Shown here one piece after another: positions 1 to 64,000 of a stretch of 64,000 nucleotides of DNA. The stretch's first letter is position 1, and each line of letters opens with the position of its first letter. This DNA is from Thuidium tamariscinum (Eukaryota > Streptophyta > Bryopsida > Hypnales > Thuidiaceae), in NCBI GenBank assembly GCA_947034885.2, contig OX344749.2, forward strand, positions 36,351,682 through 36,415,681, read 5' to 3'. The position numbers were made by a program, and so were the translations under genes. The notes below the pieces were generated by a model that worked only from the letters and a program-made list of their open reading frames with translations, did not search any database and was not told the DNA's origin.

Positions 1-330
1 TGCATAAAAGAAAATATCACATTAGCACATCACACATCCGTAATTCTGTTTTCACCCACAATCTGCCAATTCTATCTAAGATTTTTTTCAATGTGAAGTT
101 CTTTGGCAATTTCATCCCGGATTTTACAATTTCTGTTCTATGGGCTTGGTGAGTGCATGGCCCATTGCTTTGGTGCAAATTGACGACAGATCGCCATAAA
201 AACACCCTGGGATGGAGGTGAAGGTAGAATTCTCTGCTTTGAACTCCCAACAAATTGGTTGAATTTCCATTATATTGAACTCTGGAGGTGAAGAATGGGA
301 GACAAAGAAATTGTAATGAGGTGAATACAT
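1..330. repeat. Tail of another duplicated unit
   Basis: Bases 11-190 align by eye, same orientation, with about 35426-35600 and 53988-54175. Shared landmarks are the opening gaaaatat-attagcacat, a wording like aattctgttttcaccca, and ggcccatt-tttggtgcaa. The two copies further in are the distal ends of the large U2 and U5 units, so this is probably the end of a further unit that starts left of the window. Short minus-strand reading frames here have no recognisable domain. Confidence 0.6.
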
Positions 331-1700
331 AATTTGTGTGAAATGATGTAAAGACAGCTCAACTCAGTGAGAAGAGGTAGTGCAGTCGTTGACGTTCAGT
401 CTTCAATACGCTAAGCAAATTCTTCAGGGTCTGTCAGTAGTCTTCTGCTATTCACAAGGTGTCTGAACACACTGTTACTCTCAGACTTCGAATTTGAACT
501 TGGCATTGACTGAGAATTGCAGATTCTACGATGAAAAGCAGCAGTTTCATCACCCGCTCCTGTTGCTATGACAGCTACATGGCGTTAAGCGTTTGGAGAA
601 TCTTAGCCACTCACCAGTCATCTAGTTTACAGTCATCTAGTTTACATCATGCTTGATCTATTGCCAGATTGACAATTAACTTACAAACATTGAGCAATAA
701 TCTAAGGCACAGTTGATTCGGGAATCATCGCATTATTCGCAGCTTACAGAGTGGGGTTCGATCGAGCTTGAAGAGAGCTAGCTCCAGATTTAAGGAAAGA
801 ACGTTCTCTCAAAGGATGAAGTAGCCTAAATTCCCTAGCGCAACAATGGTTCACTCAAAGAATGATTTGTTCTTGTGAGCCAATAATCTTGTGTCTTCAC
901 TAATAAATGTTCTGAAGACCCTTGTAGACTAGTTTATAATGTTATGATTGCAAAATTCGCAGTCTCTGCTCACTGCTTGTAACTGATGTTTGCACGTCTC
1001 TATAGCATCTTGAAAACCTAAACTGCAAAATCTGTGTTTGACAGTGATATGAACTTATGAAGTTCAATTTTGGTAAATTGGCACAATTCCACAGTTCTGA
1101 CGAGTTTCAGGCTGCACAACCTGAAACAAAAATCTATAACAGACTTCGTTTATTCTTTTAAAGCTCTGAGCAAATGAATATCACGCCCAGAATCGCACCA
1201 ATTTCATGAAATTAACGATAACGCATTTATTCCCAACTTTGATCGCCGTTGACACATTAAGGGTTTGTGCCAACATAGGTCACGTACCACGATGCTTTCA
1301 AATGAGTTGTACAGTACAGTGCGAGATGAGGACCGAACATTGTTGCCGAATCCCTAAATAATTCAGAATAATTCTACAGAAACTCATAATTACAAAAACA
1401 AAAAGTTTCTTAAAACCCGAGCAGAAGCCTTTCAAATCACAAATCTAAAGGTTGATTTAACTACACACCACTCCAGCAAAGCTCCACACTGATAGCACCA
1501 GTTGCAAACCGAGCGACGGCACCTGTCGACTATGCAGCTATTCATCTAAATACTGCCAGTACCAAGAATGTCTACAGTGATATACCGCCATCCATCAATT
1601 TCGTATATACGTTGCCAGAAACGAAAACAAAACTTGAAAACAGAATCTTATTAGCATAGGATTTTACGAGGCAACAGCTTTGATATCAATCTCTGATCAC
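331..1700. other. Non-coding stretch, nothing recognised
   Basis: Both strands carry frequent stops and no domain was recognised. It lies downstream of the LURP-one-related gene, so its right edge should hold that gene's 3' UTR and polyadenylation site. No exact site can be assigned by eye. Confidence 0.4.
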
Positions 1701-3187
1701 TTATGTGCCGCCGCCGCCGCTGGAGCTTCCACCGTGCTTGAGACAATTATGGATGTAGAGTTTGTCCATGATGACGATGAGGGAGAAGATGAAGGCTGTG
1801 TCTACGCCCGGCTGCACCAGCACGTGGAAAATGCTCTTCTTTGTCAAGAGATTCTTCAACGATGCTTCACGAACCACCTGCTCCATCAATCGATTTGACA
1901 AACATGTTTTTAAGTCAATTCCACATTCCACTATATCTGAATAATTCAAATCATCATCAGTTATGTAAAACAGTAGCTTGAAAAATGTTGTGGCAATCGT
2001 ATATTGTAGCATAATTATCTAGATGTTATTCAAAAACCTCGAAAGCATATAGGACTTTGTGTTTGTCTCTCAATTCAACTCAACAATTTAATGCAAACCA
2101 TGTTCTTGACGTCAAGTTAAATGAGAAGTTGGGACGGGGCAGGATTCAAGATTCTGTTGTGCACCGTACCTCAGCTACTTTTTGCTCGCCGAAGTAGATA
2201 ATGCACTTCTTACATAGAAACTCGCCTTTGATGCTGTAGTCCGGGATCTTTCGCTCAGTGTTTGACTGAAGAAAGATTGTCAGCCGTGGCCTAAAACTAC
2301 AGAAGGTTAATTTCTTGATAGTCCAAAGTGGTAGTTCTCGGTTGTCAGGTTCGAATGCTCTCCAAGTTCTAACCCACGACCATGGCTGCAAACATACCAA
2401 GTAGTTACACTCAATCATTCAGGAAGACATTTCGGAGAGGGCATTGGTTTTCATCACACGATTGTCTGATTATGCATCAAAAGCATCCATGTCTACTTTA
2501 ATTTTCATGAGTGTAAACTAATGCATAGGTCACCCGAGACAATTTGAATTCTACAGCGCAAATATGAAATTTTGCTTCCTGTTAAGGTAGAGACACGAAT
2601 AAGCTAAAACCAGTCCCTTCTTCCCTCTAAATTCTCAACCAAGATCTGCATTCTTCATGATTGGATTACCCAAATTTGAAACAGACACCTTCGTTGAGAT
2701 TAAGCGAAGTAACTCAAACTTGGAGCATGGTAGGGGAAAATGTGCATCCATTGCCAGTTTCCCACTTCTGCACCTCAGCAGTACTCTTGTTCATACTCAA
2801 GCTCTAGATTTGAGTTACCTAGCAAACTCCATGAGTGAAAAGAGAATGTTCAATTAGCGAAACTGTTCCCAGTGATGTGTGAAGATTGATGACGTTTGGA
2901 GGTGTGGGATTGACTCTCACCTTCTCTTTCATGACAACAATGGTGTTCCCGTCCAAATCCACCAGCTCCCGCTTGGCTTTGCACCACTCCACTCGCTTAC
3001 CACGAACTCGGAAAACTTCTTGCCCGTTCGCATTCGTGATGGACCAGTGTTTGGTGAAGATGGCATTCTCCAGAGTGAACTGCTCCGCTTTCTGCAAGCA
3101 GTACTGTGATCCGATCACCGCCCCTGGTTCCCGGCCCTGAAGCGGCTCGGTCAGGCCACCGTCATCCTTAATCGGTTTGTAGTCCAT
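1701..3187 (-). CDS. LURP-one-related (DUF567, Tubby-like barrel) protein
   Basis: I read three minus-strand exons: 2921-3187 (89 codons), 2170-2385 (72) and 1701-1877 (58 plus stop), giving 219 aa. The first intron has GTGAGA and TTTGCAG borders, the second GTACGG and GAGCAG, and all junctions are phase 0. Exon 1 holds the family N-terminus: a GAVIGSQYC start strand, then NANGQEVFRVRGK and LVDLDGNTIVVMKEK. Exon 2 has the usual W-rich restart (TWRAF) and strands ending in GEQKVAE. Exon 3 carries the family's C-terminal QPGVDTAF motif and a hydrophobic helix. Length fits the family (about 200-220 aa). Known for the family: a Tubby-like beta barrel around a hydrophobic helix; LURP1 of Arabidopsis is induced by pathogens and supports basal defence. 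What this copy binds is unknown. The third acceptor is the least certain border. No neighbour suggests a shared pathway. Confidence 0.88.
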
Positions 3188-4774
3188 CGCGTTGACGAAT
3201 TATATTGTCGGTGGGAATTCCGAGTTGCACGCTTGGAACTTCAATTTCTTCGATCCAGACTGAACGGACACGAGAGCAAAGCAACAATGGATTACGTTTC
3301 TCTCGCAAAACTCAACTGAGCACAGATACCGACATCAGTAGTAGGCCTCAGAGAATTAATACTACTTCCGTCGTTGGATTCAAGAGTATTCTATCGTTGT
3401 CACCTACTCAATGAATGAAGTTGGGCACAATTTTCTACAGTGCAAATGAATCTCTGTGATTGGAGAATCATCCTTATGCTGCCACTTCTTACAAAATTGT
3501 GAGAAGATCGGGGAGAAGATGGTCTGAAATTCCAATGAACTCGGACACAGTTAACCCCTCTTCCGTTCCACTATTTGCAAGCTCTCAACATTGAACAGTT
3601 TGCCTCCTAAACTAATCTGAAACTCACTTGTACCGGGATGCACGCACACACTAGCCGGAAAATGAAGTCTCAGTGTAAGATAGGAAACAGTCGGTGAATT
3701 CACAAATTCAAGTACCTACTCCGAATGTAGCCATAGCTAGGTCCTTACAATCGTGTTAGCAAGAAGACTCAAATCCACTAGCACATCAACTAAGCGAGAA
3801 TTAATTACACACCTTGAAAATCTTTTTTGAAGCAAAAATCAAAGCATGACGGTCGTACTCAAGTTCTTTGTCAACTCACCTCGCCCTTGCAGATGCAGAT
3901 GTGCACAGATTGATTCAACAGGCCTGCATTCACAAACATTCACGCAATTCCTTCAGGTGGGGTTGCATTTAAAGTACTCTAGAGGAAGCTAGCTAGCTGG
4001 CATCAAACCCGTGCAACCCAAGTCACACGGCGACGACCTTTCCTTCCACAAACCTCGGACAAGGAAAACGTCAGGCACGTGCCTCCAATCCCTCGGTCAA
4101 CCCAACATACGTGTCCAAATCCCGACTGACTTCTTTTCATTATGAATCCCGACTAATTGGATTCGAACGCCTCGAAGATACTTTGAAGTGCCGCCAAACT
4201 GCGCTCAGTTTCAGCGGCAATGAAACCGCAGAAGAATGGCCACTTGTAAACTGATTTTCGTCGAGGGAAGTTAACTTACTCAGTCTTCAGGAAGCTTGCA
4301 GGAGTGCGGCACCATGGCAGCTGGTTCATTCTGACCCAACTGACGTGGTTCAGTCGCATGATTTTGGGGGGAAGAGGGCGAAATGATATCCAATCTTTGC
4401 AAATGAGAGCGCGGAGTTCACGGAGCGGGTGGCGGGTTGGGAAAACAAAAGCCGTAAAGGAACTGAAATTCCCAGTGGATTGGGAAGCTGCAACGCTCGG
4501 GGCTCCCGATTTCGGAGGAGCAAAGCGGACCCCAGAGTCATACTCCGTATTACATTCGGTGAACGTACGTTCGATGCTGGTGTGCGAGGTGCAACTCTTA
4601 GCTGGCAGATGTGGATGGAGGAGTTTCCGGGTTGTGTTGGAGAGTCAGCGTTCTGTCGTTCTGCCCCGCCCTTGAGTTTCTGGACATGTTCGGGGATCCT
4701 TGCGTCTGTGCTTCTCCGAACCTTTCTGCCTCCGTGTCCTGAAGGAGCGTATTAGGTGAGGTGAGGTAGGTCGC
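3188..4774. other. Upstream region of the LURP-one-related gene
   Basis: This is the 5' side of the minus-strand gene. From about 3950 to 4760 the DNA is clearly more GC-rich than the window average, and overlapping open frames occur on both strands there (4304-4755). None shows a recognisable domain, so I read it as promoter or 5' UTR sequence, or an unrecognised exon. A TATA box could not be placed. Confidence 0.35.
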
Positions 4775-5030
4775 GTCTATACTAGTGCGACGAGCCGATT
4801 GCGGAGCCCAGGCAAGGGTGAAAGTAAAAAAGAAGACCCCCTATTTTTTTGCCTTGTTAATTCTGTTGGTGACACCTTCCGTGCTCAGTAAGGGTCTCTG
4901 ATTGCAAATATGAACTCAGAATTTGCAAATTTTTTTTGTGCATTGCAAATAAAATGTTCCTGCATTTTCTCCAAGGATAAAAATGGGGGGCAAAACAACC
5001 TCCGCAACGGCTCATTGCACTACTATAGAC
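4775..5030. mobile_element. MITE family F, copy 1
   Basis: It has inverted ends: GTCTATACTAGTGCGACGAG at the left and, reverse-complemented, GTCTATAGTAGTGCAATGAG at the right. It is about 256 bp and shares its interior (attgcaaatatgaactcaga and ggataaaaa-gggg) with copies at 17590-17845 and 17879-18343. No coding capacity. Confidence 0.75.
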
Positions 5031-5757
5031 CCAACCAGTAAATTATCTCAAAACTGCTACTTTTTGCTTTTGTGCCTAGTTACTATTATTAAATTAGTCA
5101 AATTTCACTCTTCTTTGTTGGTAAGTGAAAGGAGGTTCCAATGTGCCAAAGAACTTGGTTCACATTTCAATACTGTCTTCAAAAGTTATAAAAGGTCAAA
5201 GTTTTTTGGTACATGTTGGGTGATTGCAAGAAACACTAGTCATTTTTTTTGTCCCCTTGACCTTTAGTAAGTAGTTTTTTGCTCATAACTTTTTCATCTT
5301 TTGTTCATTTGACTTGAAACTTAAAATGAAGGTGCCTACAAAAGTTTTACATTTTGTGTAATTTTTTCAATTTTTTCAAAATTAGTTTACTATTTTTAAA
5401 CTGCCCCCAATTGGGTGTCTACTTTGGCCATTTTGGGGGATTTTAGTCCTATTTTTTACCCAAAAATGCAAATTTTGAGCTGAAAATTGGCATGCAAGGA
5501 CCTCACCTAAAGTTACACAATACCATGAAGAGATTTTTTGAAAACACTACACTGTTCAACCTCCACATGTCATCAAAGTGGCTGACTTTGTGCAAGTGTA
5601 GAGAATAGAATTAATTTTTTCCAAAGATGAAATTTCTTGGAAAAGAAAGACCTTCACTTGGAGAGAAAATGAATTTTTCATTTTCATTTTTTGAATTATT
5701 TTACTATTTTTACCAAATTAGTGAAAAAAGAGCTATTTTCATTGTATTTTCCATTGA

Positions 5758-6188
<431 letters not shown>

Positions 6189-6514
6189 TATTGTCTATAA
6201 CATTTAGAGAAAAAATTTCTTAGGTCTAAATTTCAAGAGACATAATATTCTCATTGCTCTTCAAATTATCCATATTTTTTTCAATTTAAAAAAAATTTAT
6301 TCCAAAGGGTCATAGGACTCATAGGACTCACTAATTTTGAGCCATTTTGAGCCAAAACCGATAAGTGTTTCTTGCAACGACCCTGTTCTAAAACCATTTC
6401 TTCGAAATAGGTGCATATTGATTTTGGACTTTAGAGATGTATACATAGTAATGATGGTGATTTTAGGCAAGGTGCAATTTGAGATGTAACCACCTTAACA
6501 AAACTTGATTATAT

Positions 6515-6950
6515 TATAAGAAAGGATTTGAGGACAAGAGAAGCCCATTTCAAGGATGTCCCCTATATATTCCTTGTGCTATCCAGAAACTACAGCTCTA
6601 TATTGGCTGAAACTTATTTTCAAATTTTTGAAAAACAAAAATTAAATATTTTTTTCAAAATTCTAAGAAGTATTAAGAAATATATAATTTATTTATAAAA
6701 ATATTTTAAAAGTGATATTTTAAAAGTGATATTTTAAAAGTGATATTTTAAAAGTGATATTTTAAAAGTGATATTTAAAAGATATTTAAAAGATTATTTA
6801 TAAAAATAAATGATCAATAATGTTTTTTGATGTAGTAGTTCCTTAATCATGTCAAATTGCTAATGTGGCAAGTTCCCAACATGTTCCCACAATACGGGAA
6901 CTCAAAATAACTCACGGTTTTTCAATGCCTTCAAACCTTTTCTAATACCT
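6515..6950. mobile_element. Diverged CATAAGAGG element, with internal 14-bp tandem repeat
   Basis: The left part (ataagaaaggattt, then aagcccatttcaagg) and right part (gttcccaacat-gttccca, then gggaactcaaaa) match, in order, the better preserved element at 32196-32532. The ends are blurred. It is probably an old copy. Confidence 0.5.
6701..6790. repeat. 14-bp tandem repeat
   Basis: The unit GTGATATTTTAAAA is repeated about five times head to tail, then trails off into shorter copies (gatatttaaaa). Confidence 0.9.
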
Positions 6951-8602
6951 CCTCCAATTTTGTTGTCAAATGGGACTCTTATAGCATCTTCAATAGAACA
7001 CTTTAGACATTTGACAATTGACACTAAATATATTGCTTGGTGAAAAATTAGAACTTTTGATTACAATCATTGGAAAAACATCAAAAATCCTTTTGTATGG
7101 ATACAATTAAACTTGGATTTGAAAATTCAACAACCAAAATAGAATCATTGAAAGCAAACTAGAAGACCCAAAAAAATGAAGCACAACAACAAATTATGCT
7201 TAAGAAAGAAAAAACAAAGAAATGACAAGGCAAATTTCAAAAAAATACAAAGGTCAATTACATCTACTTTTTGAATATTAAGTTCTCTTGAATGAAAAGA
7301 TTATTGTGAGAATTTATGTGAGACTACTATTATAGTCTAACCTGAATTACCACCCTAGCTTACTATTTCTAATTATAGCAACTTGAAAGCATTCAAGTTC
7401 AATCCAACACTTTAGTAATCTAACACTTGGCAAAATTGATGGGAATAATTTTTAAGACTCTTATAGAATGCTTTCCTAGTTCATATGTTACATTTGGAGA
7501 GTATGGAGCTCCGTTAACTGCCATCTTCTCCAATTAAGTGTCACGGGGGGAACACTCTTACTACATTTGGGGGACCCACATGTGTCGGAGGGGTAATTTT
7601 TGGGGGCCTATTTACCTCTTAGGCAACATTAAGAGGGCCCTTATCATTACATAATGCAAAATAATTTCCTATATAATCATCTATATCATTACTTATAATA
7701 TGTAGGTCAATGCAATTTTTTTAGCCTATATTTTTTGTAAGTAAAAAAACTAAATAAAAAACTAATGAGAAAATAAAAGTGACAAGGAAAAATTTCACAA
7801 AAAAAAAGATTCAATTTCTAAATACCAATTAGCATGAATGAATCAAACACAAAACATTAGAATTGAAAGCCGTACTCAACAATTAGAAGCCATATGAAGA
7901 ATGTGTTCAAAAACACAAAGCCAAAGTCAATGAAAGTACTAAATGTGCAAAGTATTGAAAATGTGCCTCAATGTCAAAATGTGGACAAGAAGAAATGCCT
8001 CACAACTAATGAAAACACTATAGTAGCAACACCTTGCTGCATTTCTAATACACACTTGTGCATTTGAAAAAAACACATTCAATCTACCATTCGCAATCCA
8101 ACAGCTACTCTAAAACTTTAAGTTTTTGAAATCACACCTTTATCCATTGATTTGGAGTTTCATCTTGTAACTTTAATGTATGAGTACTATACTATAAGTC
8201 TGACATAATACTATACTGTCATTCTGATGTAGTATAAACAAACCCTACTAAATACAATTCCTTGGATCCAATTCTTTTGCCCCTAAATTACATGTATCTA
8301 AAAAATAATTAACTATATTTTTTGGCTACCTACATTTCTTATAATGGACTTTCCACTTTTCATGTCCCCTACTTTATATGTAATTTTTTTTAATATTTAT
8401 AAATATTACCCAAAATGAATTAAATCCACCCTATATTCCGCCGCATGTGGGTTGCTAAAACATGGGAAGTGTCTCCCTGTGTTAAGTGTAGATGGATTCT
8501 TATACTTAATTGCAACTTGTATTACTATGTTGTCTTATTTTCTAAACAAGATAATTCACACTAATTATATAGAAGATACATTTAGAGAGTGTGATTAGAT
8601 CC
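6951..8602. other. AT-rich intergenic DNA
   Basis: No long open frame, recognisable domain or inverted-repeat element was found. The base composition resembles the decayed parts of the array. Confidence 0.4.
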
Positions 8603-8606
8603 TTAA

Positions 8607-9529
8607 CCCCTAAAGGTTTTTGACTATGTTTTCACCAAAACTACTCCAAAACTGTCATTTTTAGGACAACTATCAAATTTTTAAAAAAAACATTTTTGGA
8701 ATAATGTAACCATAAGATCTTTTAGAAAACTAGTTCGAGAAGATGTAGAAAAAATTCAGAAAGTTTCGCCGTGTAGATTGCAAGATATTAGTGTTTGAAG
8801 TTGTAAAAGTCCTTTTTTTACTACTGCAAAAATCCAGGCAGCTGCAATTCAGAAGGTCACATTTGTATGAATTTTTTTTCAAAATTATTGTTATTCCTTG
8901 GATTCATTCTTCAATTCAAGTTGGCTACATGCTTGAAAGTTGTCAAATCATTTGGAATTGTACAACATGTACAAAAAAATAGTAAGTAGAAAGAAGTAGA
9001 GAATGATTCAAAATATTAAAATGTTAACAATTCATTTCTTGAATTGAAAAATGATAATCCCAAGGGTTCAAATGTTGTAATAAACAATCCACACCCAATT
9101 TTTTAATTTTTTTTCAAAAATATTGAAAATTGAATAAAATAAAGGACTTCAAAGTTTATTTTAGAGTAGGGAATCCATAACTACCCAGAAACTAAAATTC
9201 TTTATAACTTTTGACTCATTAATCCAAATGGAATGATTCAAATCTTTCCATGTATATATAAATCTATAAAAACCAATTTCAAATTTTTATTTCCACAAAA
9301 TGTGATTTTTAAAAATCTGCCCGAACTACCCGAGTTCAGAAACAAACAACATATTATGCAATAACTTTTCAACCATGTAGCCAAAAGTCACGAAAATTGT
9401 TGGGCTTTGAAGATACTCCTTGTCCACACCTTCTATTAAAGTTTGGTTCCAAAACATCGAAATCTCTAGTCACACGTACCTGCCCAAAACTGCTATGTTG
9501 CCAAAAAAGGCACTTTGGTCCTTTAGGGG
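8607..9529. mobile_element. piggyBac-like non-autonomous element P1 (923 bp)
   Basis: Both sides are flanked by TTAA (8603-8606 and 9530-9533). Left end CCCCTAAAGG, right end CCTTTAGGGG. The interior, read on the minus strand, resembles P2 and P3 (a phrase like tttgattcattctatttgg followed by a tgag-aaagttat stretch). Longest frames are under 70 codons. TTAA target choice and CCC..GGG ends are hallmarks of piggyBac transposons; the assignment is inference from ends only. Confidence 0.8.
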
Positions 9530-9533
9530 TTAA

Positions 9534-10892
9534 ATGTAAAGGCATTAGAGAATTTTTGAACTCTCTAGAAGGTTGATAAGCTTTGACAAGCCAATCTATT
9601 TCTTAAACCTTGACAAAATAGAATCTTTGATGCACAAAAAGAAGATTCACCTTAGGTGAATCTGGGGATTGACAAACAATATATTTTCTATTTTCTATTT
9701 TGCAATTGTTAGAAGAAGGGACTTGTTGTACCCTTCCTCCATTTTACTATTGATATTTGTAGTTCAATGCTTTGATGATTGGATGTACTAACAATGAACA
9801 ATAACAAGAGAAAAATTATTGTGCTACCAAAATAAATGTAATTTGGAGTCCCTTCCAATACCTCTTAGTGACCTTTTAGAGAGTCCAAATCTTCTCTGAT
9901 GGTAGAATGAACTTGTACTTTGAAGAGTGAATGTAGAAGCTTGGATTAGGGATTCTCTTAGCATAATATAATTTGACTCATGAATATGATATTTCAAAAA
10001 GAAGATACTCTTGTATGGGATCTATTAAAAGATGATTATTCCTTTTTAAAAAAATAAAAATCCATATTTTCTTTGTATTTTATAAAGGAAATTGTAGGTA
10101 TTTTTTAGAAACAGAGGGAGTACATATCAATCAAGCCTACATTAGATTGGTCTTTGGAGATTAGAATATTGTATTTGATTATTTTAGTGGCATAGGTGCC
10201 TTTCCATCTAGGTATATACAATGAATTAGATGACATTTCCATACATGGAAGTTGCTACATTTCTCTTTTAATTGAGAGTAAATCCATTTTCGTGAACTAA
10301 GCTCTACAATAGATGTACCCATTACTAACACACGGCCCATCAACAATAAATAGAGTACCCTATTTCCAATCAAGATTTGAATGGATTTTGTTTTTTTCCT
10401 TCGAAAGTGTGTCTTTGTATTTTTTTCAAGGTTCCAATCAATAAGTTAATGACACATAAGCGAGCACAAAAGTATGAATTAATTAGCAAGGAAAGTAGTT
10501 CTTGAATGATTAGAATTAGATGACTCTTGATGTTGGTCAAGGCCAACTTTTTGCCTTTCAAAATTCATAGTAACTTCAATTCAAGAGATAAAATTACCAA
10601 ATTTTTTGTAATCCCCATTATTTTTGTCAATGAACCTCTCTAAATATTTGCTTTGCCATGCACTACCCAAGATCATGTCCAAATGTGCTTATTTTCTCAG
10701 TTGCGGGTACCTCTACCATAGTTTGTTTCACCCGATGAGAGGCATTCAAACCACTTGCTTGGGCAGGAAGCTCACAGCAATGTTGGTTATCCTCAGGTGA
10801 AAAAAAGGAACAACATTCAAGAGCTAAAAACTGTATATGATAAGCTAGGATGCTCAAAACTACCTTAAAAATATCATGAGTTACATAAGTTA
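9534..10892. other. AT-rich intergenic DNA
   Basis: Only short open frames without recognisable domains. No clear repeat borders. Confidence 0.35.
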
Positions 10893-11165
10893 AGGTAGGT
10901 ACACCCAAAATGGCACCTGACCTAAAGGTGTCATCTACAATGTGCATACATTTCCAAAATCAGTCATGTATCCAGTCTGTAGATGGCGCTTTCAAAAACA
11001 GACTTTGACCGTTAATAACTTTTGCATATGGTATCCAAATCCGCTGTTCTTTGGTGCATTGGAACATGCTTTCACTTGCCAACAAGACTGTATAAAAATC
11101 TGAACAGCATGATAACAGGACCTAGGCACAGTAAGAATAAGTGGCACTTTTAGGTGTACCCACCT
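10893..11165. mobile_element. Stowaway-like foldback family B, copy 1
   Basis: Ends AGGTAGGTACACCC and GGTGTACCCACCT are inverted and flanked by TA on both sides. About 273 bp, non-coding. Five other copies lie in the window. TA duplication fits Tc1/mariner-type MITEs. Confidence 0.85.
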
Positions 11166-12689
11166 TACTGGGATTTTGAGGACCCTGATCTGAAGATCTG
11201 TAGTTCGCAACTCCCAATATTATGGAGACGGCAAGGGAAAACGCCACTGTAAGAAGCACGGTACACCACTTTTCTTGACTGTTGAGCTTGCGATGGCGAC
11301 GCCATGGTCATTCAATCTCAACCTTCCAATCTCAGCTACAGTGACGTTCCATTTGAATTTCTATCGACGTTGATCTTTTGCGCTGTGAAATTATGCAGTG
11401 CTTGAGCTCATCTCATACAAAGATTACAAAACTCAGCGGTGTATACTTGGTCTTCCCGATGCTCTTGTCTCGCGGCGGAGAAGCAACTTTGCGAAGATCA
11501 TCCATTCAATAGAAGCTCCATGGGATATTGTTCGCTCGAGAATTCTCTAGGCCATATCTCACTCAAAGAGTTTAGTAGTTTGCATGGAATTTAGGCCTTG
11601 ACTGAATTACGCGAGGACCTGGCCCGAAGGAGAGAGACGAATTGTTCAGAGAAGGCGTTTTACAATCATCTTACACTCGCAACCACTTCGCAATGCCGCA
11701 CGGAATGGGAGGCAACCTAGGGCTTTCTGCCAGAAATTTATTTGATCCTTGAGATGCCACAGACAATCGAGAATGTCTACGGATCAAGAACAGGTCCGCT
11801 TTGAAAATGTGTTTGTGGGAAATTACAGCCCTAAAACCTAGATCTGTCGTGAAAGTTCCAATGAACCTCAGATTTCCGTGAGTGCGAGCAATGCTGCAGA
11901 TATTGTGATGATGAAGGAGCAATGGGTGCAAGGAGAAATTTCGGTAGTAGGAGGAATTGATTGATGTTTTCCAACTATCTTGGAACAAGAGGCTGGCTTA
12001 TTTGTGAGAGAAGCTTGATGGGGGCATTGTACTGTATGATGATTGCCTGGTGATAAGTTGAAATTTAACAAACCGCGTTGAACCGGTTCTGGTTCCTATA
12101 CAGTAAGGGATGACAACGACGCGGGTGATGGATTCGACTGCCCCATCCATTTTGATTCCTCAAGCTGACCTGCTGCGGATTTGTTCTTTATTGCTGCCCA
12201 TCATCACGAGTTTACTTTAGAAAGCGCTCAAAGTCATTTAACCCAAAGTGGAGAAGACGAGGGAGAAGATTGAGAAGAGGTTAGCGTTTCTGCAAGGAGC
12301 CTGCAATGGCTGTCACGGTGAGGATCTCAAAATGGTGGAAGAATGGTACGGTTGGAGAGGCTGAAGGATGCCATTCAGCTAGCAAACAGCGACATTCACA
12401 ATTTCGTCTCTAATTTGTCGGTGAGGATCACCTCCATGGTCATGATAGGTTAGAAGATATCACTGTGCTCGCTGTCCTTTGAGCTTTACATCGAGGCCAT
12501 TGTAACGAATACACCAAAATGTGAAATTATTATGGGTCCATTACACTTCGCAAATGAGATTTAAAGAACAACCTTTAAGCTGCAGGCCCGGATCTCAAAT
12601 ATCACTTGTGACAATTTGCTATGATGAATTTGGTGTTACGATGGACTGCAATTCCGCGATCCATTGCTTGAGATTGAAAATTTACATAT
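11166..12689. other. Intergenic region with faint coding-like patches
   Basis: Around 12241-12430 the plus strand holds lysine/glutamate-rich coding-like stretches (for example EKTREKIEKRLAFLQGAC) broken by stops and frame changes. I do not recognise a family. The rest shows nothing. Confidence 0.25.
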
Positions 12690-12930
12690 CAAAGGTGTGT
12701 CCCGCATGCAGGTCGTTGTCGAAAGGCTACTACGCCATGATAGGCCCCTTGAACGAGACTCTTGAGCGAGCCATGCTCCCCGCGAGCCACAAACTTGCAA
12801 GGCTCACACACAACGTCCAAAGTTGCGGGGCATTACGTGTGTAAGGCGAGCTTTCTAGGCTATGTTGAAGGTGCACCGCGAGGGATGACTCTCCGAGCAC
12901 ACATTGCCTCCTACAAGGTGACTTTCATGA
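12690..12930 (+). pseudogene. Subtilisin-like protease fragment
   Basis: The plus strand reads SKGYYAMIGPLNETLE in one frame and then, after a shift near 12765, SPRATNLQGSHTTSKVAG and ASFLGYVEGAPRGM with ITSYKV-like ending (IASYKVTF). These match in order the plant subtilase stretch that holds the catalytic histidine (SPRDTDGHGTHT) and the downstream G-A-RGMAPRARIA-YKV block. The first His of the HGTHT motif is Gln here, and no Asp, Asn or Ser catalytic blocks are found nearby, so it cannot encode an active protease. It is a short relic of one exon region. The family call is from motif order, not a search. Confidence 0.75.
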
Positions 12931-13228
12931 GTACCTCAACTGACTTTTTGACGTGCCCCTTCTCCAAGATCTTTGTACACATGATGCAGGTGATGTATTC
13001 TTGTCATAAATAATGTTTTTTCTATCTTATCAGTTTTCAAACTACACTCAAACATCTCTATATGAACGATATTTTTGAATATTCTGTACATTTACGACTC
13101 CATCAGTAGCACACCTGTAGCACATCCATAGTGAGAAAGTTGGTATCCCAGGTGGTAAGATGAAGAGTTTTGAATGTACTGGTGTTTGTATGTTCTCATG
13201 ATATATTGTCTTCTCAATTGATGATGCT

Positions 13229-13511
13229 CAATACGCAGATGATGACCATTCTTTACCAGAATGATATTGGTGGCTTGCAAGTGCTCTGAAAAGATGGGCT
13301 TCCAGCCTGACGAGAGCACGTTCGTTGTGAAGGTTGACGACACGTTCATGGTACGGTACACTCAACTCTCACGTTGTGCACGTTACCAACACAAATTTGT
13401 ACTTCATGTTTCCCGTAAATTAATAGGATCTGTCTATATTTTTTGTGCTTGTTTCAGGCTCCTACGAATGGCATCTTGCACAGTGTTGCGCAGCGCATTG
13501 AGCCTCAGTGA
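13229..13511 (+). pseudogene. 2OG-Fe(II) oxygenase fragment with an intron relic
   Basis: Plus-strand residues MMTILYQNDIGGLQVL resemble the LTIL-QDDVGGLQVL stretch just after the HxD iron motif of plant 2OG dioxygenases. After a stop and a frame change comes STFVVKVDDTFM, like the family's GAFVVNVGD. A GT (after 13347) and a TTTCAG acceptor (13457) then lead to TNGILHSVAQR, like SNGRYKSVEHR with the second iron histidine region changed to Gln. The HTD motif appears as NTQ. Stops, shifts and lost metal ligands show it is dead. Its last part recurs at 36890-36945. Confidence 0.6.
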
Positions 13512-14120
13512 ATGCCCAGGTTAGCTCAGGAACATGGCCATGGAGGTTTTGAACGACAGAATTGAGGTCTGTAGCCTGTCACGCCAGGCAAAGTATGTGG
13601 AAAACAACTCACTTGTTGCCTTCTTGTTTAGCTACTGGGAAATCCGCTACAGTTCGACACTTGCATTTGCAGCTCTAGCGCGTCGTTATATTGACTTTCT
13701 GAATGTTTACAAACCGGAGTCTGCAAGGCGAGTCATTTCAGGGTTTTGAGTTTTTCTACAGGTAAGAGTCTCAATATGGAAATCCAATCAGTTTTTCGTG
13801 AAGGTTCTTAAGATTTGGGGAGTGGATCTGACAGATCATGTGTCTGTAATCTTCAGGATAGAGGTTATGAGCTGCTCACCCCTTTCTCTCGCAAGAAATT
13901 AGCTCAGCAAATCTGCAACATCAGCATGAAGAAGGCAATGGTGGATATCAGGGTCATCGAATGACAAGCGCTCTACATCCAAGCTCAGCCCTCAGTTAAT
14001 AACTTCAAGAGTCGGTGATTAGTTAAAATCTTCTGCATTCCATCCTAAAGTGTCTTCAGATGCTACACTGGAAAACCTTCACGTTTGAGTGCTGGCGTCA
14101 TGAGCTGTCGCGCCCCTTGT
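13440..14120. repeat. Left part of unit U1 (paralogous region R)
   Basis: The stretch from the oxygenase relic through 'aggaacatggccatggaggt' and 'aacttcaagag' matches 36890-37900 and, in part, 40200-40560. A strongly AT-shifted version lies at about 22070-22360. It precedes the 3' end of a chlorophyllase copy in each case. Open frames on it are shared by descent and show no domain. Confidence 0.7.
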
Positions 14121-14714
14121 GAAGTCAGATGACTTACCCACAATATTATTGAAGCTTGCAGAATCCAGTTGCAACAAATGCAACAAAAAACACGTTACCC
14201 AACACGTAACCATTTGGTTAATAAGCGGCTAGCAGCTTATAGATGAAACAGGGCTACACCACTTGTTCAATGAGGGGAGAACAATTCAAGGTAAAGACAC
14301 TTTTCAAGCACTCTCCATTCCAACTTCCAAAAATCATAACTAAATTAATACGAGTCAAAACAACATCAGTTAAAATGAGTTAGATTTAGTCTCTACTTAT
14401 CTATCTTATCGATGCTTAATAGGACAACTTATGACACTCCACCTTCCACCAACTTTGTGAACAACATGTTTGCGTAATTTACACAACTCGGAAATTCTTT
14501 ATTTCCAAATGCAACCAAGTTGATCCCAAACACCATACCAGACTGAGCGTGATTGAGCTTCAGCCATTCACTAAGTTAATCACAAACTGAACTCATCACC
14601 AAGTGAACAAAACCTAAACAAACCAGAACGTTCACCACCACCAATACCTAAACAAACCCGGCCTCCTTCTACCACAAACCCCGAGCAACTTTAATTTACA
14701 TGCGCCATGAAAAG

Positions 14715-16322
14715 CTATGCGTCTGCATACTGATGAGCCGCAGAGTTACATGATGCGTTGCCTTCAAGCTTACACTGGGGGACATCCAGATCCACAGGGG
14801 CCGGTACTGCTTGCGTCAACGCATCCGAAAGTGACTTATTGTTATGAAAGAACACATCCTGCAGGAAAGCTACCGTAATGCCTGCTGAAAATTGGCGCAT
14901 GGGTTGTCGAGAGGAGCCTTCCTTGCAGATGGGGAAGCAGCGAAATGTTGTCACCTGATCAAGCCACCCACAATCATCGGTGAAATCCATGTGGCCGTAA
15001 TTGGTCGCCACGAAATGAAAGGAAGCAGGTTTCAGATCGGTGTAGAAATTGATGTGGCCCTGGTCCTTCGGGGCACAGGCTGGAAGCCAGCCTCCCAACT
15101 TCTGCGACCCCAGTCCTGTCCCCACAATGAGAGTGGGCACACCAACGTCCATGGAATCCTCCTTGTGCGTCCAGACGGTAGAAGGATTTGTGTCCACAGG
15201 GTCGAGCCCCACAATCGCTGAGTACTTCTGTGATGCGCTGCCGTAGTTGAGTGCAATGCCAAATGCAACCAGTCCCCCACGACTGTGACCTGCGATTGCC
15301 ACTTTTTCAAAATCAGGTTGATAGTTTGCGAAGGCGCGTGGCAGCGATGCTATCAACCCCGTCTTCATCCAGTTTAATATGGATCTTGCATTTTTTATCT
15401 CAGTTTTTGGGTCCGTTGGTATGAAACCATACATCTGGAGAGCACAAGAAACCCACTGTTAAATCGATCCACCAGTAACTCACCAGCCTTGTTTCAAAGC
15501 ACCAAAATCGTGAAATTCAACGGCATTGAAGCACCCTAGAAACGAGATAATTCGGTATAGATTTGAGATTCGAGACAGGCTCAGATTAGACTTGAAGGAC
15601 TACTATTTAAACTAGTTTTTGTCAATCTATTGCCTATCTGACCAGCTCCCTAAGATTTTGAAATTTCAAAGCCTGGTCCCTAAAGTTAGTACAAAGGTCC
15701 ACGGGTGAACATTGACACATTGCTCAAATGCTTGAAGAAGAGATGATTGTGAAAGAGCTAACTGACCTGAGGAGCTACGACGATGAAGCCCCAAGATGCA
15801 ACCTGAGTGAGGAGTCCGGTGTAATCGGTATTCTGAAGCTCAAAGCCATGTTGGAATTGCACCACGGGATACCGACCTGCATCTTGTGGGAGTGCCACCC
15901 ACAGAGGGAAGCGAAGCGCTCCGCGTATCTCCACTCGGACAGTCGTTACTGAGTAGGATCCATTCTTGTAGAAGTCTCCCACAGTCTCCGTTACTGCACA
16001 GCTCGTCTGGAACTACAAAACGGCACATCTAATATTTAGAGATCAATCTTTACGAGGTGCAATCCATGCTGGTTTGTATGAACAGTATGAAACTAGACTT
16101 CTCTACTGATGCTCCATTTTCACAGAAATTAGAGTCTTACAGTATATATGATCTAAACTTCTGTCTATACTTCGGAATACGAAAATTGAATCGAAGTCAA
16201 GGTGTAATAAACAATTAAATTGACTGAAAGCAAAATCAAATCGAGGATGATCAGTAGATAGCAACCTGGCTCAAGCAGCACAAGAAGCTGAGCAAAAGGA
16301 GGAATCGTGTCGAAATCGCCAT
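14715..16322 (-). CDS. Chlorophyllase A
   Basis: Minus strand, exons 16266-16322 (19 codons), 15767-16006 (80) and 14715-15434 (239 plus stop), all phase 0; 338 aa. Chlorophyllase hydrolyses the phytol ester of chlorophyll to chlorophyllide. Visible hallmarks: FQHGFELQN oxyanion region in exon 2, GHSRGG nucleophile motif (Ser about 150), GLDPVDT (Asp about 177) and NYGHMDF (His about 247), matching the Ser-Asp-His triad of the family. Exon 1 encodes a hydrophobic leader (MAISTRFLLLLSFLCCLSQ) like a secretory signal, so ER or extracellular targeting is possible. The start is chosen because this leader is conserved in B, C and E. The ATG at 15434 is only the first codon after a splice acceptor. 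Intron 1 begins with GTTGCT, a weak donor, and the TATA box is altered, so expression may be reduced. Confidence 0.9.
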
Positions 16323-17589
16323 AGATGGTGCCAACAGGATGAGTGACTGAACTAAGATTCTCAGCTCTAGTGCGTACTCGTGAAACTTCAATCTGCTTCT
16401 ACAAACGCAATCGTCCACTTAGCTTACTGATGTTGCTTGCATTTCTTGTGCTTCTGTGAGGGACTGTGGGTTCCTATTTACATATCCAGCACGTGATTGA
16501 GTTCTCTCTGACGTACAGATCACATAATTTACCGAAGTGAAAAACAGGCAACTATGACTCCGCGGTGGTGCTTTTTCACAGTACTGTACAGGACAGGACA
16601 GGGAGATTATCCAAACAAGTGTATCAGAAGTTCACCAGATGATTTTTGTACGTACCCGGAACGGAAGGAAATGGTGGCCATCAGAGAAATTTAGTGACAC
16701 GTTGTTTTCGAGTTGGCAAACTGTACGCGGCAGGAATTAATGGCAATCCGGGAATCAGAGATAACCTGTCTGCGACGTATAGGTCAAGTCCTCAACTGGC
16801 TGATGGACATGCCCTTGGTTAACTTCCAAGATCTTAAGATTGTGTTGGTGGGGTGTTTGCCACCATAGTTTACCCAACTACCGGTACTGTGGGATTAAGT
16901 GACCTCATCATCATCTGAGAATTTGAGATTTTCTCAAGGAAAACAATGTGACTTCTTCATAGTTAGGTTTTGTCTTCTAAAGAAGGCATTAAGGATGAAA
17001 TTGGCCATCTAGATCCATGAGGCTTAAATAGATGTTTCATCCTAAGAAATGCTTCATTCACACCCATCTTTCAAAACTAGAGCTAAGTAAACCTTCTTGT
17101 GTGATCTCAAATATCTGAAAGCAATTTGTAGAGTATGAAAGGCTAATTATGTAATAGCATTCATGCTGCCTAGCTCGGTTCCATACCTCGCCCATATGGG
17201 CACCAGTTGATTGACCTCCTACCTATTACTAATCCACTTTCTAAGTTACATGATCAGTTTAAGTTAGATCCACGCGGTTCCAACAATGTACACTCAGGAA
17301 TGTGTATTTATGAACCACACCAAACGCCGAGTATCATAAGTGAAAGGATTCTCGTCGCCAGGTGCTGTGGAGGAGCGCACATGTTTGAGAATCGAGACAC
17401 CTCGTGTGAGAAAATGCCGTGGCTCACGCATGTCTATCAGTTAGTCTCACATGCTCATTGCCGGATCCTGATCTGCTACAGCAAGGGGCCGCCCCTTGCT
17501 GCCAAAAATACTCTTCTTTTTGTATGAAAAAAAAAAGAAAAAGAAAAGAAGACTCTTCAAGGACACGGTACACACTACAAACCGGTTTT
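16323..17589. other. Upstream region of gene A
   Basis: Promoter side of gene A. At 16474-16482 the minus strand reads TGTAAATAG where genes B and C have TATAAATAG. From about 16740 on it matches 38800-39640 and 43920-45600, the corresponding upstream parts of other units. An open frame at 17207-17527 has no recognisable domain. Confidence 0.5.
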
Positions 17590-17845
17590 GTCTAAAGTAG
17601 TGCGACGAGCCGTTTGCAGAGCTCCAGGCAAGGGTGGAAGTAAGAAAAAGCCCCTTAGTTTGTGCCGTGTTTTTTTCCAGATGTAATCACCTTCCCACAC
17701 TAATTAGGGATCTCTGATTGCAAATATGAACTCAGAATTTGCAAATTTTAATCTGCGTAGTAAATAAAACGTTTCAACATTTTCCCTAGGATAAAAACAG
17801 GGGGGCAAAACGGCCTCTGTAAATGGCTCATCACACTACTATAGA
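17590..17845. mobile_element. MITE family F, copy 2
   Basis: Left end GTCTAAAGTAGTGCGACGAG; right end reverse-complemented ATCTATAGTAGTGTGATGAG. Interior homologous to 4775-5030. Confidence 0.75.
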
Positions 17846-17878
17846 TGCGGCCATACAAATCAATCAATGAAGTCTAAG

Positions 17879-18343
17879 GTCTAAACACTAGAATAAATCC
17901 CTGTTAATTTCAGCGCAGCACGTCAAGTAGATTGTGTTGAGGCTGCGTTGCTGAAAACGCGAAAAAAACACAAAAAAAACACAAAAAAACACAAAAAAAC
18001 GCGTTTTCTGTGTTTTTCTGTGTTTTCAGCAACACAAGATCAACACAATCTACCTGACATAACACGTTGAAATTAACAAGGATTTCAGTGTTTTTCTTCT
18101 AGTGAAACTAGTGTGACGACCCAATTGTGGAACCTGAGCTAAGGGTGAAAGTAAAAAAGAAAGTCCCCTATTTTGTGTTGTGTTAATTCTCTCATAGCTA
18201 ATTAGGGGCCTTTGATTGCAAATATGAATTCAAAATTTGCAAATTTTATCATGACCAACAAATAAAGTGTTCTTGCATTTTTCTCAAGGATTAAAAAAGG
18301 GTGAAAATGGCCTCCACAATCAACTTGTCATACTACTTTAGAC
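17879..18343. mobile_element. MITE family F, copy 3, interrupted by a CACTA-like element
   Basis: The left end is split: GTCTAAA (17879-17885), then a 219-bp insertion, then AAACTAGTGTGACGAC from 18105. Removing the insertion and one AAA restores the family F end. The right end reaches about 18343 (tactactttagac). Confidence 0.75.
17886..18104. mobile_element. CACTA-like foldback MITE (219 bp)
   Basis: Ends CACTAGAA and TTCTAGTG, flanked by AAA on each side (3-bp duplication, as for CACTA/En-Spm). Long inverted arms (ctgttaatttca and agtagattgtgttga are mirrored near 18040-18080) enclose an acaaaaaaa-rich loop. It sits inside the left end of a family F MITE. Confidence 0.8.
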
Positions 18344-18600
18344 ATGATTGTACAAACTGGTTGGAGTGAACTGACACCCTTGCTTGGGCACTCAAGAAAA
18401 CCCTGAATGGTTTTAATTTTTCACTCATGATTAAATTTGCAATTTTTGAAATGCATATTTGCAATCACAGACCCCAAATTTGCAAAGAGAAGTGCAAGAG
18501 ACACTTTTTTCAAGCCCCAAAATAGGGGACTTTTTATTTTACTTACACCCCTGAGATGACTTGGAGTGGCCCAGCAAGGGGGCCAGTTCACCCTGACCGT
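18344..18600. mobile_element. Possible inverted, diverged family F copy
   Basis: Read on the minus strand, this stretch contains the family F order of motifs (an aataggggact-like patch, then attgcaaatatgca, then ttgcaaatttaatc). Ends not clear. Confidence 0.45.
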
Positions 18601-18686
18601 CCTAACCACTGGCTTCAGAACATTATAACTTCTACAATAACTTCCTGAGGCTTGCTAAATGAGAGCAGACCCAGTTGCGCACCGCC

Positions 18687-18985
18687 TTTGTTCAGGAGGG
18701 TAATGAATCACCGACGCTTGGAATCCACCAAGTTTAATGTTCACACCTGTTCAGGAATGTTAGTAATGAATCACTGACGCTTGAAATCGACCAAGTTTAA
18801 TGTTCACCCTTGTTCAAGAATGTAATGAATCACTGACGTTTGGAATTGACCAAGTTTAATGTTCTTCCATGTTAGAGCACTTCCAATGCGTCACTTGTTC
18901 AGGAATGTTAGTAATGAATCACTGATGCTTGTTCAGGAATGTAATGAATCACTGACATTTGGAATTGACCAAGTTTATTGTTCTT
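18687..18985. repeat. Minisatellite, about 57-bp unit, five irregular copies
   Basis: Units read ttgttcaggaatg(tta)gtaatgaatcact, then ga-gctt-gaat, then gaccaagtttaatgttc. The paralogous site at 39728-39777 has only one unit, so the array grew in U1 after duplication. Confidence 0.85.
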
Positions 18986-18993
18986 TCACGTTA

Positions 18994-20297
18994 GAGCACT
19001 TCCAATGCATCACTACAAGAAGTGCAGAAATGGTGCCCAACAGGCCTTTTAACCCCTAAAGGACCATTGTCCCCTCGGGGGACAATTTGGAGTTCGGGCA
19101 GGTTCCGTAGACCTCAATTTTTAATGAATCTTTTTGAAACTTTCTCATAAGATAGGGAAACTGATTATCTTCATGGGAATATAATTTTTATTTCAATTGG
19201 TGACCGGGAGAAAAAGTTATACCACAAAAAGTCCAAATTTTCATTCGGCGGGCAGAATTTCTTTTTGCAAAAAGTCAAAATTTGATTTTTAAATTTTTTT
19301 TCTAAAATAATATATTTTTGCCTACATGTGAAGCTTTGATTCATTCTATTTGGACTTATAATGAGAAAGTTATGGACAATATTGTTTTTCCGGCAATCTA
19401 AACAATTTCCTAAGAAAATACTTATAGGATTCATTTTTGAATGCAATTTTCACAATTTTTCAAAAAAAATTGTTGGACAAGGTTATGTTTACTTGCTAGA
19501 ACAATCTCACCATTGGAATTATTGTATTTCAATCCCATCTTAGAGTTATTAACCATTTAGTTTTTCTTTCAATCTTGGACCTACATCTACTTAACAATTT
19601 TTTAAAGAATGAAAATCAAGTTCTTTTTGTGTGAAATTTTTTCCTAGACTCTCAACTGAATTTTTTAACGCAAAAAATTATAAATTCAAAGTCTATAGTG
19701 CAATTTTTTTTTACAAATGCCACTCAAAATCATCTGAAATTGCAAACCACAGTTCGAAAAAACTTGTATTTCTAACTTTGAATGCTCATATCTTCCAATC
19801 CGTACAGTCAAACTTCATGAAATTTTTACTACCTGATCTCAATCAAGTTAAGTACAAGATCTTACGGTTAGATTATTAAAAAATCATTCTTTATGTTTTC
19901 TTGGGTGAATGCAACAAAAATGGCAGTTTTGAGAGGTTTTTGACAGAAAAAAGGCCTTGGTCCTTCAGGGGTTAACATGCTTTTGCAAAAAGTCATGTTC
20001 AATGCAACTGTTGTAAGCATTGGCATTTTCTAGGGTTCTTCAAGTGAGAGCCCCTACTTGGCATATTTATGCAATATATTGGGCATAAAACTCAACATTG
20101 GTAGATTGATTCTCTGACAATGATGACAAGTAGAGTAGATTCCGTGGTTTTGAAGGGGAGGGATTCAAAAAGATTCCTTAGGAAAATCTAAAGAAAGAGT
20201 GGCCATACATGGTGCTATTGTTGCATTGGGGGGTGTTTAGAAGTTTGTTGCTAAATATAACCCTAGTACGCCCTATGCTCCAGCAATGGAGGTGCTC
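18994..20297. mobile_element. Harbinger-like element X1, containing P2
   Basis: Ends GAGCACTTCCAATGC and GCAATGGAGGTGCTC, flanked by TTA on both sides (18991-18993, 20298-20300). The paralogous empty site is catgTTAcagtaagagg at 39775-39790. Without the nested P2 it would be about 380 bp. A 3-bp TTA/TAA duplication fits PIF/Harbinger. Confidence 0.85.
19053..19971. mobile_element. piggyBac-like non-autonomous element P2 (919 bp)
   Basis: Flanked by TTAA at 19049-19052 and 19972-19975. Ends CCCCTAAAGGACCA and TGGTCCTTCAGGGG are inverted. Interior homologous to P3 and, inverted, P1. No transposase frame. It is nested in X1, so it inserted later than X1. Confidence 0.85.
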
Positions 20298-20300
20298 TTA

Positions 20301-23300
20301 CAGTAAGAGGTCCCTTAAAGCGGTACAAGTTAGTAACTTCAAACATGACTATTAGTTTCAAGGAATTTTCTTGAAATTTTCATTTTGGCAAATCTTACAA
20401 CAAATTTTCATATTAGTCTAGAATTGGAAATGAAATTCTGAGTTTTCGAGAGTTGAAATCACCTTGCATAACATTTAGTAGCAATCACATGGATTGGCTT
20501 TCCCTAAACAAAATGATGTAGCATATTCCGCATCAAAATTTAGCTAAAAGGACAAGTGGCAAGAAGTGTCAAAATATGAAGAAGTAGAGAGCCAAGTTAC
20601 AAATGAACAATGACGGTTATATAATTAGTCATAGATTAGTTTAACTAATAAACTATCAATAGTTAAAATTTAGTATTTTTATAACAACAACAAAGTACTA
20701 AATTTTTTGTGTAATTGGACTAATAAAACCTAACAAAAAAATGTGTGATCTTGATGCAATTTTAGACAATTAGGCCAATGAATAGATTAGTCTGAACCAT
20801 TTGAATAGCATTGATGATTAATAGCTCATTGGCCTAATCATTAGAGGAATATCTATCTTTAGAGGAAGCACTTCAAAATACATTGGTCTGAATCAATTGA
20901 CAAGCTATATAAAGAAGGGACCCATCTCTACCAAATCTGTCACATCTTCCAATAATAAATTAAAACAAAAGTCATATGCTGAAAAGTGAAGATGGATTTT
21001 GTGGATGATTTTTGAAAAGAGAAAAAGGTAGTCCTTCTAAAGGTTATTGAAATCTATGTTGGTAAGACAATGTAAATTTTAGGATGGTTGCAAGAAACAC
21101 CTATCCTATTTTGCAACACATGTTGCATGTGGAAGTTGTTTTATGCCATTAGTGTTGCAAAATCAATCAAATAAATGTGAAATTTGAAATGAAGTTTCCT
21201 CAAGTATGAAAGATTTTCCCTAAATTTTTTCAAAATTTTCAAAAATGATAAAGTAGAAGGAGTTGAATTTCAAACATATGCCATACATGTAGTCGGGCAT
21301 GTAGTTTTGGTGGTTTTAGTACTATAGAGTACTTTTTTTGAAGAATAACATTGTGAAATTTTGTAGACTTGGTTGTCTAATAGATATACACTTTTTCAAG
21401 AGAGGGATTTTTAAAATCATTTTCCAAATGTGTTTTATATTGGCCTAAAGTGTGCATTATTTAATTTAAATTTATACTGAATTAAAAATGTTTTTTACTT
21501 CTATCTTTGATATTATATCTTTGCTCTTATTTGGCAACAATGGCCATTTTGAAAATGAATTTTCTAATTTAAAAGAATAGAAATGTGGAAGTCTCATATT
21601 ATGGTGTAAATTGTAGCCCATGACTCAAAATAGTATTTTAGGGTACACAGAATGACTCAATAGTACTACTAGGGAACCTTAATGCCTTCAATTTGATCAT
21701 GAAAACTTCTTTTATGGCACAATTAAGTATTTCCATTCAATATCCTTGCCATTCACTAATGAATATTACAACTTATTTAATTAGTAGATTTGAAATCCAA
21801 TTGACTATCTAGATGTCATATTCTATACTCTACGTAGTACTGAAGGTGACTCATAGGACAAAAAGTACAAAAATACTAAAAACTAAAAACGCAATAAATA
21901 GTATAAGAGTTTCTTGCAATCATCCTCTTTGACAAAGAAGGAAGAAATTGTTTACATTTTAGCAATTGTTTTCAAAAACTTGCTTCCCCCACTTTTTATG
22001 AATCTCCTTTAAAACTTTTGTTGGCCAACAATATTGATTCTCTTCTTCTATCTATTGCACCATTCGATAAAGAATTCAAAAATTTCAAGTACAATACATC
22101 TAAGCTCAAGCCCTACCTTTACTCAAGTATTCACATTTTACAATAGAAGCCTTCAATTATAACTTTAAGAGTTAGTGATTGATTTAGATCTTCTCCATCC
22201 CAACTTTAAGTGTCTTCATATCCTACACTAAAAAACCTTCACATTTGATTCTTGGCATGACAAATTCCTACACTCTTAGTCAAGTTAGATGACTTCTAAA
22301 CAATCATACTAAATCTTATAGAAAGCAATTGCAACAAATGCAACAAAAAATGTTATCTTAAATATTACAAAATACACATGCTCCTATTTAACTTTGCAAA
22401 TAACTAGTGCACATGATTTAAAGCCAACAAGATACTTCTTATATGCAAAGACACCTTGACCAACATTCAAGAAAACCAATCTTTTTTCAAGAATTCAACC
22501 ACTTGATGGATAGTGCATTGTGCATATCTAATCTAGGACACTCATTTTGTGAATACACTTATAATATTAAAATATATACAAAGTTCTTAATATGACACTT
22601 ATAGCAACAATGACTTTAATCTCTTTTGTTGGAAGAATAGCCAAGTGAGTGCCTCTTGCCTCCGTCTCTATCCAATAGACAAAGGACATTCATCCTACCC
22701 ACCCACCTTCTTCATTGTCTTTCATCTCCTTTACAAAGGGGTGGAGTGGGTAGTCTTCCATACCATTGCCAAAGGATGCCAATGCTACATTCTAGTTGTT
22801 CTTGACATTGGATCAAAACCATATGTGTAGCTCTTAAAATTTGACCTATCCAAATAAAATATGACCATTTACGTAATGAGCAGCTAGGAACTTATAAACG
22901 AAGAAATATATTGTGTAGCCTTTAGTAAGGTTGCCTCTTCTTTTCTAGAGTCCTCATCCACAAAATTCATCCACTCATGATAGATTGTAAGCTTGAGATT
23001 TGGAATAGTGGTGGTACATTTATAGTATACTCCAATTTCTTACAACTAATTCTAAGATTTGAAATATTCATCAACAAAAATTTGTAAGCCCTTTTTTAAC
23101 ATTTTCAAATCCTTTTTCTGAAATTTGTTCATAAATTTTTAGTGGAAACTTGAAACCTCAAACAAATTTTTGGAGATGAAACTTAACTTCATTTTCCAAC
23201 TTTCTATAGTTCAAAGTTTTTTAACAAAAAAATGTTCTACTACACCTAAATAAGATTTGAAATTCTAATTTTAACATAATTCTTGTTCTTAATTTAACTA

Positions 23301-24041
23301 TGAGTGATTGAGCCTTTGAGTTGCTTCTGATTTTCATTACAAATCCCATATTGTTTGCTTTACATCCTACCACCCCATATTTATATAAAAAATTGTCTTC
23401 TCAAGTGAATTGTAAACTATAGATAGTTTTTACATCATAGTGAGTAAGTGAGGTTAACATTTTCTAACATCATAAATCTCAAAGAGGTGAATGCTAATTG
23501 TTGAAAGTTTTATTTAAAAATACTTACTCCACTACTAAATACCATGTGTAAGTGTGATCCAAGCATCTAGCCCAATACACTTCATTTCTTTGACAAATAT
23601 TGACATGTGTGTTTTAGTTACTGATCTAGATGTGGTAGAACTCCACACCAATGATGCTAGTGTGTGAACATGAACATGCGATCATGTGAACTTCAAGTAT
23701 GTATATAAGTAGATATACTACCACCTTTGAAGGTGTTTATAATAAAAATACCTATTATATAGGTACCTATAATATAAATTTACTCTTATCATAGAAGGCT
23801 TCTATAGTATAAGCACCTATGCTATAGGTGCATCATCTTTGAGGCTCATAAGCTTACACTTCTATACTTGCATACTAGCAACTGTGAACTCCACACCATT
23901 CCATTTAGTGGAGGGGCAATTTCCGAATGACTACTATTGAATGTTATAAAGGCCATACAACTTGTTCAATACAATTAGATTCAAAAATGTTTTCAAGTAT
24001 GCAACCTCTTTGAAAATCCACATAGATGCTTAAAAAGATAC
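20301..24041. other. Decayed, AT-rich part of units U1 and U2
   Basis: Bases 20330-20500 align with 39783-39950, and 21980-22360 aligns with 36575-37910 and 40110-40330, but with most differences being C to T or G to A. No gene or intact element was recognised; the frame at 22645-22830 shows no domain. Confidence 0.5.
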
Positions 24042-24044
24042 TTA

Positions 24045-24780
24045 GAACACTTCCAATGCGTTACTACAACAAGCGTGACAATGGTGCCAACAAGCCTTGT
24101 AATGTACTTTGGCAAGGAGTCGCTCTCCAATGCAATCATTATATGCAATGGCATCTTCTAAGGCTCTTCATATAAGAGCCCATGCTTGATATTTTTATAC
24201 AATATATTATATACGGAACACAATACTGGAAGTGTGATTCTATGACAATGATGACAAGTAGTGCTGATTTTGTAGTTTTGAAGGGGAGGATGGCAAATTT
24301 CGTTAAAATGGCAATATTCCATTAGTTTGATACTTTTGATAGTTTAGACCACGCGATTTGAAATCTAAAACTATTATAAAATTTTGAATTCTACATAAAT
24401 TGTAGATGTCTAAAATCTACACCAGTCCAAGATATTTCAAATTGTATTGTTTGAAATCTAAATACATCATAGATTTTAAAAATCTACATGCGTTCTAGAT
24501 GTTTGAAATCTACACCATTTCTAGATGTCAAATTTTAGTTCAGACTGTACAGTGTGAAAAATGGCATAAGGAATATCGCCATTTTAACAAAATTGGCCAT
24601 GAGGGACTCAAAGAGATTCCTTAGGAAAATTTTTAAAAAGAGTTTGTCATTCATAGTGCTCATGTTGCGTTGGGTGCAGTAAGAAGTTTGTCACTGGAAA
24701 CAAGCCTCACCCGACCCCTACTCCAGCAACAAACTTGGGGTTGATAGGTTCTTGTGTTGTTTCCAGTGGACACATTCAAA
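24045..24780. mobile_element. Harbinger-like element X2, holding a family N MITE
   Basis: The left end GAACACTTCCAATGC follows TTA (24042-24044). The interior matches X1 (tgacaatgatgacaagtag, gttttgaaggggag). The right end is not clean and runs into X3, so X2 and X3 may be one composite of about 1.2 kb. Confidence 0.65.
24291..24599. mobile_element. MITE family N, copy 2
   Basis: Ends TGGCAAATTTCGTTAAAATG and, from the right, TGGCCAATTTTGTTAAAATG. X1 lacks it at the same place (aaggggagggattcaaa near 20150), so its insertion is after the X family spread. Confidence 0.8.
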
Positions 24781-24789
24781 GTACTCTAA

Positions 24790-25226
24790 GAGCACCTCCA
24801 GTGCTTACCTTGAAAACAACACAAGAACTTTTGAGGCTTGGGTCTATTGCCATAGGAGGGACCAAACCAGGCTCATTTTTAGCATCTCACACTCCAACAT
24901 GACAACAAAACACAACGGCAAACTCTCCTTTTTTTTAATTGTCCAAAGGAATCTCTATTGAATTTTTCAACATACTTTTGGTGAGAGTGCACTTTCAAAC
25001 CATGGGAACGACTACCACTTGTCATCATTGTTAGAGAATCTACCTAAAATTGTATTCCGTGCTCAACATATTGCCCAAATATGTAGAGCAGAGGCTCTTA
25101 TGAAGAGCCTTGAGAAATGCAGTTGGCTGTAACGGCTGCATTGGGGAGTGTTTTTTGACAAAGGGACGTCAAAAAGCTCGTTGGCACCGTTCCCGTGATG
25201 TCTCCAGACACACATTGGAAGTGCTC
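24790..25226. mobile_element. Harbinger-like element X3, inverted relative to X2
   Basis: Left end GAGCACCTCCAGTGC, right end CATTGGAAGTGCTC. The interior reads as the reverse complement of X1/X2 (for example ctaccacttgtcatcattgt). Together with X2 it forms a large inverted repeat. Confidence 0.7.
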
Positions 25227-25487
25227 TTCCTGAATGTTATAAACACTCCGCTTTCTGCCAACTTTGAGAAGAACACTTAAATTGCAAAATTTACACAAAG
25301 CGGATAGTTCTTTATTCACAAATGCAACAAAGTTGATCCCAAGACAGCATACTATAACTTAATTAGAATGAGCATGATAAAGCGTCAGCCATTCACTAAG
25401 TTAACCACAAACAGAACTCAGCACCATCAAAACCAAAACCAACCCGAACCCTCACCACGAACCCCGACGGCAATCTGCCATGAAAAG

Positions 25488-28400
25488 CTAAATGTCTGCA
25501 TACTGATGAGCCTTGGGAAGACAAGTTAGGTTGCCTAGGTTGCCTTTGCACTGGGGGAGATCCACAGTAACAGGGGGGTTCACTTCTTGCGTCAGCGCAG
25601 CCGAAAGTGCCGAGCTGTTATGGAAGAGAACATCCTGCAGGAAAGCCACCGTGATGCCTGCCGAGAACTGGCGCATGGGCTGCCGGGAGGAGTTTCCCTT
25701 GCAGGCAAGGCAGCGCCACTTACAATCGTCGTCGAGCATATCCATGTGGCCGTTATTGGTCGCCACGAAGTGGAAGGACGCAGGTTTCAGATCGGTGTAG
25801 AAATTGATGTGGCCCCGGTCCTCCGGGGCGCAGGCTTGACCAAATATCTTCTCAGGCCCCAGGCCTGTCCCCACAATGAGAGTGGGCACACCCACATCGA
25901 TGGAATTCGTCTTGTTCGTCAAGACGGTAGGCCGTTCTGTGTCCACAGGGTCGAGCCCCACGATTGCTGAGTACTTCCGTGATGCGTTGCCATTGCCGTT
26001 GTTGAGTGCGAGGGCAAACACAACCAGTCCCCCGCGACTGTGCCCAGCTAGTGCCACTTTCTCGAAATCAGGCGTATAATTCACGGGCAGCTGGGCTATC
26101 AACCCCGTCTTCATCCAGTCTAATACGGCTCTTGCATTTTTGATCTCAGTTGTTAAGGAAAAGTCCACGGGTGGCCATTTCAGGGGCCAAAATTGAAATT
26201 CAAACATCTGGAGAGCACAAGAAACCCATTGTTGAGTCGATCCACCAGTAACGCACTCACCTTGGATTTATAACCGAATGAATACCGGTTCGATTACTGT
26301 TGTCAATGTATCACAACTGATGTTTACAAGTGGGAATTGTTTTACTGTCTTGTGAGTGGCAACACCGAAGGCTGGGGTGCAGAGGATTATACGGAATAAG
26401 AGCCTCGTACGTGGAATTAAGAAAAAGATTAATATTAACCAGATCAGGTCCTGTATCATTCTTGACTGGGCAGGCAGATCGATCCTTCTGCGGTATTACT
26501 GTGACAAGAATGTGGTTGTCTTACAATGCATGGACAAGCTCCCATTCAAGAATTTCTACAGGGAAAAGGAGCCTCAAGGGATTCACGAAAAGCAGAAGGG
26601 GCCCTGTTTTGAAATTCAAGATTTGAATGTTATGCGGCGTAAGCGGAAATTATAATTTCGTTTTAATTTCCTAAGCTTTTGCAGTCCAGGGACACTTCCA
26701 GTCCTATCAGAGGCAAACACTAAATGATAAAACTAGTGAGTTGCATTGCTTGTCTCAATTCTCAAAGCATCAAAATTGTGACATTCAACGGCAAATTAAA
26801 GCCCTCTAGGAACGGGCCACTCGGTATAGATTTGAGATTCGAGACAGGCTCAGATAAGACATTCATGAAGGACTACCACTTAACCCCGAAGGAACCAAAG
26901 TTCCCTCAAGTAGGCTTGAAATTTAAGATAGGAAATTAGATTAGCTTTTTGAAAATATAATTTTCATTTCAATTGGTTCTTGGGACCAAAAGTCATGATG
27001 CCATTCTAAGTCCTAAAAGCAGTTTGTCAAGAAAATTAATTAATTAATTAATTAAACAAAATTCTCTCAAAGATTATGTTTTGATCTACTTCTATGGCTT
27101 TGAGTCACTCTATTTGGATTAATAATGAGAAAGTTATGGGCAATCTTGTATTTCACACAATTTAAGTGGCTTCTTGAAAAAACAACCAACTTAGAGTTCA
27201 TTTTTTAATACAATTCTTCAAATTTTTCAAAAACATTTACAATAGGGTGAAATTTTTTGCAAGCACAATCACACTATTGGGATTATAGTATTTCAATTCC
27301 ATCTTAAAGTTATTAACAATTTGATGTTTTGTTCAATCTTGGACCTACTTTTACAATTTACTTAACAATTTTTTCAATGAAAGAAAGTCAAGTGTTTTTC
27401 AAGTTGTTTTCAAAAAAAATTCAATGACTGTCAACTCAAATGCTTAGCAATGCCAAAAAATTTCACAAAATGGAAATCAAAGTCATCTCAGAATGGTAGG
27501 CCAAAGTTTTAAAAAAAAAGCTTTTTCTTTCTAGCTTTGAAATTTTGAATGCTAATATCTTCCAATCTATGTGGTCAAACTTCATGAAATTTTCACCACA
27601 TGATTTGAGACAAGTGAAGTACAAGATCCTATGGTTAGATTTTAAGAATTTTTGTTTCTATTTCATGCTAGGCGAAAGTAGCAAACATGACAATTTTGAG
27701 TGGTTTTCAAGCTAGAAAATGCTTGGATTGTGAAGAGGTTCAATTGGATTTTGGTCAATATCTATCTTGCCTAAGTGGCAACCTCCGTAGGATTTTGAAA
27801 TTTCAAAGGGTCCATCAAGTAAGGTGGGTACACCTAAAATTGCACCTCACCTAAAAGTGCCATCTATAGTTGCTGTACATTTCTGAATTCCATTATGTAC
27901 CTATTTGGCTGGAGCTCTTTTAGAAACAGACTTTGAACCTTAATAACTTTCACATATTGTATCCAAATGCTGCGTTTTTTGGTGCATTGGAATGTGCTTT
28001 CACTTGCCAAGAAGACTATATGAAAATTTGATGAGACCAGTAATACTTACTAGGGCACAGTACCAAAAAGTGGCACTTTTAGGTGTACCCACCTTACATA
28101 CACTGATCAATACATTGAGAGTCTTGAGGAAGAGATGTGATTGCGATTCAAGAGCTAGCTCACCTCAGGAGCCACAACGATGAAGCCCCAAGACACAACC
28201 TGAGAGAGGAGTCCGGTGAAATCGGTATTGTGAAGCAGAAATCCATGTTGGAATTGCACCACGGGATACCGACCTGGACGTTCTGGGAATGCCACCCACA
28301 GACTGACGGGAAGCGCTCTCCCTCTCTTCACTCGGACAGGAGGCGCATGGCCGTAGGGTCCTTCCTTGAAGATGTCTCCCGCACTCGCCGTTACTGCACA

Positions 28401-28998
28401 AGCCGTCTGGAACCACAGGCAAAACCGCAAATTTACAGTTTTCCCAGGTTCGTTCGGAATGAGATCCAATGCATGCCAGTTTCTAAAGCTCATAACTTAT
28501 ACTGACTAATGCTCTATTCTGACTGAATTAGAGCCTTACAATATACAATTCAAATTTCTATCTACAATGATTTTCAATGTGAAAAAGGAAATCAAGCCTG
28601 TGCATGATGATATAATTAAACTGTCTAAAAATATAAGAAAATGGAGGATCTGTTAAACGAGACTCAAGAGCTGATGTACCTTAATTCAGTGAGATGATTT
28701 GATTAACGGAAGAGTACACTCAGATATACATATATAGGCAAGTATTCAATACTTCCAGCTACTACTCACCCTCTATCTACCTTACCTGCAATCCTTAATT
28801 AAGGTGCAGATTATAATACAAGAGGATGTTACCTAACGCCTAACTCATAATTTACAGGACAGGTGTTAATCAGCCGGGATGAGTGACTGTATATGTTCTG
28901 GGAGCATGCATTCAACAGGATCAGTGTAGATAGCAACGTACCTGGCTCAAGCAGCACAAGAAGCTGAGCAAAACGAGGAATCGTGTTGAAATCGCCAT
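25488..28998 (-). CDS. Chlorophyllase B
   Basis: Minus-strand exons 28942-28998 (19 codons), 28164-28406 (81) and 25488-26207 (239 plus stop); 339 aa. Donors are GTACGT and GTGAGC; acceptors are GTTCCAG and CTCTCCAG, all phase 0. Role as for A: hydrolysis of the chlorophyll phytol ester. It keeps the leader MAISTRFLVLLSFLCCLSQ, FQHGF, GHSRGG, GLDPVDT and NNGHMDMLDDD, the last being closest to the wording in known chlorophyllases. The protein ends HQYADI. Intron 2 (26208-28163) is swollen to 1956 bp by a TTAA-flanked element and a TA-flanked foldback, compared with 332 bp in A. With the best donors and an intact TATA box at 29145-29153, this is the copy most likely to be active. Confidence 0.92.
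26884..27738. mobile_element. piggyBac-like element P3 in intron 2 of gene B
   Basis: Left flank TTAA (26880-26883), right flank TTCA (27739-27742), probably a mutated TTAA. Left end CCCCGAAGGAACCAAAG. The introns of genes A (TTAA at 15607-15610) and C (43180-43183) are the matching empty sites. Interior homologous to P2. It contains a short (TTAA)n run near 27035-27053. Confidence 0.8.
27822..28094. mobile_element. Stowaway-like foldback B2 in intron 2 of gene B
   Basis: Ends AGGTGGGTACACC and GGTGTACCCACCT, flanked by TA on both sides. 273 bp. Confidence 0.85.
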
Positions 28999-29144
28999 AG
29001 ATGGGGCCGACAGGACGAGTAACTGAACTGAGATTCTCAGCTCTACAGAAACAGCTGAACAATCTAACTTCCTTCTACAGACGCAGTCATCCACTTACTG
29101 GTGTTGCTTGCATTTCTAGTGCTTCTGTGAGTGAATGTGGGTTC

Positions 29145-29153
29145 CTATTTATA
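29145..29153 (-). promoter_or_regulatory. TATA box of chlorophyllase B
   Basis: TATAAATAG on the minus strand, about 150 bp upstream of the start codon. The same position and sequence occur in gene C. Confidence 0.75.
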
Positions 29154-30095
29154 ACGTATATGGAGCTAGTGTTTCATTGTAATGGTGGTATTCCACAAAC
29201 TCGGCAATTTTATCATTTCGACCATGCAGTCTGAATCAAATGTATACAACTACTAGATTTTAGACTTTGTGGATTATAATCTACATATACGTCCTAGAAA
29301 ATGAATTAAAAAATGCCATTTTAATGAAATATGTATTTTATATTTCTAGCACAAGGTTGACTTCTGCATAAGACTTTTTACCACTAAGGTAAGAATCCCT
29401 TATACATCATTGAAAAGAAGATTCTTGTAATGAACACAATCGTTTTATGTGGCTCCTCAGCCAACCCCAATCCTTGCATGTACTGACACATCTAGTGAGG
29501 CATTGCCTGTAATGCTATGCATGGCTGTGTGGTGGTGCTTCTGTTTCACAGTAAGGGGAGATTATCTGGACAAGGGTGTCAAAAGTTTCCCATGCAATTT
29601 GTGTACCAGGATGGAGGAAAAAAACAAATTGTGACACGTTATTTCTGTGTAGGCAACTTGTAAAAGCCAGGAATTAATGGCAATCTGTGAATCAGGGAAC
29701 CTTCCTCTGAAGTAGGTCACATCCTCAACTGGTTGTTTGTTAAAAAAAAAAGAAAAAGAAAAAGGTCCTCCACTGGTTGATTGACTCCATGCCACCCCGC
29801 CTTGGTTAACTTCAAAGAATTTCAATTGAGTGATCTCAAGGGTGTTGCCAAAGTGCTCACCATCGTACATAGTTCACGCAAATATCGTGGGATCAAACAA
29901 TCTCATCATCATATATATTATGGGATTTGAGTTCTTTGTAGAATCTATCTTTTGATGAATTCATGAAAGATGAAATCTGTCATCTAAGTCCACAAGGCTT
30001 AGGGCCGCTTCACACCTAGAAGCTGGGCCAATTTGTCACCAAGGCAATTGCCCAAAATTTCAGCCCATTCTTGGGTTGGAGGCCAGCCTCATCTA

Positions 30096-30368
30096 AGGTA
30101 GGTACACCCAAAAGCGCCACTTATTCATATTGTGCCTAGTTCCTGTTATTAGCTAGTTCAGATTTTTATGTAGTCTTGTTGGCAAGTGAAAGCATGTTCC
30201 AATGCACCAAAGAATGCAGGATTTGGATACCATATGCAGAAGTTATTAACGGTTAAAGTCTGTTTCTGAAAGCACCATCTACAACCTGTGAACACGACTG
30301 ATTTTGGAAATGTATGTGCACTGAAGATGGAGTTTATAGGAACAGGGCATTTTGGGGTGTACCTACCT
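30096..30368. mobile_element. Stowaway-like foldback B3
   Basis: Ends AGGTAGGTACACCC and GGGTGTACCTACCT after a TA. The duplicate copy reads cctcatctaatttgaca at about 49520, an empty site. The right-hand TA has become GA. Confidence 0.8.
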
Positions 30369-31905
30369 GAATTTGACATTGGCCTTGAGGCCAAAAATTG
30401 GCCTCCCATTTTTGGTGCACCCAATTCAACAAGTTCGGGCCATGCCAGGGCCATGTCAAATCATCAAGAAAACTCTGACACAACAAATTGGCCCAACCTC
30501 TTGGTGCAAAGGTTTTGGGGGCTGATATAACTATATAAGCCTCTCAACCAATCACAAGCTAGGATTCTTGACCTCAAATACACCAAATTGGCCCCAACTC
30601 TTTGTGTAAAGTGGCCCTTGGATTGTTGATTATTCCCCAATAAACACTTCATTCATGCACTAGTCTTTCAAATTGGAACCCTCTTTCTTTATGTGATCTC
30701 AAGTATCTAAAAGGAGGTTGTCGAGTATAGAAGTCTAATATTATAGCTTGATGCCTTGGTTCTTAAGGTCTATATAGGCACCAACTGGTGTCTATATGAT
30801 TCTTTGGTACATGACACTTAAGCCTAAGCATTGCTAGCTAGTAGAAACATATTCATTTGGTGAAACATGCTAAAAAAAAACCTTACATTAGACTCAATTA
30901 GTTTAGTTTATCATTAAATATTTTTCTAGTGTACCTTTTTCACTGAGGTCCACTAAGCCAACATTTCTACTACTCTTTACTAGGAGTATACAATAACTTA
31001 TGTTCAAAAACCTATCAATTTATTTGCCAACCTACATATCACCTTAGTTTATGTAAAATCACATTTTTATGAACCCAAAAGTTAGATATGTCTTGAAAAT
31101 TTTGACAAATATTGAGCCAATATGGAAATGTTAGATTATTACATCTTAGTTTTTCTTTCATTTGTAGGTTTATTCTAATCTAGTACCTTGATCTCATAAA
31201 AAAGTGACAGGTTAGTGCCTTGTCATACAATGGGCTCAAAAATTTTAAAACTTTAAAATTTTATTTGATTTAAAAAATTCTAATGTTAAAATTTCATTTC
31301 ATTCTACATATACATTCCACCCCCTCTTATAATTTTGAGAGGGTGGGATTCTATGTAATCAATATGTGATAATGACAACATCATCCATATCCACATGCCG
31401 AATCCATATGTTATAGTCGTATCTAATATGTGTTGATTGTATCCATATCTATATACAATATTCAAATATTCATATGTAATATTTAAGTATCCATATCTTG
31501 ATTTTGTATTGTATTTTGAATTCATATTTGGAAGGCTCAAATTAAATCTCACAAAGATCAATGGCTTGTGATTTTTTGAAAAATAGATGATATATTTTTG
31601 GAAGGGAAACATTTTTTTTAATCTTAAATGAACAACTTGTGATTTTTTGAGAAAAGGGGGTGGAACTAAGGTGGGTATACCCAAAAGTGCAACTAACCTT
31701 AAAGCGCCATGTATATCCATTGTACATTTTCAAAATTAGTTATGTATACAGGTTGGAGATGGCACTTTTAGAAACACACTTTGATTCTTACTAACTTTTG
31801 CATATTGTTTCGAAATGCTATGTTCTTTGGTGCATTGGAACATGCTTTTATTTGTCAACAAGACTAGATGAAAATCTGAATGGCTTTATAATAGTAACTA
31901 GGCAC

Positions 31906-32183
31906 CAGCCCTTCTTTTTTGCTTTTTGAGAAAGTGCCAAGATGGCAATCACTTCAAATTTGCTAAAGCATTGTATTTTTACATTCATCCATTTTGGGGG
32001 CTAAAAAACACTTTTTCGTCATATTCATACACTTCTTCATCCAATTTTGGCAACTTCATCCATATTTTATAGAGAACTAGAAAATTTCTAGTGAAAAGAA
32101 ATTACTTTTATCTAGCGAAAAAAAAACATTTATTTTGAAATGGTGCAATCTAGCCACACAGTGCCGGAAAAAAAAGGCTACTG
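31906..32183. mobile_element. CAG-ended foldback element (278 bp)
   Basis: Left end CAGCCCTTCTTTTTTGC, right end AAAAAAAAGGCTACTG, flanked by GGCAC on both sides (31901-31905 and 32184-32188). The B5 copy shows the empty site (actaggcacagtacca). Superfamily undecided. Confidence 0.75.
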
Positions 32184-32195
32184 GGCACAATACCA

Positions 32196-32532
32196 CATAA
32201 GAGGATTTTTGGGCCCCCAGAAGACTGTTTCAGGGGTGTTCCCCGAAATTGTTCCCACTGCTGCAGACCAGCCCCCTGCTGGTTTGAATTTTGAAAAAAA
32301 AAATTAAAATTTTTTTCTTCAAAAAACTTCAGAATGTATTAAAGAGAGAAAAAATGATTTAAAAATATATATTTAAAAATAAATAAATTAAAATATTTAA
32401 TATTTAATTAAAATTAATAAAAAATATTATTTTCTGACATGGCAGTCGCTCGACCACATCAGCATCGCGTTCCCAACATTCCCAACGTTTGGGAACTCAC
32501 AATCTTGTACAATAGCTGAAAATCCTCTTATG
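32196..32532. mobile_element. CATAAGAGG-ended element D0 (337 bp)
   Basis: Perfect inverted ends CATAAGAGGATTT and AAATCCTCTTATG. Comparison with B5 (gtaccaataaatgg) shows insertion between 'acca' and 'ataaa' with no target duplication. The interior is AT-rich with a GC-rich block holding tgacatggc and ccacatcagc. Related copies: 6515-6950 and 63857 to the window end. Confidence 0.8.
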
Positions 32533-32620
32533 ATAAATGGTACTTTTGGGTGTACCCACCTTAATGCAAACCAGGAGGTCACAGCCTCATTTGAGTGCAT
32601 TGTTGGGCAACGTAGCCCTA

Positions 32621-32999
32621 TAGTGGAATCACCCAAAATCGTCCAAATAAAGAATTCAGCATAGTTGGAGGCATCTTTTTCTAAAAATGGTATTCTTTCT
32701 AGTATTAGCGAGTGAAAATCATGAATATTCAAAAAAAATTCGGAATTAGTATGTAATTTCTATAAATTTCCAAAGTATTGGCTACCTAGACCACTGGAAC
32801 CGTCCTGTAGGTGTACCTTTAACTAAACACCTGCTGAAATCAATTGTCAGTGAATGAAAACTATGCATGTGTCTTACAAATGCATCAGCAAATTAAAATT
32901 AAACATTTGTTGGACTCTTTAATGAATGCTTGTAGATAGATTTAGTGGTATTCTAGGGTCCAAGAATAGGTACAGGGATGGAAATGGGTGTTTCTCCCT
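32621..32999. mobile_element. MITE family E, copy 0
   Basis: Ends (ta)GTGGAATCACCCAAAA and ATGGGTGTTTCTCCC are imperfectly inverted. Same as 51161-51544; an inverted second copy is at 51601-51982. Confidence 0.6.
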
Positions 33000-33001
33000 T
33001 A

Positions 33002-33784
33002 GAGCATCCCCACGGCTACAGCGCCAAGTGGGGCGCCAAGAGAATTAGTAGCGAGGCTATTGGCAAGTTGAAATTGGAATTTTCAGAGATTACCCCACCG
33101 CTGAGGCAGCATTGGACACGCCACATGCAAGCTTAGTGTGGTCCCCAGACAAGGACCTACCTTGTAATTAAAGTAACACACTTTGTTAGGCCAAATGGGG
33201 CTCCCTCGTCGCCTGGCCATTTTGGGTATGGCTAGATGAGGTTGGCAGAGAGAGATTCAACGTTTATTCATTACCTTTTTGCATTTATTGAAGCTTTATT
33301 GAGCATGCTCTTGGCACTCGATTTGGCCGGGTGCTCTCCAAATTTGGCCGGGGCCGCTCCCTTTTTTGGCTTCCGCGTGTGTGTGGTATAGGAGGAGGCT
33401 CTTGAATGGAGTGGGTTCTAAAATGGTGCCCTATCTTAAATGTACAGTATTTGTACATGTTGCATTTTCATAGCCTTCAGCAGTGTACTGACTGTACATT
33501 TTAGCTAGGGCACCATTTTAGAGCCCTATGCCCTTTCAACTTCAGAATTTGATAACTAATTCTAGAGAGCTCCAAAAAATATGAAACGACTTGGGTTAGA
33601 TGCCTATTCAAGCCGTCTTTCAAGGAAAATTCTCTGAAAAATATTTCAAGATGTTTGACCTGCCCAAAATTCTGTTCCAGCCCTTAGATGGTCGGTTTCT
33701 GGACCTCCTCCCATAGACAGATCACTAAGCGGGCTCAGCCAAGCAGCGGGTCAAGTGCTTTGGCGAGTCGCAGTGCGGATGCTC
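33002..33784. mobile_element. Harbinger-like element with GAGCATCCCC ends (783 bp)
   Basis: Begins GAGCATCCCCAC, ends GCGGATGCTC, flanked by TTA (32999-33001 and 33785-33787). The duplicate copy has the empty site (tctcccttaacaatcttcaatcac at 51535). The interior is relatively GC-rich but shows no transposase. The same ends occur on the 131-bp element at 47252-47382. Confidence 0.85.
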
Positions 33785-35763
33785 TTATCTTCAATCACAT
33801 GAATGTGCCTTTTTATGAACCACACTGAATGCCAAGCAAGTGGGAATTGATTCTTGTCTTCAAATGCTGAAGGGTGCCCACGTTCGAGAATTTGAGAAAA
33901 TGGTTCACTCCCATTTGTTCTTTAAAAAAAGAAAGGCCCTCTCACATCTGTCAGTCATTGCCAGATCCAGATAGATCTTCTCCAAGAAGGTTGGCCTCTG
34001 GCTGCCAAAAATACGGTGGAAATATCATAAACGGTGCCCCTATTCTACTGGCACAGCCAATCAGGTGTTTTTTTTCCATCTTTGTTTGATTTTTTTTAAA
34101 AACAAATGTACAATTTCCATTGATAAAGGAAGCAGAACATTGTACCTAGGGAACCCCCTGATGAAGCGGGGTTTTTTTATTTTTTGTTTTTTTGGGCATC
34201 ATTTGACTTCTAAGTGTCCTCATAACATTCAGTAGCAGCCTCTCACACTGCCTCCCAACGGATGAAATGGTGTGGAATATTCCACATCATTCAGTAACTA
34301 AAGTTGCAAACTTCAAGAAATGTCAGATGAAATTAGGTGATGGTGACTTCACAAAGGGAAAAGCAGTCCTTCTATGGGCTACTGAATGTTATACTGATTC
34401 ATCTCCAAAACTAAAGATTTGGGAAAAATCATCATGAAATACTAATTAATTGGAAGAATACTTTGGAATTGAAATGAAAATAAAAGTTGGAGAGTTTGAA
34501 TTATAGATTCTATCTATATGGTTAGATTCACCAATTCTGTCATCAATATATTCTATAAATTTTATAAGGAAAAATTCAAAATTCCTCCTAAATTCAATTA
34601 CAAGCAAAATATTGTCATTTTTTGGGTAAATTTTATTGGAATGGATTTGAAATGAGATTCTCTTGACATGGTGATTTTTAAAGAATTTTTGTGTTCTTTG
34701 ATTCTATGACCTCATTTTTACAATTCCAAGTTTGAATTAGAGTCAATGCAATTTTAGCTTGGTCAACCACTTGACATACATCCACATTTATAATTTAAAA
34801 AAATATGTATTCTCTAGTAACACCAAATCCAATTATTGGATTTGACAACAACTTCATAAAGTATCTCTGAAAAAAATAGGGAGGCTTTCATCCAAGTTGG
34901 AATGAAAAAGAAATCTTATTTTGGATCTATACATTGTCTAGAAATTGGACATTGGAGCACTTCAAGATTGAAGCACTCTATAAAGTGATCTTCATTGGAG
35001 TGATTAAGCTATATACATCCATGGAAACAAATGAAACCTACAATTTATCAATGAAAATTCATTTATTGATCTCAAAGAGTATATAGTCATTCAAATAGAA
35101 CAATTTTGTTCTAAGATTTGGTAGTGACTTAGTGATTTCATCCATAGGAAGGAAGATCACTCTTTTCATTGATCTTTAGCAAAACTTGCTCCCAAAAAAA
35201 TTCCTTAAATATAGTGCTCCATAACCAACAACAATCGATACTATTGTTGATTGAAAAGATTTGATTTGTTCAAACTTCATTGGCTTACACTTAAATAGGG
35301 ACACGTTCAAAAGCCAGTTTTTTTTCCATTTTTTATAAAGTGTCAAAGTGTCAAAGTGTCAATATAAAATGTTATAGTGGTATTTTGAATTTCAACATTC
35401 ATTTACATTTTAGATAGAAAATATTGCATTAGCACATATCATATATCCATAATTTTGTTTTCATTTACAAATTGGTGATTTCATCTAAGAATTTTATTGA
35501 ATTTGAAGTTTTTTAATGATTAGCTGCCCTTTCAATCCTATTTGTGTTTGAAGGTAAGGTGAAGGGCCCATTATTTTGGTGCAATCGGTGACCACATTGC
35601 AAAAAAATTAATCCATTGTTTGAAAGATAGACATTTTTGGTAAAGCTATGCGACAAAAATGGAATGAAAATGATAAATCCACATTTATATAAAAAGAATA
35701 TTCATTCTCAAAGGAGATTTTTCATTTTTTTTCATTTTTCTACATCCTTATTTTGCACACAAT

Positions 35764-36175
35764 AGAGTTATTTGTAAAGTACTCCCTAGTTTGAGCAGAA
35801 TATTAAAAAAAAATGGGGCTAAAGAGTGGAATCGAAAAGTCATTAAGAGTTCCCAAACTCCATTCGAAACGTCAACTTTTCCACCTCAACATCATGCCTC
35901 AACCTCACCCGTGGTGTAAAGTACGTGACATCGTCAACCTGCAATGTCGGGCTTCTCTTCCTCACTTGCGGCGAGCCTGCAACATCACGCTTCTTTCCCG
36001 GCTTGCAATATTGCGCTTCGAAAGTGGGGTTAAATTTTTTTTAGGTGTCATTTGGACACGAAAAAAAGTTCCATACTCACTTCTATTGACTGCAAGTGAC
36101 TTTGTATCTAAAAGCTGCTTTTTCACAAAACTGGTGGGTTCAAATCCCAGTTTTGCCTACTTCACAAATAACTCT
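35764..36175. mobile_element. TIR element with AGAGTTATTTGT ends (412 bp)
   Basis: Left AGAGTTATTTGTAAAGTA, right inverse AGAGTTATTTGTGAAGTA, flanked by AAT on each side. The duplicate (cacacaatgagctcg near 54328) is empty. Near its right end tgggttcaaatcccag resembles a tRNA T-arm (Pol III B box). The open frame at 35813-36217 overruns the element and has no domain. Confidence 0.8.
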
Positions 36176-36889
36176 AATGATCTCAAATTTTTAGAGCATT
36201 TTCCATATCTTCTATAATAAAATGCTTATTTTAACTATTTATAGTGTAATTTCTACTTTATTCTTCAAAGACCAACCACTTTAAGACATTATAATTTTTG
36301 AAATAATGACTTACTGAGACTTGCTAAATGAGCACAAATCTTATAGCAAGTTTTCATGTTGTGTTACAATTGGAATTGAATATCCAAGTTTTTGAGAAGT
36401 AGAATCACTTATGTCAAGTTTCATGGCACTAAAAGTTTAATGAATTATAGGAAAAATTGGTCTACATTACAAAAATAGTTTTACTTCTTGTCAAACTAAT
36501 AGAAAATAAAAAAACTTCATTCAAGTCTAAAGTTTAAAAAAGTTTTTAGGAAGTCAAAAACTTACCTCTCTTACTACTTTTCAAGAATCTCCTCCAAATT
36601 TTTTGTCAAGCAACAATATTGATTATCCTTTTGCAACTATTGCACCTTTCCACATAGAATTCCACATAGAGTTTCTTGTCTTAACTCATAAAAGATGGAA
36701 GGTATTTTTGAAGAAGATATATCTCAAAGCTACCTATTTTTGATAGATTGTTTGGAATCAAAAAATAAAAACATTTCTTTGATTTACAACCTTACAAAAG
36801 TATATTAAACAAGTAAGGCAATGTGTAGAATTTTTTTTAGCCCATTTGATTGTGTGGATTGAAAAAATATAAAATTATGCTTGTTTCAA

Positions 36890-37900
36890 TGAATGGCATC
36901 TTGCACATTGTTGCCTAGTGCATTGAACCTCAATGAATGCCCCGGGTTAGCTCAGGAACATGGCCATGGAGGTTTTGAACAACATAATTGAGGTCTATAG
37001 CCTGTCACGTCACGCAAAGTAAGGGGTTACGACCCTCCCTTCGTGCATATCGGGAAATTGCTGCCCAAGGGTGGTACCCAGAGGTTAGCAAATTTCCCGA
37101 TATGCACAAAGGAAGGGTCGTAACTTGGGGTTAGGCGTGCCGGATTTCTTTTTCTTTCCAGTGTTGCAACAGTGCAATGCATCGTTGCACTTTCCCAAGT
37201 ATTGTATTGCGTTATTGCATCAATTATTTAGAATGAGACTGGAAACCCAAGTGCTTAACGCCTACTGAAAACAACTCACTTGTTACCTTCTCGTATAGCT
37301 ACTGGGAAGTTCGCAACAGTGCGACCCTTGCATTTGCAGCTCTACTGCGTCCTTGTATTGGCTTTTCAGTCTGAATGTGTACAAACGGGAGTCGACCTGC
37401 GAGGCGAGTCATTTCAGGGTTTGAGTTCCTCCACAGGTAAGAGTCTCAATATGGAAATGCAATCAGCTTTTCATGAAGGTTCTTAACATTTGGGGAGTCC
37501 GTCCGTGGATCCGATAGATCATGTGTCTGGAATCCTCAGGAGAGAGGTTATGAGCTGCTCACCCCTTTCTCTCGCAAGAACTTTGAGCCCTCAGCAAATC
37601 TGCAACATCAGCATGAAGAAGGCAGTGGTGGATATCAGGTCATGGAATGACAAGTGCTTTACATCGAAGCTCAGGCCCTGTCTTAAATCATGTTCTCTCA
37701 ACTCAAGCCCTCGGTTATAACTTCAAGAGTTGTTGATTGGTTCAGATCTTCTGCATTCCATCTTTAAGTGACTGTCTTCATATGCTACATTGGGAAACCT
37801 TTATGTTTCACTATTGGTATCACGAGCTCTTGCACCTTTTGTCAAGTCAGATGACTTACCAACAATCCTAATGAAGCTTGCAGAAGCCAGTTACACAAAA
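36890..37900. repeat. Left part of unit U3 (paralog of 13440-14120)
   Basis: Begins with the last 55 bp of the oxygenase relic (atggcatcttgcacattgtt) and continues through the same landmarks as U1. Interrupted by a 241-bp hairpin insertion. Confidence 0.8.
37022..37262. mobile_element. Hairpin-bearing insertion (241 bp)
   Basis: Absent from the paralog at 13600 (caaagtatgtggaaaacaac). Flanked by TA. Contains near-perfect 36-bp inverted arms (gttacgaccctcccttcgtg, and its mirror ending at about 37124) with a 30-base loop. Ends only weakly inverted. Confidence 0.75.
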
Positions 37901-38405
37901 TGTCACAAAAAATACATTACCCAACTGTGCAAGTAACCAGTGCACTCAACTTAAAGCCAACAAGACACTTCATATTTTTTTCAACAACTGGACTAGTATT
38001 CAACAACCCAATATTTTTTCCAAGTGCTTGATGGACAATGCATTGTACTATACTTGGAGTACAGAATTGGCCTAGGAGAACCTCCCTATGAATGAGCATA
38101 TGACATTGGCATGTACACAAGGTTATTGACATTGAACCAAAACTACACAGCTCTTGAAATTCGACCTACCAAAGTTACATGTGACCATTTGGTTAGTCAG
38201 TTAGCTAATGAAACAAGGTCACACACTTGTTCAATGCACCAATGGTGAACATTTCAAGCATCGATATGGATGAAGCTCAATCACTGAGCATGATTGAGCT
38301 TCATCCATTCATCCATTCACTAAGTTAAACACAAACAGAACTCAGAACCAAAAAAACCTAAATAAACCCGAACGCCTTCAGAACAAACCCTGAGCAATAT
38401 TAAGT

Positions 38406-38766
38406 TTAATTTACATGTGCCATGAAAAGCTGCAGGTCTGCATACTGAAGAGCCTCAGGATTACATAATATCTTGCCTTCAAGCTTACACTGGGGGACAT
38501 CCAGATCCACAGGGGCTTTCTCTGCTTGCGTCAGTGCAGCCAAAAATGACGAGCTGTTATTTAAGAGAACATCCTGCAGCAATGATCTCAAAACAAATTC
38601 AGAGTTTTTAGCCAAATGTTCAGTTTTGGAAGATTTTTTACAATTTATACAAAGGGCAAGAAAAAATTAAGTAGAAAATGAGCGAAATTTAGCCAGTTTT
38701 GGGATCACTGTCCTGCAGGAAAGCCGCTGTGATGCCTGCTGAAATCGGCGCATGGGCTGGCGGGAG
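38406..38766 (-). pseudogene. Chlorophyllase D, 3' fragment
   Basis: Only the last part of exon 3 remains: residues like RQPMR, then an AFLQD stretch, then DVLLNNSSSFLAALTQA and LDVPQCKLEGK. Compared with A-C it shows one missing base just after the PMR codons (frameshift), a 131-bp insertion after the QD codons, and loss of the normal stop (the tail runs on for several codons after LQYAD). Upstream of about 38766 the sequence jumps directly to the promoter-side region of a unit (like 16740 onward). The triad region, exons 1 and 2 and the introns are therefore deleted. No function as an enzyme is possible. Confidence 0.92.
38580..38710. mobile_element. hAT-like MITE (131 bp) inside pseudogene D
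   Basis: Ends CAATGATC and GATCACTG; flanked by the 8-bp repeat TCCTGCAG (38572-38579, 38711-38718). The intact genes have one TCCTGCAGG there. An 8-bp duplication with CA..TG ends is typical of hAT. Confidence 0.88.
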
Positions 38767-38769
38767 GCT

Positions 38770-40200
38770 ACGGGGCGAGGGGCCATCCTCGCAGAGACGA
38801 TCCGGGAATCAGAGGTGACCTCTCTGCGAAGGTCTCAAATGGTTCATTGACATGCCCTTGCTTAAATATCCAAATTATATGATTGTGTCGGCAGGGTGCT
38901 TAGTACCATCATAGTTCACCCAACTATTGTTTGATCAAAATGATGACCTCAGAGCAGCCCCACAGGCACACGGCCAAACAACACTGTAAGTGTTGTGGGC
39001 CATTGCCTATTGTGAAACGTGGACTTGAGAATTTCTCAGGGGAAAAATCATGTAACTTCTTCATAGGTTTTAATGTCTTTTACAGATTGAAGGCGTTAAG
39101 GATGGAATTTTCCATCTTGATTCATGAGGCTCAGATAGTTGTTTCATCCCAACAAATGCTTCATTCACACCCATCTTCAAAACTGGAGCTAACCTTCTTG
39201 TGTGACCTCAAGACTCCAATATCTGAGAGCAAATTGTAGAGTATGAAACGCTAATGTTATAGCATGGTGCCTAGCTCTGTTCCATACCTCGCCCATATGG
39301 GCGCCAGTTGATTGACCTCCTACCTATCACTAATCCACTTTCTAAGTTATGATACATCAGTTTAAGTTAGATCAACGCGGTTCTAACAATGTTCACTCAC
39401 GACGGGAGTGAGTATTTATGAACCACACCAAACGCCGAGTATCATAAGTGAAATGATTCTCGTCTCCAAGTAAGTTACTGTGGAAGAGCGCACATGTTTG
39501 AGGATCGAGACACCTCGTCACAGTGTGAGAAAATGCCGTGGCTCACTCAAGTCTGTCAGTCAGTCACACATGCTCATTGCAGTGCCGGACCCTGATCTGA
39601 TTACAACAATCCTCCTCAAGTATGGAGTCTACAGACCACTTCAGGACATTATAAGCTTATAACTCCTGCAATAACTTACTGATCGAGGCTCACTAAATGA
39701 GAGCAGGCCCAGTTGCACACCGCCCTTGTTCAGGAAGGTAATGAATCACTAACTCTTGGAATTAATGTTCTCCCATGTTACAGTAAGAGGTCTCTTGAGG
39801 GTGCAGACCAGTAACTTCAAGCATGACCATCAGTCCCGAGGAATTCTCGTGGAATTTTCATCTTGGCAAATCTTGCAGCAAATTTGCGTGTTGTGTTGGA
39901 ATTGGAAACAAATTTCTGAGTTTTGGAGAGTCGGAAGTACCTAAGTTGTTAAGTTTCATGATACTGTGAGTTTCATAACAGAGGAGGAAGAAACTGCCTA
40001 TATTTTAGGAGTGGCCGGCTTTGCTTGTTGTCAAACTCATCAAAAAAAATAACAATAATTTTTTTCTCTAAGTAATTTAAAAAGGTTTTTGGAAGTCGGA
40101 AATTTGCTTCACCACTCTTCATGGGTCTTCTCCAAAAATGTTGTCAACCAACAACTTTGATTCTCTTTTTGCAACTAGTGCAGCATTCCATGTAGAATTC
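38770..40200. repeat. Upstream part of unit U3
   Basis: Matches 16740-17500 and 18600-20500 of U1 with the U1 MITEs absent, which makes it the main empty-site reference. The X1 target TTA is at 39778-39780. No gene seen; the frames at 38931 and 39480 have no domain. Confidence 0.7.
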
Positions 40201-40331
40201 AAAAACTTCAAGTATTTTACATTCAATATCAGGCCTTGTCCTATATCATATTCTCTCAACTCAAGCCCTCAGTTCATAACTTCAAGAGTTGGTTCAAATC
40301 ATTTGCATTTCATCCTAAAGTGTCTTCATAC

Positions 40332-40437
40332 CACTACAAAAAAAAGGGATATTTTAAATATAGTTCTAGTAGTATAATCTTTTAAGTAATGTCCTGTAAG
40401 TAAGATTTTTAGTAAAATTTTACTAAAAAAACTGTCT
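40332..40437. mobile_element. Possible CACTA end fragment
   Basis: Relative to 14047 and 37750 an extra stretch begins CACTACAAAAAAAAGGG, a typical CACTA-type end, but no matching right end is present. It also holds ttttagtaaaattttactaaaa. Confidence 0.4.
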
Positions 40438-41238
40438 ATATGCTACACCGGAAAACTTTCACTTTTGAGTGTTGCATCACGAGCTGTCGGACACCTAGTG
40501 AAGTCAGATGACTTACCCACACTGGATATTATTGAAGCTTGCAGAAGCCAGTTGCACGAAATGCAACAAAAAACACGTTACCTAACAGCTGGTGCAAGTA
40601 ACCAGTGCACTCGACCTACAGCCTACAGAACACTTCATATATTAAGGACGCCTCAAGTGACCAACATTCAACATACCAATACTTTTTTTCACACAGTCCA
40701 CTGCTTGATGGACAACGCATTGTTTATAACTGGTCCACGAGAACCTCCCTGTGGATATTAAGCTTATGACATTGGCATGTACACAAAGCTCCTGATATTG
40801 GATCCAAACTACATAGATCTTGAAAATTGACCTACCAAAATCACTCCATGTGAGTATTTGGCTAATAAGCGGCTCGGAGCTTACAGATGAAACAAGGCCA
40901 CACGACTTGTTTGAACAGTATAATTTGACTCAAAAATGTTTTCAAGTGTGCAACCCCTTTGAAAACCCATGCGTATCGATGCTTAAAAGGACAGTTTAGG
41001 GACACTGCTTTTCGCCAACTTTGTGAAGAACACTTAAATTGCAAAATTTACACATTAATAAGGACAATTCTTTATTTACAAATGCAATAAAGTTGATTTC
41101 AAGACAGCATACTACAACTCAGAATGAGCATGATAAAGCGTCAAAACCATTCCAAAACCACAAACATAACTCAGCACTAACAAAACCCAAACCAACCCAA
41201 ACCTTCACCACAAACCCCGAGCAATCTACCATGAAAAG

Positions 41239-43912
41239 CTAAATGTCTGCATACTGATGAGCCTTGGGAGGACAAGTTAGGTTGCCTTTGCACTGGGGGT
41301 GATCCAGACGCACAGGAGCTTTCGCTTTTTGCGTCAGTGCAGCCGAAAATGACGAGCTGTTATGGAAGAGAACATCCTGCAGGAAAGCCACCGTGATGCC
41401 TGCCGAAAACTGGCGCATGGGCTGCCGGGAGCCTCCCACGCAGATGGGTGAGCAATGCATTGCACACACCAGAGCCAGCGGGCCCCTGCAATCGTCGGTA
41501 AAATCCAAGTGGCCGTTACTTTTCGCCACGAAATGAAAGGATGCGGGTTTCAGTTCTTCGTAGAAAATGATGTGGCCCGTCTTCGTCGGGGCACAGGGTG
41601 ACTTCTTCCCTGTTCCCACAATGAGAGTGGGCACACCCACATCGATGGAATTCTTCTTGTGGTATTTCTTCAGGACGGTAAAAGGATCTGTGTCCTGAGG
41701 GTCGAGCCCCACAATAGCCGAATACTTCTGTGATGCGCTGGCGTTTTGGAGTGCGAGGTTAATGACAACCATTCCCCCGCGACTGTGCCCTGCTAGTGCC
41801 ACTTTCTCGAAATCAGGTCGATGTTTTGCGAAGGCGCATGGCAGCGATGCTATCAACCCCGTCTTCATCCAGTTTAATACGGATCTTGCATCGTTGGTCT
41901 CAGTTGTTGGGAGTGGTAGTTCGTCTCCCAATTCATACATCTGGCATGGAGAGCACAAGAAACCCACGGTTAAGTCGATTCATGCCACCAGTAACGTACT
42001 CACCTTGGATAACGGAATGAGTACCGATTATTGTTGCCAATATATCATAACGACTGAGTGGGAATTGAATTGATTTGCAGTCCTGTGATCGAGTAGCAAC
42101 TCTGAAGGCTGGGGTACAGAGAATTCTACAGAACGAAAGCCTCGATAACCCTGGAGCGCGCCGACGTTCACGGTTCTGGACGATGATCAGATTTAAAATT
42201 ACTTTTCTGTCTTGTTACTGCTTGGATGGAAGTCATCCTAGCTTTAAAAAATTCTTTATGAAGTTTTTGTTCTATCCAAGGGTTGGATTTGATATTACTT
42301 GAGTACATAATTTTCTAAAATTACAAAAGTGGAAGTATGACAAGTGGTTGACTTGCGTTGACTGTAGTTCAAAACCAAATTTGCAAAAATGAGGTCATAG
42401 AATTAAAGAACAAAAGATTTCAAAAAATCACCATATAAAGAGAACCTCATTTCAAACCCACTCCAACAAGTTGTACTTAAAAAATGACAATATTTTGTTT
42501 GTAATTGAATTTTGAAGGAATTTTGAAATTTTCCTTTCAAAATTTATAGAAACATATTGGTGAAAGCATTGAGGAATCTAATTGTGTAGATGAAATCTAG
42601 AACTCAAAATTTACTACTTCTGTTTGTGTCACAATCCCAAAATATTCTTCCAAATAGTACTTTATTAATGATTTTTCCCAAATCGTCAATTCTGGACATG
42701 ATTCCAGACGCTCTAGGGATAATTATTGAAAAAAAAAATCTGAACGACATCAGATCCCTTGAATGGGCAGGCAGCATCCTTCTTCAATCAGTTAGTATTA
42801 CTGTGACAAGAATGCAGCTGTGTTTCGGTGCCTTTGAATACATGGGCAAGCTCCCATTCAAGATGTGAGGAGCCTCGAGTGATTCATGAAGAGCAAAAGG
42901 GTCCCTGTTTTGAAGTTCAAGAATGTTATGCGGCCTAAGTAAGGGATTCGTTTTTCCTTCCGGTCCTAAACCTTTGCAGTCCGGGAGGGACACTTCCAGT
43001 CCTATCGATCAGACTCATAGAGGCAAACACTGAAGGATAGAACTAGTGAGTCACATTGGCTTGTCTCAAAGCACCAAAATTGTGACATTCAACGGCAAAT
43101 TAAAGCCCTCTAGAAACGAGATTCGGTACAGATTTGAGATTCGAGACAGGCTCAGATTAGACACTTGAGGACGAATTACTTAAACTGGATTTTTGCCAAT
43201 CTATCGCCTGTCTGGCTAAGTTAGCTCGGGCCTCGGATTTTGAAATTTCCGAGGGCCCCAAAGTTCTGAGGCTAAACATTGATACATTGAGAGCCAGGAA
43301 AAGAGATGTGATTGTGAAACAGCTAGCTCACCTGAGGAGCCACGACGATGAAGCCCCAAGACGCAACCTGAGTGAGGAGTCCGGTGTAATCGGTATTCTG
43401 AAGCTCAAAGCCATGTTGGAATTGCACCACGGGATACCGACCTGCATCTTGTGGGAGTGCCACCCACAGAGGGAAGCGAAGCGCTCCCCCTATCTCCACT
43501 CGGGCAGTCGCTACTGAAAAGGGTCCATTCTGCCACATGGGGTCACTCTCATGTGGATCCAGTCTCACAGTCTCCGTTACTGCACAAGCCGTCTGGAACC
43601 ACAAAACCACAAATATTTAATTCTTCCAGGTTCACTCTAAACAAGATCCAATCCATTTTAGTTTCTACCTGTAGCATATATGAAACTAGACTTCCCTACT
43701 GATGCTCCATTCTAACAGAAATTAGAGCTTTGCATATAATCTAAATTTTCGTCTAAAATTTTGAATGTGAGAAGTGAAGTCAAGGTGCATAATTATACAG
43801 TTAATTAAACTGTCTGAAATCAAAAGCAAAATATGGAGGATCAGCAGATAGTCACCTGGCTCAAGCAGCACAAGAAACTGAGCAAAAGGAGGAATCGTGT
43901 CAGAAGCGCCAT
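41239..43912 (-). CDS. Chlorophyllase C
   Basis: Minus-strand exons 43856-43912 (19 codons), 43332-43592 (87) and 41239-41940 (233 plus stop); 339 aa. Donors GTGACT and GTGAGC; acceptors GTTCCAG and CATGCCAG, all phase 0. Triad motifs are GHSRGG, GLDPQDT and SNGHLDFTDD. The leader is MALLTRFLLLLSFLCCLSQ. Compared with A it has a longer linker after TACAVTETV (LDPHESDPMW) and a shortened loop after GTGKK, so substrate loops differ. Intron 2 (1391 bp) holds a 570-bp insertion. The TATA box is intact at 44060-44068. An open frame could start further upstream of exon 3 (41967), but that lies in the intron. Function inferred from motif conservation. Confidence 0.9.
42149..42718. mobile_element. 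Insertion with CCCTRGAGCG ends in intron 2 of gene C (570 bp)
   Basis: Left CCCTGGAGCG, right CGCTCTAGGG, flanked by ATAA (42145-42148, 42719-42722), a 4-bp duplication. Its interior is the reverse complement of sequence near 34390-34890 and 52396-52850. No coding frame of note. Confidence 0.65.
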
Positions 43913-44059
43913 TGATGGAGCCAACAGGATGAGTGACTGAACTAAGATTCTCAGTTCCAAGGCTCTACTGCTCTTCAAGAAACTTCAGTCTGCTTTTAAC
44001 TTACAAACGCAGTCATCTACTTACTGATGTCCTTGTGCTCTGTGAGTGAGTGCGGGTTC

Positions 44060-44068
44060 CTATTTATA
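44060..44068 (-). promoter_or_regulatory. TATA box of chlorophyllase C
   Basis: TATAAATAG on the minus strand about 150 bp before the start codon, conserved with gene B. Confidence 0.75.
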
Positions 44069-44737
44069 ACATATCCGGAGTACTGCAGTTTTATCATTTA
44101 GACCATGTGGTCTGAAATGTGCTCTACTCTTAGATTTTTGACTGTGCGGTTTGAAATCTATATAAGTCCTAAAAAATGAATGGAAAAATGTCATTTGGAT
44201 ACGTCATTTTAATGAAATATCCATTTTATGTATTGATCATGATATTGACTTCTCTGACGAATCACACAATTTACCAATTAAAGTAAAAAATTGAAGTACC
44301 ACGGAACATAGTTTACCAATGAGGTAGGGATTCCTTAAGCATCATTGAAAAGAGAATTCCCATAGTGAATCAAATTGTCTTGCATGGCTCTTCAACCAAC
44401 CCCAATCCTGGCATTTACTTCGATGACCATTGCATGGTTATACAATGTCATGCATGAGTCCATGCTGGTGCTTTTTCTTCACAGTAAGGGGAGATTATCC
44501 GTACAAGGGCATGAGAAGTTCACCGTATAATTTTTGTACCAGGGATGGGGGGGAACCAGGAAATAGGGCCAAGCCATCAGATTTTTAAAAAAAATTAATG
44601 TGACACGTTGTTTCTGTGTTGGCATCCTGTAAAGCCTGGAATTAAAGGCAATCCAGGAATCAGAGAACCTCCAGGTTGGGACTCAAATCCTCAACTGGTT
44701 GATTGACATGCCCTTTGTTAACTTCCAAGGTTTGTGT

Positions 44738-44862
44738 ATAGGGCAATGCCCGAGGAGGAGGGTGTTATGGGAAATAACGGGCCGACAAGGAGGGTGGAGC
44801 CCAAGGAGGAGGCTTGTTATTTCCCATAACGCCCGACGACGAGGAGCTATTGCTCAACGTAA
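44738..44862. mobile_element. Hairpin insertion in the upstream region of gene C
   Basis: GTTATGGGAAATAAC and GTTATTTCCCATAAC form the core of two inverted arms of about 45 bases (GGGCAATGCCCGAGGAGG at the outer left, mirrored by a stretch ending in attgctc). The paralog near 16820 runs straight from aacttccaag to gattgtgt, so the arms and about 170 more bases (to about 45022) are inserted. Confidence 0.65.
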
Positions 44863-45711
44863 ATCACGAGTAGAGGATGACAAATGGAGGATGAGAAATT
44901 CAAGTCGGATGAGGAATCCATAATCCCTGATTATGCAAGAAAACCCGCGCAATCGGGCATTACGCTGCAGAAGCTTCTCGAGGAATGAACGGAGAAGTCG
45001 CTGGGAGTGATTTACGATTGTGTGATCTCAACTTCTTCAGGGTGTTGGTAGGGTGTTTAGTTGCTTAGCATTGTGGTTCACCTAACTATTGTAGGATCAA
45101 ATGATCTCAAAATTATATGGAGGTCTTAGAATTTTTAAGGAAAAACACATGATGCTTCTCTATAATGTCTATTTTCTAGCAAATGCATTGAAGATGGAAA
45201 TTGTCATTCATGTTTGCAAGGTTTAGATTGTTGTTTCATCCCCAATAGATACTCCATTCACACATACTGGTCTTTCTAATTGGAACCAACTCTCTTGTGT
45301 GATCTCAAGTGGAAGGAGATTGTAGAGCTTGGAAGTTTAATGTAATATAACATGATGCCTTGGTTCCAAAGACCGATATGACCACCATTTGGTGTTTGTA
45401 TGGTCCTTTGGTATATGAAACTCAAGCTTGAATATTGTCAATTAGTAGAAGCATATCAATGAAATGACATTGTGCTAATAAAATATTCACAATTAGTTTT
45501 GTTTGTCATGTAGGATTCTCTATGATAGTGGATCTTTTGTGTGGTCCATACAGCTAGGATTTTTGCTACTCCTATAGTACACAATAACTTGGTGCTTAAA
45601 GAGCTATTAGTGTACTATCCAACCTATACTTCACCTTTGTTTACGTAAAATGAGCTTTATAAGAATCAAAGAAGTGGATATGTTTTCAAAATTTTGACAA
45701 TTGTTGAAAGC

Positions 45712-45990
45712 ATTAGATGAAATTTGAGGGCATTGTGAGACCACAGGTTCCTAGACTGCAAGAATGCAGTTTTCTGCCTTGAGAACTAGAATCCTATGTG
45801 GTTGGGCCTCTGCCACATTATTAAAAAAATTTGAATTTTTTTTTGAATTTTTCTCATATTTCAAGATCCCCCAATTTATTTATTTATTTATTTTTGATAA
45901 ATGCCGGCCTAACAGCGGCCAATGACATTGGGAGCCGTTTTGAGAACAAACCCAAAAACGGCCCTATAATGCCCTCAAATTTCACCTAAT
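45712..45990. mobile_element. TIR MITE with ATTAGRTGAAATTTGAGGGC ends (279 bp)
   Basis: About 25-base inverted ends, one mismatch in the outer 20. GC-rich block with atgtggttgggcctctgcca near the left, AT-rich centre. The paralogs near 31110 and 50260 lack it. Confidence 0.8.
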
Positions 45991-46263
45991 GTATGAAAGT
46001 GCTAGATTCTATTTTTTTTCTTCCATTTGTAGATTTTTTCTAGTTTAGAACCTTACTCTAGCATAAAAAGATGGCAAAAAGCATCTCATTGGATAACATG
46101 GTTCTAACAATCTATAATCTAGTTTGTTTTTTAAGGCAATTAAATGCCCAATTTTTTCAAAATAAAATAGGCAACTTCAAGCCTATAGAAAAAAAATAAG
46201 GGAAAAATAATGTGTTAAAAATGCCAAACTGCAATAATGGTCCTAAACACCATTGCCACAGTG

Positions 46264-46499
46264 CGTCATTAGATGTTTTTTTGCCGATTAGAAGATTGCA
46301 AGTTTTGAACTGTGGGAATGTTGTGGAAATTCCTACATATGCAATCTGACGTGGCTGAGAGGCCACCACATTAGATAATAATAATAATTTTTAATTTAAA
46401 TTATTTTTTTCCAAAACTTTTTTATTTTTATTCATATTGTTCAGAGCATTAGGAATGGGCCTGAAACAATCTTCTAATCCCTCAAAAACATCTAATGCC
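46264..46499. mobile_element. TIR MITE with CATTAGATGTTTTT ends
   Basis: Left CATTAGATGTTTTTTTGCC and right inverse GCATTAGATGTTTTTGAGG, continued by GATTAGAAGATTG on both. Contains tctgacgtggctgagaggcc, the same kind of block as in 32196-32532 and 45712-45990. Confidence 0.7.
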
Positions 46500-46867
46500 A
46501 AAACCTCATTTCATCCATCTCGCAAAGCTAATACATACAAAAATTACATACAAAAATAACAAATTCCAAATGACATACTCTAGTCTAAAGTGGCCTTCTT
46601 CAATTGAAGCCTCCAAATAAAGGAGCAAGAGAACTTAAAGACTTCTTGAAAGGAAGGCCACATCACTATTGGTTCAAAAACTAAAAAAAACATTGCTACA
46701 ATCATACATGTGTATTAATACAAGACACTAAATCCTCCATTCAAACTGGGCCCCACAAGGTAATTTCAAGCGGTTCATAAGGGATAAAAGTAAGAACCAT
46801 AAATTTACTATTTTCCTAGATTTGTTTTGAATGAGATCTAATGCATGCTAGTTTCTACGGCTCATAA

Positions 46868-47020
46868 GGTAAATCATCCCATTATGAACCAAATGGGAGC
46901 AGACCCATTGTGATTCAAATTGTACTGGTGGTGTACATTCAAGAACTTGAATGTACACCACCACTAAAATCTGAGCCAATGGGTCTGCTCTTATTTATTC
47001 TGTAATGGGGTAGTTCACCC
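46868..47020. mobile_element. Tourist-like foldback MITE (153 bp)
   Basis: Almost entirely palindromic: arms meet at gtacattcaagaacttgaat. Flanked by TAA on both sides (46865-46867, 47021-47023). The other units read through without it. Confidence 0.85.
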
Positions 47021-47251
47021 TAAATGAAACTAGACTTCCCTGTTGATGCTCCATTCTGACATAAATTAGAGCCTTACAATACATAATTTAAAATTTCTGT
47101 CGATAAAATTTTGATAAATTAGAGCCTTACAATATATAATTTCAATTTCTATCTACAATGATATTGAATGTGAAAAATGAAGTCAAGCCTGTGCATAATG
47201 ATATACTAATAAAACTGTCTGAAAATATAAGAAAATGGAGGATCAGTATAA

Positions 47252-47382
47252 GAGCATCCCCATGCCTGCTCTTCAAAGCAACACTTTAAACATTTTGGAC
47301 CACTGATCTTCCTTGTCAGAAGAAGATCAATGGTCCAGAATGTTTGAAGTGCGGCATTTGAAGAGTAGGCATGGGGATGCTC
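47252..47382. mobile_element. GAGCATCCCC-ended foldback MITE (131 bp)
   Basis: GAGCATCCCCATGCCTGCTC is mirrored at the right end; TAA flanks both sides (47249-47251, 47383-47385). Same end family as the 783-bp element at 33002. Confidence 0.88.
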
Positions 47383-47397
47383 TAACTCAATAGCAAC

Positions 47398-47454
47398 CTG
47401 GGTCATGCAGCACAAGAAGCTGAGCAAAAGGAGGAATCGTGTTGAAATCGCCAT
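47398..47454 (-). pseudogene. Chlorophyllase E, orphan exon 1
   Basis: Encodes MAISTRFLLLLSFLCCMTQ, the same 19-codon leader exon as A-C, followed by GTTGCT at the donor position (as in A). Upstream is an almost intact promoter with TATAAATAC at 47611-47619. No exon 2 or 3 follows: the homology stops at about 46795 in intron 1. Transcription might start here but could not make a chlorophyllase. Confidence 0.88.
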
Positions 47455-47610
47455 TGATGGGGCCGACAGGACGAGTAACTGAACTGAGATTCTCAGCTCT
47501 AGTGCGTAGTACTCCTGAAACTTCAATCTCACTTACTTCTACAAACACAGTCGTCCACTTACTGATGTTGCATGCATTGGGCTACTGCTTCTGTGAGTGA
47601 ATGTGGGTTT

Positions 47611-47619
47611 GTATTTATA
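47611..47619 (-). promoter_or_regulatory. TATA box upstream of orphan exon E
   Basis: TATAAATAC on the minus strand, same position relative to the start codon as in B and C. Confidence 0.6.
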
Positions 47620-47786
47620 ACGGATATGGAGTATTTCATTGTAGTGGTGGTATTCCACAACCTTGGCAATTTTATCATTTAGACCATGCGTTCTGAATCA
47701 AATGTATACTACTACTAGATTTTAGACTATGTGGATTGTAATCTACATGTAGGTCCTAGAAAATGAATGGAAAAATGCCATTTTAA

Positions 47787-48323
47787 CCCCTAAAAGCCCA
47801 AGGGGGTAGGACAAAAACAAATGTGTTATAAAATGTAGGTTATGTATCTTTTTTGAAGTTAGTGTCAAAGAAGATAATGTAAGCAAAAAATGTAGAAAGT
47901 ATCCGTATGGTCAAAAGTATAAAATTATTTCTAGATTCTCTTCAAATGAAATTTGGAGATATAACTTCAAAAATTCACCAAGAATACAATTTCTTTATTT
48001 AGTATACACATTTTTTTTATTGGTCAAAATTCTGGTTTCTAATGATTTGTGAAAAAATGCTAAGGATCTAGTAATGAGACCATCAACACTTTTTCAAAAT
48101 AGTATGTTGTTCAACACTAGGCAATTCTAAACCTTTTGTACTATATCTCTTATAATTTTTGTTTGGCCGTATTGATCTTAGTTTTGAATATAAATGTTGA
48201 AAGAAAACCCAATTTTTTCAAAACCTGAAAAAAGAAAAAGTCTGAAAAAAGTTTTTCTTTTGCCCGAAAATTTTGCCTGAAGTCAAGCAGCAACCAAAAA
48301 ATGGTTGTTTGAGCGCTTAGGGG
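47787..48323. mobile_element. piggyBac-like element P4 (537 bp)
   Basis: Flanked by TTAA (47783-47786, 48324-48327). Ends CCCCTAAAAGC and GCGCTTAGGGG. The paralogs at 29321-29324 and 44209-44212 carry a single TTAA in otherwise matching sequence (ccattttaatgaaatat). Shorter than P1-P3; interior only weakly similar. Confidence 0.85.
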
Positions 48324-48413
48324 TTAATGAAATATCTATTTTATATTTCTAGCACAAGGTTGACTTCTGTGATAGATCACATATTTTTTACCAAAGTCAA
48401 AAACAAGCTACTA

Positions 48414-48685
48414 AGGTGGATACACCTAAAAGTGCCACTTTTTGGTACTGTGCCAAGTAACTATTACTGTTCTGATCAAATTTTCATATAGTCTTATTCG
48501 CAAGTGAAAGCACGTTCCAATGCACCAAAAAAGGTAGCATTTGGATACAGTATGCAAAAGTTATTAAGGTTGAATCTCTGTTTCTAAAAATGCTCCAGCT
48601 AAATAGGTACATAATGGAATTCAGAAATGTACAACAACTATAGATGACACTTTTAGGTGAAGTGCAATTTTAGGTGTACCCACCT
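48414..48685. mobile_element. Stowaway-like foldback B6
   Basis: Ends AGGTGGATACACC and GGTGTACCCACCT, flanked by TA. Not present in the paralog near 29360. Confidence 0.85.
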
Positions 48686-50828
48686 TACATAACATTTTTT
48701 ACCACTAAGGTAGGGATCCCTTACACATCATTGAAAAGAGGATTCATATAATAAACAAAATTGTCTTATGTGGCTCTTCAACGAACCCCAATCCTTGCAT
48801 TTACTGACACATCTAGTGAGGCATTGCCTGGTTATGTAATGCTATGCATGGCTGTGTGGTGGTGCTTTTGTTTCACAGTAAGAGGAGATTATCTGGACAA
48901 GGGTGCCAAAAGTTTCCCATCTCAGTAATTTTTGTTCCAGGATTGGGGAATCGGGGAAAAGGGTCACAGCCATCAGGGGAAAAAAATTGTGACACGTTAT
49001 TTCTGTGTTGGCAACTTGCAAAAGCCAGGAATTGAATGGCAATCTGTGAATCAGGGAACCTCCTGCAAAGTAGGTCAAGTCCTCAACTGGTTGTTTGGTA
49101 AAAAAGAAAAAAGGAAAAAAAACGGTCCTCCACTGGTCGATTGACTCCATGCCACCTGGCCTTGGTTAACTTCAAAGAATTTGAATTGAGTGATCTCAAG
49201 GGTGTTGGCAAAGTGCTCACCATCGTACATAGTTCACGCAAGTATCGTGGGATCAAATGAACTCATCACCATACGGAGCATGAGAATTTCTCAACATCAT
49301 AGTTCACACAAATATCGTGGGATCAAACGATCTCATCATCATATATATATTATGGGGTTTGAGTTCTTTGTAGGATCTATCTTTTGATGAATTTATGAAA
49401 GATGAAATTTGTCATCTAGGTCCACAAGGCTTAGGGTTGCTTTACACCTAGAAACTGGGCCAATTTGTCACCAAGGCAATCGCCCAAAATTTCAGCCCAT
49501 TCTTGGGTTGGAAGCTAGCCTCATCTAATTTGACATTGGCCTCAAGGCCAAAAATTGGCCTCAAATTGGCCTCCCATTTTTGGTACACCCAATTCTACAA
49601 GTTGGTTTCATGTTGGAGCCATGTCAAATCATCTATTTGAAGAACAAAAACTATGACACAACAAATTGGCCCAGCCTCTTGATGTAAAGGGTTTGGGGAT
49701 GATTTAAGCCTCTCAGCCAATCACAAGTTAGGATTCTTGACCTCAAATACACCAAATTGGCCCCAACTCTTGGTGTAAAGCAGCCCATATATTGTTGTTT
49801 CATCCCCAATAAACACTTCATTCGTACACTAGTCTTTCAAATTAGAACCCACTTTCTTTGTGTGATCTCAAGTATCTAGAAGGAGGTTGTAGAGCATAGA
49901 AGTCTAATGTTATAGCTTGATGTCTTGGTTCTAAAGGTCCATATAGGCACCAATTGGTGTCTATATGATTCTTTGATACATGAAACTCAAGTCTAAGCAT
50001 TGCTAGTAGAAACATATTCATTTGGTCAAACATGCTTAAAAAAAACCCTACATTGGACTTAGTTAGTTTAATTTATCATTAAATATTTTTCTAATATACC
50101 TTTTTTGAGGTCCACTTAGCTAGCATTTCTACTACTCCTCACTAGTAGTATACAATAACTTATGTTCAAAAACCTATCAATTTATTTGCCAACCTACATA
50201 TCACCTTAGTTTATGTAAAATCACATTTTTATGATCCCAAAAGTTAGATATGTCTTGAAAATTTTGACAAATATTGAGCCAATATGGAAATGTTAGATTA
50301 TTACATCTTAGTTTTTCTTTCATTTGTAGGTTTTTTCTAATCTAGTACCTTGATCTCATAAAAAAGTGACAAGTTAGTGCCTTGTCCTACAATGGGCTCA
50401 AAAATTTTAAAACTTTAAAATTTGATTTCATTCTAAAAATTCTAATTTTAAAATTTCATTTCATTTTACATATACATTCTACCCCCTCTTATAATTTTGA
50501 GGTGGAATTCCATACACTCAATATGTGAGAATGAGATTGTCATCCATACCCATATGCCAAATCCATATGTCAAACCCATATCTAATATGTGTTGATCGTA
50601 TCTATATCTATATACAATATTCAAATATCCATATGCAATATTTAAGTATCCACATCTTTATTTGGTATTGTATTTTGAATTCATATTTGGAAGGCTCAAA
50701 TTAAATCTCACAAAGATCAACGGCTTGTGATTTTTTGAGAAATAGACGATATATTTTTGGAGGGGAAACATTTTTTTAAATCTTAAATCAACAACTTGTG
50801 ATTTTTTTGAGAAAGAGAGGTGGAACTA

Positions 50829-51101
50829 AGGTGGGTATATCCAAAAGTGCAACTAACCTTAAAGTGCCATCTACATCCAGTGTACATTTTCAAAATTAGT
50901 TATGTATACATGTTGGAGATGGCACTTTTAAAAATACACTTTGACCCTTACTAACTTTTGCATATTGTTTCCAAATGCTATATTCTTTGGTGCATTGGAA
51001 CATGCTTTCATTTGCCAACAAGACTAGATGAAAATCTGAATAGCTTTGTAATAGTAACTAGGCACAGTACCAATAAATGGCACTTTTGGGTGTACCCACC
51101 T
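50829..51101. mobile_element. Stowaway-like foldback B5
   Basis: Uninterrupted 273-bp counterpart of B4; TA flanks, ends AGGTGGGTATATCC and GGTGTACCCACCT. Confidence 0.85.
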
Positions 51102-51160
51102 TAATGCAAACCAGGAGGTTACAGTCTCATTTGAGTGCATTGTTGGGCAACACAGCCCTA

Positions 51161-51544
51161 CGGTGGAAACACCTAAAACCATCCAAATAAGGAATTCAGC
51201 ATAGTTGGAGGTATTTTTTTTTTTTCTAAAAATGATATTTTTCTAGTATTAGCGAGTGAAAATCATGAATATTCAAAGAAAAAATTGGAATCAGTATGTA
51301 ATTTTTATAAATTTCCAAAATGTTGGCTCCTAGACCATTGGAACCTTCCTGTAGGTGTACCTTTAATTGAACACTTGCTGAAATGAGTTGTTAGAGAATG
51401 AAAACTATATATGTGTCTTACAACTGCATCAGAAAATTAAAATTAAACATTTGTCGGACGCTTTAATGAATGCTTATGGATAGATTTAGTAGTACTCTAG
51501 GGTCCAAGAATAGGTACAGGGACAAACATGGGTGTTTCTCCCTT
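51161..51544. mobile_element. MITE family E, copy 1
   Basis: Ends GGTGGAAACACCTAAAACC and CATGGGTGTTTCTCCC. Counterpart of 32621-32999. Confidence 0.65.
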
Positions 51545-51600
51545 AACAATCTTCAATCACATGTGCCTTTCTATGAATCACATTGAATGCAAAGCAAGTT

Positions 51601-51982
51601 AGGGCAAAACACCCATTCCCGCACTTGTTTCTTGGAATGGACCATAGATTCACCCGATTGTGTCAGTAGACTTTCCTTAATGTGTTTGCCACATGTGTAA
51701 TTATAATTAGCTGACACAATTGAAGGACACATTGGAGAATCTGGTTGGCTGAGTGCTAATTTTCGCAGGGTTTAGTTTTGGGGGCACTACCGGATGGTTT
51801 CGCAAGTCTAGGGAGCCAACACTTTGAAAATTTGTAGAAATTACATACTGTATCAAAAAATTTATTTTTATTTTTAATATTCATGATTTTCACTCGCTAA
51901 TACTAGAAAAATATCATTTTTAGAAAACACTGCCTCCAACTATGCTGAATTCCTTATTTGCCCGGTTTTGGGTGTTTCCACT
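51601..51982. mobile_element. MITE family E, copy 2, inverted
   Basis: Reverse complement of copy 1, including ttcactcgctaatactag and atgctgaattcctta. Missing at the same place in copy 1 of the duplication (gcaagtgggaattg near 33838). It lies 56 bp from E1, forming a long inverted repeat. Confidence 0.8.
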
Positions 51983-52976
51983 GTAGGAATTGATTATTGT
52001 CTTCAAGTGCTGAAGAGTGCCCACCTTCAAGAAATTGAAAACATCTTGTGTGAGAAAATGGCTCACTCTCATTTGTTCTTAAAAAATTAAATTAAAAAAA
52101 AGGCTCACTAGTCATTGCCAGATCCAGATAGACCTTCTCCAAGAAGGTTGGCCTCCGGCTGCCAAAAATACGGTAACTTAGAAATATCATAAACGGTGCC
52201 CCTACTCTACTGGCACAGCCAGTCAGGGTTGTTTTTTTCCATCATTTAAAAAAAAATTTAACAAATGTACAATTTCCATTGATAAAAGAAAGAGTACATC
52301 GTACCAAGGGAACCCCCTGGCGAAGCAGTTTTTTTTTTTTCTTTTTTTTTTTTTCATCATTTCACTCATACGTATCCAGACTCATCTTTAGAATTGACGA
52401 TTTTGGAAAAATCATCATAAAGTACTAATTGGAAAAATACTTTGGAATTGAGATGGAAATAAAAGTTGTAGAGTTTGAGTTGTAGATTCTATCCACATGG
52501 TTAGATTCACCAATTTTTTCACCAATATTTTCCTATAAATTTTATAAGGAAAATTTCAAAACTCCTCCTAAATTCAATTACAAGCAAAATATTGTCATTT
52601 TTTGAGTAAATTCTTTTGGAATGGTTTTGAATGAGGTTCTCTTGATATCATGGTGATTTTTTAAATAATTTTTGTGTTCTTTGATTCTATGACCTCATGT
52701 TTGCAATTCCAAGTTTGAACTAGAGTCAATGCAATTTTGGCTTGGTCAATGACGTGACATACTTCCACATTTTTTATTTTGAAAAAATACACACTCTAGA
52801 AACACCAAATCCAACTTTTGAATTTGACAACAACTTCATAAAGTATCTCTAAAAATAGGATGACTTTCATCAAGTTGGAATGAAAAAGAAATCTTATTTT
52901 TGATTGGTACATTGTCTAGAAATTGGACATTGGAGCACTTCAAGGTTATAGCAATGCACAAAGTGATCTTCACCGG

Positions 52977-53572
52977 TGTCGGGTAGAGAGGAGCGCGCTT
53001 AAGGAACACACAGGGTGTCTAGCTACAACTAGGTTTAGCTTGGGAAAATGAAGTCACAAAAAAATATAATGAATAATTTTACAAATTTTCATTAAAAAAT
53101 CTCCCTATACAAAGTACAATAATAATGACTATGCCAAAAAAACCCTCTCAAAGTCTTGATTCTCCCAAGTATATCAAGGGAAGAAGGAAGGAGCACTTTC
53201 ACCTTATCTACCACCTAGTTAAGTGGAGTTTGACCACTATAAAGCCACATGGACTTGACTTCAACTATTAGTCTTCACTTTTCTCCCCCATAACCCTATC
53301 CGTATCTCCTACATGGACTTCTAGTCCTTTTAAAAAAAACTAAATGAAAGGTAAAACAAACTTCACCTTTCTTTTAAACAACTTTAAACTAAAACTAAAA
53401 CCCTAAAATGACTTCAAATATTAAAAAAATCAAATTAATACCAAATAGTTGTTTAATAGAGGTAAAAAAGATAGAGTCCACTCCATATGGATGGATTAGA
53501 CTCTCCAAAAAAACCCTCTACTTCAACAATAAACATAAAATTCTACATAGTGAACAAATTTACTACACGACA
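52977..53572. mobile_element. Solo-LTR-like insertion (596 bp)
   Basis: Starts TGTCGGGTAGAG, ends ACACGACA (TG..CA with short inverted ends), flanked by CCGG on both sides. The duplicate copy at about 34990 (gatcttcattggagtgatt) is empty. No coding frame. The first 50 bases resemble 59998-60050. Confidence 0.8.
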
Positions 53573-54750
53573 CCGGAGTGACAAAGTTATATACATCCAT
53601 GGAAACAAACAAACCTACAATTTGTCAATGAAAATTCATTTCTTGATTTAATAGTGTGTAGTCATTCAAATACAACAATAATGTTCTAAGATTTGGTATT
53701 GACTTAGTGATTTCATCCATAGGAAGGAAGATCACTCTTTTCATTGTTCTTTAGCACAAAATTGCTTCCAAAAAAATTCCCTAAATACAATGCTCCATAA
53801 CCAACAACAATTGATACTATTGTTGATTGAAAAGATTTTATTTGTTCAAACTTAATTGGCTTACACTTAAATAGGAACAAGTTCAAAAGCAAGGTTTTTT
53901 TCCCCGTTTTTCATGAAGTGTCAAAGTGTCAATATTAAATGTTGTAGTGGTGTTTTGAATTTCAACATTCATTTACATATAAGATAGAAAATATTGCATT
54001 AGCACATATAACTCATATCCATAATTTTGTTTTCATTCACAAATTGGTGATTTCATCAAAGAATTTTATTGAGTTCAAAGTTTTCTAGTCATTAGCTACC
54101 CTTTCAATCCTATTTGTATTTGAAGGGTAAGGTGTAGGGCCCATTACTTTGGTGCAATCAGCAACCACATTGCTCAAAAAATAAACCATTCTTCCAAAGG
54201 TAGACATTTTTGGTGAAGCTATGTTACAAGAATGGAATAAAAATGATGAATCCACATTTATATGAAAAGAATATTCATTCTCAAAGGAGATTTTTCATTT
54301 TTTTTCATTCTTCCTCATCCTTGTCTTGCACACAATGAGCTCGATTTTTTAGAGCATTTTCCATATACTCTATAGTGAAATGCTCATTTTAACTATTTAT
54401 AATATTATTTCTCTTTACACTTCAAAGACCGACCACTTTAAGGCATTATAATTCTTGAAATAATGACTTACCTAGGCTTGCTAAATGAACGCAAACATTA
54501 TAGCAAGTTTCATATTGTGTTACAATTGGAAATGAATATCCAAGTTTTTAAGAGGTAGAATCACCTTTGTCAAGTTTCATGGCACTAAAAGTTTAATGAA
54601 ATTTTAAAGCAAAAATTGGTCTACATTTCAAGAATAGTTTTTCTTGTTGTCAAACTAATAGAAAATAAAAAACTTCATTCAAGTCTAAAGTTTAAAAAAG
54701 TTTTTAGGAAATCAAAAACTTACTTTTCTTACTACTACTTCTATCCCACT

Positions 54751-55225
54751 AAAAAGCTCCAAATCAAGTAGAATTTTTGTCCTACTAAAAAGCTCTGTTT
54801 TTTTATTTCAACCATTTAGTAAGTATTTGTTGCATTGAACACCCTTGTGCAAGCAAATATAACAATCTTGGAGCATTCCTTTGGCCTTGCAAGCTTGGTC
54901 TTGCCCATATAAGGTATTTTGTACTAATTGCTTCTACACATAATAGTGTTGACAATGCATTTAGTGATCACTTCAGTGCTATGAAAATTTGATCATAAAA
55001 TGAGCTAGTTTGTTTTTTTGGATATTCAAGTTGGAGAACATGTTTCTAAGACCCCATTGTTGCCACCACATTTTAAATCATCTAAAATGATAGAGCTAGC
55101 AACATTCACAAAATATGCTCAAATATCACACTTTGCACATGAATTTTGGATACCTAAACAACAATACCTAAGTTAAAGATTTTGCATAGATCTAAGGGAT
55201 GGTTAACTTGTTCTTGAATGTATGT
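54751..55225. other. AT-rich intergenic DNA
   Basis: Follows the end of the duplication. No gene or element recognised; 54770-54800 repeats the phrase cctactaaaaagctc twice. Confidence 0.35.
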
Positions 55226-55790
55226 GGGTGATTGCAAGAAACACTAGTCCTATTTTTTGTCCCCTTGATCTTGGAGGAGTGGTTTTAGGGTCATAACTTT
55301 TGCATATTCAGTCCGTTAAACATGAAATTTAGAATGAAAGTGAAGAATAAAGTTTTAAACTTTGTAAATATTTTAAAATTAAAGTTTTATTTTTACTATT
55401 TTAAAGTTGCCCCCGATTGGGTGTCTACTTTTGCCATTTTGAGGGTTTTTACTTTTTAGTCCTATTTTCGACCCAAAAATGCAAATTAGAAGCCACAAAT
55501 TATAATATCATCACATCAACCCACGATGAGTTTTTTTAATAATAGGCCCATGAAAAGTGTGCACATGGTGCCAAAGTGCTACCTGTTTGCACAAGCACTA
55601 TGAATAGGAAAAAATGAATTTCCATATTTGTTTTGGTCTTGCAGAAGCCTAAAGAAGCTTGCAAAAATGAATTTTTTTTGTTTAATTTTTAAATTTTTTT
55701 GTAATTACTAAAATTGAAAAGGTGAAACAACCCTTTTTCAGCTATTTTCTGGTCCTTGTCACCCCCTGAGTCCTTTCACATGGATAATAA
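55226..55790. mobile_element. Left part of a family G element (G3)
   Basis: Starts GGGTGATTGCAAGAAACAC and follows the G2 interior up to the gtagtactgagtactgc stretch, where a different GC-richer sequence begins. Its own right end was not found before G2. Confidence 0.6.
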
Positions 55791-56075
55791 GACTTTGTAG
55801 TACTGAGTACTGCTTTATAGGATTCCTTCGCCACGGATCTATCAAGATTGTTGTTAGAAGAGGCATTAACTTCTGAATCCAAAGAGAATCAGTTATTTGT
55901 AGTTGAACTACTAATTCTTCCATCGAGATCTCAACGCAGCCGGACTCGTAAGTTATGCAAAACGTTCCGCCACTTCGGACGTCTATGGAAGTCAACATGA
56001 CAATTTGGGTAGGGTTTCTTGTTGTTGTGTTTTTGCCACCATGCAATACCTTCCCGATCCACCGTAGAGACCTTG

Positions 56076-56507
56076 GCCAAGCATGCAGCATGCTCATGAA
56101 CTTGTACAGCAGGAAGCACGGCGGCGAGAGTAGAGAGAAAAGCAGTGGCGGTACCGAGCACGGCAAAGGGAGCAGCAACTAAGTGACGTCGAGCTACAAA
56201 GGCAAGCAAATGAGGAAGACATGTTTGCGCAATCTTCGGCGACGTTGAGCAGAAGGGCCACAAAATTCTCTAGGGATCTGATTTGTCACCTTGAGAGATT
56301 GGGCAACGATGACAATAGAGCTGCAGTGTTGGACATGGTTTTCAAAAATTAGGTTGTGAGGATGCTCATGCCAGATTACTATCCGTCTCCAGAGGATGCC
56401 CGAGCGTAGCGTGACATCTTCTAGAACATTAGGCTTGATTTGCAGGCTATGAAGGTTCTTCACTATACTAGCATACTGGCCAGGAAGCGGGCTATCTTAG
56501 AAGCTAT
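56076..56507 (+). pseudogene. Eroded coding-like frame, unknown family
   Basis: Read in the frame of CATGAACTTGTACAGCAG, the plus strand gives Q/E/R-rich residues (VELQRQANEEDMFAQSSATL, then FSRDLICHLERLG) with at least four stops, then DYYPSPEDARA and ARKRAILEAMGD. The composition and codon-like pattern suggest a former coding sequence, perhaps a coiled coil. GC content exceeds its surroundings, and it sits between two family G elements. Competing minus-strand frames of similar length exist, so strand is not certain. Confidence 0.3.
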
Positions 56508-57264
56508 GGGTGATTGCAAGAAACACTTGTCCTATTTTTTGTCCCCTTGACCTCCAACAGGTAGTTTTTTGTTCATAACTTTTGCATAGTTTGCCTTATC
56601 AACTTGAAATTTGGAATGAAGGTGAACACAAAAGTTTCGTATGTTTTGTAATTTTTTCAATATTTTAAAAATTAGTTTACTATTTTTAAACTGCCCCCGA
56701 TTGGTTGTCTACCTTGGCCATTTTGGGGGGTTTTAGTCTTATTTTTGACTCAAAAATCCGAATTTGAAGCCACAAATTGGACAAGTTGGAGTTCTACTAA
56801 CATTTCAAGGATTGATGGTGAGTTTTTATGAAAATAGTAAAATGTCTATTGTCCACATGGGGTCAAAGTGACCTTCCTTTGCACAAACTCTACGAAGAGG
56901 GAAAAACTTTTTTAGAGGAATTTTTTCTTGAAATGTGTGCACAATTTTGTTTAGAAAAATGGTTTTTTTAAAAATAATTTTTTGATTTTTTTTTGAATTA
57001 TTAAAAATAAAAAGGTCCACAGACCCTTTTTTTGCTATTTTCTGCTCATTGTGGCCTGTGAAGTACTTGTAGTAGTCCATAGTACTGCATAATATTGTGT
57101 AGTACTACACTGACGGCTGAGATTTGAAAGTGCCTGAAATCGACGGTTGAGATTTGCAGGCGCGCGTCAGACGCACTATACTGTCATGATCGCGTAGTAC
57201 TGCTAGTACTATGCCAAAAAACAGCATTTTGAGCCAAAAACGGAAGTGTTTCTTGCAATCACCC
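56508..57264. mobile_element. Foldback element family G, copy 2 (757 bp)
   Basis: GGGTGATTGCAAGAAACAC at the left is mirrored at the right (GTGTTTCTTGCAATCACCC). Flanking CTAT on both sides gives a 4-bp duplication. Non-coding. Confidence 0.82.
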
Positions 57265-59860
57265 CTATAGTGTCAAATGTCAACACCGATTCGCGTCGGT
57301 TCCCTAATATCCTGGGAACTCAAAGGCAGAATTTGAATTCAATAGTGTAAAGGCTTCAAGACACGGAGATAGAGACCTCATTGCAATTCACAGTGCCATC
57401 ATAAAAGAAGTGCAAAGAAGGCATTTCAGCTGAAGTCCGAGAATTGTTATCTCTTGGACTCTTGGTGGATTGAAGAAACTAGGGTCTACCCCAATCGTAA
57501 TCAAGTGAGGAAGAAACATCTAGGATGTCACCTGTACAACAAGCATGCCGTACATCTTCTTCTCGAAAGCCAAGTAAAACTGACTCAATTACAAGGTAAT
57601 GCTTTTATCTTCCATTCTTTGCGATTCTGCTACTTGAGGAACTTCAACTTTGCACTTTGTTTGGGTGCCCCACAATGATGGACATGAACGTTAACTTTTC
57701 ATGACATGGTCATGTTGCACTGCAATAATCTCTGTTGTTTTACTATACGTGCATGTTCGTAACTGATTAGTGGTGAAGGTGTTCAAACCGTATGTTTGTT
57801 TCTAATTAATTATGTTTTTGGCAATGTTGAGTGTGAACGTCTTTTGCACATAATATATTTTGAACTTTGACTACTCAACGACGTATGTGGTTGTATTGCC
57901 TACTACTCATTAAATGGGGCATGTAATCAAGTTACATGAGTACCGCATAAGTGGACTGTTGCTTTTTGCTTTACGTCAAAAGAATTGTAAGATATACATA
58001 CTCTTTGATTGTGTCCTAAAGGAAATGGAACAATATTCCCTGAATTTCACTGAACTTAGTGCCCTCCTATGGTTTAGTATTTTACTCTTGGGTCTTACAT
58101 TGACTAGAGCACCACCTCCAAGAATCCTTTGCTATTCTTCAAGGGATGGAGGAGGAGCAACTAGTGATTCTATGATTGCGTATGAGAACCTTGCCACCGT
58201 ATTTCTAGACTGATTGTTAGGAAATCGTTTCCTGAAGACCACCATTTACCTATACTGTTCTTGAAATACTGTACAATGAAACACGTGTACTGTAAAGCGC
58301 TCCTAGCGGTAACACGTGTATGCGGATATAGACATGTGACACTGCCATCGTAGTTGTCCTATGTGCCACGTTTTTGCCTGCAATGACACAATAGTCACTG
58401 TGGATACACTTGTGAGTGCTTCTAACTCCACCCTTGAGTTAAAAGTTTATCACACGGGTTCTGTTTCTAATCAAGTAATTTTCTCTAATTGGGTGTTCAA
58501 AGAGTGCCTTCCAAGCAATGAGCTCTTTTAATGATGTCTTCTTAGTACGACTTTTACTACCAGGATTCGTTGTTAGTTCAAACTTTCATGGTAGATTGTC
58601 CTAATTCTATTTTGAAAATTAACTAATCTATCCTATCCTATTCTATCTTGTCAAATGCAATTTTGTCTAATCCTAAATCCAAGCATTCGGTAAAAAGAAA
58701 CTTAATAGTAAAACAATGAGAATAAAAATCAAATGGGATCGGTTTACCTCTTCTGCATAAATCTCCATGGTCCCTTTGTCAAACATCATCATATGAAGAT
58801 AGTCTCCTACGATCTCGCCATTGAAACCATCACGGCTCTCCATCTAATCCATAATAATTCTCAAGTTGTTGATAAATTAAATCTATCTTGGTTAAAAGCA
58901 AAAACTAATGGTGATATAATTCTAAATTATTTGCGTGTTTTCTTTTATTCCTAATTTCTCAGTAATTGGAAAATACCACAAATTAACTTGATCTACCTAC
59001 TTGCTTAATTCCCTAGCAAATGAATCTACTCTAAAAAAAATCAATGAAAATTTTAGTTGAGTTGTCAATTTTTGTTATTGTTGATTTTCTTTTTGTTTTA
59101 ATTTAATATCTTAATTTCAAATATTAGGAAAGAATCTAAAATTCTAACTAAATCTTTTCAAATTCAATCAATTTTTAAATCCTTTTAAAATCTTAAAAAA
59201 ATTAGTTGGCAATTTGTCCTTTTCCCTTTTGGCTTATTAGGTGAATTAATTATTTTGAATAAAAAATTATCTTCAAATCTTTTCAAATCTAATTAATTTT
59301 TAAAATTCCCTTAATTCTTAAAAAATTGGTTGTCAATTTGTTGTTTTCTCTTTTGGCTTATTAGGTTTAATAAAACAAAACTAACAAAATCCAAACCGGC
59401 TAAGAATCTAATTAATAACTAACTACCAAAGAAGGTAGAACATTCCTAAAGAACAAGAATAATTTCAATATTAGGATTCTCTTGAAAATAATTCTTTAAT
59501 CCCCAAAGGTCAAAGCCAAAGAATAAGAACCTTATTCAATAGTGATATTCCTTGAATATTAGTTTTTTAATGCTAATACCTCTCGGCTTGTAATCCCCGT
59601 GCCTTAATCTTCTCTCAAGCCTTGTTTCCTACTTCAATTGTTGTTGCAATTTTCTATGAGAGAGACGATGGCTATGGAGTTTTGAGTTTTGATAATTTTG
59701 GTGAGAGTTGTTGAAACTTCAAGGTTTAGATTTTTTTAAAATAAAATCAAAGATGATGGATGTGGCTCCAATTGCCAACCCAAGATTTTGTGAAAAATCT
59801 AATTTTTGAGTTTCAAAGATTTCACTTGTATGTGAGTTTTGAGTTCCAAATACCAGTCTA
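57265..59860. other. Intergenic region with short unassigned frames
   Basis: Plus-strand frames at 57454-57678 and 57914-58213 have no recognisable domain; the first ends beside a possible GTAATG donor, so an exon cannot be excluded. The rest (58.4-59.8 kb) is AT-rich, with two similar stretches near 59150-59240 and 59270-59370 (ttggcttattagg) indicating a local duplication of about 120 bp. Confidence 0.3.
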
Positions 59861-59864
59861 GCCT

Positions 59865-59980
59865 GCTAGCTGATCACCTAGTCCATCCTATTGGCTGATC
59901 ACTCAGTCCGCCTTATTGGGCCGATCACCAATCTGCTTGCTGGTCGATCACCCAGTCCGCCTACTAGGCCAGTCATCAGC
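59865..59980. repeat. Imperfect tandem repeat, about 26-28 bp unit
   Basis: Four or five units around ctgatcac-cagtccgcct, for example at 59875, 59903, 59927 and 59952. Confidence 0.75.
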
Positions 59981-59997
59981 TATGTGGCGGAACTTGG

Positions 59998-60055
59998 TGT
60001 TGTATAGAGAGGAGCACGCTTAAGGAACACACGGGGGGTCTGGCTGCAAGTTGTT
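59998..60055. repeat. LTR-like start
   Basis: TGTTGTATAGAGAGGAGC and the following gcttaaggaacacac match the first 50 bases of the insertion at 52977. The right end was not found, so extent and type are open. Confidence 0.5.
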
Positions 60056-60348
60056 GAGTATCAACAAGAATTTCTTGAACTTGAATCTTCGCTTGGTTCT
60101 TTATTTGAATAATGATAGGACTCTGTCCAGTCCTACACACGAACGTAAACTACCAATCAATTACTATGGACAGGTACGGAGGGAGTGTGTGACAAAGAGG
60201 GGCAATACAATATGACATCCCTCTTGGAATTAAAAAAACAAAACAAAATGTATGGATCTTTGAGTAGAAGTAGTAAAAGACTAAGTGAAGAAGACTTTCA
60301 CAAGCATCACTTACGAGTGCAAACTATATTTTGTAGGAGTGCATGACT

Positions 60349-60876
60349 CTATTCAGATTCAATAGGTAGTCCTTCCACAAGGTCAACGACAACATCCAAA
60401 TCCCGAGTAGCGCCACTTTCATCTTCCTTGTGCATGGACGAGAAATCATAGGTGCGCAACCACATAGGGTGGACATGGCCACATCCCAATGTGGCATAGT
60501 GAGACGTCTCTCTAAACCAAGTAGCAATACACCACAGATGGTACAAGTGATTGCAGCTACAAATGAGAGCATGCCAGAAGGGAAACCCTTCCAAGCAAAC
60601 AACGCAAACCAAAGGCATAGGGAAGATCTCGAAGTTAGTAGTGCAATCACTTTCTGAAACAATGAGGGGCAGCAAGTTTGAATGCATGATGCAATTCAAA
60701 TGTCTAGCCTCCAAAGACAACTGATCTGATTGTAGTGTTGCGAGATATCTTTTGGAACCTTGGAGGTGGTTGCATAACTCTTCTTGCGCTCCCTCAAGCT
60801 CAGTCTTCTTCCGTTGTAGTATTCTTGTGATGTAAATGCATATACTATTTAAAATATATACGTATTTTGTATTCAA
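60349..60876 (-). CDS. Hypothetical protein with RING-like Cys/His pattern
   Basis: A minus-strand frame of 175 codons. Residues about 20-60 (RKKTELEGAQEELCNHLQ) look helical or coiled-coil. Residues 88-140 carry CVVC, then CSCNHLYHLWC, then GCGHVHP, a spacing close to a RING finger (C-x2-C, C-x-H-x2-H-x2-C), but the last metal pair is irregular. The tail is acidic (VVVDLVEGLPIESE). The first 18 residues look like translated AT-rich DNA, so the real exon may begin near 60830 after a splice acceptor. No promoter or partner gene was seen, and an LTR-like start lies 300 bp downstream, so it may belong to a mobile element. If a true RING, it would act as a ubiquitin ligase; that is conjecture. 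Confidence 0.4.
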   Translation of the reverse strand: MNTKYVYILNSICIYITRILQRKKTELEGAQEELCNHLQGSKRYLATLQSDQLSLEARHLNCIMHSNLLPLIVSESDCTTNFEIFPMPLVCVVCLEGFPFWHALICSCNHLYHLWCIATWFRETSHYATLGCGHVHPMWLRTYDFSSMHKEDESGATRDLDVVVDLVEGLPIESE

Positions 60877-61439
60877 ATTAGATTTTAGAATTCAAGTTCT
60901 AAAATTCATATTTAGGTTTGAAGTTCAACACTAAAATGTTGAACTGGAGGATTTTTATGAAGTTATGAGATTTAGAGTCTTAAGATTCTTCTTCGACTTT
61001 AGTTTTCACCTCTATTTAGTTTAATTGAAGTTTAATATCTAATTTTAATCTTATATTCTATTTATATGTTTAGAAGATAAGATTAGGAGTTAGAATTAAT
61101 TTATCTTTTAGTTTGATTTTTGAGTTTTATTGGCTTTGGAGAGTATACTTGAACTTATATTTTTGTTCTTTTACCTTAACCAATAGATATTTGGAGGTCC
61201 ATTTGGGCATCTCCCACTTAACTTAGGGTCTTATAGGATTGGTAGGCATCTTCTTCCTCATTGAGGATTATGGTGTGGGGAGTTGAAGAGGGAATCCGAA
61301 TGTTTGAAGGGAATTGTGTAGTGAGTTTGAAGGAGTTTTGAAATGAAATTTGAAGAACTTGTGTATCATGATCTGTGGTTTCTAAATTGATCTTATTTTT
61401 TTGATTTAGAGTTGTGAATCAAAAATTGTGTTAGTTTGA

Positions 61440-61790
61440 GTGGAGGGAGGTTTGTTGCTTTTAAAATTAAGAGGCAAAGACTTCGACCGGCCATAAAAGA
61501 CGGACAAGTTCTTGATTTTCAATAAAATTTAGAGGAAGTGTAGAAAATTGAGTTAGCTTTCTAGTAAGATATCATTCATTCTATTTGGAGCTTGTATGAA
61601 TAAGTTATGAGTGTAGAAGTGAGGGAGGGTCTGCTGCCTATCTTTTCTTAAGGCCGAAAATTTGGATGGCCATAGAAGTTGGACAGAGTTTTAGAATCAT
61701 TTGAAATTTGGAGAAAAAGTAGAAATTTGTGTTAAATTTCTAAAAATCTATCACTTAGCTCATTTGGATTTGCAAAGCGACGGTGACGCT
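61440..61790. repeat. Diverged tandem duplication, about 170-bp unit
   Basis: Two copies in order: ggccataaaagacggacaag, later cattctatttggagcttg; then ggccatagaagttggacag, later tagctcatttggatttgc. Wording of this kind is common in plant LTRs. Confidence 0.6.
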
Positions 61791-62286
61791 CTCTCAAAGT
61801 TTGGCTTGGGAATTAGAGTTGCGGTTGGAGCCTTGGAGGAGTTTTGAAGATTTGTGTGTTTGTGTATGTGTGGTTTGTGACTTTGTAATCTTTGTTGTTG
61901 CGGGTGGCTTGGGTAAAACCAACGCTAGCCTCATTTTGTGTCGTAGGTGACGAAGTGGGGTTAATGGCCCACATAGTCGAGACTTGTTTGTTCTCATGGT
62001 GAAGCTTGTTTCTTAAAGCTAGTCACTAGGAGTTTGAATTTTAGAAGCCCATCATTCGGACGGCTCAGCTCGTGGTTTGGCCGTCCCGTTTTACCCGTCC
62101 AAAGCTGTGGAATCTTATTACACACCTTTACTCTTAAACCTATTTAGAGCCAGCCATTACAGGATAGGCCAACAGATACCGATTTGACTGCAGTTTAGAA
62201 GATTTGACATTCAAGCAGAAGATTCGACGTTCTAAATTGAAGAATTTGACACGACTACGACTTTTTGTTACTGCTTTCTTCATTCC

Positions 62287-63358
62287 CTAGCCGTTTCTGA
62301 TCACAACTAGAATCCTCGTGATTTCTCGAGGCAAACACTCTCTATACGACAGCGTTCGTAGGTGGTCCACATTGTTGCGGAGTATGTCGTGCATGGGGAC
62401 ATCGCCAAGCACTTGCAGTTGGAATTCCTTATCGTCGTCAGCACTCGGAAGGTCATAATCTTCTCCATACTTTGCAAACTGTATGATTAGTTGCTTGACC
62501 ATTCCGCAACAGAAAGAACACTCATTTTGCACTTCCTCCAATTTGAGAGACGAAGAATCCAAGTCTGCTTACAGGAGCTTCACTTTTTTCTGAACTTGGC
62601 TGACAACTCTGTCCATATCATTGCTTTTATAACATGTCCAACACGAATTAGAGATGATTGTTCATGGAAATGTCCGAAAGCACATTGGCTGACCCAACAT
62701 TTTAGGGCTCGCAATAAAAGAAGAAGGCAGGGAAAGGCAGAACACACAGAAAAGCAATTGTGAATTGTGTTGTAGCATTTACGTGGAGACAAGGACGTCA
62801 AAGTCTAGGGCCGCCATGATGGCCAAAGACGTCTTTTCTTTCTTGACATAGTAAGTACCGACAAGGACGGAGGCCGTTTGAATGGCCCCGTTGAACCCGA
62901 TCGACTTCAATGCAGCGCAATCTGTGGCCTTCAAGAACTCTTCCAAGTCCCGTTCAATGTTCACGTCCTTGTTACCTAGAGTCTGAAGGCACTTCAGCCA
63001 AGTCTTGACTCGTACTCTGTAATTCACCTACTGAAGTTGATTAGTCTCGTTGTCAAATTCTACCCAATCCACTTTTTCTCCTCGCACATAGTCAAAGACA
63101 CAACCCATAGCCAATTCCTTTGCAACGTGGTGTGGAGAATACTTTTTTTGATAGCACATACACACAGTACAAGGCCTTGAGCTCATGCCTGTCTTCATTA
63201 GACAACTTATCCTCTAAGCTGTAACCGTTGCGGTCTTTCTCCGTGCCAAATACGGCTTCCACTTCTTCCGCTTTGATGTGCTTACCAATTTTTAGTTTGT
63301 GAGAATTCATGCCAACGTTACTAAGTTTGAACTCAATGCGGAAGTCATCTTTGGTCAA
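62287..63358 (-). CDS. Hypothetical, coding-like minus-strand pieces
   Basis: Three minus-strand frames lie in order: 63092-63358 (DFRIEFKLSNVGMNSHKLK, acidic-basic mix), 62779-63027 (LEEFLKATDCAALKSIGF, AIQTASVLVGTYY) and 62287-62562 (ECSFCCGMVKQLIIQFAKYG). Amino-acid composition is more protein-like than the surroundings and GC content is higher. A possible donor (CACGTAAATG) lies at the end of the second. I do not recognise the family. It could be one multi-exon gene running right to left, or a domesticated or dead transposon gene. Exon borders are not resolved, and the stop between the first two frames needs an intron or is a break. Confidence 0.35.
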
Positions 63359-63856
63359 ACGACGTGGAGGCAGCTTAGAAGCAGTCTTGAAGTCAGCTAA
63401 CGCCCTCCTGCAGTCCTACTAGGTGTACAACTTCTTCTCCTTCTTTGGTATATGTCAGTCAAGGCATTGACAAAGGCAATTAGTTCTTGGTGCAACTAAA
63501 GATAAGGGGAAGACTTTGTATTATAGTGGATAAGCAATGTAGGTATAACAAAGATGGGGAGTTCAGACTTTTAGTGCGCGCAATTTGTCCCTGTAGTACT
63601 ATCATGGAGCACAATGAAGGACTGTGAAGGAGTACTGAGAAGACAGTCTATTGTGTACATTGCACTTCACAAGTAGACCATATCATCAATTGTGTACTAT
63701 GAGTACTGTTGAAGTATTCTGCATAGGTGAAATGTCAATACTATACAAGTACTACTGAGGAGTCCCTAGTAGAGCACTTTTACCCGTAATACTAGATCAG
63801 ATTGTTAAGAAATACTTTAAGTACTAAGGTTGACGTCGAGAACAGTGACCTTGTGC

Positions 63857-64000
63857 CATAAGAGGATTTCTGGCCCCCAATAAGACTGTTTCAGGAGTGT
63901 TCCCAGAAATTGTTTCCACTGTTGCAGTCTAGCCCTTTGCTGGTCTCAATTTTCGAATTTTGAAAAAAAAAAAAAAAATTAATTTAAAAAAAAATTCAGA
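63857..64000. mobile_element. CATAAGAGG-ended element, cut by the window end
   Basis: Starts CATAAGAGGATTT and follows 32196-32340 closely (gactgtttcagg, then gttcccagaaattg). The right end lies outside. Confidence 0.75.

Follow-up and report, generated by a model that had tools for sequence, protein, structure and literature searches.

Four short elements, which we call P1 to P4, lie within a 64,000-nucleotide stretch of moss nuclear DNA (the window) and raise the question of which transposon superfamily they belong to and what moves them. The LEAFY gene of the genome identifies the plant as a moss. The piggyBac group is best known from animals, where its elements have CCC ends and a TTAA target. 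The explanation that best accounts for P1 to P4, and about which we have very little doubt, is that they are miniature non-coding elements of the piggyBac superfamily in the moss nuclear genome, moved by a transposase encoded elsewhere. We favour this reading because of the empty sites with a single TTAA (for P3 and P4), the TTAA flanks, the CCC/GGG inverted ends, the occurrence of such ends by the thousand genome-wide and the full-length elements with a piggyBac transposase in the same genome. A piggyBac transposase encoded elsewhere would bind the ends of the miniatures, cut the element out at TTAA and insert it into another TTAA.

Four elements of the window and their empty sites

The coordinates given for the four elements in a preliminary description are exact in the window sequence. 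P1 is a 923-bp non-autonomous piggyBac-type element (8607–9529) with TTAA at 8603–8606 and 9530–9533, assigned to the minus strand because its right end matches the end of the autonomous locus L027 that lies upstream of the transposase. P2, a 919-bp non-autonomous piggyBac-type element (19053–19971, flanked by TTAA at 19049–19052 and 19972–19975), was assigned to the plus strand since both its ends match the locus L021. P3 is an 855-bp decayed relative of P2 on the plus strand (26884–27738), preceded by TTAA at 26880–26883 and followed by TTCA at 27739–27742. P4, a non-autonomous element of 537 bp with piggyBac-type ends, occupies positions 47787–48323 without strand assignment, between TTAA at 47783–47786 and 48324–48327. 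As had been described for three of the elements, P1, P2 and P4 have a CCCC start, here CCCCTAAA, a terminal AGGGG and TTAA on each side. P3 starts with CCCCGAAG after its TTAA, and its right end has decayed to AGAGG.

The shared interior sequence claimed for P1 to P3 was also borne out: the interiors of P2 and P3 agree at 70% over 677 columns, and that of P1 matches parts of both at 68–73% in inverted orientation. None of the 27 stop-to-stop open reading frames of at least 110 codons in the window lies inside any of the four elements. They show the traits of MITEs (short length, no coding sequence, inverted ends, high copy number), P3 being without a close copy.

Empty sites were evaluated by joining the flanks of each element over one TTAA and aligning the product within the window. 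The two paralogous empty sites with a single TTAA reported for P3 (at 15607 and 43180) and for P4 (at 29321 and 44209) are real, the joined flanks aligning through the junction at 15494–15689 and 42885–43258 in the case of P3, and at 29031–29366 and 43945–44290 in the case of P4 (all four without strand assignment). No gap falls on the junction itself; in three of these alignments gaps occur some bases to the side. The putative TTAA duplication at P3 has its left copy intact and TTCA on the right; each of the two empty sites for this element has one TTAA. A paralogous empty site for P2, absent from the preliminary description, was detected at 24042–24289 (76%, no strand assigned) with GTAA replacing TTAA, together with a weaker second one (25227–24992, 68%, TTGA); within the window, none was found for P1. 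Two minus-strand blocks coding for the N-terminal (28158–28496) and C-terminal (25491–26267) parts of a chlorophyllase flank P3, which would therefore be located in an intron of the chlorophyllase gene. Miniatures of the piggyBac type would be a source of insertions near or in genes, P3 being an example.

Autonomous elements and the probable origin of the miniatures

A search of the genome with the PF13843 profile returned 116 scored matches, all above the curated cut-off (best E 5.7e-80), and no match in 14 control genomes. The transposases of L014, L020 and L022 match Pfam DDE_Tnp_1_7 at E 2e-76 or better, and the only PDB sequence matches at E 0.001 are piggyBat and piggyBac. The catalytic aspartates, counterparts of T. 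ni D268, D346, D447 and D450, align with those of the piggyBac and piggyBat chains and do not vary in any of the 13 rows compared. A Cys/His-rich C-terminal region is present in 11 of the 13; of the other two rows, that of L026 stops short of this region and that of L028 retains just its beginning. A model of the transposase core (L024, 538 residues, pLDDT 75) was used in a fold search and retrieved 6x67 (E 5.3e-23), 9c0f (E 2.7e-21) and then Tn5, with nothing else at E < 0.1. Judged by its Pfam match, its catalytic aspartates and its predicted fold, the transposase of this genome belongs to piggyBac.

The ends of the transposase loci were located by eye. Inverted ends of the form TTAACCC...GGGTTAA, with 8–12 of 12 bases alike, were found at 19 of the 20 loci examined, a count that is not independent of the motif because the loci were searched for TTAACCC and GGGTTAA. 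The left end of L010 was not found at the locus: the motif first taken for it is internal, because an upstream reading frame of this element (ORF-A, see below) sits upstream of the motif. The moss elements resemble piggyBac (Trichoplusia ni, PDB 6x67) and piggyBat (PDB 9c0f) in core fold (predicted for the moss), catalytic aspartates, CCC ends and TTAA. They differ in their span of about 4.9–6.8 kb (L010 left out), in their long N-terminal coding parts and, for many of them, in the presence of ORF-A; their open frames reach 1,214 codons, whereas the 6x67 and 9c0f chains have 578 and 594 residues.

We then compared the ends of the miniatures with those of the autonomous elements, using 400 interior controls as a null. 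Both ends of P1 and of P2 score above all 400 controls (P1 against L027, 59 and 24, null maximum 15; P2 against L021, 48 and 47, null maximum 14). The right end of P3 scores 41 (null maximum 16) and its left end 14, within the null. The P4 scores of 17 and 15 also fall within the null (maxima 17 and 16), and this comparison found no autonomous partner for P4. The proposal that the elements are non-autonomous piggyBac derivatives is supported, both ends of P1 (L027) and P2 (L021/L024) and the right end of P3 being shared with autonomous elements. Longer elements with a DDE_Tnp_1_7 domain do exist, as anticipated, and carry the same kind of ends; these are not identical to those of the miniatures, the matching ends sharing only 69–76% identity, and at that identity no direct parent of the miniatures was found. 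P1 to P3 most likely belong to the L021/L024/L027 autonomous lineage and have lost the coding part.

Kolobok and Sola3 also have TTAA targets, so that TTAA by itself is not specific to piggyBac, and P4 lacks a matched partner. An origin of P1 to P4 from one of these superfamilies, or from PIF/Harbinger, whose TAA/TTA duplication of three bases would have been mistaken for a four-base one, is nevertheless very improbable. For P1 to P3 it is largely refuted by the ends that they share (both for P1 and P2, the right one for P3) with elements whose transposase is of the piggyBac type by sequence and, for the L024 core, by predicted fold. Moreover, a three-base duplication would let one outer base vary, whereas all four bases of TTAA directly precede 557 of the 597 exact P2 left ends in the genome (TTAA is absent in 40).

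Genome copies and probable recent movement

The sequence TTAACCCCTAAA occurs 19,746 times in the genome, against 111 occurrences of its reversed control, and three times on the plus strand of the window, where 0.009 are expected; TTAA occupies 413 of the 64,000 window positions. Among the first 100 listed sites of TTAACCCCTAAA, 13 of 29 convergent neighbours are 800–1000 bp apart, a spacing seen for none of the 29 divergent or the 41 same-strand neighbours. P1, P2 and P4 each gave 40 scored long matches in the genome. When TTAA flanks were counted on copies retrieved with queries devoid of flanking sequence, 55 of 59 had TTAA on both sides (P1, 19/20; P2, 18/19; P4, 18/20), in line with the preliminary description; four lack it on one side, and three of the 55 were counted after a shift by one base. 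At L048, a P2-type element is nested at TTAA inside another P2-type element. Miniatures of the piggyBac type would represent a notable part of the moss genome.

Twelve P1-type copies show 0–7 differences over 923 bases, and six autonomous copies of 5,088 bp each differ from one another by 0–1 base, which suggests that P1-type and autonomous elements moved recently. Since these copies were selected for being top matches or for having equal scores, they indicate that recent copies exist without giving the typical age of the families. P3 is decayed (its best other genome match is 75% identical over positions 39–839), the P4 copies examined are 3–7% from their own consensus, and many of the 116 transposase matches contain internal stops, as would be expected if the families were old relics no longer moved by anything. 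This is unlikely in view of the near-identical P1-type and autonomous copies, and of the location of P1, P2 and P4 copies on different contigs, in unrelated flanks and with TTAA.

Animal piggyBac-type MITEs are likewise short and non-coding, with piggyBac-type ends and TTAA. A paper on coral MITEs (PMC2872659) reportedly mentions piggyBac many times. The moss miniatures differ by their land plant host, their very many ends and the near-identical autonomous copies alongside them. Among the top results of an open-access literature search, no description of a moss piggyBac was found. The piggyBac transposon is in wide use for traceless gene delivery, and two papers describe the use of the insect element in plants (PMC10905368, PMC4309413). 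A system native to a land plant, with autonomous copies that are nearly identical, would offer a plant-adapted source of such a tool.

A conserved reading frame upstream of the transposase

ORF-A is located upstream of 58 of the 116 transposases and was found in none of the downstream/opposite-strand controls. It is conserved and codon-constrained, and gave no convincing Pfam or fold match. By these sequence criteria, many autonomous elements carry an extra conserved putative protein.

ORF-A could also form the initial exon of a long transposase instead of a separate accessory protein, a reading that has not far short of an even chance. In L014, codon constraint follows the ORF-A frame to about 1440 and, from about 1560, that of the transposase. 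Five of six aligned elements have an AG|GT site in common at the frame changeover, and this site precedes the ORF-A stop in L011 and L020. However, the AG|GT site lies beyond the ORF-A stop in L014, L009 and L012, so that in these elements a splice there cannot join the two frames. In addition, ATG codons in the transposase frame lie at most 95 bases from the ORF-A stop in L011, L012, L014 and L020; in L009 such a codon follows the stop at a distance of 124 bases. A separate ORF-A protein would add a new component to the biology of piggyBac. We tentatively consider, with more doubt than conviction, a two-component moss piggyBac lineage in which an undescribed, all-helical ORF-A protein would work with the transposase, and which would recently have moved both autonomous elements and the thousands of miniatures in this land plant.

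Plant PIF/Harbinger elements have two genes, the transposase being accompanied by another conserved ORF, and the moss elements resemble them in this respect. They differ in transposase superfamily, ends and target, and a Pfam search with 11 ORF-A members matched no Myb-like family. Near-identical autonomous copies carry ORF-A as well.

Short elements of the window and their genomic copies

The window sequence bears out the coordinates given in the preliminary description for four short CCCC-ended elements, P1 (8607-9529), P2 (19053-19971), P3 (26884-27738) and P4 (47787-48323), as well as the TTAA-flanked AGGGG ends claimed for three of them: P1, P2 and P4 read TTAA-CCCCTAAA...AGGGG-TTAA. P3 has kept its left end and left TTAA, its right side reading AGAGG-TTCA. 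The common interior attributed to P1-P3 was recovered by pairwise comparison: P2 and P3 agree at 70% across 677 columns, and parts of both are matched by P1 in inverted orientation. Two empty sites each (paralogous stretches matching an element's joined flanks over a single TTAA) had also been claimed for P3 and P4. When the two flanks of an element were joined over one TTAA and aligned to paralogous stretches in the window, the P3 and P4 flanks aligned across the junction at these sites, with no junction gap; the joined flanks of P2 matched two paralogous stretches (76% and 68%). Inside the element ends at 8607, 19053 and 47787 stands CCCTAAA, the plant telomere repeat unit, a likeness that is probably a coincidence.

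Genome copies of P1, P2 and P4 were counted among the best 40 scored candidates for each, window copy included. Full-span matches made up 38/40 for P2 (positions 1-919), 35/40 for P1 (1-923) and 30/40 for P4 (1-537); for P3, the 39 other matches listed had at most 75% identity. Copies read with 30-base flanks, a nonrandom sample of best BLAST matches or equal scorers, carried TTAA on both sides in 18/19 (P2), 19/20 (P1) and 18/20 (P4) cases. The exceptions were L033 for P2 (match beginning at base 3; left TTAA, right TTTC), L087 for P1 (ATAA and TGAA), and L049 (left TTAC) and L053 (right TTAG) for P4; in three of the 18 P4 copies (L054, L059, L061) the TTAA is displaced by one base. The P2 count excludes L048 (1-1911), where one P2-type element is nested in another with TTAA on both sides. 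At L056, L057 and L015, adjacent elements stand back to back with one common TTAA.

A genome-wide count of exact ends is free of this best-match bias. Exact matches to the 20-base left end of P2 number 597, of which 557 directly follow TTAA; reversed controls gave 0. The 12-mer TTAACCCCTAAA occurs 19,746 times, versus 111 for its reversed control. Among the first 100 places listed, neighbours 800-1000 bp apart were found in 13/29 convergent, 0/29 divergent and 0/41 same-strand pairs; P1/P2-sized elements with these ends are therefore common in the genome.

Twelve P1-type copies (L071-L082) differ at 0-7 positions per 923 bases. Distances to consensus, window copies included, were 0.1-12.8% for P1 (13/21 below 0.5%), 0.7-4.6% for P2 and 3.2-7.3% for P4. 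Because the sets consist of best matches, these distances show recent bursts, not the full range of ages.

Autonomous piggyBac elements and their link to P1-P4

A transposase encoded elsewhere had been proposed, and longer TTAA/CCC-ended relatives holding a DDE_Tnp_1_7 domain are indeed present. The PF13843 profile search of the genome gave 116 scored matches among 658 first-look candidates, all above the cut-off. Twenty transposase loci (L009-L028; 9-10 kb each), picked nonrandomly by score and equal scores, were read. In 20/20 the transposase is flanked by TTAACCC on one side and GGGTTAA on the other. In L010, whose ends agree at 7/12 bases only, the left motif is counted as internal because an upstream reading frame, ORF-A, stands before it; the other 19 span 4.9-6.8 kb, with ends agreeing at 8-12 of 12 bases. 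Since this motif helped to locate the boundaries, stronger evidence comes from L014-L019, six elements of 5,088 bp that differ by 0-1 bases, stand in different flanks and share identical exact end points. Between L022 and L023, 14 of 5,086 positions differ. Transposases of equal or nearly equal score also occur as inverted pairs about 7-15 kb apart (C8:19067897/19080436, C8:23933884/23941055 and C9:19502615/19517900), which are either palindromic duplications or assembly effects.

By sequence comparison the transposase matches piggyBat and piggyBac, and the four catalytic aspartates are invariant across 13 aligned proteins. The predicted L024 core (pLDDT 75) matched the piggyBac (6x67) and piggyBat (9c0f) structures at E 5e-23 to 1e-19, followed by Tn5 (1e-6 to 5e-5) and a next match at 0.12. 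A second recurring stretch lies N-terminal to the catalytic core in the transposase frame (L014, L020, L022, L013, L091); on visual inspection it resembles a small Tudor-like domain rich in beta strands.

P2 resembles L021 over its left 91 bases (76%) and right 289 bases (69%), and the right end of P1 resembles L027 (74%, 125 columns). The 120-base ends were scored against 400 interior controls (null maxima 14-17). P2-L021 ends scored 48 and 47 and P1-L027 ends 59 and 24, the P1 left end scoring higher with L021 (33); P3 scored 41 on the right and 14 on the left, and P4 17 and 15. These scores tie P1, P2 and, through its right end, P3 to the L021/L024/L027 lineage. For P4, the connection to piggyBac consists of its TTAA, its CCCC ends and the behaviour of its copies. 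P1 and P2 show every piggyBac feature tested, P3 does so on its intact side, and P4 shows all except the end match. P1-P4 most probably behave as MITEs of the piggyBac type, mobilised by piggyBac transposases.

An upstream reading frame in the autonomous elements

ORF-A lies upstream of the transposase in 11/14 distinct elements, with a common core of about 100 residues; counting the stretch left of the internal TTAACCC, L010 is the twelfth. Its length in these 12 is about 160-340 codons; P2's closest relatives, L021 and L024, showed no ORF-A. Across the six elements of the L014 group, third-position substitutions are in excess in the ORF-A frame at 721-1080 and 1321-1440 (bias absent at 1081-1320) and in the transposase frame across most of about 1560-4080 (weak or absent at 1441-1560 and 2041-2280); both frames are therefore coding, and ORF-A may be a protein of its own or else an N-terminal exon. 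Structure prediction gives the core six helices (pLDDT 82, pTM 0.76), and a search for a convincing Pfam family or PDB fold found none.

Searching the genome with one core sequence gave at least 149 matches. At least 58 of the 116 listed transposases have a same-strand ORF-A upstream within 6 kb (1.2-3.9 kb), and the matches listed include none at that distance that is downstream of a transposase or in opposite orientation to it. Because one query sequence was used, the 58 transposases and 91 ORF-A matches unpaired among those listed do not indicate absence: L013, L022, L026, L027 and L028 were unpaired in this search, yet contain ORF-A on direct comparison. The sole unpaired ORF-A match read (L091) belongs to a decayed element that has a TTAACCCC end and, downstream of ORF-A, fragments of a transposase.

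Relative to the literature accessible, the new points are the occurrence of piggyBac-type ends in very large numbers in a moss, the near-identical autonomous copies, and ORF-A; among the top matches listed from the open-licence literature, no description of such a system in mosses was found.

Gene context of the array

A Pfam scan of eight window ORFs identified four blocks of chlorophyllase (PF07224), three of them C-terminal and the fourth N-terminal. P3 (26884-27738) separates the N-terminal block from a C-terminal one of matching orientation, which by inference places it inside an intron of a chlorophyllase gene. That gene is one of a tandem set. Direct repeats (30533-31905 and 49702-51065; 90-97%, with a spacing of about 19.16 kb) and an inverted pair (27819-28054 and 48453-48688; 91%) indicate that array segments were duplicated. 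The genome, taken from its LEAFY gene to be that of a moss, totals 363 Mb; of its 19 contigs, C1 carries the window. Its LEAFY gene (two adjoining exon matches) scored 235 bits against 4bhk (LEAFY homolog 1), a Physcomitrium protein, versus 105-173 bits against the four other LEAFY chains listed.
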